From positions 166,505 to 230,504 of the forward strand of contig JAFCMP010000120.1 in assembly GCA_017506865.1 (NCBI GenBank): 64,000 nt of DNA. Reading direction: 5' to 3'. Position numbers and translations under genes: made by a program. Shown here in pieces: positions 1 through 64,000 of this stretch; the first letter of the stretch is position 1, and every line of letters starts with the position of its first letter. A model generated the notes under the pieces. That model searched no databases. It had not been told where the DNA came from and saw nothing but the letters and a program-made list of their open reading frames with translations. This stretch comes from Tribonema minus (lineage: Eukaryota > Sar > Xanthophyceae > Tribonematales > Tribonemataceae).

Positions 1-2
1 CC

Positions 3-3000
3 GTGAGGCAGAGGCGTCTTCCAGCTGGAACAGGCGTGGAGGATGTCGCTGCGCGCGCCACGCTCAGCCCTCCCTCATCGCCGGGCACCCCGGATGGTGG
101 ATCGCCGAGCAAAGTGACCGAAGTGACCCTAACCGGAGACATTGACCTCGAGTATCCAGAGCATCACGAGATCACAAAACTCTTTCTGGAGCACGTGGAG
201 GGCGCAGTCAACGCCGTGGTCCCAGTTGTCGCCCCCGTGTTCTTCAGCTTGAAGGCCCTGTTTGGGCTGTCGATCCTGTTCTTCGGCATGACCTTCAAGA
301 GCTTGGCTCTGCACATAATCCTCTTCCAGATCGTCGGCTTCAAGAAAGTTGTTATGGTACGTACAGAAGCAGCATATTTGATCACTGCTTGTGTGTGACA
401 CGCTGCATGACGAAATCAGAGTTGCCCGAGAGGCGGAATTGCTGCTCGAAGTTGCAGAACAGAAACTCATTGTCATCAGTGGTTGCAATCAGCAGGCCTT
501 GTCATCCAGCAAGCAATGGCGAATTCCATGTGCAATGCACCACCTTGTTGCACGCCTATGTTGGAACACTAACCACTTTCACTTTCACAGGCATCCCTCA
601 CCAGCGCAATCGCTGCAGACACTGACCTGCCGTTGAGCAGATGACCAGACCTTCTCTCTGCTGCCTAGAAACAAGTAGACCTGCCGCAACGTAAAGTCGA
701 TAATGGCATGCAGACGCCACGCCGGCATCAGGGATCCAGCCTGGATATACTTCAGAATGCTGTCGGCCGACCCGTCGGCCGACCCGTAGACTATCCCAAG
801 ACACGAGGAACGACACCACCCTGCAAGCAATGCAAAAGTTTAGCTCGGCAGTGCAGCACTGGACATCCCTTCAAGTCGTTTTAACTGCGCTCATACTCAC
901 CGATCGCAGGCGCATTCGCCAGCATCAGAATTCCTATTCACATGGTACTTGGGATGCGACAGACCATTGGCGCGTGCCCCCATTCTAAGACACCAGCCAC
1001 GAAACGCCTCGCAAGCAGTGAGCTTTGCAACGCTGGCCGAGCACTCGTCAGTAGTCCTCTGCGCACGTTGTTGCGTCTGCGCTCGAACGCCTGCTGCATG
1101 CCTCAACTGCCCACCCGCATGCCCTTTAGGGCCTTGACACTGCAGACGCGCCCATCGCACGCCGTGCCTCTGCTGCGCGCGCTGCTATCTTTGAAGCGAT
1201 ACAGCCCTAACCCTAACCCTAACCCTTACCCTAACCCTAAGATACATAGGCCCAACAAAGTCACAAGCAGCAGACCGTGCAGGCGATTGTATTTGATGTC
1301 ATCTAAAAAGCGCGCGAAGGGTGCCGGACTTGGCGCGCGCAGCGCAACCTCATTGCGCGTCGCCCGTGCGCGCACGCGGCAACGCGGCAGTGCTCATCAT
1401 CTTCACCGCAACAGGTTCTGCAAACGTCACAGCAGGTAGATGCGGTGACGATAAGTGCGGCGACAGCGTGCGCATGGCTCATCCTTTGCTGGCCCTGACC
1501 CAACCCCAAATTTATGGACCTCGTGCCACCACAGAACTAGTGTCGCACAGCGCGCCCCTGGCCGTTGCGTGCCCGCACGCAGCAACGCCCGGCGAGGTCC
1601 AAACCCTGAAGAAACACACACTCTGTGCGGGCGCGTACACTCGTACACACTGCGCTGGTTGCGGCGCACTTGCACCTGACCCCCCGCCCCTACTGCTCTC
1701 GCGCGCCAGCACTGGCGCCACCTCGTCGCGCACTACCGATCACACGTTCGAGGTGTGAGCGTACACTCGGACACACTGTGCTGATGGCGCACTTGCACAT
1801 GACACCCCCCTCCCCCCCCCCCCGCCCCCCCCCGACTCCCCTGCGTCAGCACTGGCACCACCTGGTCGCGCACGTCACGCACTACCGGCGCGTGCGCGCG
1901 GCGACGCTGCAGCGCTCGGCAAGGTCCAAACCCTGATGCAACACACATTCTGCGCGTACACATACACTCGCACGGTGCTGGTGGCGCACTTGCACATGAC
2001 GTGCCCCCCCCCCCCCCCCACTCCCAATGACTTGTCCCCCCCCCCCACCCCCCACCCCTCCGGCGCCAACACCGGCACCACCTGGTCGCGCACTGCCGGC
2101 GCGTGCGCGCGGCGACGCAGCAGCGCTCGGCAAAGTCCAAACCCTGACAAAGCACACATTCTGCGCACTCATACACACACACTGTGCTGATGACATGCCC
2201 CCCCCCCCCCCCCCCCCCCCCCCTGCGCCAGCACTGGCACCACCTCGTCGCGCACTACCGGCGCGTGCGCGCGGCGACGCTGCACGCGGCGCGCAGCGCG
2301 CGGCGCACGCTCAAGGAGCGCGAGGACACGGGCGCGCGCGTGCGCGAGCAGGAGGCCATGCTGCGCGACCGCAAGGCCATGCTGGCGGATGGGCGGCTGG
2401 ACGTGGACGAGGCGCGCGCGTTCATGGCCAAGCACAGGGAGCAGGTGCGCAACTAGGGTTAGGGCTAGGTTAGGGTTAGGGTTAGGGTAGGTTGGGATTA
2501 GGGTTAGGGTTAGGGCAGCTGCGAGGAGGCCATGCTGCGCGACCGCAAGGCCATGCTGGCGGATGGGCGGCTCGACGTGGACGAGGCGCGCGCGTTCATG
2601 GCCAAGCACCGGGAGCAGGTGCGCAGTTAGGGCTAGGGGTAGGCTAGTGTTGTAAAAGGTTGGGTTTAGGGTTACGGTTGGGTTCAGGGTTAGGATCAGG
2701 GGTAGGGCAGCTACAAGTGGTGGGGCGACTGGGGGCTTGTTTTGCGGCGCGCGCGTTCATGGCCAAGCACAGGGAGCAGGTGCTCATTAGGGCTAGGGTT
2801 AGGGCTAGGGCAGCTAGGGGGCGCGTGCTCTGCGCTGATTTTGTCCGTTGCGCATTTGTGGGGGGGCATGTAGAGAAGCCAGGGATCTGGACGAAGCAAG
2901 GGATGTGGACGAGGCGCGCGTTCACAGGGAGCAGGTGCGCAATTAGGGTTGAGGTTAGGGCTAGGAGGTTAGGTGTAGGGTTAGGGCGAGTGGTGGGACG

Positions 3001-6000
3001 ACTCGGGGGGGGGGGGGGGGGCTGCCGTGCGCTTGATTTGAGACGCGCGCGTTCATGGCCAAACACAGGGAGCAGGTGCGCAATTACGGCTCGGGTTAGG
3101 GCTGGGGGGGTAGGACTAAGGTTAGGGCGAGTGGTGGGGCGACTCTGGGGGGGTCCTGCTGCATGCTCGTTTTCGTCTGTCCCGCTTTTGCGGGCGAGCA
3201 TGTAGAGGGGCAAGGGGGGCGTGGAGGCATGTGCGTGGCCAAGCACGGGGAGCGTCGCGCAACACCACGCTGCCCTAAGTTTAAGCGAGTGTGGTCCGGC
3301 AAATGGCAGTTACTCAACGGCATGGTGCGGCAGCGCTCGACGTGTTGTGGGGCGATGCTCAGCGTCGCGCAGCACCACGCTGCCCTAAGTTCAAGCGAGT
3401 GTGGTCCGGCAAATGGCAATCAAATTATCTGAGTCAATCAATGGCATGGTGCGGAAGCGCTCGGCATAGCGATGGGGTGATGCTCAGCGCCAGCAGTACT
3501 TCCACGTGCAGCAACCGCGCTCCATTCGCCTCCATCTAGAGAGGGCGCATGTGGCAAATGCTTGCTCCAACCCCAAGGCACATCAGTCGGTGACCCTAGA
3601 GCTAAACCCTAACCAAAGCAAGCAGCGAGCACATGCACACAAGTCTCCGCTCATCTACTTGTACCTACACTGTGTGCGCAGCGGTGGCGACAAGCATTGG
3701 CCTGAGCACCGCTGCCATGCCCCAGCGCTCGTCAGGTGGCTCCCCCTCCCCCTCCCTGTGCGCCGCGCGCTATCTCATGCTACCTTTAACCTAACCCTAA
3801 CCCTGAGCAGCTATGTAAATGCTGGCTGTATGTAGCTATGAACATGCTTTCCCCGGGATAATTTCAACTTTAACCAAAGGCTCGCAGCTCTAGCCTGGCC
3901 GTCATCATGTACTCTGAAGTACAAGCTCCTTTTGAGCCGAGTACCCTAGAACTAGGGGTTGAGGTCAGGGTTAGGGCTGGGATTAGGTCTAGGCTCTGTG
4001 TAGCACCAGGGTCAGCTGAGGTGCCGCTGCTAAGCTAGCTCAGCATCCTCAGTGCTCAGCAGGTGCCCTGGCCTCTTCCCCCTGCCCTGATCTTAACCCC
4101 AAGCCTACGGCGATTGTGAGCCCAAAGTCTTACTCAAAGCCATGCGTGAGTCCGTGCTTGTGTCAACGCTGTTCAACGCCGAGCGCGCAGAGAGCGGTGG
4201 TGCTAGGCACCACGGTCGCAAGCGGGATGCTGCACAGGAGGCTACCACGCTACGCCACAGTGCTCATGTAAATTGCAGCTCGCGTCATCATCGCCGCCCT
4301 CGCGGCCGCGCGCATGCATCCATCCGCCCAGGAAGACCACAGCGGCGGGATCGCGATTAAGTCGTGTATCAGTGTTTGCCTTCTGATGCCACGTTGTGTC
4401 AGTGCTCATACCATCCTCTTCCGCAGCATCGTGGCCCCTCGCAGCTGCGCGTGCGCGCTCGCTGCTTGCTAGCGCTGTGCGCTCGCAAACTGCTAGCGCT
4501 GCACGGCGCTCACCCCCCGTGTCGCACACTGCATCATCGCTCTGCAGCTGCGCGCGCTCGCCGCTCTGGGCACCCACTGCGGCGCGGTATCACGCGCCTG
4601 CATCAGCGCGCATCCCTCCTGTGCGCGCCCTCGCTCCGCCAGTCCACACAAGTCACACGTCAGTGCTCACCCCTTGTGTCGCGCGCTGCATCATCACCGC
4701 TGCGCAGCTGCGCGCGCTCGCGGAGAAGGACGCCGCGCAGGGCGCGACCAAGTCGTCCATCGCGGCGCTGTACTACGCAATACAGTGGTTGCACTTGCAT
4801 CAGTGCCCCCCCCCCCTGTGCGCGGCCTCGCTCCGCAGCTTCAAACAAGTCACGTCAGTGCCCATTTGCTCTCCACTGCGTCGCTGCGCAGCTGCGCGCG
4901 CTGGCGGAGAAGGACGCCGCGCAGGGCGCGACCAAGTCGTCCATCGCGGCGCTGTACTACGCCATCCCGTGGCACGAGATCTGGGTCTCGTTCTGCGACC
5001 TGTACGCGGTGCTGGCGACGAGCGTCGCGTCGACTGCCTTCAAGTCGGCCGCGCGCGTGCAGCTCGCCATTTACTGCGGCAAGGTAAGGTCTTGATTTAC
5101 CAAAGGCAGGCCTGGTGCATACTCCAAAGAATGTTTTCAGATGCATCTACTAATACGTACTCGAAGTGTATATGAACTTCAAGACAGCAGCACGCCTGCA
5201 GCTTGCCATCTGCTGCGGCAAGGTGGGTTGGCACCGCGCCATTGACCTTCAACTTTGCATCTGCCCATACTTCAACTGTGAAGTTGGTCGTAATGGTTTA
5301 CCAAGCACGTATGCAGCGGTCGCGACGAGCGTCGCGTCGACCGCCTTTAAGTCCGCCGCGCGCGTGCAGCTCGCCATCTACTGCGGCAAGGTGGGAGGGC
5401 TGTCGCTTTTCCAAAGGCAGGCCTGCTGCACTCATACTCTCAACAACACCTGTGTGTACAAATTCATTACTTTGAAGTAGTACGTGCGCCGGAGTGTATG
5501 CACTTCAAGTCCGCAGCGCTCGTGCAGCTCGCCATCTACTGTGGCAAGGTGGGTGAGCACTGCGCCGTTGACCTTCAAACTTTGCATCTGCCCATACTTC
5601 AACTGTGAAGTTGGCTCTTGTGTTTGCGACCTATACGCTGTGTTGGCGACGAGTGTCGCGTCGACCGCCTTCAAGTCGGCCGCGTGCGTGCAGCCCGCCA
5701 TCTACTGCGGCAAGGTGTGTGAGCGTGTGGTTGCTCGCTCGTGGCCTTTGCAATAGGCCGCCGCCTGAGCAGTATACTTTGTGTGTGCCTGAAGTGTACA
5801 TGTATGGTTAATGCAGTTCAAAACGGCCCCGCACATGCAGCTTGCCGTCTACTGCAGCCAAGTGAGTGGGCGCCCCCTGCGATCGCTCTCGCTTTTTCAC
5901 CGCATCTGAAGAGCTACACTCAACTTAAACATCACAACTGCCATTTCTGCTCCCAAACCATTCCTCCCGACCAGCGCCTTTGTGGATGTTCCCGCGACTT

Positions 6001-9000
6001 TGACTTCCCACGACATTGACACCACAGCTGGCTTCAACGAACTTCAACACTACCCCCCCCCCCCCCCCTGTACAACCCCCCAATTGTCAGGTTATGAGGG
6101 AGGACGTCCTGGCGCTGCTCGCGCCGGACATCGATCCGCGCGTCTCCGAGGCACTGGATAGCGACGATGTTGACCTTTCACACAACTTCAACCATGCAAC
6201 CTCAACTGAACTTTACCACTGCACCCCCCCCCCCCCCCCCCCCTCCCCCCGTGCCCCCCTGGGTGGCAGGTCGTGAGGGAGGACGTCCCGGCGCTGCTAG
6301 TGCCGTACATCGACCCACCAACTCCAACATGAGATTCGTGCGTCATTTCCGCCCCCCCCCCCCCCCCCCCGACCCCCTCTCCATCAACCCCCAACCGGCA
6401 GGTCGTGAGGGAGGACGTCCTGGCGCTGCTCGCGCCGTACATCTTCAACTTCAACATGAATTTCACTTGATCATCCCCGCCCCCGTGACCCCCCCCCCTC
6501 CCCCCATAAATCCCCCGCACCGTCAGGTCGTGAGGGAGGACGTCCTCGCACTGCTCGCGCCGTACATCGACCCGCGCGTCTCCGAGGTCCTCGAAGATGA
6601 AGACGATGAGCTCGAGGAGCAACTTCAAGTCATCATGAACGGCCCCGCGGCCGCCAAGGCAGCACTCGTCGGTGCCGCCGCGTCAGTCGGCCTCACCGCG
6701 CTGTTCTTCAAGGAGCCGGAGTGGGCGCTTATGCTCGCGCTCGTGCTGCTGGGGTCGCGCATCGTCGCGGAGTTCATCAGCAGGGTGAGCCTGTGCTTAT
6801 ATCAACAAATACAACAAGTGAAGTGTTTAAAACGTAGGCTGGGCTGTAGTGCATCAGTGCTCAACGAGAGTGGGCGCTCATGCTCGCGCTCGTGCTGCTC
6901 GGGTCGCGCATCTTCGCGGAATTCATCAGCAGGGTGAATTTTGAGGGTTACCATATACTTCTATGCTTCAAGTACAGCATTCATGGAGATGGTGGCACTG
7001 TTTGACTCGTGGCCAATTGCCGCCGCAGCGCGGGCCAGGGTCGTTGGTGGAAGGCGTTTGCGGTTAACCTGACCGTGTCACCTAAAGCTCTACAATCTTT
7101 TGACGCGTTTCCATTTTTATGAACTCCGAGTAAGCGTCGATGTAGGCTTAGCTGCGCTGTGGCAACGCTCAATTGCTGAGCGCTCATGCTCGCGCTCGTG
7201 CTGCTCGGGTCGCGCATCATGACAGAGTTCACGAGCAGGGTGAGATCGCACTCAAATCAATGCATCGAGAGTCTAATGAAGGAAGCGTAGTGTTCATGTA
7301 GGCTGAGCTGTAGTGCATCAGTGCTCAACGAGAGTGGGCGCTCATGCGCGCGCTCGTGCTGCTCGGGTCGCGCATCGTGGCGGAGTTCATGAGCAGGTTG
7401 TTTGGGTTAGGGTTAGGGTTAGCCTAACCCTAATCCTCATTGTGCACAACGGCGCGCTTTGTTGCCTTTGAATAACTCAAGAGTAGGGTTGCACAAAGAC
7501 GTACTTGGCCACACAAATACGGCGTATTTGGAGCGTATTTGGCAACCAGGAATACTTCTTGAGCAAACCTCAACATAATCAAATGCTGCGCGAAGGGCGT
7601 ATTCGTGGGGCATGTGGTGAGTGTGCTCGATTCTGAGTATACAGTCCACCACAAAAAAGGCACTTGAACTCAGAAATAAACTTCAAAATACCCTTTTTCG
7701 CAACCCTACTCAAGAGCAATACACAGGTGCACGATGTCCAAGGTACCAGAGCGTGCCGTTAGGAGATGTGCTTTTGTCATTCGTGTTTTCTTAGGGTTGT
7801 GATTAGGGATGGGGTTACATGCTCACTTTATGATGCCCTCAAGACATTGTGCACCTGTGTATTGCGCTGTTGCTATTTTAATGGCCCTGCGCTCTCTGCC
7901 TTCTTTGCGGTTCTACATCTGTGTCCACGTTTCAAGGATGGTGGCGGCGGGCGCGGCTACTTTGACAACAGCTCGCAACTCATCTCAACACTATAGAACA
8001 CATCATGCGCCAGCGTGTTTGTTTCATGTTAAAATTTGTACTTCTATTTGAACCCTTCAGGTTTGTTTTCTGAGCTCACTGCCTCCCGCCCGTACGCGCG
8101 CCTCAGATGGTCGCCTGGCTGATGATGCTCAGGGTTAGGTACGCAACTCATTGAAACTCATTGAACCCGCGTGTACATGTGTAAACCGTGTTTCCTGCTC
8201 TCACTGCCGCCCGCCCGCATATGCGTTCTCAGATGGTGGTCTGGCTAGTCGTGCGCAATGGCAAGGCGCACTGGCTGCGCAAGTCCCAGCTGGCGCTGCT
8301 GCACATGTTCCTGGGCACGTTGGGCTGGTTCTATCACGAGGATGCAGGTGTGCGACATTTCATATATGTTTCCAATCAAAAACCCTCTTTGACGTGCGTA
8401 CAGTGTAAACAAGCTAAATCAAGAGAATCTCAGCGCACTGGACGAATACCAGCTCATGTAGGTGTGACCGAAGTTTCTGCATACCACGAGGACGCAGGCG
8501 CGTGCTATGTATGAACTTTGAAATACTTGATATAATTCCGCTCAAGCACTCTGCGTGACATGTGCAGCTACACCACAAGGCACTGCACCGATCTAGGCAC
8601 ACACGAAGCATACCAGCTCATGTACGTGTGAGCTGCACTTTCGTAGTGTAGGTACAAAACATGAAGCGATCGTCGATGTTCATTAAGGCACTTTCTCAGA
8701 TGGCAAATGTACAGTCTGGCAGCAAGGCACTGGTCGATGCGCTTTTTCGGGCTCTACGTGAGAATTATACCCAAGTAAGTACACGCGTTGTACACCTGCT
8801 GCTGCTCCTGCACTGGAGGCCAACCACACGAGGTCACAATCTCCGCAACAACTACACAGAAATACCCTATGCTGGTTCAGAGACGAGTGTTGCCTGGAAG
8901 CCCTTTTTGCCACCAAAACAGCTTCTACCAAATAGGCTGCTTCTGACAGTAGTCTGGGATGCTGCCAAAGTGTATGCTCACCATGTATGTATGTGACTGT

Positions 9001-10511
9001 ATGCACATGAACACTGTTTCTCATGATGTGCATGCTGCGTGAACCAGCGCTTTTAACCAGTATATCCCAGATATTCGTGACGTATACATATACCTCAAAG
9101 TATCTATATTTGCAGTACAGCGTATATACAGCACGGGCTGGTACGGCGAAGTGTGCTGCGGGATGGTCTGCAGCTACAGTGCAGCATGCGCTCTGGTGCG
9201 CAAGCTGCTATGCTTCGCGCGCATGCTGCTGTACTACATGAGTATGTACAAACTCACCCTTCTGTGAAACCGTGGGTCAGCAGAGTGGCTCACGGGTAGG
9301 GCTAGGGTTAGACGAAGGGACGGGGCTGCACATGCATCTCGCGCACAAGCTGCTGCCCCCCTTTCATCTGTGATGACCCGCTACATGCTAGCCTCAGGGT
9401 TAGGGCTGATGCGCCCTTACAATCTGCGATCACCTTAACCCTAACCCTAACCCCATGTGCTAGCCAGCGTGATCCTCTCGTCAGCGGTTCGTCCTGACGC
9501 TGGTACAGACGACGAGAGCCTTTTTTTGGGTTAGGGTTAGGGTTAGGGTTAGGGTTAGGGTTACTACTTGGGGCACCTGATCTGCTGTGGCATCTTGCGC
9601 ATGTGTTCACAAGCTGGCACAGATGACATGTGACCGTGTGGGGCGCCTGTGGCCAACTCCAAGGCTGACCCTAACCCTCACCCTAACCCTGAGGCGCGTT
9701 CAAGTGCGGCTACAGCGCACTGCATGGCGCCGCCGCGGATGCTGCCGAGGCTCAGGGTTACAATCAACCCTAACCCCGACCTTAAGGTCAACCCTAACCC
9801 CTAAGATAAGGCAACCTCAAGTTTCACTCGCAGCACGCACAGCACTGTAGTGCCTTCGAAAGGAGAAACGACGCATGCCCGCCGGCGCAATCTCACTTCT
9901 GCCGCTCAGCCGTTGCTGCGCAAGCCAGGCTGCCTGAACACCCCGTGTTCACGCACATACGCTCTAGCGCTGCCATGTTCTGAAAGGCTAAGACTGAGCG
10001 GCATGTGAGCACATCTCATTGGTGCAATTTCACTCCTGCGCGCTCAACCATTGGTGAGCAACCGCCGCTGGCGCTGGAATGTGAAACTGAGCACTGCTGC
10101 TTCTCATTGCACTTTCCGCCCCCCCCTCAGGCATGGCGATCACGGCGCTCTGCAAGCCCTTTCATGAACATCATGCTGCAGGGCGACTGCGCTGTTGTAT
10201 CGCTCAAGGCCAACTTAATTTCACCTTGAAGTACAGTTACTTCAATATTCCATAGTGAATTCTAATTGCATGCAATCCTCCCCGCGCTCACTCCTGCCTG
10301 CTCAAACCGCCGCTGAGCAACTGCTTAACGCCGAGCGCTGCTGCTTCTCGAACCCCCCCCCCCCCCCCACCTCCAACCCCCAGGCATGTGGATCACGGCG
10401 CTCTGCAAGCCCTTCATGAACGTCATGCTGCAGGGCGACCGCGCGCTGCACGAGCTCGCCACGCACACGCAGAGCTTCTTCTCCATGCCGCCTATCGAGA
10501 AGATGGCCTGA
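3..10511 (+). CDS. multi-pass membrane protein of unknown function (5'-partial)
   Basis: I do not recognise this family. Exons I can join in phase are 3-356, 2232-2444, 4892-5083, 6527-6784, 8233-8347, 9116-9241 and 10384-10511 (TGA), giving about 461 residues with the true start left of the window. Intron phases are 0,0,0,0,1,1. The protein begins with a Ser/Pro-rich stretch, then an acidic segment and a hydrophobic region ending near FKSLALHIILF. A charged helical exon follows (AFMAKHREQ at its end), then an Ala-rich amphipathic exon. Further hydrophobic segments lie at SVGLTALFF, ALMLALVLLGSR, LLHMFLGTLGWF and a Cys-rich exon at 9116-9241. The short soluble C-terminus ends in IEKMA. An additional small exon between 356 and 2232 cannot be excluded. 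Codon use is GC-rich like the neighbours. The exon chain is well supported by phase and by the decayed exon-end copies in its introns; the function is unknown. Confidence 0.7.
357..1700. other. intron 1 of the membrane-protein gene, 5' part
   Basis: Intron DNA with only short, incoherent reading frames. It holds a CCCTAA-type telomeric block at about 1204-1240 and a small direct repeat of a GTCGGCCGACCC unit at about 763-787. No additional exon could be joined in phase. Confidence 0.5.
1690..2231 (+). repeat. tandem acceptor copies before membrane-protein exon 2
   Basis: Three decayed copies of the poly-C tract, CAG and first exon bases (CACTGGCACCACCT) sit near 1707, 1847 and 2067, ahead of the true acceptor at 2230-2231. 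The third has lost its AG (CAAC). Copies 2 and 3 end in a GTCCAAACCC stretch that breaks the frame. Confidence 0.8.
2445..3260 (+). repeat. tandem donor copies after membrane-protein exon 2
   Basis: The end of exon 2 (coding AFMAKHREQ) plus a GTGCGCAA donor recurs near 2520-2619, 2750-2781, 2905-2939, 3040-3078 and, more decayed, 3230-3255. The units are separated by degenerate TTAGGG repeats. Only the first copy is contiguous with the exon. Confidence 0.85.
3261..4540. other. intron 2 of the membrane-protein gene, middle
   Basis: Contains a ~120-bp direct repeat (3270-3310 and 3385-3425 share CACCACGCTGCCCTAAGTT and a following GTGTGGTCCGGCAAATGGC). It also has short CCCTAA and TTAGGG blocks near 3790 and 3960. 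No gene seen. Confidence 0.55.
4545..4891 (+). repeat. tandem acceptor copies before membrane-protein exon 3
   Basis: A long partial copy of exon 3 with its own CAG lies at about 4700-4790 and matches the exon through ALYYAI before diverging. A shorter relic is near 4550. The true acceptor is at 4890-4891. Confidence 0.8.
5084..5870 (+). repeat. five tandem donor copies after membrane-protein exon 3
   Basis: The exon end coding QLAIYCGK plus donor is repeated with junctions after 5222, 5390, 5548, 5714 and 5862, at spacings of 139-168 bp from the true donor after 5083. Spacers share CTTTGCATCTGCCCATACTT. The last copy reads CCAA instead of GCAAG. Confidence 0.9.
6050..6526 (+). repeat. three tandem acceptor copies before membrane-protein exon 4
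   Basis: Units of poly-C, CAG and GTCGTGAGGGAGGACGTCCT end at CAG 6090, 6269 and 6401; the true acceptor is 6525-6526. The first copy carries the exon as far as DPRVSEAL. Spacings are 179, 132 and 125 bp. Confidence 0.9.
6785..7400 (+). repeat. tandem donor copies after membrane-protein exon 4
   Basis: The exon end coding LVLLGSRIVAEFISR with its donor recurs at about 6860-6936, 7175-7222 and 7325-7397. The last copy has a mutated junction and runs into head-to-head TTAGGG/CCCTAA DNA at 7400-7437. Confidence 0.87.
6984..7125 (-). repeat. dispersed intronic element, copy A
   Basis: Reverse-oriented member of a short dispersed family. It shares GTTTGACTCGTGGCC, the CCGCCGCAGC core and the AAAGCTCTA motif with copies B-F, and lies inside a membrane-protein intron. 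Confidence 0.75.
7401..8232. other. intron 4 of the membrane-protein gene, 3' part
   Basis: Less GC-rich intron DNA. A decayed copy of the exon-5 acceptor (CTCAGATGGTCGCCTGGCTG) lies at about 8103-8122. No gene seen. Confidence 0.5.
9290..9805. repeat. interstitial telomeric repeats in membrane-protein intron 6
   Basis: TTAGGG-type blocks at about 9296-9310 and 9528-9562 (six consecutive units) alternate with CCCTAA-type blocks at about 9436-9454, 9664-9690 and 9766-9803. The blocks are internal, so this is not a chromosome end. Confidence 0.85.
10125..10200 (+). repeat. decayed copy of the membrane-protein last exon
   Basis: A CAG and the first ~60 bases of the last exon are repeated ahead of the true exon at 10384. 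An extra T (CCCTTTCATGAAC) breaks the frame. Confidence 0.82.
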
Positions 10512-13139
10512 GCACTGCTGCGTGCTGGAATGGCAGCGCTCCGCTCCAGTCCCCCCCCCCTTCCCTCATGGCCCCCTCACCCCCCCCTCGCCGCCTCTGC
10601 GTGTCTGGCTGGTTGGAAGTTGGGCACTGTGTGTGCTGCGTGTGCCAGTGTTCGTGAATGGGCCACTTACAGCAGCCTGACGCTCACTGCGCAGAGATGT
10701 AGGCCATCTCCTGAGCGATGTGTGCTTTGAGGGGGTGAAGAGGGGGGAGGTTTGTGGGGGGGGGGGGGGGCTCGCCACTGCTTGCCTTGGTGCTTTACCG
10801 ATCATTCATCTGCTTTGGAAGGAGCGGCAGGGGGGCTGGCGGAGGGGAGAACATCTCCCCTGCTCTCGCTTACTTTTGATTATTTTGCGATCGTGTTAAT
10901 GCGCGAGGGCCCCAAGCCGGAGCGCAGCGCGCCTTGGCTGGCCGTGCTGAGCGGTGCTGCAGGGGGCTGATGCAAGGGGGCGCAAGTTGAGCGCTGCTGT
11001 CATGCCCCCATCGCATTGGGCCAGTTTTGCATAGGGGCCAGTCAGTGCTCAGAACTCCGGGACGAGCGCATACAGAGTAGCCATTTGCGCAAATGTAGGT
11101 ACAGAAGGTATTGCCGCGCGCTAGCCCTGACCCTAGATGTCTGGCCGCCCCCAGCACTGGCAGGAGTGCGACTGATTGATTGTGAGAGGGGGCTGAGGGG
11201 CGCAAACCCTGCTGCACACGCTGTCAACATGGCGGCATGCGATTACTGCCAGTGCTCGCTAGCCCAGGCGGCAATGGGCTATACATAGGCCACACGTGCG
11301 CGTGTGCAAGGTTTCTGGTGGTGCCCACGGGACTCTGTCCCCTCCCCAATGCACAGCTTCCCAATGCATAGCTTTTCACGGTAATAGAACGCATCGTGTC
11401 ATTGACAGATCATCATCTCTCATGAGTGAATGCAGTCGCTGGGAAAGGTTGATGCAAGCTGCTACACATGTTTCTTATATCCAAATTTTCTTGTTTTAAC
11501 ATTCTGTTTGGCTCAGCTTGAGTTGGCAGACAAGATGGGTGCCGAGGCTGCCTCTACTGCTGAGCACATGATAACCTGGGGCGATGAGCAATTCAATGTC
11601 GCTGTGATCACATGTGTGCCGCTGGTTAATGGCACTCCTAACCCTTGTGAGGGAATTGAGCAAGATGCTTTGTGCGTCTCTGACATATTGGCAGCTCTAG
11701 CGTCGTGATTATGATCACTTTGAAGTTCGAACGGCGCATCACTGATGCAGCAAGGATGTGTGACAGGAGGTCCTTTGCCAAGTGATGAGCACACATGGGT
11801 ACGCAGGCTGTGTGATGCAACCGTTTTGCAGGTTGCGTAGGTGCCACAATGCTGTGGCTGACAAGCAGCCAAATGCATCGTCACACAACACATCCAATTC
11901 CAGCAACTTGAACCAATGGTGCTGCAAGGCCGTCATGTGACCACATGCAATAACTAAAGTGATGCAGCAAATGCACGGAAAGTGACAGGCGCAATGGTCT
12001 GCTGTGTGCGGTTCTTTGTCCGTACATCGACGTGTGCAATCACATAGTTGCTGCCGTAACCTGATGAGATGCGCGCATAGACGCTCAAGTATACTTGACA
12101 CAGACTGTGATCTCACAACGTGGATGGCCTCATTCTCAATGCAAACACTATCTCAGCAGCCCGTTTAGCGCCTCTGGCGGCTCGCTGCTTGTGGCATGCA
12201 TGGTGGCAATGGACATTCTTTGCCCCTTTCACCCGATGCAGCGAGCGTGGAAATCTCGCCTGGAGGTGCTGCTGCTGTCCAACGTTGCAGTCAGACCGCA
12301 AGACCTGGATGCCCACGAGGTCTGATGCACAATGCAGCAGCGCTCCATGCGTCGCAGCGCGCCGCCTCAACCGCTGCCAGGTTGTCACCGCCTGCCTGGC
12401 CAATCGCAGCCCAACAGCAGCCCAGCCAGCTGCGTAGGCATGCTGTCAATGGCGCGCTTCGTGTGCAACCGATCATTCTCGTCATTGAGGTAATTTAACC
12501 AGCAGCGCAGCGAGCTTTCGTCTGACGCCCCGCGCTGTGCGTGCGCAGGCAGCAGCGCTCAGGCGCTGGCAGACCTGCTCCAAAACTGACTGCGCGGGCA
12601 GAGGGAGAGCACTACCTGAGGGGGGGGGGGGGGGGGGGGGAGGGGGACGACGTATTGCAGTGCTCAATGGCTGGTCTCTTTTGCCAACTCACTTGAAGGA
12701 CGTCCGGCAACGTCGGCACTGGCGAACCATTTCAAGCAGGCATCTCGATATCAGACACGCACCATGAGCAGCGGGCCGGCTGAGGTTACACCCACGGGCT
12801 TGAGGGATCCGCGAACCTTAGCTGAGCCATTTTGCAGGCTGCCGCACCATTCAGCTCCCCTTCCCCCCCCTCGCCCGCGGCCCCCTTCCTGCTTCGACGC
12901 CACCGCTCGTGCGCAGGCTCACTGCACCTACCCACGAACAGTGCGCATCACCCCCCTGCTCACGTCCTCTGCTGATGCCGCCTCATGTGCCGGCGGTCGT
13001 GCTCTTAGACACCACCTCTTGACCCTTGCCTGCAGGGTGGCTTGTGCCCGCCTGCCCTGCTTCCTTCCCAGGCTTCTCTGCCACATTGCCGTCCCACCCT
13101 GCCGCTAGTGCATCTGCAGCAGGTCTGGCTGGCCCCCTC
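10512..13139. other. intergenic region between convergent genes
   Basis: 3' flanks of the membrane-protein gene and of the AP-endonuclease gene. It holds G-homopolymers near 10756-10770 and 12621-12640, and short ORFs such as 11430-11708 that match nothing I know. No RNA gene or promoter could be supported. Confidence 0.5.
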
Positions 13140-16100
13140 TCAGTGTTGCCCAACCTCCCCCGTGTCTCCCCTCTCCATTCCAACTTCAACTTGCTTCGCA
13201 CCCCCGCCGCCCTCCCCACAGCCCGTCGGCACCGCCCCTTCCGCCGTCCCGTCTCGAACGCCCCCTGCAGAGCCCCCCGCTCTCCCCTTCGCGCAGCCCG
13301 TTCCGCCGCGCTGCGCCGCCGTCGCGCTGCCGGCTCCGCCCTCGACATCGCTCAGCGTATCGTGCTGCTGCGCCGCCGCCGCTGTGGCCGCCGCAGCGTC
13401 ACCGGCGCCACCACTTTCGTCGTCCTTCAGATCCGGCAGCAGCGGTGCGTTATTGCTTCTGAGGGCCGCTGCCGCTGCCGCTGCCGCCGCCGCCTCCGCC
13501 GCTGCCGCCGTGTCATTGGCGCTACCCTCCTCTGCGTCTTTCAGTTCCAGCAGCAGCGGCGCGTGATCGCTGCCGAGGCACGCGGTGGCGCGCTCGTAGC
13601 CGCCGGAGCCGAGGACGTCCGCGTGCGCGATGCGCTGCGCCAGGGACTTCGACACGAGCAGGAAGTCGATGCGCATGCCCTTCCGGTAGTACTTGCCTGG
13701 GGGGGGGATGGGAGGTTGGGGGCGGGGGGGACGGGGGGGGGATGCCGTTCGCGTCGGTTGGTGTTTGCATGCAATACTCGGAGTGATTCGCTTCTGTATT
13801 GATGCGCATCGATGTACTCTCAAGTATGCATGCAAGTGATGCATGTACGGCATACTGTGCTTCTTAGTACGCACAGGGGTACGTTGCGTGCGTGTGCACG
13901 TATGCAAACTACCACGCATGCCCGTATGACGCAAGCCACCCAACAGTGTCACGAGCAGCCAACTTAGAATTAAGGTTGGGGTGAGGGTGAGGGTTTAGGT
14001 TACCCTCCCCCCCCCGGTAGGTCAAATTAAGTTAGGGTTAGGGCTAGGTTTTAGGGTTAGGGTTAGGACTTAGATTACCCTCTCCCCCTCAGTAGGCCCA
14101 GCCGTCGCCGCGCGTGAGCAGCAGGCGGTTTAGGGTCGGGGTCAGGATTAATTTACCCTCCCCCCTCGACAGGTAGGTCCATTCAGAAGTATTAGGGTTT
14201 GGGGTTAGGGTCGGGGCTAGATTACCCTCTCCCCTTCGGTAGGTCCATCAAGGGAAGGGCTAGGGTTTAGAGTTAGGCTTAGCTCACCCTCTCCCCCTCG
14301 GTAGGTCCAGCCGTCGCCGCGCGGGTGCAGCAGGCGGTACGCGTCCACCAGGCCCCCTTCAGCCAGAATCTGCTTGAAGCGCAGGCGCTCGTTGGGGGTG
14401 AAGCCCGGCTGCCCCCTGTCCCCCTCGTTCGCGGCCGCGCTGCGAAACGCATAGATGCATACAAAGACAGAAGGAATTCAATTGCAGGGCATTTCATCAG
14501 GTGCTTGGAGGCTGCGCGCGTCGAATCCGTGAAGTGCCCACCAGGTGGTGCTGTGCAGTGCAGACATGCATCGATCATCAGATCCTCGTCTCCGTCACCA
14601 CTTGAATTGTTGATAGGCGGGGTGAAGCCTGGCTGGACTGTCCCCCTCGTCCGCGGCCGCGCTGCGCCACGCATTTGCACATACGGAATTCAATTGCAGG
14701 GCAGTTCATCACGCGCGGTTGCACGCAGACAGATAGGATTCAATTGCACGGCGGTAAATCAGGTGCGCAGAGGGGGTGAAGCCCGGCTGCCCCCTGTCCC
14801 CCTCGTCCGCGGCCGCGCTGCGCCACGCGCGAATGCACACACAGACAACATTTAGTTGTAGGACAGTTGATCAGGTGCACAGAGAATGTGCATCAGAGCC
14901 GCTCAGGTGTTCCTAGGCATGCCTGCACACATCTGCAGAGCCTCGGCTGTCACTCGTGTACCGTTGATGATACATACATCTGCTTATTGCAATGAAAGAG
15001 ATTGTGCAACGGTGCATCATGCTTGGTCGCATGCGGCTGAACAAAGCTCCAGCTGCCCATGCTTGTTGACAGCAAGGGGGTGCGGCGCCCCTAGCCCCCC
15101 TCCGGGTTTGTTGCACGGCACTGCAAATACTTTCAGTTGGTGAGTCAATGTTGCACTACGCATCATGTCACGGCAACGACAACATGCCAGATTCTAGCAT
15201 CAGAGTGGCAAGAGAAGACGCCTGCCGCACGCACAAGGCCATTAACTTCAACTTCAACATGTGTGCATACAACGCCCACGCCGCCGCTGCGCCATGCGTT
15301 CACCAGAAGCGCAGCAATGCCATCAACTTCACCTCAATCTCCATGCCCACAGCGCTGCCAACTCACAACAACTGCCGCGCGAACCAGTCCGGGTGGCTCA
15401 CATGGCGCGCATCGGCGGTCGCGTTGAAGTTGCCCGCGCACACTCTCGCATGCCCGCGTAACACCATCAACATCTACTTCATGTCTGAACTCTCAACTTC
15501 CATGCAGCGTGCGGCACACCTGCAGAACGCCACTGCTGCGGTGACCAACCTCAAACTCAATCAACTTCAAGTTCAGAAAACTTCATGTTCAACCCGTAGC
15601 CGCGACAACAAGCTCACCAGAACTGCCGCGCAAACCAGTCCGGGTGGCTCACGTCGCGCTCATCAACGGTCGCGTTGAAGTCGCCGACGCACACGACGGC
15701 GCGCCGCGCGCGCCGCCGCGCCGCCAGCCACGCGCCCAGCTGCGCGTCCCACTCGCGCCGCCGCGCGTACGACGCCTCCGTCGTGCCGTTGTTGGGCGCG
15801 TAGACCGCGAGCACGTCGAAGGCGCGGTAGCGCAGCACGATGACGCGGCCGTCGGCGTGATGCTCGTGCGCGCCCGCGCTGCTGCCGCCGCTGCCGCCAC
15901 TGCTGCCGCTGCCGCCGCCGCCGCGGCCGCTGCTGCCGCCGCTGCTGCCGCCGCCGCCGCCGCTGCTGCCGCTGCCGCCGCTGCTACCGCCGCCGCCGCC
16001 GCTGCCGCCGCTGCTGCCGTTGCTGGCGCTGCTGCCGCTGCTGGCGCCGTCGTCATCAATGCTCAGGTTGTAGCGCACGGCGAGAGGCGTCACGCCCGCG

Positions 16101-18634
16101 CCCTGACGTATGAGGCATGCTGCGCGCGGAGCAGCGATGCGGAGAGGGGAGGCGAGGGCGGCCATGGGGTGGCACCAGTTCTCCACGACACCACGTCTCA
16201 TGTCAATGAGTTCATTGTCACCGTGAATGCATCACAAGAAGTGGTAATCGTGATGCGGCGGGGTGGGTGGGTGGGGGGGGAGCATGAGGGGGTCGCATCA
16301 GTTCGCCATGACCACACGTGAGATGTGGCTGAATGAATCCGCCGTCACCGTGAATGCATGACTGAGCTGGTAAGCGTTGTGGGTTTATGAACCCGCTGCG
16401 CCATGGTATCTCTACATGGATGGTAAGCGCCATGGCGCTGATGCCGCTGTCCCGACGCGCCACTCGGCGCAGGAGGCGCGCCGCCGCCGCGACCGGTATC
16501 AGCGCTCAGGCTGCGGCTCGTGGACGGCAGCAGCGCTGCGCCGGCGCTCGCGAAGATGGCGCAGCTGCAGTTGCTTGTGAGTGGGACAGCGCGCGCACAC
16601 GCACTGTATCGGAGCACGTGAATTCAGGCTGCCGGTTGTCGCGGCGCGGAGCCTCTGCGAAGACCTCGTGCCACCTGCTGTCGTCATCAGTGCTCAGACA
16701 GTAGGGCAGCAGTGCGAGTCGGTGCGCGCGCACATTCAGTACTTCTGCGGTGTGGAGTGGCCCATAGGTGGGCTGCAGCGGCACTGTTCAGCGTCACCGT
16801 GCGCCAAGCGCGACACTGCTGTCGGAGTCCCTCAGCGCCACCTGGGGTAGAAGTGCAAGTACTTGACGTAAGGTGACGCACCATTGCACACTTCCAGTCG
16901 GCGTGCACGCGCCGCACCCCATCCTCCACCTCAGCACCCAGTTCAACTCCCATCAGCGAACCGCATCGCGAAATTTACTACTGCTGTGGAGTGCATGCCA
17001 GGCAACGGTCACGATGCAGTTCTGTCAGAGCCACGCCGACCAGCGTCGTTGTGCGTAGGCAGCGCAGACAAACTTCAACTGTCACACAGCGCGACAACAA
17101 ATTCCCAGCACGGAGCACTGGCACGACAAGCGTCAGGACAAACTTCAAGCATCAGGGCCGACGCACCGGAGCCCGCGTAGTTCTTGTCTGCGAGCAACCG
17201 CAGCACCGCGTACAACAAACTTCCAGTGTCAGTCACAAACTTCAACTTTCAGGTGACGCACCGGAGCCCGCGTACTTCTTGTCCGCGAGCGACCACAGCA
17301 CCGCGTACCCCCACTGCCCCACGCTGTTCCTCAGATTCGCAACGTCCGTCCGATCCGCGGCGGTTTCGCAGCGCACGCGCCCCCTGTCGCGTGGCCGGCC
17401 GTCCCCCGGCTTGCTCTTGGGGGGCGCGTGCGCGGGCAGGCGCGCCTCCTGGATGAAGAACAGGTCCGGCGCGTTCTCCTGCAGGAACGCGCGGATCGCG
17501 CCGCCGCACTGGCTCTCCGGCTGCACGCGCGCGGCGGCGGCAGCGGCAGCGGCGGCGGCAGCGGCGGCGGCGGGGGCGCGGATGCGTGTCAAGGGATATG
17601 CGTCGGCGGATATGCAAGTGAGCAGGCGGATTGCGCTGCCGCACTGGCTCTCCGGCTGCGCGCGCGCGCAGGCGGTGGCAGCGGCGGCGGCGGCGGCGGT
17701 GGCGGAGGCGCATGAGTGAGTCCCAGGATATGCGTCGGGGGGGATGCAAGCGAGCAGGCGGTTGTGTGCGTCAGCGGCAACGGCTCAGCAAGCAGGGGGC
17801 CTGTGCCACGCTCGCTGACATGGTGCGTGACGACTCTGGCGCGCACTGGCTCTGCGCCTGCGCACGCGGTGGCGGCGGTGGCAGCAGCAGCGGCGGCGGC
17901 AGCTGCGGCGGCGCGAGTGTGTGTCATAGGCTGTGTCGGCGGAAGCGCGAATGAGCATGCGCGTGCACGTGCATAGAGCGGCAAGCCTGGCAGCGACGGC
18001 TCAGCGCGGGGGCGGCGCGCACTGCGCTCACTGCCGTGACATCAGGCGCGGCCGGCACGTGCAATTCGTGGGATGCGGCCATTCAGCAAACAGCGCCGCG
18101 GCGGCGTGCGTAGGTAGTAATGAGATAAATTGGTCGGCTGGGCCACACCTCAGTCAGCAGACTCTCGTCAGCGAGTTGTCGCCTTGTTAGCAGTGGCGAT
18201 ATGCTGCAGCACTGTCGCTGCCTGTTGGGACCCACTCAACACAAGATGCTTGGCGACTGGTAACAGCGTCTGCTGTGCCTTATCACGGAAAAAACAGAGT
18301 CGTCTACACGGCGGTGTACTGGGGATGCAGTGCCGCATGATGCAACAAGCGCGCGCCTTCATTCACTGCAAATCAAATTATTTATCATTCCCTTGTACAC
18401 TGTCACAATGCGCAGCTGGACCAGCCTCACCCGCAGTCGCACGCTGAGCCCATCGGCGTTCCAGGTACAGATTATGCGGGGATCGCGCCCTGCGACTTGT
18501 CTGGCTCCCTCGCCTTCAGCAGCCGCTGCCGCTGTTGCCGCTGCTGCCGGCGCCGCTCCTGCCTCAGTCCGTTGACGCTTTGCAGGCGGCTCCGCAGTCT
18601 TGCCAAACATATCCGCTATGCTCCGCTGGCTCAT
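13140..18634 (-). CDS. AP endonuclease, exonuclease III/APE1 family
   Basis: Predicted base-excision-repair enzyme that cleaves DNA 5' of abasic sites. Minus-strand exons in order: 18634-18431, 17520-17262, 16119-15618, 14439-14288, 13696-13140, with phases 0,1,2,1; 557 residues. Family motifs appear in order: WNADGL (Asn59), FIQEARL (metal-binding Glu93), the AGSACLIR segment matching the family's SGVGLLSR region, GRVIVLRYRAFDVLAVYAPN, VGDFNAT, HPDWF, PGFTPNERLRFKQIL, MRIDFLLVS and GSDHAP (catalytic Asp-His). The start chosen is the ATG at 18634; upstream in-frame codons have no ATG. The first residues, MSQRSIADMFGK, resemble a PCNA-interacting (PIP) motif, and PAKRQR may be a nuclear signal. 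Oddities are a long Gly/Ser run in exon 3 before the GRVIV strand and a poly-Ala, low-complexity C-terminal tail of about 130 residues holding a degenerate copy of the DHAPLLLELKD segment. At 557 residues it is much longer than the usual 250-320. Nuclear location is inferred. Confidence 0.92.
13697..14287 (-). repeat. tandem donor copies after AP-endonuclease exon 4
   Basis: The exon-4 end (plus-strand CCCTCTCCCCCTCGGTAGG) recurs near 14003, 14080, 14155 and 14240, each next to degenerate TTAGGG DNA (plus strand). The true minus-strand donor is just below 14288. Confidence 0.82.
14440..14840 (-). repeat. tandem acceptor copies before AP-endonuclease exon 4
   Basis: Two extra copies of the exon-4 5' end with acceptor (plus-strand CCGCGGCCGCGCTGCG) lie at about 14625-14672 and 14768-14830, each followed by a CAATTGCAGGGC-like spacer. 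Confidence 0.85.
15355..15425 (-). repeat. decayed copy of AP-endonuclease exon 3 end
   Basis: Repeats the HPDWFARQ-coding exon end plus a degenerate donor, downstream in the sense direction of the true donor below 15618. Confidence 0.82.
15880..16045 (-). repeat. trinucleotide run coding Gly/Ser in AP endonuclease
   Basis: An imperfect GGC/AGC repeat inside coding exon 3. It produces about 55 residues of Gly and Ser between two core strands of the nuclease domain and keeps frame. Confidence 0.9.
16620..16730 (-). repeat. diverged copy of AP-endonuclease exon 3 start
   Basis: The minus strand carries a CTGAGCACTGATGACGAC stretch that resembles the exon-3 segment coding LSIDDD. It lies upstream of exon 3 in the sense direction and is more decayed than most copies. 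Confidence 0.5.
17130..17261 (-). repeat. copy of AP-endonuclease exon 2 end
   Basis: The exon-2 end coding DKKYAGS with a GTGCGTC donor is repeated at about 17150-17210, just after the true donor in the sense direction. Confidence 0.8.
17521..17930 (-). repeat. tandem acceptor copies before AP-endonuclease exon 2
   Basis: Units of GCC-rich tract, CAG and the PESQCG-coding start recur at about 17625-17700 and 17830-17930, both preceding the true acceptor in the sense direction. Confidence 0.82.
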
Positions 18635-19326
18635 GTCAGCTGCCCGCGTCCTCGCTGCCTGACTCTTCTCAGCGTTCGCCACACTAAGGTTTTCCGTCCT
18701 TTTTTCCGCAAGCTGCCTGCCGCTCCCGATGGTGGCCGACTCGCCACCTGCAATGGCGAGGTGTCCAAATTCTTATCCAATCAGCAAGCAGGCAAGCGCT
18801 GCTTCATTCAAACATGTGGCAAGGCGTCAGCAAGGGCGTACAGTCGAAGGGCGCGCGGTTTGTTTGGTATATCGGGGGCATGCACTGCAGCGAAAGACCA
18901 GCTTCATGAGGATTATAAAAGCTGCCTGCATTTCCTTGGCTTGCGGCCGCGGCGCCTTCACCGCGCCTCAATCTGATGGCAAGCAATGCCTCGCAGTTAC
19001 TGCGTTGACCAGGGCAAGGTAAGTTGGTGAGGCGACGACGCGCCGGGCATCTTCTTCGTGGTTGTCAGATCTTTGGATCCTGTGAAGTTGGCCAAACTAC
19101 ATGCACGAGCTTAATCGGTGCGCCCGGCTGCTAATTGGTGCTGGCACGGCATGCTCAGCTCACCTCTCGAGTGCTGCTAAGCCTCCAAGCAAGCGCCTCA
19201 CACGCGAGCTCGTTCTTCAAGTGTCCACCTTGAAGTGCACTGCAGTTCGAAGGATTCCGAGATTTGATTAGGCTGCATACACGAGAACACAAGCACGCAA
19301 ACTAAAACTAAACAACAGCACCGACA
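18635..19326. promoter_or_regulatory. divergent intergenic region, probable shared promoter
   Basis: The 692 bp between the divergent starts of the AP endonuclease and TspO genes must hold both promoters. No TATA box or known element is clear. The 40 bases before the TspO ATG are A-rich (ACTAAAACTAAACAACAGC), as expected of a 5' leader. Confidence 0.4.
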
Positions 19327-22300
19327 ATGCGATTCCTGTCCTGCACCCTGGTGGTCCTCGCTGCCTGCTGCTGCAGCAGTGCCAGAGCCGCTCCCCATGC
19401 ACCCTCAGGCTCCGTGCAGCGCAACCCACTTCACAAGGTGAACAATGTAAGGGGAGGAGGCGACCTGACCTCCACGTCGCCACCGAAGACTGTTGGCCTG
19501 GGCCGAGTGATGAACCTGAGGACCGCACTGGAGTACAAGGGCTTCGCGATCGCAGAGACGGGACTGCTCCTGGGTGTGCTGCAGCTGGCGAGGAAGCTCG
19601 CAGCTCGCCACCCCCTTGACATCAAGTACATGCGCGCAGTGGACTACACCGCCTGGGCAGTGATAGGTGAGCTTCGGCCACAGCCATGCTGCTGCACCTG
19701 CTGTCCTGTGTTTCTGCCTGTTGCTGCCAATTGCATATATCTGAGTGCTCCTACAGGTCAGAATGTTTACTTCAATGCCCGATCCCGCACGTTGCTGGTA
19801 TGTGCTGACCACCGTGTTGGCGCTGCGTTCACCCTCACTTGCTCAGCTCTTGGCTCGGACTGGCTTGTGGGAGTGATCAGGCTGCTGTTGGTGAAGCTGC
19901 AGCTGGCGAAGCCTCGGGTCAACATCGACGAATCGTTGAGGACTTGGTACAGGCTGTAAGTCATAAAGAGTGTGAGCTTACATATATATTTAGTACTGAT
20001 ATTCATGAATATAAAGGCAGCGAACGTATTCATATTCATGTGGTATGCGCATAATTAATGCCTCGCAGTCTCCAACCTTGTGCGCTTTCGCTGCAGTATC
20101 ATGTGCCATGTGAAGTACCCTAGCGGCCAGAAAATGCAATAGCGACATATGTAGATGCAGCCATGTCCGCTATGCACGTGGCGGATGTGCATCTGTATGT
20201 GTGCACTGCCCTCATCAAACTTCTGATTGATTCTCGTTCAGGGCACAGAAACCGCCCGGATGTCCGGTGTGTGAAGCCGAAATCAATGCGTATCCGGTGA
20301 CAAAGTGCGCAATCTACTGCTGACAACAAGATGCGTCACTAATGAGCTCAGGAGCTGCAGCCAATTTGCCTCGATTCTTGGCGGCTGTGCGTAGCAGTGA
20401 TTCCTTGTCACGCAGGGATAGCGCATAACCACAAGGTGCCAGCGTGACTGATTGCCGTCAACTGTGTGCACTGTGAACACCATCAAACTGCATCAGATGC
20501 GAAATAGGGCTTGGTTCCTTGCACCAGATTACTTTGTATGCAGACTCGTCAAGCGAACACAGTACTTCGTGCTGCCTATGCAACCTGAGAAGATAGTACC
20601 TCGACAAGTTTTCAAGTGAGTGTGGCTCTCATGGAGTGTGCGCTGAGTAGTGCACCAGATTACGAGTGCTGTAGTGTTGTGTCAGAAGGGAATGTTGTGG
20701 GAGCATGCAGGTGGAATGTTGTGGGAGCATGGAGGCTGACCTGGTGAGGTTGCTTTGAACATCATGACGGCGTGCAGCACACACTAAATTTTGGCAGAGA
20801 ACGCGTTCATTGGGGTTTGTTCACGCTTCTGTGTCATGATGCTGCACATGCGTGCCCACATTGCAGAACGGCAGCCTCTATGATCCTTGAAGCGCGCCGC
20901 ATGCGACAGCACGACTTCAATCACATGATGAATTGAATATACTGGTTTGACAGGCTTAGAGACCAGCTTGAGGGCGCGAAACCTCATTTACTGAACCAGT
21001 TCCGTTCATTGCATTTGTCCCGTCGCCCTGCAGCATCGCAAAGCCCAAGTGGACACCCGCAGACTGGGTATTCCCTACGGTACGTACCTGCTCCTTAACT
21101 CCCTACATATTGTAATTGCGCGATTTCGCTTGCGATCCTGTTTGTGAAGTGTACCTTTGGCAAGCACGGCGGCGGTAGTAGCAAACCTGTGCGTGATGTG
21201 ACACTCAAAGGGTGCCATGCGACAGTGCAGCTTTTTCGACGCTGGCTCTCTTCCGCGTCATACATGTGCCACCCCCCCCCCCCCCCCCCCCCCTTGCCTC
21301 GAGTACATTGCTGCTTCCGAAGCCATGCAGAGTTTGCTTCCGAAGCCATGCAAAGTTTGTAGTCATTTCCCTTGTTGTAGTCCAACCCTGTGCGCCGCAT
21401 CACGGCACTTTTGCTGCATGTCCGGATCCCCCTCTCAATCCCTTGATTACAGTGCGGGCACAGAATCCTCTTTCTCAGCCCCCCCCCCCTCTGCTGCAGG
21501 TCTGGATCCCCCTGAAGCTGATGCAGGTCCTGGGCGCGCGCATCATCTGGCTGCAGACGGGCAGGGACCCGCTGGCGACGCCCATCGTGCTCTACTGCCT
21601 CCACGCGGTGAGCGCTGCCACACTTGAGTGGCACGGCATGTAGCTTGGCGTATTTGATGCGCGATGCAGTGCTCTTTGAATGTTTCTGGTCCCATGCACT
21701 GAGTGCCCGCTGATGGCGTTGATTGATCGTGCTGTACCGCCTCCACGCAGTTAGCACTGCCGCACTTGAGCGGCGGTGACGTGCCTCAGTCGGGCGCCTG
21801 CACTGCACGTAGCTTAGCGTGTGCGATGTGTGAGGCAGTGCTCTCTGCATACTTCTGGTCCAATGCAGAGAGTGCCCGAAAGGGGCGCCAATGGTGCTCT
21901 TGTGCCACGCTCCTCGCAAACTAAGCAGCGGTGACGTGCCTCCGCCACCTCTGCTGCAGAGCCGCGAAGAGGTGATGCGCTATCAGAACTTGAGCAGAGG
22001 TACTGCGTTTCACCAAACGAAACGTCCTCTAGCGATGCTGTTCCGTTCGTGTTCCACTGCCTCCACGAGTTGAGCGCTGCTGCACTTGGCTTTGGGTGAA
22101 GATGGTGATGTGCCTCAGCAACTGCCTGCAGCATGACGTCTAGCCCACACATACTCTCGCCATGCACCTCAAGTGCACTACTTTCAGTGCACTACGCTCA
22201 CACGGCCCTTTTGTATACCCATACCTACTCTGTGATGCTGTGCAGGCCCTGGGCGACAACTGGAACACCGCCTTCTTCCGTGAACAGTACATCACTGGAG

Positions 22301-23180
22301 GTGAGGCTGAGTAACTGCAAACATGAAGTTTAGAAAGGCCACTAGCTTGAGTGTAAAGGCTGCAGGAGGCACATAAACATTCAGCGCCATGTCTGGAGTA
22401 CAAGTGCCGCTGTGTCCACATGGAAGTGGGGAAGGGCAACTTAGCATGAAGTTCAAGAAGGTCACGGGTGTGAAGGCTGTATGCACGAGTTCACGCTACT
22501 GAGGGACCTGCATATGCTAAGCGTCTGGAGTCTTGCTCTAAGACTGGCGCTACGCGCAGCCAGCAGCCGCCGTGTGCGTGCTTGCGGCACGCCTGGTATG
22601 CTTAGCCTGGTACCATTCACTGCCGCTCATGTCCAGCTGCAAGCGCGCACGCGTGAGTATGCTATGTTTGGTACCATCAACTGCTGCTCAAATTCAACTG
22701 CAATGCTGTGGTGAGGTGCGCTGCCCCTAGTGTTGTTATGTGTGAAACACCTGGCAGTATCAATCTCCTGAAGTTTGTGGCATCTAGTCCAAGCGATGAT
22801 CATGAACAAGCAAGTGCATGCAGTGTCATTCGAAACAGTCCTCGCACGTGGCTGAGCTGGTCGGGACCCTGTGGGCTGCGCGATTAAAGCAACAGAGTCG
22901 TGCCCTGTCCCGCCTGCAAAAACACCAGGCAACTCGCAGATGCAGCTCGAACCCAAGCCGTAGCAGGCAGGCATCAGCTGACCTGTGCCACACGCAATGT
23001 TTTTGTGGTGTCACGCACGCAGGCCTCTCCATCATCGTCCAGTTCTTTGCGGCGCTGCTGGCGACCACCTACATCTTCTACCAGATGGACCCCGTCGCGG
23101 GCAACTTCCTGCTGCCCACGTGCGTGTGGGTGACCATCGCCACAACGCTCAACTACAGCATCTACCGCAGGAACAAGTGA
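19327..23180 (+). CDS. TSPO: TspO/MBR family translocator protein with signal peptide
   Basis: Membrane protein of the family that binds porphyrins and sterols. Exons: 19327-19666, 19847-19955, 20544-20615, 21034-21079, 21500-21607, 22246-22300, 23023-23180 (TGA); 295 residues; phases 1,2,2,0,0,1. Residues 1-21 form a signal peptide (MRFLSCTLVVLAACCCSSARA), shown here without its following A. NNVRGGG follows at about 40-46. Then comes an extension with hydrophobic stretches that is not part of the core family. The TspO core is recognisable from AKPKWTPADWVFP, through ALGDNWNTAFF, to the last helix LLPTCVWVTIATTLNYSI, the family's most conserved region. A signal peptide plus extension suggests the secretory route or a plastid behind an ER-type membrane, rather than the classical mitochondrial outer membrane. 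Exon 5 is followed by two decayed copies of its 3' end in intron 5. Identity is firm; location is inference. Confidence 0.9.
21608..22100 (+). repeat. tandem donor copies after TspO exon 5
   Basis: The exon end TGCCTCCACGCG|GTGAGC is followed by copies near 21731 (GTTAGC) and 22048 (TTGAGC), showing stepwise loss of the donor GT. Flanking spacers (GCACTTGAG, GACGTGCCTC) also repeat. Confidence 0.8.
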
Positions 23181-24790
23181 ACCTGCTGAGACACGCCATG
23201 AAGGGCACAACAAACACCATTTACCGGGGACACACGGCGTGACACCGGGGGGCTGTGTGCTTCCCCAATGGCGAAGCAGATGCGCGCCACACCAAGTAAC
23301 TTGGGGTAGGAATGTGCGAGGGGGGCACGCACGGGGACACTGTCGCATGCATCTTTGAGGCACACGTGCACGCGTCTCTGCGCTCTTGTGTTGACGTGGA
23401 AGGGGAATGCGGCATACGCATCTGCGAAGGACAGGTGTCACGTCACCGTTGTGCGATACATATACACAGGGCATAGCTGAAGCTAGAGTGTGATACACAT
23501 TGCGTATGCACTGTCATGAATGCAAAACCACATTAGTCTGAAGCATGGTACATGTGGTGTTGTGCTCTGCTTTCCTTTCTTCGTTTGTTCCAACGGCTGC
23601 CTTGACAATGGTACTGTACATGTTGTTTGGTATTCAAAGTGTGCATTGCCAAGTGACGGACTGGGAGGTCGAGTGTACATACACTTTCATTTTTTTCGGT
23701 TGGACTTAAAAGTCCTCCTTCTCCCGTGAATTGGCTGTGCACTCCGATACAACATTTCCACGGAGAGAATAAAACAGAATACCCTACAACCGAACCCTAG
23801 CCAGGGTATTCCAGCATAGAAAAGATATCTGCAGGCGTGGGTCACCTTTGACATTGCCCAGGGACAGAGACCAATGCTGACACATATGAAACACGCCTGT
23901 AGAGAAGTGATCACTGGGTGCTAGGCACTGGTGCTAAGGGGTATAGAAGCTGTTGCAATGGGAGGTCCTACCCAACCCCAATGTATCCCTCACGAACCCA
24001 AAGACCTACTGTCAGCACACAATGCTTCACAGCTGCTACCTCTCACAATTGTTTCAACCCAGACTAATTTTTCCAAAAAAAGGTTACCAATTGTGCGTGA
24101 TGGTCCGTGAACAGCTTTGTGCAGGCCTAGAATACTTCTAAGGCCTGGATTACTTGTGACAGCGTGCAACTGAGGACAATAGCCACGATCACTGGGTGCG
24201 AGGTGGTGCTGAAAGTGCTGCTCTACTAGCCCCGATGAATCCGTCACAAAACCCAAAATCGCCGCTTCGCACTCCAGCACATTCTGCTCCTCCCCGCTGC
24301 TGCCGCCGCCTGCTCGACGTGCTGCTCTGACTGACCACATGCAACAGACGTCAGTTATCGTGAAAAATAACCAGTTGAGTTTGACCTTGGGGATAAAAAT
24401 CCCAAGGTTTGACGCATCAGAGTCGTGTGTGGTGCCATTGCTTCGAAGCTTCGCATATGCAAGCATCCGTCGCATCGCCTCGCCGCTCCAGCGTTAGACA
24501 AAGTTACCATGCGTTTGTCTCACACATATTCATGAATGTAACGTCTTTGAGATTTTGCCGCCAGCGCCAGCCACGCCACGCCGCAGCAGCTGAGGATGTC
24601 ACCTCCCTCAGCTGAACTGGCATGAACTTTGACTACCAGACTGCGCAGAGGTGCGGAACTGCTCTTGTTCAAGGCCGTGTGTGCGAATAAAAAAAGAGCG
24701 GAGTTGTTGAGCAAACTTCCAAAGTAGCTCTGAAGCAGCTCCGGACGGGAGACGAGATAACACAATCAGCGAGGGAGGCAGGCGAGGGCC
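23181..24790. other. intergenic region TspO to RWP-RK
   Basis: TspO 3' flank and RWP-RK 5' flank, less GC-rich than the genes. Two loosely similar blocks (about 23960-24020 and 24217-24270) suggest an old duplication. No gene supported. Confidence 0.5.
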
Positions 24791-26207
24791 ATGATGGATG
24801 GTAGCATGCGGCACATTGAGGCGGACAACATAACCCTGGAGCTCCTGCAGTCTTTCTACAATGTTCCACTGGCGGAGCTCGCCAAGGAGTTGGGGCTGAG
24901 CTTGACGCTGCTGAAGAAGATATGTCGCAAGTATGGCATCCAGCGCTGGCCTCACAGGCAGATTAGGAGCATCAACAAGAGCGCTCAAGGTGATGACAGC
25001 GACTTGAAATGGACTGGACTAGGCGCCGCTTTCTGTTGCTTAGATTGAACCTGTCGCACGTTTGCCGCGGCACGTTGCATAAGCCGTCACCGCTGCCCTG
25101 CCCACTGTCATCCTGCATAGGCTAGTGTGCAGCATATCGTCAGCTATCTCTACCCCGTTGTCCGGTCTCGTCGTGTCTGCAGCTCGTTCTGTCTCCACAA
25201 AAATTTCGCTGAGTAAGAGCAAGACCGAGACGCCGGCGCTAAGCCGCTAAGCCGCTAACTCGTGCGTCCTCTATGCCTGCCTGCCAGAGCTCACCGAGCG
25301 CATCAACGGGGCCACCTCTCACGAGGAGCGCGCCGAGCTGCAGTCCCAGCTGCACCTGCTGGAGAAGAAGAAGCGTCTGGTGACGCGAGGTGCCTCCAGC
25401 GGGCTCCAGAGCGCACTGCGCAACGCCCTATTCCTGGCCAACCCTGAGCAGCTCGAGGAAGACGCCGTATTCGATGCGCCCGGCGCCGCCCCCTCGATGT
25501 CTCCCCCCCCTCGCCAAGTCAGCCAGCCCACTCCCTCAAGGCAGGCGAATCCCATGTACAAGATGATGCAGCACGCGAGGAGCGGCCAGCGAGCGGAGAA
25601 GAGTGTGGCGATGGGACGGGACGCCCAGCCCGCGCAGCGCCCCGCCATGTTCCTGCCGCCTACATCCGCGGCGGCGGCGCCGGGGGGCTTTGGCGGGTTC
25701 AGGGGGCCGATGGCCCCTCAGGACGACCCGCTGCTGCAGCACCAGATGGCCACGCAGATGGCGCAGCTGGCGATGCAGCAGCAGATGCAGATGAACAACT
25801 ACCTGTGCATGGGGCCAGCGCCGCAGCCCGCGGCGGCAGCGGCGGCGGTGCCTCCGCTCCACGCCTCGTTCTTCGCGCCCGATGCCGGCGCCGCCGATGT
25901 CTCCGCGTTCGACGCCACTCCGCTCAACGAGGTCGCTGCGCTGCTCGGCATGTCCGATGAGGAGCTCGCGCTGAGCGCGATGCAGCCCTCCGTTGCCATG
26001 GACTTCGACGCGGACCTGGTGCATATGATGCTGGACGCCGGGGGCGGCAGCGACGAGCTGCTGGGGGAGCCGGCGTACGCGCAGCAGCCCCCGCAGCAGC
26101 TGCCGCAGATCATGCAGACTGGTGGCGGCGGCGGCGCGCTGCATGCGCCGCCCGCCGCGCCCGGCTACCACCCGAGCTTTCTGAGCATGGGCACGTGGAG
26201 CCTGTGA
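24791..26207 (+). CDS. RWP-RK domain transcription factor
   Basis: Putative nuclear DNA-binding regulator. RWP-RK proteins in plants and green algae act in nitrogen response and gamete or egg-cell programmes. Exons 24791-24989 and 25288-26207 join in phase 1 for 372 residues; a second ATG lies one codon downstream. The domain occupies about residues 10-65: TLELLQSFYNVPLAELAKEL, then SLTLLKKICRKYGIQRWP, with the signature hexamer RWPHRQ at 52-57. The canonical last Lys (RWPxRK) is Gln here. A short heptad-like segment (ELQSQLHLLEKKKRL) follows and could dimerise. The rest is Gln/Ala/Met/Gly-rich with acidic patches (DDPLLQH, DFDADLVHMMLDAG), like an activation region. There are no PB1 or NLP-type N-terminal domains, so it resembles the short RKD-like class. 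Unusually for this window, its only intron (24990-25287) is short and lacks tandem junction copies. Confidence 0.93.
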
Positions 26208-28068
26208 GGCGCTCGCTGCGGTGGCGTTAGCGCTGCTGCTGCTGCCTCGACACGTACCGCATCCGACGCTGCGCACACGATGCGCGCCGCCGCCGCGGCC
26301 GGGCAGCAGCGCGCAGCGCACAGCGTACCCTGCTCGCCTCGCGCGAAGCTGGGTATTAGCGGCGCGGGGGCAGCGCGGCAGCGGACCGATTTACAGGTGA
26401 GGGACATCACAGGGGGCACCGGAGGGGGAAGAGGGAGTGCCGTCAATGATGCCCCCCCCTGCCTGCTGCGCAACACTGTGACTGGGCGCTCTACAGCCCA
26501 GTTCGTGCCGCTGTTTAGGGCGGCTTAGAGAGCGCCGCGGGAGCGCTGCTGCACGCGAGAGGACAGGCCAGGGGGGTCAGGCGCGCGGCGCGCCCGCGGC
26601 ACAGAGTAGCGGTATTTCTCGCTTCTATCAGTAGTGTAGCGCTCGCTTCCTTTTGTAAATGAGTCGCGGCGCGACGCCGCAGCACAGCTTCGCGCGCGCG
26701 GCCCGTCGGCGATATCGCGGTACGGGGACAGTCACAATTAACCCCCCGCGTGGCGCGGCCGGCGCGCACTTGCATTCGCGTGCGGCCCTGATCAGGGCCC
26801 GTAACCACGCTCGCAAGGGCCCGCATTCGCGCTCGCGATAAGAAACAAAAACACAGAGCTTTCGCCGCCGCTGCAGCGCCAGGCCACCCGTCGGTAACGG
26901 CCGCCCCCGCTGCGTATCTTGCGTTGCGGCGCGGGTGCTAAGAGAAAGGGGGGGGGGGAGGGGGTCATGGGGGATTTCTTCCAGTAGTAACGGTAGCAGG
27001 TTCCGGGGAGGTTGAGCCAAGTTAGTGGAGTTTCTATGTGTGTCGTCGCTCCACCGCGCTTGCGCATACGTGCCGGCGGTTTACACCGCGCGCGGCAGCC
27101 GCCTGCGCCGCGCGCCCGTAGTCGCCTTTCAAAGCATGCACATTGTTTGACGCACACGAGAGAGCTTTAGGGGTTTTGCTGCTGCGTTTGCCTGCCGCGT
27201 CGTTTTTTACACCAAGGATTGCATCGCACTCACTTTTGATGTTCATGCTCGTAGTCGCCTTTGAAAGCATTCACATTGTTTGCCTCGCATTCGAGAGCTC
27301 CTGTGGGTTTTGCTGCTGCGTGCGCTTGAGGCGTCGTTTGTCACACTGCGAGGATTACACTCCATTCATTTTTGATGTTCATGGTCACCGGTGGGGTGTT
27401 TGCGCACGGCCTCTTGTTAGCGTGTGCTTAGTGCTCGGCATGTTTTCGTCTGCAGTGCGTAGTGCCGATGGTGCCCCATGTTGCTCGCCGTAAAACTGCA
27501 TTGGCACTGCAGCAGCCTACCTGCCTCTGTTGTATGCACTGTGTATCGGTTTATTGCGTAGCATGCAATGCATCATCAAATAAGGCACTTGTCATGCAGG
27601 CAGCTATCCCGCGGTGCACATGATGACAAGTGTTCATCATACAGCGCCAGCATTGGACCGTTGACCATTGTACCAGCACATTGGTGTACAGATGTGCAGA
27701 CTTGTCATCTGTTGTTCAAGCAGACGTGGGGTGCTACAATTGCGTCGTGACTGCAGTCAAGGCGGCTACCAATCTGAGCTGTGTGTAACTGAGGACAATT
27801 AACCATCACGTATGCATCTTGGCTGGCATGCTGGGCTTTGAGCTCTGAATGAGATTCATGTATAGTTTGTGTGGTCATGCAGTAGGCGCTTCTGTCCTTC
27901 GTCTTTATCAGCCAATTAGAAAGATGGGGGGTGCAATGGCAGGGGGCAGACGGAGAGGGGACCAAAACATTGACGTTGGTCAGAACTTCAACAGCAACTT
28001 GAAGTCTGGATCCATGATGGAAATGGAAATGGATCTTTGTGAAGCGATCGATCGCAACTTGTACTCTC
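26208..28068. other. intergenic region RWP-RK to aldo/keto reductase
   Basis: Contains a ~130-bp tandem duplication (listed separately) and a G-run near 26949-26965. No coding region supported. Confidence 0.5.
27118..27382. repeat. two-copy tandem duplication of about 130 bp
   Basis: Both units begin TAGTCGCCTTT(C/G)AAAGCAT and end TTTTGATGTTCATG, with scattered substitutions between them. This is an intergenic duplication with no exon copies in it. Confidence 0.85.
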
Positions 28069-31000
28069 ATGAGGGCCACATGGAGCAAGCTGGGTTTTGG
28101 TGCCGCCAAGTGCGCAGGCTCACCAGAGCAAAGAGCAGCGCTGCAGGCAGCCTTGGCTGGCGGCATCAATGTTGTGGACACTGGCGTCAGCTTCAAAGAC
28201 GGCAGCAGCGAGCGCATGGTGGGAGAGGAGCTGAGGCGCGCCCCGCACGACCTTGCACGCAGCGTCACGGTGGTGAGCAAGGTTGGCTACTGGAAGGAGC
28301 CTGCGGAAGGCACCACGAAGCAACCGCCGGGAGCGCTCAGGCTGCTGCCCGGCGTCATGTACTCGCTGCACCCCGACTTTATGGCCAGGGAGTTGAGAAG
28401 CAGTGCCAACAGGCTCGGCAGGGTGCCTTCTCTGTACATGGTGCACAATCCGGAGAGCTACGTGAGCTGCGTGGTGGCGAGGGAGCAGGAGAAGCTGGGG
28501 AAGCAGATGGGGGAGGACGGGGTGCCTGACGCCGCTCTGTTGAGCGATGCAAGGTATGATGGGAGCACAGTCGCTTCCAACGCGCGCGCAGCACCCGCAC
28601 TGCTTCCTTAACAAGGCTACACAATAGCGTGTTCGAAGATGGTCACTATGCAGTGCCCACCGTAATACTCAATGTTCCCTGAGGAGCAAGAAGAAGTGGC
28701 CGTGGTCTGTAGACACGTGCTGAGAGAGGTGGCATGTTAGCACAGTGCTCATCCATGCACCTCTATGTACCACAACAATATGCCGTTTGAAACACAATCA
28801 GCAGCTGCGGGGCACATGCATCCAGAAACAGGTGACCACTGCACCACGCAGGTTACCAATCATTATGTGTACACTGCATTTGCGAGGTAGATTGCCATAC
28901 AGGCTCCTTGCTGGTACTGTATGGCTGAGCTCGCTCGTGAGAGCCTTTGAGCTGAGAGCTCAAACTCGAGGGGGTGTTTGCTTAGCTGGGCCATTCAGGA
29001 CAAATTAGGCAGTATGTACCAGGCTGTTGCAGACTAGGTTACTGCGTACGATATTAACCCTAGGAATGCATGGACATCCGGCCTCTCTTGTGGTCCCTAT
29101 TCAGGTGCGAGTGCGTGAGTTTCACACACTGTGGAATGGCTGGGTGGCATCTTCCTGACCTCTGCGCTGACGATGATCCTGACTGTGACGGGTTGCATGC
29201 AATTGATGAGGACACACAAATCATGCACAGGTTGCTTTGCAGACAAGCACGGCCGGAACGCTCTGGCAAGAAGTTTCTTTGGACTGCTGGAGGCATCCAC
29301 ACGGTTGCAGACTTCTCGAGAGAGTGCCTAGTCACAGGCGGAGCATGAGCGCTCGAACCAGCGGTGCATGTGGCTGAACATACGCTGGCGCAGTGCCTAT
29401 AATACTTGACGTGTTATGTGCACTAAGCATCCGTATGTGTGTTTGAACTCATGCTGAGTCGCAAGCAGCAGCATCTGTTATATGATGCGCCACGCGTCGC
29501 GATGCGCGTGTGAACTCATGTTTTGCCGCAAGCAGCAGCAGCAGCAGCAGCAGCAGCTGAGTGCCCAACCCCTTTTCCTCAAACGCGCGCGCGTGCCGCC
29601 AGGGAAGAGACGTACGCGGCGCTGGACGCCCTTTTTGAGGTGCTGGAGCAGTGCTCAGCAGCGGGGTCGGTAGGCGGCTACGGCGTGTGCTCGCACGGGC
29701 TGTCCTCGCCGCCGTCAGATCCGCTGCACTTGGACGTTGAGCGCATCCTTGCGGCGGCGCGCGCTGCGGCGCGGCGACATAGCGAAGGTCGGTGCAAGCT
29801 ACGGCATGTGGGTACATGTGGCAGCAGTAAAGTGACCGGCACTGGTGGCGCCGATTGCATTTTGCTATGTGCATGCAGCCAGTCAGCACGGCGCGGCGGC
29901 ATAGCGAAGGTCGGTGCAAGCTGTGGCATGTAGATACATAGGGCAACAGTGAACTGTTTGGCAGCGGTGGCGCCAATTGTTGTGTGCATGAAGCCAGTCA
30001 GCTTGGCAAATTGTCAAAGTACTGCTATACGCAGCATACCGCCAATATGCTAGACTGTCGCATAGGGCAGCACGTACACTTGTACTTATATGTGCACAGG
30101 CCGAACAAACATGGCCCGCAAGCCATTGTGGCAGCTCGCCTTTTGTACGCAGCATGCCATCCGTCGTACCAATGGTACATCACATTCAGTATGCTGAATT
30201 GTTGTATAGGGCCACCCACACATACATACCTACGTACATGTCAACCGTTGCGGTGCCGTGCCGACACTGAAAGAGCATGTTCGTGTGTGAAAGAGCAAAG
30301 CGTGGCATGGGCGTGCCTGACCCTACGTATACATCTGTATATTTTCATGCGCGTTCTTGTAGAGCATCGATACCTTTACAGGCGGCTCATGAGCAGCTGG
30401 TGCCACCGCAACCAGAGGTCGGTCAGGCCACCAAATGCTTTTTAGCCGTTGCGATGTGACCGTTACTGCGGCGCCCTGGCAGTTACACGAACAGTTACAT
30501 GAGTGGACGTCACGCCAATCACAAGCTTGACACTGATATGCGCCAGCACAACTTCAACTTCCCCATAATCACAAGTTCCTGTGACGTGCCTCTGCTCACA
30601 GGCACCGGCGGCGGCGCCGACGCCGGCGTAGGCAGCCTGGCAGCCGTGCAGCTGCCCGGCAACTTGGTGGAGACGCTGGGGGTTGAGGGCGGGGCGGCAG
30701 CGGCAGCAGCGGCGGCGGGCGTACGCGTGATGCTGACGCGGCCGCTGAGCGTTATGTTGACGACGGCGGTCGTGAGCGACGGGCTGCAGCTGATATCGTC
30801 GCTGGACCGGCGGGGCGAGCCGCCTCAGGACTACATGGACGTTTGCAGGTATACAGTTTTATAATTATGTTGATGTGTATGCGTCTGTGTGCGCATATAA
30901 ACTAACTGTGGTTCGAGAGCAACACGTACTTCAAAGCATGTGCTTTTGAATACATCCAAAGTGTGCAGGTAAATGCGTACATCATGTAGTTTGTGCTATG

Positions 31001-33606
31001 GAAGCATGTATCGGAACACAACTAGATGTTGGTGATGGCGCCTCAGGTCTAAATGGGTGTGTGCAGGTTTGCGTGTGGTGACGCGTAGTCATGCAAGTTG
31101 AAGTTTGCGGTCGCGTGGTGGCTGATGAACTTGAAGTTGGGCTGCCTAAGGGGAGCACTTCCACTCTTGGCGAAGCATTGGAAGTGATGTAGCTGTTGGA
31201 GAAGCTGCGCCTGCCGGGCACTGCAGCTTCTATGAGCCCCCCCCCCTTCGCTGTGGCGACCGCACAGGCCCCTTCTGCATGAGACGAGAGAGCATTGGCA
31301 ACGCCGTCTTACGACGACGCGCCTGATGCGGTGTTTGATTCCAAAACTCTACCCTCCACGCGTTCCTGTTCCCAGAGAGAACATTTGGCAATGCCATCTC
31401 ATGATGATGCGCATGACACCTTTTTTTTCTCTTCAAACCTACCCTCTACGCGTCCCTGTTTCCAGGGAGGTCATTGAGCACTTCACATACCCGCCGCCGG
31501 AAGGGCGCGAGCCGACGCAGGAGGAAATAGAGACAATGCAGGTCAGAATACGCATTGTATGTATGCATGCGTATGCCGCACTATACCATGGAAATGATTC
31601 AAAAGGTCGTAGAGCTCTAGGTGGTAAGGTGTGGTTAGCCACCAGTGCCTTGCACCAATAACCGTGGTCGCCGCTGCTGCAGCAATCAGCCAAGAGTCAA
31701 ACGTACTACTTATACTCCGGCTTCTTGCAAAAGAGAGGCTTGCGCCGACTTGGTGAGGGGGCGGAGTTAAGCTCGCATCATTCAACAGTGGTGCTGTCGC
31801 GACCAGCCGCAGCAGCAGCGGCAGCAGCAGCAGCAGCAGTTCTTCACAAAAGCACCGGCAGCTCTCAGCAGCTGGCTGGCCACGCGGCGGCCTCGCCCCC
31901 AGCGCAGCAGGTGTTTTGACTATGCACAAAGGGGAGCGTCACTGCACGAAGGAGAGTCACCGCACGAGGAGAGTCACTGTCACTGCGCGAGGGAGCGTCA
32001 CTGCACGGGGGAGAGTCTCTGCGCGAAGGAAAGTCAGTGCACGAGGGAGAGTCTTTGCACGAGGGACACGCGAGGGAGCGTCATTGCGCGAGGGAGAGTC
32101 ACCGTGCGACCGCGTAACAAGTTTCGCCGCGCCCTATCGCCAGATGCAGCGTGCTGTGCACTAGCCCTCACCTAACCCTAACCACATGCGGCTTACACGG
32201 GGGGCGCACGTGGATGCATCTGGCGTCGTCGCGCACTGCATCACTGTTGAAGTATTGTTTACCGCAAGGCGATATGCCGCTGTCTGGCAGCGCGACTGCC
32301 GCAATCAGCAGCTTGCAGCTGAGGCGGGTCCTGCGTTGGTGGAAATGCGCCGATGGTGGCAGGAACCGATGCGCCCACAGGCAGCAGGACGTTGAACTTG
32401 AAGTTGCTGTTCCTCAAGGCCTGCCCCCCCTCGTGAAGGTGTACTTCTCAACGAGTTGTTGTGAAGTTTGGGCTGTGAAGGAAAGTAGTGTTGACGCATG
32501 GGGACTATGTCTATGTGTGCCTGCTGAGCGCTGATGCCTGGCAACGCTCCCGCTGCCCTGCTTTTGCAAACCAGGGTTGTCAGTTCATGAAGCACTGGTA
32601 CGAGACATGAACCAGCAGCTTGGCAGCTTTGCCGCTGAACGTTCATTACAAGTAGTGTCAATACGTCCCAACAGTACTTTCTGTAGTAAACTACAGGGAG
32701 TTAATGTATGCACTCTGAGCACTGATGCTTGGCAACGCCCCCACTGCTCCGCTCTCACCGACCAGGGTTGTCGTTCATGCAGCAGCTGGTACGATACATG
32801 AATCAGCCGCTCGGCAGCCTTGCCGGTGAAGCCTCGTTGTGGTTACAACACCTCGCAACAGTAGTGCCTATAGTAAATCACAAGGATGTCGATGTATTTC
32901 AGAGTATGCACTGATGCCTGGCAACGCTCCCACTGCTCCGCTCTCACCCACCAAGGTTGTCAGCTTGTACACCACCTGGTGCTGGACATGTCATCAGCAG
33001 CTCGGCAGCCTTGCCGCTGAATTCTCATTATTGTATCAATACCTCGCAACAGAAGTAAGTATAATCAACTACAGGGATGTCAATGTATGCACTCTGAGCG
33101 CTGATGCCTGGCAACGCCCCCATTTGCTCCGCTTTCGCCCCCGCCAGGGTTGTCAGTTCATGCAGCAGTTGGTACAAGACATGAATCAGCAGCTCGGCAG
33201 CTTCGCTACCTACGAACATTTGCAACAGGTGAGGCCCGCAAGACATTGGCGTGCTTTTTGTGCCAAAACAGCATTGTTATAATCAACGCTGAAGGCATTT
33301 TCTCAAACACTTGCAGAGACATACTGCAGTGGGTCCTTACTGGAGCGCACCGCATCTTTGGTGGAACATTCGCATACGCAGCACCATACGATTTGTATAG
33401 CACCACGCGGCCAGCGTGTCAGCGTCACAGGGCATGGACCTATGAGCTGAGTGTGTGCCTAATCGCTGATCCGGTGATCACGGCATCCATACGACAGCAG
33501 CGCCACTGATGCATACATTTCCCGCACCTGCCACGCAACAGTGCAACTGCCAGCCACCCGCGCAAGTGACTTCGCAGGGCCAGCCCCAGTGCAATAGCCC
33601 TTGAAC

Positions 33607-33637
<31 letters not shown>

Positions 33638-36600
33638 CATGTTGAAGTTGCAGTTCAGGTCCTCGTGCAGGAGAGTCCCCGAGGAGTAATCTGACAGAAC
33701 TGATGCCGCCTCTGCCTCGCAGCACACGTCGCGGGGCCAGCGCCACGAGCTGTGTCTCAGCCATCATGCATGCTACAGTCTGTGCTTCCGCCTGACGGCT
33801 GTCAAGTATGCCAGATGTGCAGCTCTTGTGCTCGTGCAATGCATGCGGTCACGGCGCCTCTTATTGAGCTCCGCAGTCTGCACTCCCGCTGCGCCGTGAC
33901 GGACGTCGTTCGTGTTGTCGTGCGCACGTCAGAATGGCGCTCAGCCGCGACCATCGCCCCCCACCTTCTGCCATCCCGCTAGCACACCACGCCTGTCCTG
34001 GTCAAGTGCTCTTCTGCGCTTCTGCGTTGGGCCCGCCTTTTGGTGTCCTGCTGTGCCACGGTAGTCAGTTCCATCACTCCCCAAAGTCGCACCACACGGT
34101 GAGGTGAAATTGGTGTGAGGCGCTGTCATACTTCAAGCATCTATCTGGTTGGTCCCCAATCACCAGCCCTAGCTTTGACCCACAACAGCACTCCTCCTGA
34201 AGCTCTAATGACATGGTGCCGTTGCCGCCAGCCACTGTCGCCTTCGTCTACCTGATCAACCCATTCAGCTCATACTGTAGCACTCATCACGCCGTGTGCG
34301 CCGCCCTATTGGCCCTAGCCCATGGCAAACTAGGTAGTACTGAAGCACTCAAGCACTCATTTCGTTGTGCCCTTGGTGTTGTTACCGCAGCCGCCATTGC
34401 CTGAGTTGTCAGAAACTGGCGCACGTCATCATACCCATGATCAACGCCAAGTTCGCCGGGCTCGATGCAATGAGCGATTGTACTCTAACCCATGGCAAAC
34501 TCCTATTTTAGCACTCATTGCATTGTGCCCTAACCCATGACAAACTCCTACTTCAGCACTCATTACGTCTTGCCCTTGGTGTTGCTGCCGCCGCCGCATG
34601 CTTCTGTAGGAACTGGCGCACGCCATCATACCCATGATCAACGCCAAGTTTGATGAGCTCGACGCGACCAGCGTCAAGCACCTGCAGGCCTTCCTCGACA
34701 GATACGGCGACATGGTGAGGGGGCGCTGTGACAACTAGGGTTAGGGTTAGGTTCAGGTTCAGGGGTGGGGTTAGGGCTAGGTGTGCGGGGTTACGGGTGA
34801 GGTGCGTGCCAACGTGTGGCGGTGCACGCAGTTGCTCCGTCGCTGCTTGTTGCGGCATGACGCGGTGCAGCGTGCAGTGCACGCCCTAGGCTCAGTGCGT
34901 TTAGGGGTCAGGGTTAGGGTTAGCTTCGAGTCCCACTCATGTGGAGCTCCAAGCCGGTCTCCCATACCGCTTCGCAGCATTCGCGACAGCGCTTGTGCGG
35001 GCGAGCGGCCGCCCTGCGTCCAATGGTCTTTGGATTAGGGTTAGGGTTAGGGCACAGTCGCGCAGGAATGTGCAGCACTGCAGTGTGTGCGGCCTGCGGG
35101 GCTGACTGCCTGCAGGCAGTCCAGAACTTCACTACGCAACGTTCAAATGAACTTTCATCGCTTCACCACCTGCGATGACGCAAGCCGCAGTGTCTCTATA
35201 GAAGCTCAGCTACGCCTGAGCGGGTTGTGCGCGGTGTGCCCTGTGACGCCAATCACAACCCTAATCCCACGCGCATTGGGTACTGCAGGGTGTCTGCGCG
35301 GCCGCTGCCATGCCGCGCTTGAAGCCGTACGTACCGCTCCCCCACGGCAGTCGGAACAGTGCGTTCTGCGGGCCAGCGCATCTTACGAGTGCGTGCGCTG
35401 GATACTGTTGGGGTGTGCGGCCGCTGCATCCCACGCGCAGGTACTGTAGGTTTCTGGCGCGCCCGCTACCATGCCATGCTTGAAGCCTCACGCCCCAGGC
35501 ACAGCGCGCTCTGGAGGAGAGTGACAGTTAGGGTCATGATTCACTACAGTCCCACTCAAGCGGAGTTCCAGGTCGGTCTCCCATGCCATCCCCGTAGAAA
35601 CAGCAGCAGCGCTTTGTGCGGGTGCGCGGATGCCCTGCGTCCAATGGTCTTTGGGTTAGGGTTAGGGTTAGGGCACAGCCGCGCAGGAACGCGCAGCACT
35701 GCAGTGCGCGGTCCGCGGGGCTGGTTTCTGGCGAGCAGGCCTGACAGTCCAGTGCTTCACCACGCAACGTTCAAGTGAACTTTGAGCACTTCACTGCCTC
35801 CAATGATATGAGTCGCAAATTCTCCAGACGAACCGCAGCTACGCGTGAGCGCGCTGCGCGCGGCGTGCCCTGTAAATCTAACCCTTTTCCTAATCCTAAC
35901 TCATAGGTGACCTACAACTGCGCGGAACGACTACGCGATGCTATACTGGCGGCGCACCCCGACGGCGGCATGGAGCCGGCGCCGGGGGACACCTGGGCGC
36001 AGCACTCACTACGATGGCTTCAGGTATGTGAGGAAACGCGCTGAGCTGTTGCACACCATCTCGTTGCTGTGCACCGCCTGAGGCGGAGATCAAGTGTTGG
36101 AGCATTTTTACAGGTATGTGCTCACTGCCGATGGTTACGGCAGTTGCACTTGCCAGTGGCCCGAGTACAACATATACGCTGCTAGCAGCACACGAGCGGC
36201 GTCGGCCTTCTGTCGCACTGGCCACCTTGATGTCTTCCTCTGGCGGGAAGTAGCAACAGGCTAGTCGTCTGCAGCTCGCTACCTACCCTCATCGAGGTTC
36301 ACTACAGCAACAGCAGACCGGCGCCGGGTGGTGTGTTACCCAGAACAGTGATATTGCGGTTTGTAATCGGCAGTCAGCATCGTGGCGTGCAAACGCTGTG
36401 CCTGCCGGCACGCAACGGCAAGAAGCATGCTGCAGTCGCTAATGAAAACGAATCAAAAGATCGTAGAGCTCTAGGCGACAAGGGATGGTTAGCCGCAAGT
36501 GCCTTCCACCAATAACCGTGGTCGCCGCTGCTGCAGCAATTGGCCACGAGTCAAACAGCACCACCGTATCCATCATCCATCCTTCAGTACTGATGAAGGC

Positions 36601-37327
36601 AACAGGTGAATACTGCTGAAAGTGGCGGTGTTCAATGCGCAGTTCAGTGTGAGGCAGCACTGCCTAGCAGGTATGTGTGTTTTCGGGGCCATGCGCTTGT
36701 GCATGGGGTGCCGCGCGCGGCGCTGCCATTGCTTGACCCCCTGGTGTTAGGCACGACCATACTGCTCTGGCTGGCGGGCATCTCGCTGTCCGTCTGCGCG
36801 CTATCGCCGTTAATGATTCCTGTTCACACTGTAGTCGCCGCCTGCCGGAGTTGAAGATACTCGGGAAAGCTGTATTCGCCGCTTGCCGAAGTTGATGGCT
36901 CTCGCATCAAGGGTGCCTTTGCTGCTTGACATCACAACTGACCGCTCTGCCAGCAAGATTGCATGTCGCGCATTGCTGCGTAACGCAACAGCAAATTTGG
37001 TGAACCAACAATCGGAACAGGAACAACATAGTACTTCGGGTGGTTGCTGGCACAGCTTCACGTGCCGCATGCCGTCGCCTTTCTCCCACAGAGCACTCAC
37101 CTTGCTGTAGTGTAGATGCCGTAGACTTACACGATAGCGTGATCGCGCTGCCGGCACCAAGACCTCTGCCCAGATGGCACGATCGTTGCACCGTCACCTT
37201 CCACAATCTGAGGTCTAACTGTTGCGCGTGCTCGCTGCTGCAGGCACGGCCTCACGTGGACACGGTACTGGTGGGCATGCACCAGCCGCGCTACGTGCAG
37301 GACGCGCTGGCAGTGCTCCAGCGATGA
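28069..37327 (+). CDS. aldo/keto reductase family protein
   Basis: NAD(P)-linked oxidoreductase fold (TIM barrel). Exons: 28069-28553, 29603-29787, 30602-30848, 31466-31541, 33148-33228, 34610-34714, 35907-36023, 37244-37327 (TGA). All junction phases (2,1,2,0,0,0,0) agree; 459 residues. Family signs: N-terminal KLGFGAAK; NVVDTG (catalytic Asp37); SSERMVGEEL; VVSKVGY (Lys71); LYMVHNPE (His126); GGYGVCSHGLS; AVQLPGNLVETLG; GVRVMLTRPLS; and the C-terminal HVDTVLVGMHQPRYVQDAL. The residue at the usual catalytic Tyr position (DTxxxY) is Phe42, so ordinary reductase chemistry may be altered. An insertion of about 100 residues (exons 4-6, for example YPPPEGREPTQEE and a Gln-rich exon 5) precedes the C-terminal strand. 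The start ATG at 28069 sits 7 codons before the first barrel motif, so an upstream exon is not needed. Substrate is unknown. Exons 2, 4, 5 and 6 have tandem decayed copies in the adjoining introns. Confidence 0.9.
29788..30010 (+). repeat. tandem donor copies after aldo/keto reductase exon 2
   Basis: The exon end plus donor (GCATAGCGAAG|GTCGGTGC) is repeated near 29898-29911. The spacer GGCAGC(A/G)GT...GGCGCC also repeats, with a unit of about 120 bp. Confidence 0.82.
31255..31465 (+). repeat. tandem acceptor copies before aldo/keto reductase exon 4
   Basis: Three units of TACCCTC(C/T)ACGCGT(T/C)CC followed by a CAG recur before the true acceptor at 31464-31465, with a GCAATGCC/GACGATG spacer. 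Confidence 0.78.
31585..31705 (+). repeat. dispersed intronic element, copy B
   Basis: Forward copy in aldo/keto reductase intron 4. Diagnostic stretches are TCGTAGAGCTCTAGG, ACCAATAACCGTGGTCGCCG and CTGCTGCAGCAAT. Confidence 0.85.
31930..32110 (+). repeat. minisatellite of 16-18 bp units
   Basis: About eleven imperfect units of CACGAGGGAGAGTCACTG in the intron before aldo/keto reductase exon 5. No function is implied. Confidence 0.87.
32530..33147 (+). repeat. tandem near-complete copies of aldo/keto reductase exon 5
   Basis: Copies begin near 32574, 32763 and 32954 and the functional exon at 33148 (spacings 189-194 bp). Each has the leader GATGCCTGGCAACGC, a C-rich tract, an acceptor or relic, and GGTTGTCAG. 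The upstream copies are frame-broken or lack the donor. Confidence 0.92.
34340..34609 (+). repeat. copy of aldo/keto reductase exon 6 acceptor region
   Basis: At 34365-34470 the leader TGCCCTTGGTGTTG, a TCAG acceptor and the exon start ACTGGCGCACG are repeated, about 198 bp ahead of the true exon at 34610. Confidence 0.87.
34737..35800. repeat. about 630-bp tandem duplication with telomeric repeats
   Basis: Blocks around 34920-35160 and 35545-35790 are alignable. Both carry TGCGTCCAATGGTCTTTGG, three TTAGGG units, then GGCACAG(T/C)CGCGCAGGAA and ACGCAACGTTCAA. They lie in aldo/keto reductase intron 6. Confidence 0.87.
36443..36580 (+). repeat. dispersed intronic element, copy C
   Basis: The most complete forward copy, in aldo/keto reductase intron 7. 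It runs from AAAACGAATCAAAAGATCGT to GGCCACGAGTCAAACAGC. Confidence 0.87.
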
Positions 37328-38081
37328 GCGCTGCCACGCTGAGCGCTGACGCATCGCCCTGAAGTGAGGACACGCCAGCTGAGAGCCTGCTGCTCGCTGT
37401 CTCGGGTTCATTGGGCGCCTGTAAATAGGGCTGCCAATTCATGAATAGATACAACTTTGCTTACAAGCCGATGATTATGTGAGCGATGATGATTCAAGCG
37501 GCGGACACTTGTAACTCTGGTCAGTTGCTGCCAGTGCTGCTGCTGCTATTGTGTCCTGCTGCGCTGGTGATCAGTTGCGGTATGCGTTGAGTGAAATTTG
37601 AACTTTGAAGTGTTGCCAATCACACCTGATCATCTTGTCAGTGTGGCATAGTTGATGCTGCGCTGAGAGGCAAGTCCAGCAGCGCCAAAGCGATTGCACA
37701 GTCGTGTGCGCCCTGCTGATAACCTCAGAGATGTTGAATCACTGAACGGACGTCTGGTTCACGGCATCTTGTGCTTTTCAACTCCTGCCCACTTTGCATA
37801 GTGTATGCAGTAGCTAAGTAGCTAAGCTGCATCCCCCGGGCCCGCGCTGGATGGTGTTTATTTTTTTATTTGGGGGGCGCTGACCCCATGAAACTGCCGA
37901 TTTTATTTACAACAGCCATACTGACTCTCGGGGTGTGTCTGGACACGAGCACACGCGCCAACTACGGGACAGGTGGAAGGCGCAGGGATTGGCGACAGTC
38001 TAACGGTGTTAAAGCAAGACAACTCAAGCACGTTTGCTAGCTGTATCATCAGTGGAAGCCTGCAGCGCAGAAGCACCCCTC
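37328..38081. other. intergenic region aldo/keto reductase to Aurora
   Basis: About 750 bp with a T-rich stretch near 37859-37871. It must hold the Aurora promoter, but no element could be identified. Confidence 0.5.
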
Positions 38082-41036
38082 ATGAGCGCTGCAGCAGTGC
38101 AGAGGCCAGTGCCAGCGGCAGCAGGGCCTGGCATGGCCGCTGCAGCGCCCCCTGCCACCAGCGGCATGCGTGCCTGGACCCTGGCAGACTTCGACATCGG
38201 CAGGAGGCTGGGGGAGGGCAAGTTTGGCAGGGTGTACCTCGCACGTGAGAAAAGAACCAAGTACATCGTGGCTATCAAGGTGTTGCAGAAGAAGCAGCTG
38301 CTCAAGAGCAGCGTGGAGCACCAGCTCAGGCGGGAGATAGAGATCCAGTCGCACCTGCGGCACCGCAACATCCTCCGCATGTACGGTTTCTTCTACGACC
38401 ACAAGCGCATCTACCTCATCCTGGAGTTTGCCACGGGCGGGGAGCTCTACAAGCAGCTGCAGGAGAAGCGGTGCTTCAGCGAGAGGCGCACGGCCAACTA
38501 CGTGCGGGACGTCGCCGACGCCCTGGCCTACTGCCACTCCAAGCACGTCATCCACCGCGACATCAAGCCCGAGAACCTGCTCATCGGGCACACGGGGGAG
38601 ATCAAGATCGCGGACTTCGGGTGGTCGGTGCACGCGCCCAGCAACCGCCGCACCACATTCTGCGGCACGATGGACTATCTGCCGCCAGAGATGGTGGATG
38701 GGAGGGATCACGATGAGAAGGTGGACACGTGGTCTCTGGGGGTGCTCTGCTATGAGCTGCTGGCGGGATCGCCGCCGTTCGAGGCGGAGGGGCACACGGC
38801 GACGTACCGGCGCATCCGAGAGGTGAGTTTCAAGCGGTCGCTGTGGCTGAGCGTTGCTGTGTTGATTTACGATGACAATGAAGGAGGATCAGCGCATACG
38901 GGCTGTGTTGATTCACGCTGACAGGCTGTGTTGACTCTCACGCTGACACTGAAGGAAGATCAGCGCAATGCAGGCGCATCCGGGAGGTGAGTCACAGGGC
39001 GTCACCGCATACTAGCTGAGCGTTGTGGCGTATGTGTGTGCTGGTATATAGGAGTAAGAGTAGCGCGTACCGGCGCATCCGGGAGGTGAGTTACGGGGGT
39101 CACCCGCACGGTAGCTGCTATGTTGACATGCGCTGATACTGAATGAAGAGTAGCGTGTACGGGCGCATGAGAGAGGAAGGTGTAGCTGATCATAAGATCA
39201 GCTGTTCAAGGGCGGGTGTGGCAGCTGTGTAGCGTGTTGCCCAGCGTACAGGCGCATCCGAGAAGTAAGTTCGGGGGGTCACTCGCTCCGCAGCTGAGCG
39301 TTGCTGCGTTATGTGCGCACCGGTACGCACTTGCTGAAGAAAGAGAGCAGCGCAAGCAGGCGCATCAGAGAGGTGTTGCCCAGGCGCACCCGAGAGGTGG
39401 GCGCTGGTAGTCGCTGTAGCTCTGCGTTGCGATGATGTTCGTCAGTGCGCATGTTGAAGCGAGAGTCGCCTGCCAGGGAGGTGCGCACAGGTGGTCGCCG
39501 TAACTGAGCTTGTGACGTCTGTATGCGTTCAATTCGACAGAGGAGTGACGCTTGCGGCGATGCATGGCGGCGCATCAGAGAGGTGCGAAAATGCCGCAAT
39601 AGAGTCGGCCCTTCAAGCGCCGCATCAGCAGCGCAGCATGTCGCCCAGATGCGCAGGGGCGCGCACAAGAGGTCAAAACAGACGGCCGCCGTAGCTGAGC
39701 GCTGAGCTGTCCACGCTACAAGCGCGCGCGCGTATCAACGAGTGCAGCAGCGCGCATGCTGTCGCGAGCGACGTTCAGTGTCGTGAGAGCGTGCCTGTAC
39801 GCACGCCGGCGACAGCAGCAGCGCGTCGCGACGAGAGCAGCAGCGCGCACGCACGTCAGCATGCACGCCGGCGAGAACAGCAGCGCGCGATGCCGTTCGA
39901 GGCGCTGAGCACTGTGACCGCATGCCCGTTTGTGTGCCAAGCAATGGAGTAGCGCGCGCCAGTTCTGAAAAGCGGACGCAGTACGGGTTTGGACCCAGCC
40001 GTGACAGCGCTCCGCATGTTGACGCCGCGCACGTGTTTTGGTGCGCACGTTGACGGCGAGGCCGGTGCAAGCCGCTGAAGCACAATCCGGGGGGGGGGCT
40101 TTGCTTAGGGTTAGGGTTAGGGTTAGGACTAGATGAGGTCACCGCACGGAGGTCAGACGGCGGACAACGTGAATGGCCTATGTCACCGTAGTGCAGTCGA
40201 GCGTGATGCTCGTGATCATCCATGAAACGGCGATTCCACGCGCATTAGCGATACAAACAAGCGGACAGCGTGGGATCTAAACTCAGGGCTTCAGGAGGGA
40301 ACCCAACCCTAGGTCTTAGGCTAACCATAGGTCTAGGGGTAGGGTTTGCGCATCAGACGCGTGGCTGCCGTAGCTGTGCGCGGTATGCGATGCGTGCGCC
40401 TCGGCGCCTCCGCCGCCGACAGGAGCGTGCGCTGTCGCGAGCCGTTTTTCGCGCGCCCGAGCTCAGCGACGGCGCTCTTATTAGGGTTAGTGTTAGGGTT
40501 TCGGCGATCGTTGAACTCACGCCTCATTCCAGGCGGCGCAGAGCAGCCTCCGCGCGAGAGCTGCAGCCCCCCGCGCAGCTAGTCTCAAGACCCCCCCCCC
40601 TGCCCCCCCCCCCCAGGTGGACCTCACGCAACTCACCGCAACGCGCTCTGGGTCTCTCCAGCTGGCTGTTCGCGCGACTCATCTCAAGCCCCCCCCCCCC
40701 CCTTTCCCCCTTCCCCGTAATGCAAATATGGTTCGACATCAAGTTGTGGATGATAACTCTTTCACCATCGGCTTATTCAGCAGTATTTAGCCTTTCAAGA
40801 TGTAGCAACAGTATGTCTTTCCATATGGTCTGACATATCCCCCCCCACCCACCCCCCCTCCCCCCCAGGTGGACCTGCGCTTCCCCCCGCACATCCGCGA
40901 CGACGCGCGCGACCTCATCGGAGCGCTGCTGCGCAAGAACCCCGACGAGCGCCTGCCGCTGGAGCTCGTCGCGCACCACCCGTTCATCGTGCGCGCGACT
41001 GGCCAGAAGCCGCCGGCTGTTGCTGCCGGCTGCTAG
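38082..41036 (+). CDS. AUR: Aurora protein kinase
   Basis: Serine/threonine kinase of mitosis (centrosome/spindle or chromosomal passenger functions in known Auroras). Exons 38082-38822 and 40869-41036 (TAG), phase 0; 302 residues. The glycine loop is GEGKFG (44-49), the ATP-anchoring Lys is K66 in VAIK, and the alpha-C Glu is in [15 protein letters not shown] is at 158-165 and DFG at 178-180, followed by the Aurora-diagnostic [20 protein letters not shown] with activation-loop Thr191/192. [20 protein letters not shown] follows. Exon 2 supplies [17 protein letters not shown] and [14 protein letters not shown], the end of the C-lobe. The N-terminal extension is only about 35 residues, with no long KEN/A-box region visible. 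The single 2,046-bp intron is filled with about ten decayed copies of the exon-1 3' end plus donor, and with a poly-C/acceptor copy near exon 2. The start chosen is the first in-frame ATG upstream of the domain. Confidence 0.95.
38823..39720 (+). repeat. about ten tandem donor copies after Aurora exon 1
   Basis: The exon end CGGCGCATCCG(A/G)GAG plus donor recurs near 38966, 39068, 39156, 39248, 39357, 39384, 39467, 39567 and 39655. Several keep GTGAG or GTAAG; others have lost it. The spacer includes TAGCTGAGCGTTG. Confidence 0.92.
40520..40868 (+). repeat. tandem acceptor copies before Aurora exon 2
   Basis: Poly-C, CAG and GTGGACCTCACGCAACTC at 40590-40635 copies the true junction (GTGGACCTGCGC after 40868). 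Its reading soon diverges from any kinase sequence. Confidence 0.87.
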
Positions 41037-41145
41037 CAGCAACGCTCAGCGCTGCCGCCGGCTGCTAGCAGCAGCGCTCATCGCCAGCTGCTAGCAGCAA
41101 TGCTCAGCGCCTCGCCGGCTGCTAGCAGCAGCGCTCAGGGCTTTG
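41020..41145 (+). repeat. tandem copies of the Aurora stop-codon segment
   Basis: Four units of CCGGCTGCTAGCAGCAACGC type, about 32-36 bp each, begin at the last codons and TAG stop of Aurora and continue into the 3' flank. Confidence 0.88.
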
Positions 41146-44100
41146 CAACGCATCGCGTTGCTTTCGCTCAACGCCTTGTGACCGCGAGCCCTGCGTGGAG
41201 CGCAGCCAGCTGCGCGCAGCACCGCTCAGCACTTGCTGATAAAATGCCGGCCGCGTGAGGAGCGCTGCTGCCAGCGGCGATGCGGGCTGAGTGCTCGTGC
41301 TGGTGTCACCTTTACTGGCGGCATCGGCGGCGGCGGCGCAGCGGTGACCATGAGCGGCAGCAGATGCTGCGTTGCGTCCGCAGGTTGTGGGGTGGCGGGT
41401 TGAGCATTTATGCAGGGTGACAGCAGCGGGAGAAGCGGGTGCGGGAGGCGACAGCTGAGCCGGGGGGGGGGGGGGGGGGAGGTGAAGGGGGTTGCCAGCG
41501 GCGGCATCCCCGTGGCAGCAGCGGCTGCAGCGGGTTTCGCGTTTGCAGCGGCGGCGCCTGCGACGCAGCTGGCGGCAATGTAGTGCTACGTGGGGCGTGC
41601 AGCAGCTCAGCTGTCGCTGAAGTGAACGTATGATGAGTTACAGACTCCGTCAGTAGCAGCCGCAGGCCATCGTTGCGATGCCATGCGTGGCTGGCGCCTG
41701 GGGGGGGGGTATACGTTGATGTATGTATCCGTCACGAGAGTGAAAGCGAATCAGCATGGATGGTTGATCGGGGCAGTTTGACAGAACTGCTTGTGAAGTT
41801 GTGGTAAATATGGTCAAAGCAGCATGTTCTTGCGGCAGGACTGGCTTGTTTATGATTGAAATCACAACTACGCTGCTGTACGTGGAGCACAACTTGTGCC
41901 TTCTCTCTGCTGTTGGCGCTCTTGAACTGCAGGCAGTATGCATGATCTTGGGACTTTCGAACGTTGCCTGCTACACCAATTGCTTGCGTGCAAATGGGAG
42001 TGGCAGCTCTCAAATAGGGGTCTGTCTGTGAACTTATGCAGCTATGGCGCCTGAAAGCCAAGTGCGTTTTTCAAATGACATTGGTGCCCTCTAAACGCAT
42101 CTGCAGCTGGCAGACCTTCACAACAACATTTGTGCAGCACCAGCAGCAAGGCTGCTACATACACTAAGAGGTAGTACTTCAGAAGGGAGGTTAACCATGG
42201 GGACTAAGTAGGCAAACCAATGCTGTTACTGCAAAAGCCTGCCTGAATAGAGTCGACATTGGCAGGGTTGCAGCACCATGACGCACAGCTATGGTTACTG
42301 CCTGAGACTCAGTTTTGACAGTTACTTGCATGTCCCAGCCAACATGGGGTTTTGGTGTATTGCGAAGTGACGCGTTTGCAGCGCACGATGCAAGCGAGCG
42401 GAGCGGCGCAAGTTCAAGCAAGTAGTGTGCCAAGCAAGCAGAGGCCACATCAGACAGTTTCTAGAAGCTGAGGATGAACATCAGCAAGATCTAGATGAGA
42501 TCTAGATCTTGATGCAAGAGATGGCGAACGACGCAAAAGTCGGAACACTGGGTGAAACCTGAAGCTTGCTGCAGCCTGGGCAACGAGGAGCAGCATATAT
42601 GCTGCGAACACAAGCAAGCAAAGCATGCGATTTCTGCGTAACAGTCAAGTACGCAAGTACCAGCAGGACGTGCCCAGCATAGTCATGTCTTTCATGCCGC
42701 TAAACGCACGTGGAAGTGAGCTTTTTTGAGCTGAGCGAGCTGCCACAACAGCTGCAGGTCTGAGAGGATGCCAGCCCTCCGCAGCGCACCTCTCTCAGAA
42801 TCCCTGCCACCAATGCGTGCGGTTTCTAGAAAGGCAGTGCGATGTGCTCATCACGCTTGAATTGCCTGTCAACGCGCCGTCATGCTATGTATGGTGTGTC
42901 ATTCTGCCTGCGCGTATATTTCATGCGTGATGAACCCGCTGGAAACGTGGTTCAACGAGGAACAGCGCTAGCGCTACGGCGAGCCCTGATCTCTGGTTGC
43001 AACTTGCTACAACGTAGCAGTCCATGCCAGCAGCAATTAAAGGCCCTTATGCTAGCGTGCCCTGAGAACAACCCACAAACATGAATGAAACTGTCATTTA
43101 CTTCCAATATCTCTGAACGAACTTCCCATGGTCTCTCGTCGGCCCGAGACGCCGACAACGAGGCACGATGCACCCTTCTAAGTTGCAGTCGGAGGGGAGC
43201 GCTGACATGCTGAGAGCTGCCTGGGTGCAGTCGCACATGCTGCACATCGCTGCTCGTTGCTAGCACTAGGCATGTCAGCTGCACCACCGCGGTAATCCCC
43301 GTGGTCTGGCTACTAGCAGCAGCAGCGGGACCGAGCGCACCTCATTCACAGAGGAGGCCGAAGGCAGGCCGACAAAGTCAGGCACACGGGCAGCCCACAC
43401 GGTAAGCGCGCACAGCATTTTCCTGTTGAAGTCGGTGGGACATTCTGGCTTGAGAGCAGCACGCTCATCTGGCTCTCTTGATGCGCACTCAGCAGCTTCT
43501 GCAACGGCAGCGAGATGCACATAGACACGTGGTCGCGCATGCTCCTATAGCCGTCGCAATCGATGGATTGGAAACTATGTCCTGGCTCAAACACTTGATC
43601 ATGTCGGCCCCTTGGTTACGGGGAGCTCGCAAGCGCAAGCCCACGCTCCAGCCGCAGCTCAGCTGCATTGTAAGAGTGCCAGCCCTATGTTCTACTGGCT
43701 GCGTGGACAGTAGAACAGGCCATGCCACCTCGTGTGTCGTGAAAGAGTCTCAAGCAGCAGCAGATCTGGTGCACAGCGCGCGCTGTGCTGCAAAGTCTCG
43801 ATCTGAACGAAAGAGTTCCAGTACGCTACGTGACATTTACTATGATTTAGTCTCAGAATTCACCTTTCAACGCTTGCAGTTGACACTGGAAATAGAGCAG
43901 GACTGGTGCTGTCGCATGTGCGGTGCCGAGGAGCTGATGAGTCGCCATCGGTTTCATTCACCAAACTAGCAGATAATTCCCAGCTGCCCTCAGCGGCTTT
44001 ATCTTGTGATTGATCCTGATGGCAAGCCAGGCGAAGGTACATGCAGCAGTGCAAACTGTGCCTCAGCCCCTGCCGTCAACCCCACATGCAGTGTCACAAC

Positions 44101-45483
44101 AAGTCCAGCGAGCAAACCTCAAGTTTGAAGTTGGGACTTCCGGCCGCACGTGCTCACCATGCCCGCACTCGAGTCATTTTGATGAGTCGATCGAACACCT
44201 CGAAATATAAGCAGTGCGCGACCGAGCGGCCGTGCAGTGTGCTGTCACGTGTGCCGAGCACTGCAAAACGCCTCATGCACTCGGACGAAGCGAGGGCTCT
44301 CCCCGCCGCCGCTGACCAGCCGCGCGCATGCCTCAACGCTCAGCAAACGCGCGCCACGGAAGTGCAGCGCAGAGCCCCCCTAGCGCCTGCGATGGAACAT
44401 GCTCCTCGCGTTTCATGCTGCGCGCGTCGCAGCTCTCGGCGGCGAGTGCGCAGCATCCGATGGCGCGCAGGCCGAGAGTGCGCGCCATCGCCACCAGCGC
44501 AGCGCCTAGAGAGATCTGCTCCAGGGTTTAGAGAGATCTGCTCCAGGGTTGACAAGCACAGTAATAGACCATCAGATGCTCGCGAACGCCGCCTTTGGCG
44601 CCGCAGCTGGCTCGCAGGGATCAGCACGAGAGCCCAATGCGCAGCAGCAGCAGCAGCAGCGGCAGCAGCAGCGTTGACAGCAGTGCCCAGTATCATATCA
44701 GTAGCGCACAAACCTCGCCTCCCACCCAGCCCTTCAGCACACAAACACCCCGAGCGCTCGCACGTGGGCAAGAGCAGGCTGGCACGCACTTGTGACACTG
44801 CTCAGCATACGCTGCACTGCGCCGCAATCGAGGCACCGCGCCGCCCTGGCTCACAGTGAGCGATGGCGCGTCAGCCGCTGAGCCGTGTTGCGATCTGATC
44901 GGCAGCGCTTCGCATGAAGTGGCGCGCAGCGCGCCGCTGCCGCCATCGCTTTTGCGCAGCTGCTGCTGCCGCCGTTGCCCCCGCGCCGCCGCCCCCTTGC
45001 GTGAGCAGCCGCGCGCAGCGCCGCAGGCGCGAGGAGCATGTGTGTCCGTGATGAACACAGCGCGGTCCTCATTGGAAAGTGATGTCTGTGACCGCCGCAG
45101 CAGCAGCAGCGCTCCCCACCGTCACGGATGGCCCTTCGGCTGCACGTCGCGTGCTGCTGCCCCCTTGATTGCAGCAGAGGGCAAGGTCGCGGCCGTGCTT
45201 GTCATGCGCCGCATGCAACCCCTGGCTACCTGTGCGCAGCTGTGGCTGCCACTGCAGGCACACGGGGTGTCACTGCTCTCTATAAAACGGTTACGGTCCA
45301 CATTAGGGGCTAGGGACCGTTCCACATGCCGCCACCGCAGAGCAATCAACACCGTCACCCAGCACAGCCTCTGCGCACTGCGCCGTTTTTGAGCTCTATC
45401 CGCAGCAGTTCTGCCCCCCCCCCCCCCCTTCATAACCTCCCCCCTCCCCTCCCCCCCCCCCCCCCCCCCCCTTTCGCGCAGCC
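41146..45483. other. intergenic region Aurora to RhoGEF
   Basis: No gene I can support. It holds a G-run at 41462-41479, a 27-bp perfect inverted repeat at 42485-42511 and a ~24-bp direct repeat near 44504-44553. ORFs such as 43478-43969 and 44041-44859 look like chance frames. Long poly-C tracts at 45413-45472 directly precede the RhoGEF ATG and may be the 3' end of a 5'UTR intron. Confidence 0.5.
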
Positions 45484-48400
45484 ATGGGCAATGTCGCAGG
45501 CGTCGAAGACGCCCTCCTCTCCGACGATGCCGTCCCAGAGCTCGAGCCGCGCTCCCCGGGAGGCCGCGGCGGCGGCGCGCGCGCGCAGCCGCAGCAGCAG
45601 CACGGCGGCGGCGGCGGCGGCGCGGCGGCGGCGGCGGGGACGAGCCTGGAGTGCGTGAACCTGCGGTCGCCGTCGGCGCAGCGCGGCGGCGCGGCGGCGG
45701 CGGCAGCGGCGCCGCAGCAGCAGCAGCAGCACCACACGCGGTGGCAGACGGACCGCAACTACCTGCCGGGGGAGCTGGAGCGGCGGCGGCGCGCGCTCGA
45801 CGAGCTGCTGTCGTCCGAGCGCACCTACGTCGCGTGCCTCGAGACGCTCGTCGACACGTTCGTCGCGCCGCTGAACGCGTGGGCGGACGAGATCGAGGCG
45901 CGGCGCGGCGCCGCCGAGGAGGAGGACGGCGGCGGCGGCGGCGGCGGCGCGCTGCGCAAAGGGGGGGGCGGCGGCGGGGAGGGGGAGGCGCCGGAGGTCA
46001 CGCGCGCGGAGCTGCTGTCGGTGTTCAGCAACACGGAGCAGATCGCGGCGTTCAACCGGCAGCTGCTGCTGGACCTCGAGCGCGCGCGGCGCGACGGCGG
46101 CAACAAGGCGATGCTCGACCAGCTGCTCAAGGCGGCGCCGTTCTTCAAGATGTACGGCACGTTCGTGCGCAACTTCGAGGTGCGTGCGGGCGTGGATGCC
46201 GCGCCGGAGGTCATTGCTCGTGGAAACCAATCAAAAGATCGCAGAGCTCTAGTTGACAAATTGCGGTGAGCCGCAAGTGCTTACAACAGAATGTCGTCTT
46301 CAAGATGTACGGCACGTTCGTGCGCACCTTTGAGGTGCGTTTGCATGCGTGGGGGGGCGGCGGGGCGGCGCGGCGCGGCGGCGTCGTTGCATCACCTGTG
46401 CACCCGGACGGGCTCCGTGAGGTGCTTGCGTTAGGGTTAGGGTCAGGGTTACCGTTCGTGCGCAGCCTTGAGGTGCGTGCCTGAAGGTGTACGACACGCT
46501 CGCGCGCAGCTTTGTGAGGTGCGCGCTTCAAGATGCTCGTGCGCAACGTGAGGTGCGTGCGCCGGGGGGGGGGGGCGTCGCGGCGTAGCGGAGTCGTCGC
46601 TTTCAACGGTATGTCGTCTTCAAAATGTCCGTGCGCAACTTGGAGGTGCGTGCCTTCAAGATGCAGTAATCTGACGTACGGCACGCCTGTGCGCAAATCT
46701 GAGGTGCGTGCATCAAGATGTACGGCGCGTTCTTCAATATGTATGGCACGTTCGTGCGCAACTTCTTCAATGTCGCGGTTGAGACGGGCTATTTGCGCTA
46801 ACCCCAACCCTACCCCTCAACCCTTGATGTGCGTGCGCACATGCGCGGCGGGGCGGTCTAACCCTAATCCTAACCCTAACGCCAAGCCTAATCCTAACCC
46901 TGACCCTCAGCGCGCGACCCAGGGCCTCTACAAGTGATTGGCTTAGGAAAACTTGAAGTAGAAGGGCACTTGAAGTAGAAGAACAATGGCCACAGCGCAC
47001 CAGAGGCATCCCCACCAGCGATTGTGTGTGCGTGAGGGCCATGCGAGGCGAACGGTTCACGAACGGTGCACTGTTCGAACTCACGTGTGAACTCTAACCC
47101 TCACCCTGTGTCCTAACCCTAACCCTGACCTTTTGAAAACACGCGTGGGCGTCAGGTGCCGAGCGTGTCTTTGAGTGAGGGTTAGGTTAAGGGCTTAGGG
47201 TCAAGGCCTGGGGTTTAGGTTTTAGGTTTCAGGGTTCAAAGATAGGGTGAGGTGCCTGTTGGCTGCCTGCCGCAAGTGGCGCCGCCGTGCTTGCTTTACA
47301 AAGCGTTTGCGCGGTCCTCGCGAAGTGCGTGCAGGGCGGCGCGTTCTCGCGTCGCAGCGCTCCTCAGCGCCGCTGCGCGCTGCCGCCGCGGCCGCGAGGT
47401 GTGGCTGATGCAGGCCTGAATCACAATGCCTGACCCTTCCGAAGTGCACTTTGCAGTGCGACGCGCGCTGCACTTAGGGTTAGGGTTAGGGTTAGGTTTA
47501 GGGTAGGCGCCAGCGTTCGGGTGAGGGTTAAGGCAAGGGAAGGGTAGCATATGCGGATTCGGCAAGGATGAGCATCAAGGTCAGGGCTGATGGTAGCAGT
47601 GACTTTGGGATCGGGGTCAGGGCTGCATAGACGGCCTAGCGCTGCAGCGTCGCTGTTCAGGTAAGCGTCCTGTCAAAGGCGCTAAGCCTAGGCGCTACTA
47701 ACGGGCGGGTGCGTTGCTTCTAACCCTAAGGTTAGGGTGAGGGTCAGCGACCGCAACAGCTCCTACTCCTCAGCGTGCGCAGTCCGCCTGGGGGGACGCC
47801 GAAAGGTGCTTGAAGCCGCGCCGCGCGCACTGAGCACTGCTGTCAGCGCTGCCGCCGCCGTCTCGGTCGTTACAAGCGTCATTCGTACGCGCGGCGCTGC
47901 GCCCCGCGTGCGCCGTCTCCCTCGCAACGCTCAGAGCACGGCGCATAGCGCACATCTGCAGGCGGCACTGACCCCTGCTCCCCCCCTGGACGTGCTCGAG
48001 GCGCGCCCCGCGTTCGCCGCCTTCCTCAAGGCGTGCGAGCCGCAGCGCGCGTGCCCTCCTCAAACGTCTGAGCGCCGTGCACGGCGTGCCCTGTACTCTA
48101 CGCAGGTGTCGCGCGAGACGCTGAACGCGCTCGAGGCGCGCCCCGCGTTCGCCGTCTTCCTCAAGGCAATCCCACTCGACGCACAGAAGCAAAGAAACAC
48201 GCGCTGCATTTGCAGGCGGCACTGAGAACCCCGTTCCCCCCGCCGACGCCCGCCATACGCGCTCCATGCAGGTGTCGCGCGAAACCCTCAACGCACTGGA
48301 GGCTCGCCCCGCCTTCGCCGTCTTCCTCAAGGCATGCGAGCTGCAGCGCGCGTGCCGCGGCCTGCAGCTGCGCGACCTCCTCATCATGCCCGTGCAGCGC

Positions 48401-51400
48401 ATACCGCGCTACCGCCTGCTGCTGGAGACGATGGTGCGGCACACCAAGGACGCGGACCCGCTGTCGCGCGGCCTCGCGGAGAACCTGGCGCAGATGAGCA
48501 CTGTCGTGGACCAGATCAACCAGGACGTGCACAAGATGGAGCGCCGCAACCGCGTGCTCGCGCTGCAGTACCAGGTGCGCCCCCCTGCTGCTGCTTTGCT
48601 CGTGCGATAAGCAAAAGCCTGCATTGTAAGCCATTGCGCGTCACGGCACCGCATGTTGGATTTGCATGGGGTACCGCCAGTGTGGAGCATGCAGGATCAG
48701 ATCAACCAGGACGTGCACAAGGTGGAGCGCTGCAACCGCGTGCTCGCGCTGCAGTATCAGGTGCGCGCCGCAACACTTGCGCATACATCAATGTACTTGA
48801 AAGCATACGCTTAGCAAGTATACTTCGGAAGTATGTGTTTGTGAAGTGTGATGCTTGTTCGCAGTTTGCAGGGCACAGCGCCCCAACCTGACACTTTTCC
48901 ACATGCTCTGCTCGTTCTCAGCCTAACCCTAACCCTAACCCTAACCCACAGATTGCGGAGGTGTGGCTCGTAGTATCACCGATTTGCAGTAGCTACATGC
49001 CGTGTGCTGAGCCATGCCACAGTTTGCGGAGGAGCGGCGATAGTGTTGACATGGCCAGTGCAAAAAAACATCACCTTTGGAAGCACTCGAAAGTTTCACT
49101 TCTTGAAGTATAATATAATCACAATGAAATGAATGCACGTCGTGTGGAAGTATCCCTTCTTGAAGTTTTACAATGCTACTTTTAATCACATCTGAAGCAA
49201 ATGCGTGCCGTGTGCTGAGCCATGCTGCGCAGTTTGCGGAGGAATGGGTGGCGATGGTGTTGGCACAACAACAACGTGTCATGTCCATCACCTTCTGAAG
49301 TGCTTCGATGTACAATGTAATACATTCACACCTGCAGTTATTAATGCCTGCCCTGTGCTGAGCCATGCTGCGCAGTTTGCGGAGGAGTGGGTGGCGGCGG
49401 CGCGCACGCTCGTCAAGGACGGGCCGCTGACCAAGGTCTGCAGGGGAGGCCCTCGGCGGTTTCAGTTTGTACTCTTCAGCGACCTCCTTGTGTACGGCTC
49501 GGAGACGCTCATGGGCAAGTGGGGCAAGCGCCAGTACAAGGTGCGTACCCCCACCCTGCTGTACACACAGTACACATGAACTACTGGATGAACTACGAGA
49601 TGTACTGGTATTGACCTCCTCGTGTGCGGCTCGGAGACCCTCGTGGGCAAGTGGGGCAAGCGCCAGTACAAGGTGCGTACCCACCGTACAGTACACATGG
49701 ACTACTGGATGAACTGATAGATGTACCGTAATTGACCTCCTCATGTATGGCTCGGAGACGCTCATGAGCAAGTGGGGCAAGCGCCAGTACAAGGTGCGTA
49801 CCCGCCGTACAGTTGGACTTTTGCATGCGCACTAACATTGCAACTCAAGCATCGCGGCCTGCTCATCGCGTGCGCAGATGGACCGCGCACTGGATCTAGC
49901 GTGCTGCCACGTGGTTGACGGCCTCGCCCCAGGCGCAGTCGTGCCCAATTGGCATGTCGCCACTTGAAATTGAAAAGTTGAAGTTTGCATTTTTTTGTTT
50001 CTCTGCGCGCGCACAAAAATGGTACCCCATGCGCTCACGCATCACCACAACCTGCTCTCACGCGCAGATGAACCGCGCGTTGGAGTTGGCGCGCTGCTAC
50101 GTGGTCGACGGCCTCGCCCCGGGTGCAGTCGTGCCTGCGGGCGCCGAGGAGGCGGCGTTCATGGTGCTGTCCGCGGACAAGTGCTTCGTCGTGCAGGCGT
50201 CTGACGCGGTGGAGAAGGCGGAGTGGGTGGCAGCGCTCCGGGGAGGTGAGCTCAGGGTTAGGGTTAGGGTTGGGGTTTAGGTCAAAGCTTAGGGTCTCGA
50301 TTAGGGTTCAGTTCAGGAGGATAGGGTGGCTGCCTTCATGTGGCGGACTAGTGCTACGTCGTGCAGGCGTCCGATGCAGTGGAGACGGTTGAGTGGGTGG
50401 CAGCGCTCCGCGGAGGTGGGGTTGGCAGCGCTCCGCGGAGGTGGGGTTTGGTTTTCTAACTTAGAAAAGCCTTGGCTTTTTCGTTTCGATTTTAGGTCAA
50501 GGGTTAGGGTGTGGATTAGTTTAAGCTTTAAAGAATAGGGTGGCTGCCTCCATGTGGCGGACTAGTGCTGTGTCGTGCAGGCGATGCGTTTGGAGAAGGC
50601 GGAGTGGGTGGCAGCGCTCCGGGGAGGTGAGCTTAGGGTTAGGGTTTAGGGTCAGGGTTGGGTTTCAGGTCAAAGGTTAGGGTCTGAAGTAGCGTTGGGG
50701 CAAGGGGTTGGGCGGGCAGTGCAAATGCTGCGTCGTGCAGGCGGCGTGTCCGGAGAGGCGCAGTGCGTGGCAACGCTCCGGGGAGGTGAGCTTACCGTTC
50801 TAAGTGCAAAAATTAAGGGGTTGAGAAAGGGTTTAGGTCGAACCTTAGCATCTCAATTGGGGTTGACGTCAGGAGGATAGGGTGGCCGCCTTCATGAGGC
50901 GGACTAGTGCTACGTCGTGCAGGCGGCGCGTTTCAAGAAGGCGGAGTGGGTGGCAACGCTCCGGGGGGGTGAGCTTACTGTTATGAATGAAAGGGTTAGG
51001 GTTGGATTTTTATTCAGATCATAGGTTAGGGTCTGAACTAGGGTTGGGGCAAGGGGGTGGGTGGTTGGCTGCCTTCGTGGCCGACAAGAGCATCGTCATG
51101 CAGGCGTCTGACGCGGTGGAGAAGGCGGACTGGGTTGCTCCGGGGGGGTGAGCATAAGGTTTGAGCTGGTGTCAGGGTCAGGCGATGGCGGGCGCGCCAT
51201 GTTCAGTACACGCGACTTCAAGTTGTTCACATTACGAGCACTCTGAGGTATGTAGAATGGCAGTGCCAGGCGCTGATTCCAAGTGCCGCAGCCACGGATG
51301 CCCTGGCGACCAAGGTGATTCGCATCGCCGCCGCCGGACTCGCGGGCGGCAGCGCTGGTGCCAACTTCAGTACCTATAACTTCAAATTGTTCAAATCACG

Positions 51401-54400
51401 AGCACTCTGAAGTATGCAGAATTGCAGTGCCAAGTGCGCTGTTTGCACCGCTACGCCCCTGCTGCTGCGCACGTAGTGATGGACGCCGTATTGACCAAGG
51501 TGATGCACGACGCTGCCCGACCGGCGGGCAACTTCAATACACATGACTAACAGTCAATCAAATCATGAGCATATGAACGTTGCTATTTAGGTAGGAAGAG
51601 CGCTGATTGCACCGATGCGATTCCCCTGCTGCTGTGCGCGCAGCGATGGACGCCCTGGCGACGAAAGTCATTCACGCTGCTGGCGGCCCTTCCGGCGATG
51701 GCGGCGGCGGCTCCGGCCACGGCAGTCTGCTCAAGGTGCCACTCATGGCCAAGGCCAAAAAGAAAAAAGCAGCGGCGGCGGCGGCCGCGGCGATGGCGGT
51801 GGCAGTGGAAGACACCAGCGCTTTGGTGAGTGCGCGGGGCCCCACAACTTCAATATCATACTTCAACTGTTTGTTACTGAACGCTCATGGCTGAGGCCAA
51901 GAAGAAGAAAGCCGCGGCGGCGGCGGCCGCGGCGATGGCGGTGGCGGTGGAGGACACCAACGCTCTGGTGAGCACGCGTCACAACTTCAAGTGTATACTT
52001 CAGCTCTTTTTTTGTTGGACTTCAACTTGTCTGGTGCGTGTGGCGCGCAACAATGCAGTGTAAGCACAGGCTCAGCGCCTATGGACCTGTGTTCGTGTCT
52101 GCGCTCGCGTGCGAATGTGCAGCAATCGTGCAGCCTGTGGGTGATGAGCAACTGAGGGGAGCTTCACGTGTTGCAATAGAGTTCATGTATGCTGATCGGG
52201 CCCATATGTGTTTGCGCCCTTGCTCTCTTGCGCATTCCCGCAGCATTGCCAGCCTGTGTTTGCGCCCTTGCTCTCTCGCGCATTCCCGCTGCATGCCAGC
52301 CTGTGGGTCTTGTGTTGAGGTATGAAGCTCATATAGTCCGGTCCAGCTCATACGTATGCCCCCCCCCTCCCCCCATTTCACGCATCATCGCAGCGGTCGT
52401 GCAGCCTGTGGGTGATGAGCACTGAGGCGCGCGTCACGTGTTGAAGTATGAATATCATAATGTCTGGTCACGCTCATACGTATGCTAAGCATACTCTTCT
52501 CATTTCCTCTCTTTCGCATCATTGCAGCGGCCGTTCAGCCTGTGGGTGATGAGCACCGAGGGGCGTTTCACATCTTGAAGTATGAAGATCTTATTGTCTG
52601 GTCTATGTAGTTAAGCTCACATGTGCATTTATCCCGTCTCTCACGCATCCTCGCAGCGGTCATGCAGCCTGTGGGTGATGAACACCGAGAGACGCGTCAC
52701 ATCTTCAAGTATGAAGTTCACATTGTCTGGTCAAGCTCATACATAAGCTTACCCCCTCTCTCACGCATCATCGCAGCGGTGGTGCAGCCTATGGGTGATG
52801 AGCACCGAGGAGCGCGTCACGTGTTGAAGTATCAATGTCATACTGTCTGGTTAAGCTCATACGCATGCTAAGCATACTTGTCTTATCCCCCCATTTCGCC
52901 ATTATCACAGCGGTCGTGCAGCCTGTGGGTAATGGGCACGGAGGGGCGCGTCACACGTTGAAGTATGAAGTTCATATTGTTTTCAAGCTCGTACAGTTCA
53001 TATTGTTTTCAAGCTCATACGCTTACAAGTGTATCATACGTATCCCCCCCCCCCCCCCCCCCCCTTTCGCCATCATCACAGCGGTCGTGCAGCCTATGGG
53101 TGATGAGCACTGAGGGACGCGTCACGCGCGCGGCATTCCTGCTACCGCGCGCGCCGTCGCTGCGCGTCACCTACCGCAGCGTCCTCGGCAGCCCGCGGCA
53201 GCGCGCGCTGTTCCGGCAGGTGCGTCACATGTTGAAGTATGAAGTTCAAACTGACTGGTCGAGCGGCAGCGCGCGCTGTTCCGGCAGGTGCATTGGTGTC
53301 TATTTTTTTGCGTTTTGGTGGATCTTTCGTTTTGATGGCAGATGCTCGCATATGCTAAGGTCGTCCATGTTCCGGCGGGTGCGAACGAGCTTTCTTGCTT
53401 TAGGTGAAACACCAGTTGCGATGCTTGTGCTTTGAGGCATGTCATGTGATGCGCCCTTTCGTATTTGTCTCTTGTCAAAACACACCGCTGTGCGCAGCAC
53501 CTGGAAGCCACGCACCGCAAGACACGCACCGCTGGAAAAACACCCGTGTGCATACTTCAATTGACTAACTCAAGTGCACAACCTAGGACTTTTTTACTTC
53601 ACGCATGGTCTTCACAAATGTCACCCCGCCCAACCTGCCCCTTGGCTGCAACGATGCAGCACCTGGAGGCCACACTTTGCACTGCCAGGAAACCGTGTGT
53701 GTCATTCAAACGCATATTCTCTACTGAAGTATAGAAGTATACAAGTGGACGTGACCGTGAAAATCATGGACGGCTCCTCACGAATTTCATGCTAACCCCC
53801 TCCCCCGCTGCGCCGCAGCACCTGGGGGCCATGCACTGCGAGACGCACTGCCAGGAAACCACGCGTGCTGTTCAAATGCATATACTTCGTAGTACTCTAT
53901 GTACACGTGCGCATACCATGGACTCTGAAGTTGAACTCGTTGAATGTCCGGACAATTTACCTAATGCCTCCCCCGCCCCCGCCCATCCCCTCGCTGCAAC
54001 GACGCAGCATCTGGAGGCCACGCGCTGCGAGGAGAACCTTGACTTCTGCAAGTTCAAATGCATGTACTCTTATGTACACGCGCGCACATACCACTTTGAA
54101 GTCGATCCCGTTGAATCTACGGACGATTTTCCCTCATGTCTCCCCCGCCCATCCCCTCGCTGCAACGAGGCAGCACCTGGAGGCCACGCACTGCGAGGAG
54201 AATCTCGACTTCTGCGAGGCAGTCGCCAAGTACGCCGCCGCCGCCGCCAGCGGTGCGGGGCAGCAGGGGCGCGTCGCTGCGGCGCGCGCGCTCATGGACC
54301 GGTTTATTGCTGACGGCGCGCCGCAGCAGGTCAACCTCAGCGAGAGCATGCGGGAGGAGGTGCGTGTGCGCGCTGTTGTGCGTGTTTCGCTGCTGCAGAG

Positions 54401-56727
54401 CTTGCAGCTGCTGCTGCTGCCACTGCCGCTGCTGCTCGGGTGTTGCAGCAGGTCAACCTCAGCAAGAGCACGAGGGAGGAGGTGCGTGTGCGCGCTGTTG
54501 CGGTATGCGCTGTGGTACATGTTGCTGCTGCCGCTGCTGCTGCGCGTGCTGCCGCTGCTGCTGTTGCTGCTGCTGCTACAGCGGATGATGCTGCAAGCGC
54601 CCCTGCTGACGTTGCGCTGCAGAGGAGGTGTGTATGCGTTGTTACAGTGCTCAGCTCGCTGCTGCCTCCACCGCCGCTGCTGCGGCAGCACCAGCAGCAG
54701 CTGATGCCGCTGACTGCACTTACAACAATTACTGAATGGCCGGCTATAACCGTGCGCCGTGCATGCCGGACCTGTTGCAGTTGCCAGGGCACGTCTTCCC
54801 AAACCCTAACCCTAAGTGTGCTACGCGCTCCGATGCCAGCGGCTTCCTCTCCTTGTTCGCAGCGTTGCCAAGCTGATGCTGACCGCAAAACTCACCAGTC
54901 TCCTCCACGCGCCATGCTTTAAGAGGGGGTCAAAAATGTTGAAAGAAGGCCTTTCTGGACCGGCAGAACTGTGCTGTGCAAGCAGCACTGCACCACACAC
55001 CACCAGATCCATGCAAGAGTGATCCATTCATGTGCGAAGAGCAATGCAGTGTCACTCCAACTTCACTGCTCCACAATTCTAGCCTTAGGGCAACAGGCAA
55101 TTCTACCACAAACCGCTCTTGCCGGCGCACGCCGCTCAGTCGTCGTTTATTCCCTACAGTAACCGCAATGAGAGCCCGCTAGCCAGGCACATGGCGCCTA
55201 ACCTAACTCTAACCTCAACCCTAAAACCTGACCGTAACCCCAAATCTCTGTCTGTGCGCGCGGTAACATGGGCCTAACCCTAACCTAAACCCTAAAACCT
55301 GACCGCAATCCCAAACCCCTGCCTGTATGCGCGCAGCAACATGGCGCCTATGCTAACCCTAACCTCAACCCAGAAACCTGACCATAACCCTGAAACTCTG
55401 TCTGCGCGCGCGCGGCAACATGGCCTCAACATGTCCCCAACCCTAACCTCAACCCTAAAGCAACCGTAACCCTGAACCTCTCTCTGCGCACGCGCAGCAA
55501 CATGGCTTTAACCCTAACCTCAACCCTAGAACCTGACCAAAATCTGAACCTGTCTCTGCCGCGCACGCGGCAACATTGGCTAATCGGCAACATGGCCCTT
55601 ATTTAACCCTGACTTCAATCCATGATCCCAATTGTAATCCTGAACCTCTCTCTCAACGTGCGCGTGAGGCTAACCCTAAAACCCAACCTTAGCCATACAC
55701 CTCTAACCTACTACATACTCCTACTGTAAACCTAGCCTCAACCCTAAAACCTATCCGTAACCCTAAACCTCTCTCTGCATGCGCGCGTGCGGCGTAGGTT
55801 GTCGCGGCGCACGCGTCCGGGCGCTGCGGCCCGGAGCTCTTCTCCACCGCCGTCGCCGAGGCCTCGCGCATGCTTGAGAGCGACTCCTTCGCGCGCTTCC
55901 GCTCGGCGCCGCTCTTTGCGGAACTGCTCGCGCTCGCCGCGCCGCGCACCGGCCCCCCCGGCGTCCTCGCTTTTGCGGACCTCGAAGAGGCGGCGCCGCA
56001 GTCCCCCCTGGGGGCGAGCCCCCTCTCGTCCCCTCCGCTGTCCCCGCAGTCCGTCTCGCCGGCCAGCGTGTCGCCCGCGCAGTCGGCGGCGGCGGCGGCG
56101 GCCGCGGCGGCAGCGGCGGCGTCGCCGCTGGCGCCGGCGCCGTCGCGGTGGCGCGGCGTGCGCGGCGGCAGCGGCGGCGGCGGCGGCAGCAACAGCGTCG
56201 GCAGCACCGGCAGCGGCAGCAGCGCTGCCGTGACGCTCAGCACGCACTCGCGCTCGCCGCCGCCGCCGCCCGCGCCCGCCGCCGTGCGCGCGGCGCTGCT
56301 GTCGCAGCGGCTGAAGCCCGCCGCATTGCCGCCGCCGCCGCCGCCCGCGCCGCCGCTCGTCTGGGAGATGGGTCCGCACGGCCCGGTGGTGCCGGCGGGC
56401 GCGGGACCGCCGCCGTGGCTCGTGCGCATGACGCTCACTCCGGGCCCTGAGGGCCTCGGCATGAATCTCGAGCTGGGGGACGCCGGCGAGTGCGTGGTTG
56501 CGGGGTACCGGCAGCTTGGGCGCGGCCTGCTGAACCCCGCGCAGGAGGGCGGTGTGCTGCCGGGCGACGTGCTGCTGGAGTGCGGCGGCGCGGCGTGCGG
56601 CGGCGCGTTCGACGCCGCGGTCGAGCGGCTGCGCGCCGCCGCGGAGGGCGCGCCGCTCGCGCTCGTCGTGCGCCGCGCGTGCGCTCCGCCGTCGCTGGAG
56701 GCGGCGAACTGGGCAGCACTCGGCTAG
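45484..56727 (+). CDS. Rho guanine-nucleotide exchange factor with DH, PH, RGS and PDZ domains
   Basis: Predicted activator of Rho-type GTPases with a built-in G-alpha-facing module. Exons: 45484-46179, 48272-48574, 49376-49540, 50068-50245, 51644-51825, 53082-53219, 54174-54359, 55798-56727 (TAG); 925 residues; phases 0,0,0,1,0,0,0. The DH domain (about 101-333) has ELLSSERTYVACLETL and the conserved LLIMPVQRIPRYRLLLE, with an acidic/Gly insert at 138-172. The PH domain (about 334-465) has FVLFSDLLVYG and the invariant Trp441 in AEWVAAL; a KAKKKK/poly-Ala linker follows. The RGS domain (about 535-665) has VLGSPRQRALF, THCEENLDF, LMDRFIADGAPQQVNLS and MLESDSFARFRSAPLF. After an Ala/Gly/Pro-rich linker, a PDZ domain (about 822-912) has carboxylate-loop residues GLGM at 835-838. 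The N-terminus MGNVAG could be myristoylated, but position 6 is Gly rather than Ser/Thr. The ATG follows a CAG and a poly-C tract, so a 5'UTR intron may end there. Domain calls are firm; the biology is inference. Confidence 0.9.
46180..46800 (+). repeat. seven or eight tandem donor copies after RhoGEF exon 1
   Basis: The exon end coding KMYGTFVRNFE plus GTGCGTGC recurs near 46289-46332, 46450, 46490, 46530, 46618, 46670 and 46722-46770, with increasing decay and TTAGGG DNA near 46428. Confidence 0.9.
46215..46282 (+). repeat. dispersed intronic element, copy D (truncated)
   Basis: Only the first half of the element (AATCAAAAGATCGCAGAGCT and GAGCCGCAAGTGC) is present, in RhoGEF intron 1 next to the first donor copy. 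Confidence 0.78.
46795..47745. repeat. interstitial telomeric repeats in RhoGEF intron 1
   Basis: CCCTAA blocks at about 46798-46912 and 47094-47130, and TTAGGG blocks at about 47178-47240 and 47473-47510, with mixed orientation near 47718-47742. Many units are degenerate. Confidence 0.87.
47960..48271 (+). repeat. tandem acceptor copies before RhoGEF exon 2
   Basis: Exon-2 starts coding LEARPAFA(V/A)FLKA recur at about 47987-48050 and 48108-48166, before the true acceptor at 48270-48271. The copies diverge after FLKA. Confidence 0.9.
48575..48775 (+). repeat. donor copy after RhoGEF exon 2
   Basis: A 70-bp copy of the exon end (coding QINQDVHK) with an intact GTGCGC donor lies at 48693-48765. 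Confidence 0.88.
48915..49375 (+). repeat. tandem acceptor copies before RhoGEF exon 3
   Basis: CAG plus TTTGCGGAGGA-type starts recur near 48951, 49018 and 49224 before the true one at 49376. The first is preceded by four CCCTAA units. The spacers repeat GTGTGCTGAGCCATGC. Confidence 0.88.
49541..49800 (+). repeat. donor copies after RhoGEF exon 3
   Basis: Two ~60-bp copies of the exon end (GGGGCAAGCGCCAGTACAAG) with donor GTGCGTACC at 49613-49673 and 49735-49795. The spacers repeat CAGTACACATG. Confidence 0.92.
49870..50067 (+). repeat. acceptor copy before RhoGEF exon 4
   Basis: A ~70-bp copy of the exon-4 start with its own GCGCAG lies at 49873-49945 and still encodes a similar peptide (HVVDGLAPGAVVP). 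Confidence 0.9.
50246..51160 (+). repeat. five tandem donor copies after RhoGEF exon 4 with telomeric spacers
   Basis: The exon end coding KAEWVAALRG plus GGTGAGC recurs near 50355-50420, 50575-50630, 50738-50790, 50918-50975 and 51070-51150. The spacers consist of degenerate TTAGGG DNA and GAGGATAGGGTGGC(T/C)GCC. Confidence 0.9.
51280..51643 (+). repeat. tandem acceptor copies before RhoGEF exon 5
   Basis: Copies of the exon start (GATGCCCTGGCGACCAAGGT) lie near 51294 and 51478. The spacers repeat TTCAA(A/G)TTGTTCA and ACGAGCACTCTGA. Confidence 0.85.
51826..51975 (+). repeat. donor copy after RhoGEF exon 5
   Basis: An 80-bp copy of the Lys/Ala-coding exon end with GTGAGC donor at 51887-51971. 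Confidence 0.9.
52110..53081 (+). repeat. six tandem acceptor copies before RhoGEF exon 6
   Basis: Units of CATCATCGCAGCGG, TGCAGCCTGTGGGTGATGAG and (G)CGCGTCAC occur near 52119, 52392, 52525, 52655, 52776 and 52910, before the true exon at 53082. The spacers share GAAGTATGAAGTTCAT and GTCTGGTCAAGCTCATACG. Confidence 0.93.
53220..53400 (+). repeat. donor copies after RhoGEF exon 6
   Basis: The exon end CGCGCGCTGTTCCGGCAG|GTGC is copied at 53262-53290, with a relic at about 53365-53385. Confidence 0.85.
53490..54173 (+). repeat. four tandem acceptor copies before RhoGEF exon 7
   Basis: CAGCACCTGGAGGCCACGC-type starts occur near 53498, 53659, 53816 and 54005 before the true exon at 54174. Spacing is about 160-190 bp, with shared TTCAAATGCATATACT spacers. 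Confidence 0.92.
54360..54490 (+). repeat. donor copy after RhoGEF exon 7
   Basis: CAGCAGGTCAACCTCAGC through GAGGAG|GTGCGTGTGCGCG is repeated at 54447-54500. Confidence 0.88.
55190..55797 (+). repeat. telomere-like minisatellite before RhoGEF exon 8
   Basis: About eight units of roughly 65-80 bp combine AACCCTAACCTCAACCCTAA, a variable ACCTGACC(G/A)TAACCC part and GCGCGCGGCAACATGG. The array ends at the true acceptor (GGCGTAG, 55791-55797). Confidence 0.9.
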
Positions 56728-59164
56728 CGCGTGAAGGGGGGTGGGGGGGGGGGCTGCTGATTGCGCTTCGAGTGCGTGTTGCGCTGGGTGGTGATGACTA
56801 TAGTGGCGCGCAGTTCACGCTGGTGGGGAGATGGCAGCTGTGTTATACTGCCTCTGGAAGCCGTCTGCTGCGTCATGCGAGGTTGCGGAACTGGCCTTCA
56901 TGCCGAGGACTGCAAGCGAGAGAGCTCTGCTGAGAGCTCACAAGCCGACGTCGCCGGACGGGCGAAGGGTAATGTAGGCCCCATGCCCCCTCCCCCCGCT
57001 TCCCCCCTGCCGCCCCCTCGACCCCATGGTTACCACAAAGCTACAGTAGGTTTGAGCAGTGTGGCGTTCATCGACAGCGTCACTCTAGGCATCCAGCGAT
57101 AACACAAGACGCTTGGGACGCTAGAGCAGCCTGAGGGGGGTGCTGCAGCGCTGCTCAGCACTGGGCGCGCGGCTGCACAAGCCCTAAGCTGAGGGTTACG
57201 AGGCACAGGGTGACGTTCCATATTTCTTGGATGTCACTGCTCCGAAAGCTTCCAGAATTCCACTGCAGCGGCCTCCCCCGCTTCCTTTGGCGGGGAGGGC
57301 GTGGGATCACACTCTCATGTGTGTATCAGCTCTTCGAGTGCGGCCACCGCCGTGAAAGGCGCCACCGCAGTCGTGTCCCCTGCACACACACACATACGTG
57401 CATACCCCAGCTTTGCATCCCCCCCCCCCCCCCCCGTGCCAGCCCCGCCTTTTACCTGGCTCTTGTGCCTTGGTACAGGAGCCCAGCCAGCCCACTACTA
57501 CAGTAACTCCCTGCCCTGTGTGACAATTTCCGCAGTAGCTCCTCCCCGTGCGCGCTTGCGTGTGGCAGCGTGCGTGCAGGTCAGACTTCGCCTCGCACAC
57601 GCAGCGGGCGCTTGCGCCGCGCTGCCTGTGTACACTCCCTTTTTCTATGCGCTGGGGGTCCACACCGGCAGTGGACCTGTTCACATTGTTTAACGTTATG
57701 TGTAAGAAGAGCACACTCTACTACATACACTCTTTGTGCTGATTCTGGTCCATTGTTTTCTTCCCTGCTGCTGCCGCACTGCGATGCGTTCCGCGAATGC
57801 GCTCCCCTGCTGCAGCAGCAGTTCACGCTGTTGTCGCGCGCGATGCCTGCATGGTTGACTGTACAGAATGCTACAGCTACCTACATCATAGCCCATATGC
57901 CACTACCATCGTGGCAATGGCAGTTTAGCACGGTGAGCACTGCAATCATCACATGACTAGACATGGACGTTTCTTGCATGGCAAGCGCAACATCACCTAA
58001 GCTTGTCAATGCAGAGCACGCTCACAGCGAATGAGGTGGGGCGGCGGCATCTGCTGGTGTCTGCATCGTAGTATATGATGCAGCTTGCTTGGGCACATTG
58101 TCATGTGATGCAGAGGTTCTATCAGGCAGACCACTTATTTGACAGGCGCAAGTCAATGGGCTGGAGAGCAGACTCGCACTGCAAATACGCAAGTATCCAT
58201 TCACCAAACAGGACAGCGCCGCCGCAGCGCAGCGCAAAGCGTGCAACCGCGCGCTGCACGCCTATGAATGTGGTGCTGCTCAGACGCACACTCTGACTGC
58301 GCGCGTTAGCACCAGCCATCGCACTCTGAGAGAGGTCCCCGCCATTGGCAACTTCACACTAGGCCCACACATTACGCCGAGGCCACCTGATCCCTCATCA
58401 CAGGCTTTGGAGTGGGTTTTGCCGGGGCCTGCACGTTGTGCGCAATGCTAAGCGTTGTCATCGGTCGCACCACAGTACCCCCAACCCCCCCCCCCTCACC
58501 GCCGCTTGTCCCCTGCGCTGTTGTATCTCCCCCACACCGCTCCCCGCAACTGTCCCCTGTGCCGATCGCCCCTTGGGGTTTGAAAGCATGGACACAGGTG
58601 CGCCACCCTTTGCGCTAGTAGGCGCGGCACATTTTCACCCCAAGGCCCATCTGAAGTGGCGTCATGTGCCGGTGAAAGTGTGCAAGCATTGCTCAACTGA
58701 AGCACTACTGAATCCTCCTCCGCCCCTCTGTTACCACCTGCCTCCAACAATCACATGTGTAAGCGCTCTTTGCCGCCACTGAGCCCCGTAAAGCGGTGTG
58801 AGGCTGTGCGGCGCCTGGATACATACCGTATCTGCCAAAGCACGATAAAGCGCAGGCGTTTGTGCCCAGGTCGCCGTGATGCGCCAAACCTGCACCAAGT
58901 GCTTGCCGCCGCATGCCCGCATGCCTGGTCCCCCCCCCACACACACCCTTGTCCTCTCTCTTTCGCGCTTGAGAGCCGCCTCATGTGCAGGCCAGCTGAC
59001 CCCCCGCTGACCCCCCCCCCCCCCTCAGGCCTGCAAACTGCCCTCCAACAATACGCCCCCTCCATCTCCCACGATGATCCTTCCCCACCCCATGCGGTCA
59101 TCCTTAACGCTGCATCACGCACCACTGCTGCACGTCAGCTCGTGGGCAGCAAGCCAGCGCCAAA

Positions 59165-59231
<67 letters not shown>

Positions 59232-59240
59232 CCCCCCCCA
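56728..59240. other. intergenic region between convergent RhoGEF and ARM genes
   Basis: 3' flanks of both genes, with poly-C/poly-G tracts near 56737-56752, 57419-57435 and 59010-59025. Short ORFs here did not resemble known proteins. It ends with the CAG run listed next. Confidence 0.5.
59166..59231. repeat. CAG trinucleotide run
   Basis: About 22 uninterrupted CAG units (CTG on the minus strand) just past the stop codon of the minus-strand ARM gene, so probably in its 3'UTR. Confidence 0.93.
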
Positions 59241-62200
59241 TCAGCGCCCGCTGCCGCGCGGTATGAGCTCCGGCGGCGGCCGCGGCGCCGCTGCTGCCGC
59301 GACCACGTGGCCCAAGCCAGCATCGTGCAGCTGCGCATCCAACCCCGCCACATCCAGAGCGTCAGCGCCGTCGTCCATGGCAACACCAGCGGCGCTGCCA
59401 GCCGCCGCCGCCGCCGCCGCCGCTGCCTCCGCTGCTGCCGCCGCCGCTGCCGCGCCAGGGTCGTCGTCGTCGGCCGCAGCAGCGGCGGCGGCAGCAACGT
59501 CCAAAGCTGCGCGCTCCTCGCCGCTCACGGCGCGCCGGAACAGCGCGCACGCCTCGCGCACGTCGGGGCTGTCGGGGTACGCGCGCGCCGCCGCCTCCAC
59601 CGCCGCCGGCGCGTCGCCGTGCAGCGCGCGCAAGTCGCGCGCCGCCGCCGCGCCGCGCGCCGCCGCCGCCGCGTCGCCCCCCGCCGCCGTGCTGCCCGCC
59701 GCCGCCGCCGCCGCCGCCGCCGCGGCGGCCGCCGCCTCCTCCGCCGCGTCGCCCGCCGCCGCCGCCGCCGCTGCCGCAGATGCCGCCGCTTCCGCCGGCA
59801 GCGCCACCGCGGCGGCGCGCGCCAGTACCGCCAGGACGCGTACGCTGCGCAGCTGGATTTGCTGAGCGTTGGGGCGGTTGGAGCCGGCACTGTAGGCGCC
59901 CATGGTGCGCACGACGGCGGCGCACGCGCCCACGGTCAGGAGGAGCTTGGCGGTGGCGGCGGCGTCGGCGTCGGCGCCGCTGCCGACGAGCGTCGCCGCG
60001 GTGAGGAGCGCGTCCATCTGCGTCACACATTGAAGCTCAGTCGGTGCAAACCGTATATCTGATTCTGGAGACGATTCAACAGATCGTAGAGCTCTAGGTG
60101 ACAAGGTGTGATCAGCAACCAGTGCCTTCCACCGATGACAGTGGTCGCCGCTGCTGCATCAATCGGCCATGAGTCAAACAGTGCCACCAAATGCAAGGGG
60201 AGCCAAAAGACTTCTATGTGCAAGCTTTCAACGTCCGGGGCATGGGTGCTCAGTATGCGTACCTGAATGTATGGGTCGTCCGGGAAGCCGCGCAGCGCCG
60301 CCGCAAACGCCGCGCACACGCCCGCCGAGCGCAGCTTTGCGCAGCCATCGCCTTCGCCGCCGCCGCCGCCGCCGCTGCCGCCGCCGCCGCCGCGGCAGCG
60401 GTACGCCAGCGACGCCGCCGCCGCCCAGCCGCTCGCCTGCGCCGCGGCGTCGCGCGGCGACGCGAGCAGCGCCGCCACCGCCGCCTCGCACGCGCCGCAC
60501 GCCGCGAGCCGCGCCCTGCTGCGGTCGTCGCGCGCCATGAGGCGCAGCGCGCGCAGCAGGGCGCGCCGCGCGTCCGCCGCTGCTGCCGCGCTGCCGCCGC
60601 CGCTGCTGCCGCCGCGCGACGCGTTGCGCAGCGCCTGCGCGAGCGCCTCGCAGCCAGTCTCTCTGGCGATGAGGGATCTGCGGCGCGGCGGCGCGGTGCG
60701 CGTGCGCGCGGGTGCGTGGGTGCGCGTGCGGTGGCTTCGTCATTTCACGCGCATCGGCTTAGTTTAGAATTAGCCTGCAGGGCCGCAGTCGACCTGTTGT
60801 GCCCACCATTTGCAAAAAACAAAAGTGTTGGAACACAACACAGTATGAGATCCACAAAAGCGTGCGGCACATGCTAGAAGGGACACAGGCGGCGTGCTTC
60901 TGGACTATTGTGGCCCACAGGACACCACTTCACTACTGGCGTCGAGCAGTGAGCCCCAAAGTTGCCACGGCTGCAGTGTCGTGACAGGGTGTGAGGCAAA
61001 GTTCGGGGAGCGTAGTGAATGGAGACAGCGCTTGAAAGTACGGGCATGGGCGGATGCTCCTGCTATACGAACGCGGGAAGCCGCCAAGATTTGACTAATG
61101 AGCTTGCTATGCTCAGCCATGGTCAACAACACAATTGAAGTTGCACCTGCCTGCCGCTGCGAGCGTGTGCCGCCTAGAACAGCGTGATTGTCGCAATGGC
61201 TGGCCCGGACGCGCCGCCGTGATTGCGCAACAGAAGCGGGGACCCTGACGCGCAACGCACGTGTATGTATGTATCACCGCACCGTCAGCTGTGGGACAGG
61301 GCACGAAAAAAGAAGTGCAACCCGTGTTTCAGCCACTACGGACTGCTGGCCACGGGGCCACCGCCCCAGTTCCTGGGATGCCCCTGCCGGAGTGTGACGA
61401 TACCACGTACGCCATCATCAAGAAACGAACGCCGCACAGCAGCATCACCGCTGGCAGTTCAGACAATGCCCTACTGTACAGCACGACGTGGGATCCTGGC
61501 AGCCCCTCTGGAAGCACGGTTGCATGCAGGTCCACTGCTGTCAAAATGGGCTGCTCGCACGCAAGTTGCAGGTATCTGAGAGAAGCCCAGTCCCTCGTCG
61601 CATACTCCCTGAAACTGCAGGCGCTTCCGTGAAGACACTGCGGGCGAATCAATCATCAATCACAAACATGATTCGCGGCGACCACGGTTATTGGGGAAAG
61701 GCGCTTACGGCTAACCATCCCTTGTCACCTCAGTAGAGCTCTACGATCCTTTGATTCGTTTTCATTTACCATCAGGCCGGGCGGCGCACCTGTAAACGGT
61801 GTTTGTTCAAAGCGACTTCCTGAAACTGCAGGCGCTTCCGTGAAGACGCTGCGGGCGAATCAATCACTATTCACAATCATGAATCCCCAATCAGGAGGCC
61901 GGGCTGCGCACCTGTAGACGGCCCGCGCGCCGAGCAGCTCCACCGTCCTCGCCGCCTCCGCCTGCACCCCCGCGCTCTGCGGGAACTGCCGCATCGCAGC
62001 GACCACCGCCGCGCACGCCCCCGCATCCCCCAGCGCGCCTATCGCCTCCGCGCCGCCGCACGCCAGCGCGTTCGCCAGCCGCAGGCCCAGCAGCGCAATG
62101 TCGTGAACGCCCGCGTGCCGCTTGACGGCGACGGCCACGCTCGCGCACGCCGCTGCGCCCAGGCTGGCTTTGCCGTTGTTGTCTTCAGCAAAGGGCGCCA

Positions 62201-62713
62201 TGGCCGTCAGCGCTGCCAGCTGGATGTGAGGGTCGTCCTTGTGGACCTCCATGGCTTTCAGGATCACCTTGCAGGCTCCCGCGCTGGCCATGGCGGCCTT
62301 GCAGTCTGGCAGGCAGCCCAGGCACTTCGCCATGGCCTTCAGAGCCAGGTACTGGACGCGCACGGCGCTGGAGTGGGAGGACATCACGTTGACGAGGGCC
62401 TGGCAGAGGCCCTGTTCAACCAGGTCACGGCTGCGGGTTGGAATTAGCTTGAGGATCTGGTCTAGCACGTCGGCCTGCAGGTGAAGGTCCTCAGGATATT
62501 CGCGCATGGTGTCGAAGATCCCCTCGCAGACTGGCCTGTTGCCAGGGCCACCTGCGGCATCGTCACCTTGGTTAACAAGAGCGCCATTTGGAGCAGGCTC
62601 GGCAGGCACGCCTGGCACCGGACCGGTTCGCCTGCATGGAAGGCGATAGCTCCAGGCAGCTGCTGATCCACCTTAGGTCTCTTCGTTGGCGGCTGCAAGG
62701 CCACGGAATCCAT
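59241..62713 (-). CDS. armadillo-repeat-like protein
   Basis: Helical-repeat protein, probably a binding scaffold; specific role unknown. Minus-strand exons: about 62713-61912, 60662-60263, 60017-59241, with phases 2 and 0 at the two introns. Repeats of ARM type recur, for example SSAVRVQYLALKAMAKCLG, AGACKVILKAMEVHKDDPHI, QLAALTAMAPFAEDNNGKAS, AGVCAAFAAALRGFPDDPYI and QLRSVRVLAVLARAAA: 'index-case' Gly-Ala helices alternating with p-d-p/vQ helices. Low-complexity Gly and Ala tracts interrupt the later repeats, and the C-terminal 100 residues are mostly poly-Ala. The start is unresolved. The ATG at 62713 opens a plausible N-terminus with a basic patch (PPTKRPKVD), but that frame differs from the ARM frame by +2 and I find no consistent GT-AG intron. 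In the ARM frame the first ATG is 62507. A frameshift, an assembly indel or an unseen 5' exon are all possible. Confidence 0.72.
60062..60195 (+). repeat. dispersed intronic element, copy E
   Basis: Nearly full-length copy filling most of the 245-bp second intron of the ARM gene, antisense to it. It shares ATCGTAGAGCTCTAGGTGAC and CATGAGTCAAACAGTGCCAC. Confidence 0.87.
61611..61911 (-). repeat. tandem duplication at the ARM exon 1 donor with an inserted element
   Basis: A unit starting GAAACTGCAGGCGCTTCCGT and ending at the exon/donor copy GGCGCACCTGTA occurs at 61611-61795 and 61821-61911 onward. The left unit contains dispersed-element copy F; the right unit lacks it. Confidence 0.88.
61675..61771 (-). 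repeat. dispersed intronic element, copy F
   Basis: Reverse copy of about 95 bp in ARM intron 1, from GGCGACCACGG to GATTCGTTTTCATTTACC on the plus strand. It lacks the GTTTGACTCGTGGCC end seen in copy A. Confidence 0.85.
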
Positions 62714-62793
62714 GATGGAGGTACGATTTGATGTTCAACAAATTCAACTGTTGAAGTGTTCAAACTGTTGAGGTTCGCAGTTTGGTGAGTTAA
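62714..62793. promoter_or_regulatory. 80-bp divergent spacer between ARM and thioredoxin-like genes
   Basis: If the ARM protein starts at 62713, only 80 bp separate two divergent ATGs, implying a shared promoter or overlapping leaders. The spacer contains imperfect inverted copies of TTCAACAGTTGAA. The call depends on the uncertain ARM start. Confidence 0.4.
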
Positions 62794-64000
62794 ATGGGGA
62801 GCCAGGACGTTGCGGAGCTGGCGGCTCTGCTGCGTCCGTGGCTGGACCGTGAACGCAATGCCAGCGCGACAGCAGCGGGAGACGGAGAGCCGCTGGTGGT
62901 GGTGGTGTATGCAGGAGCGGCCTGGTCAGCACCGTGCCAGGATGCAGAAGCACGTTTCCCACGCCAACCTCCCCATGAAAATGTGCGGCTGTGTTTCATC
63001 AGCTGTAATCTAGACGCAGCTTCTAACGCGACTCACGCGCAGGCTCTGAGGTCCCAGGGCTGGCGAGAGGCTTGCGCATTTCAAGATCACTCCATTCGGG
63101 CGGCGCTGCTACGAGCTTGTGGCACTACCGGCATACCATTCATGTGCGCCATCACAACAGGAGGGGCACATGCTGCCACCGCTGTGCCTGTCCCGGAAGC
63201 CTATAGAATATCACCTCTGTGCAACGGGGGTGCAGATGCAGCAGCAGCACCGCCACAGCCAGCAGCAGCAGCAGCAGCAGCAGCAACAGCAACAGCAGCA
63301 GCGGCGGAGCACCACACTGCTGGCGTGCGCGCGTATGAAGCTTGCGATTCGCACACGGCGTTGATGTCCTTCACGCGCGCGCTGCAATTAGACCCGACCC
63401 ATGTAGACGCTGCGTACAACGCGGGAGCGCTGCTGCACACCTGCGGCAGCAGCGACGTGACCGACAGCGGCAGCACCACTAGTTCAAATGGCGCAAATGG
63501 CATCAAGCCGACCAGTGACACATGTGACGGCGCAGGAGCATGCAATGTAAGCAGTGAAGGTGATGATGTCAACAGCAGCACCAGCCACAGCGGCAGCGGC
63601 GTCACTACAAACTCGAAGAGCGCTGTAGGCAGCATCAAATGCGGCGTTAACGCTGCTAGCTGCCGCAATGGCTGCAGCAGTTGCTCCTGCAATGGCTGCA
63701 ACAACGGCAGCGGCGGCTGCTGCACCGGCGGCGGTGATGTTGGCGGCAAAACCAGCAGCAGCAGTAATGACAGCCACAACGGCGGCAGCAGTGGCAGCAG
63801 CGGCAGCGGCAGCGGCGGCGGCAGCAGCGGCGGCCACGGCCCGCTGCCGCTGCTCGCCGTGGGCCACCTCGCGGCGGTCGTGGAGGCGCGCCCCGACGAC
63901 GCCGCTGCGCACGCAGTGCTCGGCAGCGTGCTGCACGCGCTGGAGCCGCGCGCCGTGGAGGCAGCGCTCAGGGGGATTGTGGAGCGTCACCCGGGGGGGG
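62794..64000 (+). CDS. thioredoxin-like domain plus TPR protein (3'-partial)
   Basis: An open frame starts at ATG 62794, with an in-frame TAA immediately before it, and reads without a stop for 402 codons to the window end. Residues 33-115 look like a nucleoredoxin/tryparedoxin-type thioredoxin fold: LVVVVYAGAAWSAPCQ places the active site at 44-48 as W-S-A-P-C. Further on come VRLCFISCNLD, SQGWREACAF and the cis-Pro-like GIPF (113-116). The first active-site Cys is Ser, so ordinary disulfide exchange is unlikely. An Ala tract from a GCA run follows. A TPR-like segment comes next (YEACDSHTALMSFTRALQLD, then THVDAAYNAGALL), then about 120 residues rich in Ser/Gly/Asn/Cys, and another TPR-like helix pair (HLAAVVEARPDDAAAHAVLG). 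The final bases may enter a donor or continue coding. Function is unknown; a scaffold or chaperone-adaptor role is a guess. Confidence 0.72.
   Translation, partial: MGSQDVAELAALLRPWLDRERNASATAAGDGEPLVVVVYAGAAWSAPCQDAEARFPRQPPHENVRLCFISCNLDAASNATHAQALRSQGWREACAFQDHSIRAALLRACGTTGIPFMCAITTGGAHAATAVPVPEAYRISPLCNGGADAAAAPPQPAAAAAAAATATAAAAEHHTAGVRAYEACDSHTALMSFTRALQLDPTHVDAAYNAGALLHTCGSSDVTDSGSTTSSNGANGIKPTSDTCDGAGACNVSSEGDDVNSSTSHSGSGVTTNSKSAVGSIKCGVNAASCRNGCSSCSCNGCNNGSGGCCTGGGDVGGKTSSSSNDSHNGGSSGSSGSGSGGGSSGGHGPLPLLAVGHLAAVVEARPDDAAAHAVLGSVLHALEPRAVEAALRGIVERHPGG

Follow-up and report, generated by a model that had tools for sequence, protein, structure and literature searches.

The window analysed here is a 64,000-nucleotide stretch of DNA from the xanthophycean Tribonema minus (assembly GCA_017506865.1, contig JAFCMP010000120.1, positions 166,505–230,504, forward strand), all of which was read and in which seven gene models (A, N, T, L, K, R and M; 56 exon edges) were searched for copies of their own splice junctions. 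Genes A (7 exons), T (4 exons; TspO/MBR family), K (2 exons; Aurora-type kinase) and R (8 exons; a RhoGEF gene) have no internal stops, and gene L (8 exons; aldo/keto reductase family) has a single stop, at the first codon taken. The model of gene N has a frame mismatch following exon 1, and that of gene M, which has ARM repeats, is provisional. The join in gene K is supported by a 90%-identical relative in which the same residues are joined at this junction, and six of the seven joins in gene R fall within gap-free stretches of the alignment to a related protein.

We show that the exon–intron borders of these genes are widely repeated inside their own introns, as a sequence-only reading of this DNA had proposed. 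At 31 of the 56 exon edges (29 of 52 when gene N intron 1 and gene M are set aside), the adjoining intron holds a copy that outscores all 21–27 introns of other genes used as the control for that junction, about 2–3 being expected by rank alone. With BLAST at E ≤ 0.05, 81 copies are found at 34 of the 56 junctions (Table 1), eight of them at E 0.001 or worse; every one of the seven genes has at least one copy by BLAST, and all except gene M have one by exon-edge score. Most positive junctions (25 of 31) score 23.5–58, higher than any piece taken from an exon interior; the remaining six lie at 18.5–20, and two of these barely beat the control (L intron 2 donor, 19.0 versus 18.5; R intron 2 acceptor, 19.0 versus 17.5). 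Only 6 of 79 exon-interior pieces have an above-control match in their own intron, all weak, and exon interiors are thus not copied as often as junctions. The first junction named in the earlier reading, at 356/357, proved to have no copy in its own intron. Sharing between genes of the kind seen with introners was not found: against introns of other genes, the 31 positive junctions score 12–18.5 at best, which is control level, and the gene R intron 3 donor junction, used as a genome query, listed only the three places of its own array. The rule that donor copies lie downstream of the true donor and acceptor copies upstream of the true acceptor is consistent with profile fragments read by eye; the junction searches, confined to the adjoining intron and the gene's own strand, are one-sided by design.

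Table 1. Copies of splice junctions within adjoining introns of the window. Acceptors are given by the first exon base and donor copies by the first intron base.
Feature	Position	Strand	True site and copies	Support and remarks
A intron 1 acceptor array	1710..2284	+	exon start 2232; copies 1710, 1850, 2070	exon-edge score, BLAST
A intron 2 donor array	2350..3260	+	exon end 2444; copies 2619, 2780, 2935, 3076, 3256 (3256 without GT)	exon-edge score, BLAST
A intron 2 acceptor array	4548..4972	+	exon start 4892; copies 4548, 4708	exon-edge score, BLAST
A intron 3 donor array	4982..5870	+	exon end 5083; copies 5223, 5391, 5549, 5715, 5862	exon-edge score, BLAST
A intron 3 acceptor array	6091..6587	+	exon start 6527; copies 6091, 6270, 6402	exon-edge score, BLAST
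A intron 4 donor array	6719..7400	+	exon end 6784; copies 6934, 7240, 7398 (7398 without GT)	exon-edge score, BLAST
A intron 4 acceptor	8107..8246	+	exon start 8233; copy 8107, 14 exon bases	BLAST; exon-edge score not above control
A intron 6 acceptor	10131..10444	+	exon start 10384; copy 10131	exon-edge score, BLAST
N intron 3 donor array	14003..14338	-	exon end 14288; copies 14225, 14078, 14003	exon-edge score, BLAST; spacer p 0.045
N intron 2 acceptor array	14394..14817	-	exon start 14439; copies 14661, 14817	exon-edge score, BLAST
N intron 2 donor	15366..15694	-	exon end 15618; copy 15366	exon-edge score, BLAST
N intron 1 donor	17166..17308	-	exon end 17262; copy 17166	exon-edge score, BLAST; modelled exons join out of frame
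T intron 1 acceptor	21420..21513	+	exon start 21500; weak copy 21420 without AG	BLAST; spacer not repeated
T intron 2 donor array	21584..22088	+	exon end 21607; copies 21750, 22070 (22070 without GT)	exon-edge score, BLAST
L intron 2 donor	29767..30007	+	exon end 29787; copy 29910	exon-edge score, BLAST
L intron 3 donor	30821..31067	+	exon end 30848; copy 31067	exon-edge score, BLAST; spacer not repeated
L intron 4 acceptor array, period ~190	32507..33206	+	exon start 33148; copies 32575, 32766, 32955 (32955 without AG)	exon-edge score, BLAST
L intron 5 acceptor	34308..34673	+	exon start 34610; copy 34413	exon-edge score, BLAST
K donor array	38803..39600	+	exon end 38822; copies 38987, 39086, 39265, 39373, 39397, 39583 (last three E 0.01-0.05)	exon-edge score, BLAST
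K acceptor	40617..40876	+	exon start 40869; copy 40617, 8 exon bases only	BLAST; exon-edge score not above control
R intron 1 donor array	46142..46710	+	exon end 46179; copies 46335, 46473, 46646, 46704	exon-edge score, BLAST; spacer repetition not significant
R intron 1 acceptor	48106..48334	+	exon start 48272; copy 48106	exon-edge score, BLAST; deposited protein codes from 47734-48105
R intron 2 donor	48508..48766	+	exon end 48574; copy 48761	exon-edge score, BLAST; spacer not repeated
R intron 2 acceptor array	48952..49396	+	exon start 49376; copies 48952 (E 0.03), 49023, 49233	exon-edge score, BLAST
R intron 3 donor array	49481..49813	+	exon end 49540; copies 49673, 49794	exon-edge score, BLAST, genome search
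R intron 3 acceptor	49878..50135	+	exon start 50068; copy 49878	exon-edge score, BLAST; spacer repetition not significant
R intron 4 donor array	50173..51178	+	exon end 50245; copies 50416, 50441, 50627, 50786, 50969, 51153 (51153 without GT)	exon-edge score, BLAST
R intron 4 acceptor array	51292..51682	+	exon start 51644; copies 51292, 51477	exon-edge score, BLAST
R intron 5 donor	51742..51970	+	exon end 51825; copy 51968	exon-edge score, BLAST; deposited protein codes from 51896-51967
R intron 5 acceptor array, period 120-134	52118..53126	+	exon start 53082; copies 52123, 52394, 52528, 52657, 52777, 52911	exon-edge score, BLAST; spacers similar by eye, p 0.129
R intron 6 donor	53195..53380	+	exon end 53219; copies 53288, 53379 (E 0.04)	exon-edge score, BLAST; spacer not repeated
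R intron 6 acceptor array, period ~166	53498..54218	+	exon start 54174; copies 53498, 53660, 53819, 54008	exon-edge score, BLAST
R intron 7 donor	54323..54500	+	exon end 54359; copy 54482	exon-edge score, BLAST
M donor (provisional model)	61780..61921	-	exon end 61912; copy 61789, ~10 exon bases	BLAST; exon-edge score not above control; spacer repeated

The repeated unit is usually larger than the junction. The spacer between true site and copy is itself repeated at 26 of the 34 junctions (p ≤ 0.01) and at one more with p 0.045 (seven are not significant, p > 0.05); the exon edge and its splice signal are copied as first read, but in most cases together with intron. The nearest copy is shifted by 90–210 bp at 26 of 34 junctions (median 163.5), bearing out the spacing of about 100–200 bp originally noted, and the same range holds 119 of 177 nearest shifts across the window and six regions of 10 kb. 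In these seven sequences, near HSPs are direct in 256 cases and inverted in 8 after filtering against low complexity and telomere-like repeats, and one first-order Markov resample of each sequence gave no near direct repeat. The copies thus have the direct orientation and proximity of local tandem duplications, with a whole unit, spacer included, lying head to tail at 26 of the 34 junctions. A unit of about 165 bp would suit nucleosome- or Okazaki-sized lesions; nothing directly on such a link was found in the literature searched.

Border copies also occur elsewhere in the genome, at 12 of 54 junctions of actin and chaperonin genes on other Tribonema minus contigs. This survey drew 31 consecutive exon pairs from 94 profile matches (two not covered, two without a junction, 27 placed by a scoring rule that leaves a few sites doubtful), counted no copy-like match as an exon, and excluded paralogues as well as matches that were not contiguous; kinesin matches were read by eye only.

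Substitutions in the copies fit near-neutral decay, and the outer exon edge is conserved. When each junction was represented by the copy whose spacer matched best and pairs with a spacer score of at least 19 were pooled (26 of 34), corrected divergence was 0.096 in the exon part against 0.092 for half the spacer divergence (12 of 26 below half), and neutral pairs simulated from the real spacers and exon edges and aligned in the same way gave a similar ratio. Because spacers were aligned locally, over a mean of 73% of their length, their divergence is underestimated and the copies could be evolving more slowly than neutral. With gene M left out, substitutions confined to the copies number 41/633, 31/677 and 54/554 at codon positions 1, 2 and 3, and those confined to the true exon 2/192, 0/206 and 11/172; first and second positions together thus change about ten times faster in copies (72/1310 versus 2/398). 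Strong selection on the copies, which the codon-position counts and a sharp drop in identity at the junction might suggest, was rejected, as singleton counts and the substitution comparison fit near-neutral decay; a codon-position bias remains among copy singletons (p 0.0015), which changes in the exon lineage could cause, and comparisons between copies give 171/115/218. The impression that farther copies are more decayed did not hold up (Spearman -0.07, p 0.53; in 13 of 18 arrays identity is lower for the farthest copy than for the nearest one, p 0.10).

We consider these copies to be, probably, remnants of position-blind local direct duplications, mostly with a shift of 90–210 bp, of which those that preserve the protein were kept and decay near-neutrally within introns. 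Local direct duplication in the nuclear genome, whatever its molecular cause, would be blind to gene structure, and its protein-neutral outcomes would be duplication within an intron or across one exon–intron border, selection removing those inside exons. After a border-crossing event the outer site would stay in use, probably because exons are recognized as units, and the inner copy would become intron and decay much like neutral intron DNA, staying recognizable because the source exon edge is conserved. Accumulated repeats would lengthen introns and fill them with near-normal decoys. The protein-preserving filter also accounts for the side on which copies lie, downstream for donors and upstream for acceptors, any other placement lying inside the exon. 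Purifying selection would explain the rarity of copies from exon interiors no less well than targeting would.

That the border is a target, as opposed to the place where duplications survive, seems doubtful. Under such a scheme, a mechanism linked to splicing or to the DNA of the border (R-loops, RNA-templated repair or patch repair) would copy the exon edge and splice signal into the intron. Ungapped identity of donor copies indeed falls from about 0.9 on the exon side to 0.39 at intron +8, and spacers are not significantly repeated at 7 of 34 junctions; they are repeated, however, at 26, and part of the drop arises from indels and unconstrained intron, given that pooled substitutions fit neutral decay. 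Duplication families in 54 introns (gene M left out), counted with filters for low complexity and telomere-like repeats, number 44 at borders and 28 in interiors, a border share of 0.61 that exceeds the 0.29 predicted by uniform placement at present intron length. When duplication was simulated without regard to position and events that alter the protein were discarded, on random sequence with parameters of our own setting as in the other simulations of duplication, the border share came to 0.98, 0.75, 0.54 and 0.42 under four settings, a range that spans the observed value, and in this model targeting is not needed. Introns with border families are longer (p 0.0015), and longer introns also give more room; of the proposal that recurrent border duplication lengthens introns, local duplication across borders stands, without the border as a required target.

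Copied exon pieces are also short (mean 46 bp, against a mean shift of 159), exceeding 0.6 of the shift at 0 of 34 junctions, and at 1 of 12 in a set requiring at least 20 aligned bases (not the 12 positives of the actin and chaperonin survey), compared with about 20% in simulation. With the same repeat filters, 258,779 bases yielded 128 pairs at ≥ 93% identity, not one of which extends over an entire unit, and ongoing steady duplication in its plain form, for which simulation gives 12–15%, was rejected; a quiet period abolishes such pairs in simulation, and assembly collapse may be a source of their absence. Breakpoints and microhomology would have to be read from full-unit pairs of high identity, of which there is none. 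The short exon pieces and the lack of young full-unit pairs would suit junction-targeted copying. The missing young full-unit repeats, the few long exon pieces and the few indels in copied exon pieces (gaps per 100 sites, 0.25 versus 6.65 in spacers, far under the prediction from one indel rate) all speak against the reading favoured here, which does not explain them.

It is unlikely that the copies serve as alternative sites or exons, or as stepping stones in recursive splicing of long introns. Many could work as sites: GT is retained in 42 of 46 donor copies and AG in 32 of 35 acceptor copies, and (gene M left out) median scores are 7.55 in copies versus 8.80 in true donors (p 0.29) and 4.07 versus 5.90 in acceptors (p 0.066), far above random GT or AG. 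This upholds the description of the introns as a field of decoys, and the deposited gene R protein takes two copies as exons; the indel deficit and codon-position bias point the same way. Against function, use of a copy would keep the frame in only 1 of 73 cases (genes M and N left out), GT and AG survive in copies at about the rate of the flanking exon bases, and codon positions 1 and 2 change freely. Frame and codon changes are thus not those of alternative or mutually exclusive exons, although the residual bias remains. Both RhoGEF inserts are missing from a related protein, the second falling in a variable stretch, and from the sequence the copies appear to have misled the published gene model. 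A combined scheme, in which border-focused, nucleosome-sized duplication builds ladders of near-normal splice sites used for recursive intron removal, would account for the short exon pieces, indel deficit and retained site strength; we hold it quite unlikely.

Slightly less probable again is concerted evolution, in which gene conversion with the true exon would have kept the exon blocks of older duplicates similar. Exon blocks of 94–98% identity do stand beside strongly diverged spacers, and between copies the exon side is more alike than the intron side (0.84 versus 0.68; 78 pairs; random 0.57), to which the indel deficit and absent young full-unit pairs may be added. Simple neutral decay nevertheless fits the pooled substitutions, and some closest pairs are similarly diverged on both sides (exon/intron identity 0.90/0.87 at the A intron 3 donor and 0.86/0.83 at the N intron 3 donor) or better kept on the intron side (0.70/0.93 at the L intron 4 acceptor). 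An assembly artefact is highly improbable, since false duplications would be near-identical, whereas the pooled pairs diverge by about 9% between copy and true edge and by about 16% between spacers, and the pattern recurs on other contigs.

Position-blind duplication hidden by splicing suggests a route to longer introns without mobile elements. The arrays amount to many natural tests of how cells ignore decoys near real sites in strength, and other gene models in Tribonema minus may include copies as exons, the deposited RhoGEF protein being an apparent case. We found no description of such border-copy arrays in the literature searched, which covers few subscription papers. In potato RdRp, a tandem duplication over the intron 1/exon 2 border gave rise to a new spliced intron as well as extra exon sequence (Ma et al. 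2016, PMC4974935). The border-crossing segment and the splice signals carried along in the copy are alike, whereas in Tribonema minus the outer sites would stay in use, the copies become intron and arrays stand at many junctions. Repair-mediated duplications in vertebrates, closely linked and at most 619 bp long, some copying intron splice sites (Pace et al. 2009, PMC2671141), were reported as individual events, in contrast to the arrays of several copies that occupy a large share of the junctions in this alga. Intron gain by tandem duplication, which creates new introns from exon (reviewed in PMC3443670, listing Gao and Lynch 2009 as a reference), is likewise genic tandem duplication hidden by splicing; the Tribonema minus copies, however, sit in existing introns and are not assigned to this class here. 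Finally, direct repeats of 4–30 bp near splice sites, reported with a comparison of 5′ and 3′ border surroundings (Rogers and Bendich 2025, PMC11782384), are similarly repeats at intron borders, but in Tribonema minus each border is repeated inside its own intron, together with tens of exon bases.

The copied splice borders of Tribonema minus are a true feature of its genome that extends well beyond the window. Gene models for this xanthophyte alga (158 Mb in 554 contigs; window at 166505-230504 of contig C120) were made from reading frames and GT/AG signals. With the introns of other genes as the control, and a copy counted as positive when an edge's own intron ranks first, 31 of 56 exon edges in seven models (A, T, K, R, L, N and M) are repeated in their own intron, 25 with scores of 23.5-58 and six of 18.5-20, versus 6 of 79 exon-interior 60-mers (14.5-21) under the same control. 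Junctions are thus copied into adjoining introns, as the sequence-only reading had claimed, and exon-internal segments are not duplicated as often. BLAST (E ≤ 0.05) yields 81 copies at 34 of the 56 junctions, 8 of the 81 with E of 0.001 or worse. The shift from the true border (the splice site of the gene model) to the nearest copy has a median of 163.5 bp and falls within 90-210 bp in 26 of 34 cases, in keeping with the proposed spacing of about 100-200 bp; successive copies are spaced by a median of 158 bp (38 of 47 within 90-210). The suggestion that farther copies are more decayed found no clear trend among the window copies, and at the first junction that reading listed (window 356/357) no copy was found in its own intron.

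Usable signals persist in many copies, with GT present at 42 of the 46 donors and AG at 32 of the 35 acceptors among them. Donor matrix scores of copies (median 7.55, mean 6.28) lie near those of true sites (median 8.80, mean 8.19; P = 0.29) and far above random intronic GT (median -1.93); acceptor copies score 4.07 versus 5.90 for true sites (P = 0.066) and -1.43 for random AG. The introns therefore do hold the field of decoy sites that had been described, and splicing at a copy would preserve an open frame in 1 of 73 cases.

Models A, T, K and R contain no internal stop; L has a single stop, at the first codon taken, N has a frame mismatch after exon 1, and M is provisional. Pfam matches support K as a kinase, T as TspO/MBR, L as an aldo/keto reductase, M as ARM and R as a RhoGEF, with below-threshold matches to PH and PDZ pieces in R and to an exo/endonuclease in N. 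Gene R is 99% identical to the deposited T. minus protein JKP88DRAFT_311119, in which PF00615, presumably RGS, is also present. In the deposited protein, window 47734-48105 and 51896-51967 are coding, and a tail translated from 54866-54919 forms its end. Both inserts are absent from a metagenome relative (41% identity across the aligned region), which runs on into the C-terminal region, and 6 of the 7 joins of our model lie within ungapped stretches aligned to it; the second insert sits in a variable stretch and is therefore less telling. Two border copies appear to have been taken as exons in the deposited protein, with loss of its C-terminal PDZ-like part. Some gene R transcripts may possibly use copies as splice sites.

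Further sequence features of the window (window positions; minus strand where marked)
Feature	Positions	Remark
Dispersed ~120-bp element	6998-7115 (-), 31588-31702, 36440-36560, 46221-46280, 60071-60181, 61675-61766 (-)	six window places
Runs of ≥2 TTAGGG or CCCTAA units, first nine	1205, 1229, 2470, 2498, 7407, 9439, 9531, 14032, 14051	
Runs of ≥2 TTAGGG or CCCTAA units, other nine	35035, 35656, 40105, 46431, 47474, 48927, 50258, 50633, 54804	
Long poly-C tracts	40590-40617, 40840-40868, 53044-53071	shortly upstream of true or copied acceptors, by reading

The dispersed element, 82-89% identical across the window to its 36440 instance and intronic at five of six places, has at least 41 matches in the genome, nearly all at 98-99% (40 of 2522 candidates scored), and appears to be a young, high-copy element. 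All 18 TTAGGG/CCCTAA runs fall within modelled introns, and these introns occupy about half the window. At the poly-C acceptors it is as if the pyrimidine tract were almost pure C. By eye, the sequence past the exon 6 donor of gene R (52500-53265) resembles the intron part of that exon's upstream acceptor array, with one HSP (52694-52736 versus 53222-53264), as if the whole exon and its flanks had once been duplicated and the middle later lost.

The spacer, that is, the intron stretch between true border and nearest copy, is repeated beside a copy at 26 of 34 junctions (P ≤ 0.01) and at one further junction with P = 0.045, repetition being non-significant at 7 of 34; in most cases, therefore, an exon edge is copied together with intron sequence. 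When copies are compared with the true border without gaps, identity falls sharply at the junction. Gapped local alignment of 26 of the 34 pairs gives 0.090 substitutions per site in exon parts and 0.164 in spacers, the latter a lower bound because alignments span on average 73% of the spacer. Corrected divergence of exon parts (0.096) versus half the spacer value (0.092) in these pairs is the expectation for a neutral copy next to an unchanged exon. Singletons per site at codon positions 1, 2 and 3 are 0.065, 0.046 and 0.097 in copies and 0.010, 0.000 and 0.064 in true exons; constraint therefore lies on the outer edge. Copies show an excess at third positions (P = 0.0015) that exon-lineage changes, seen against the oldest copy, might explain, and some constraint on copies is conceivable. 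Between copies within an array (78 pairs), identity is 0.84 on the exon side and 0.68 on the intron side (random, 0.57), some of the closest pairs being equally kept on both; a purely neutral picture accounts only in part for the better-kept exon side.

Copied borders are best explained by ordinary local duplication, whose products would then be filtered by splicing and selection. In 54 introns, 44 repeat families cross the border and 28 are interior, a border share of 61% versus the 29% predicted by uniform placement at present intron length; that prediction is offset because border copies remain visible longer and because in introns grown from short ones the first events must have been at the border. 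When position-blind duplication is simulated with a filter preserving the protein, the border share comes out at 0.98 and 0.75 under growth and at 0.54 and 0.42 at steady length, spanning the observed share, so duplication targeted at the border is not needed, although it could still be at work. The presence of border families goes with greater intron length (P = 0.0015), such families occurring in 1 of 7 introns below 400 bp and in 30 of the remaining 47; the earlier claim that border duplication lengthens introns holds as an association, but long introns offer more room anyway.

Elsewhere in the genome, among 31 consecutive exon pairs chosen from actin and TCP-1 matches (27 introns placeable), the own-intron copy scores above all mismatched introns at 12 of 54 junctions. 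Repeated profile fragments inspected by eye have the exon end in common if they lie downstream and the exon start in common if they lie upstream, on contigs such as C538, C51, C5, C135, C246 and C511. Each of six hand-picked 10-kb regions contains between 4 and 30 non-redundant near direct repeat pairs; together with the window, the nearest repeat shift is 90-210 bp in 119 of 177, and near HSPs are 256 direct versus 8 inverted. Among the alignments viewed from four such regions, several resemble coding edges adjoining GT or AG.

Some observations fit plain duplication poorly. Across 258,779 bases, 128 direct pairs reach ≥93% identity, and not one of them is a full-unit pair (highest ratio, 0.74). 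Simulations of steady duplication put full-unit pairs at 12-15%; with a quiet time of 0.05 or 0.10 substitutions per site, the counts are 0 of 63 and 0 of 28. Either duplication has paused, or the youngest units were lost in assembly, or the process is other than plain duplication. Gaps per 100 sites are 0.25 in exon parts versus 6.65 in spacers, and simulated indel rates approaching the spacer value yield exon-part values of about 2-4; part of the difference may be due to homopolymer runs in spacers. An exon piece exceeding 0.6 of the shift is present at 0 of 34 junctions in the window and at 1 of 12 elsewhere, and at 20 of 91 and 10 of 53 in simulations, possibly through selection against copies that are long enough to pass as exons. 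The interest of the arrays rests on these misfits, their extent and their decoy strength.

In the literature searched, with incomplete coverage, we came across no description of border arrays as main intron content. A review discusses tandem duplication as an origin of new introns (PMC3443670) and a 2025 paper describes short direct repeats close to splice sites (PMC11782384). The nearest single case to the T. minus arrays is a duplication crossing a border in potato (PMC4974935), and the nearest process is repair-mediated duplication, by which splice sites were copied in vertebrates (PMC2671141).
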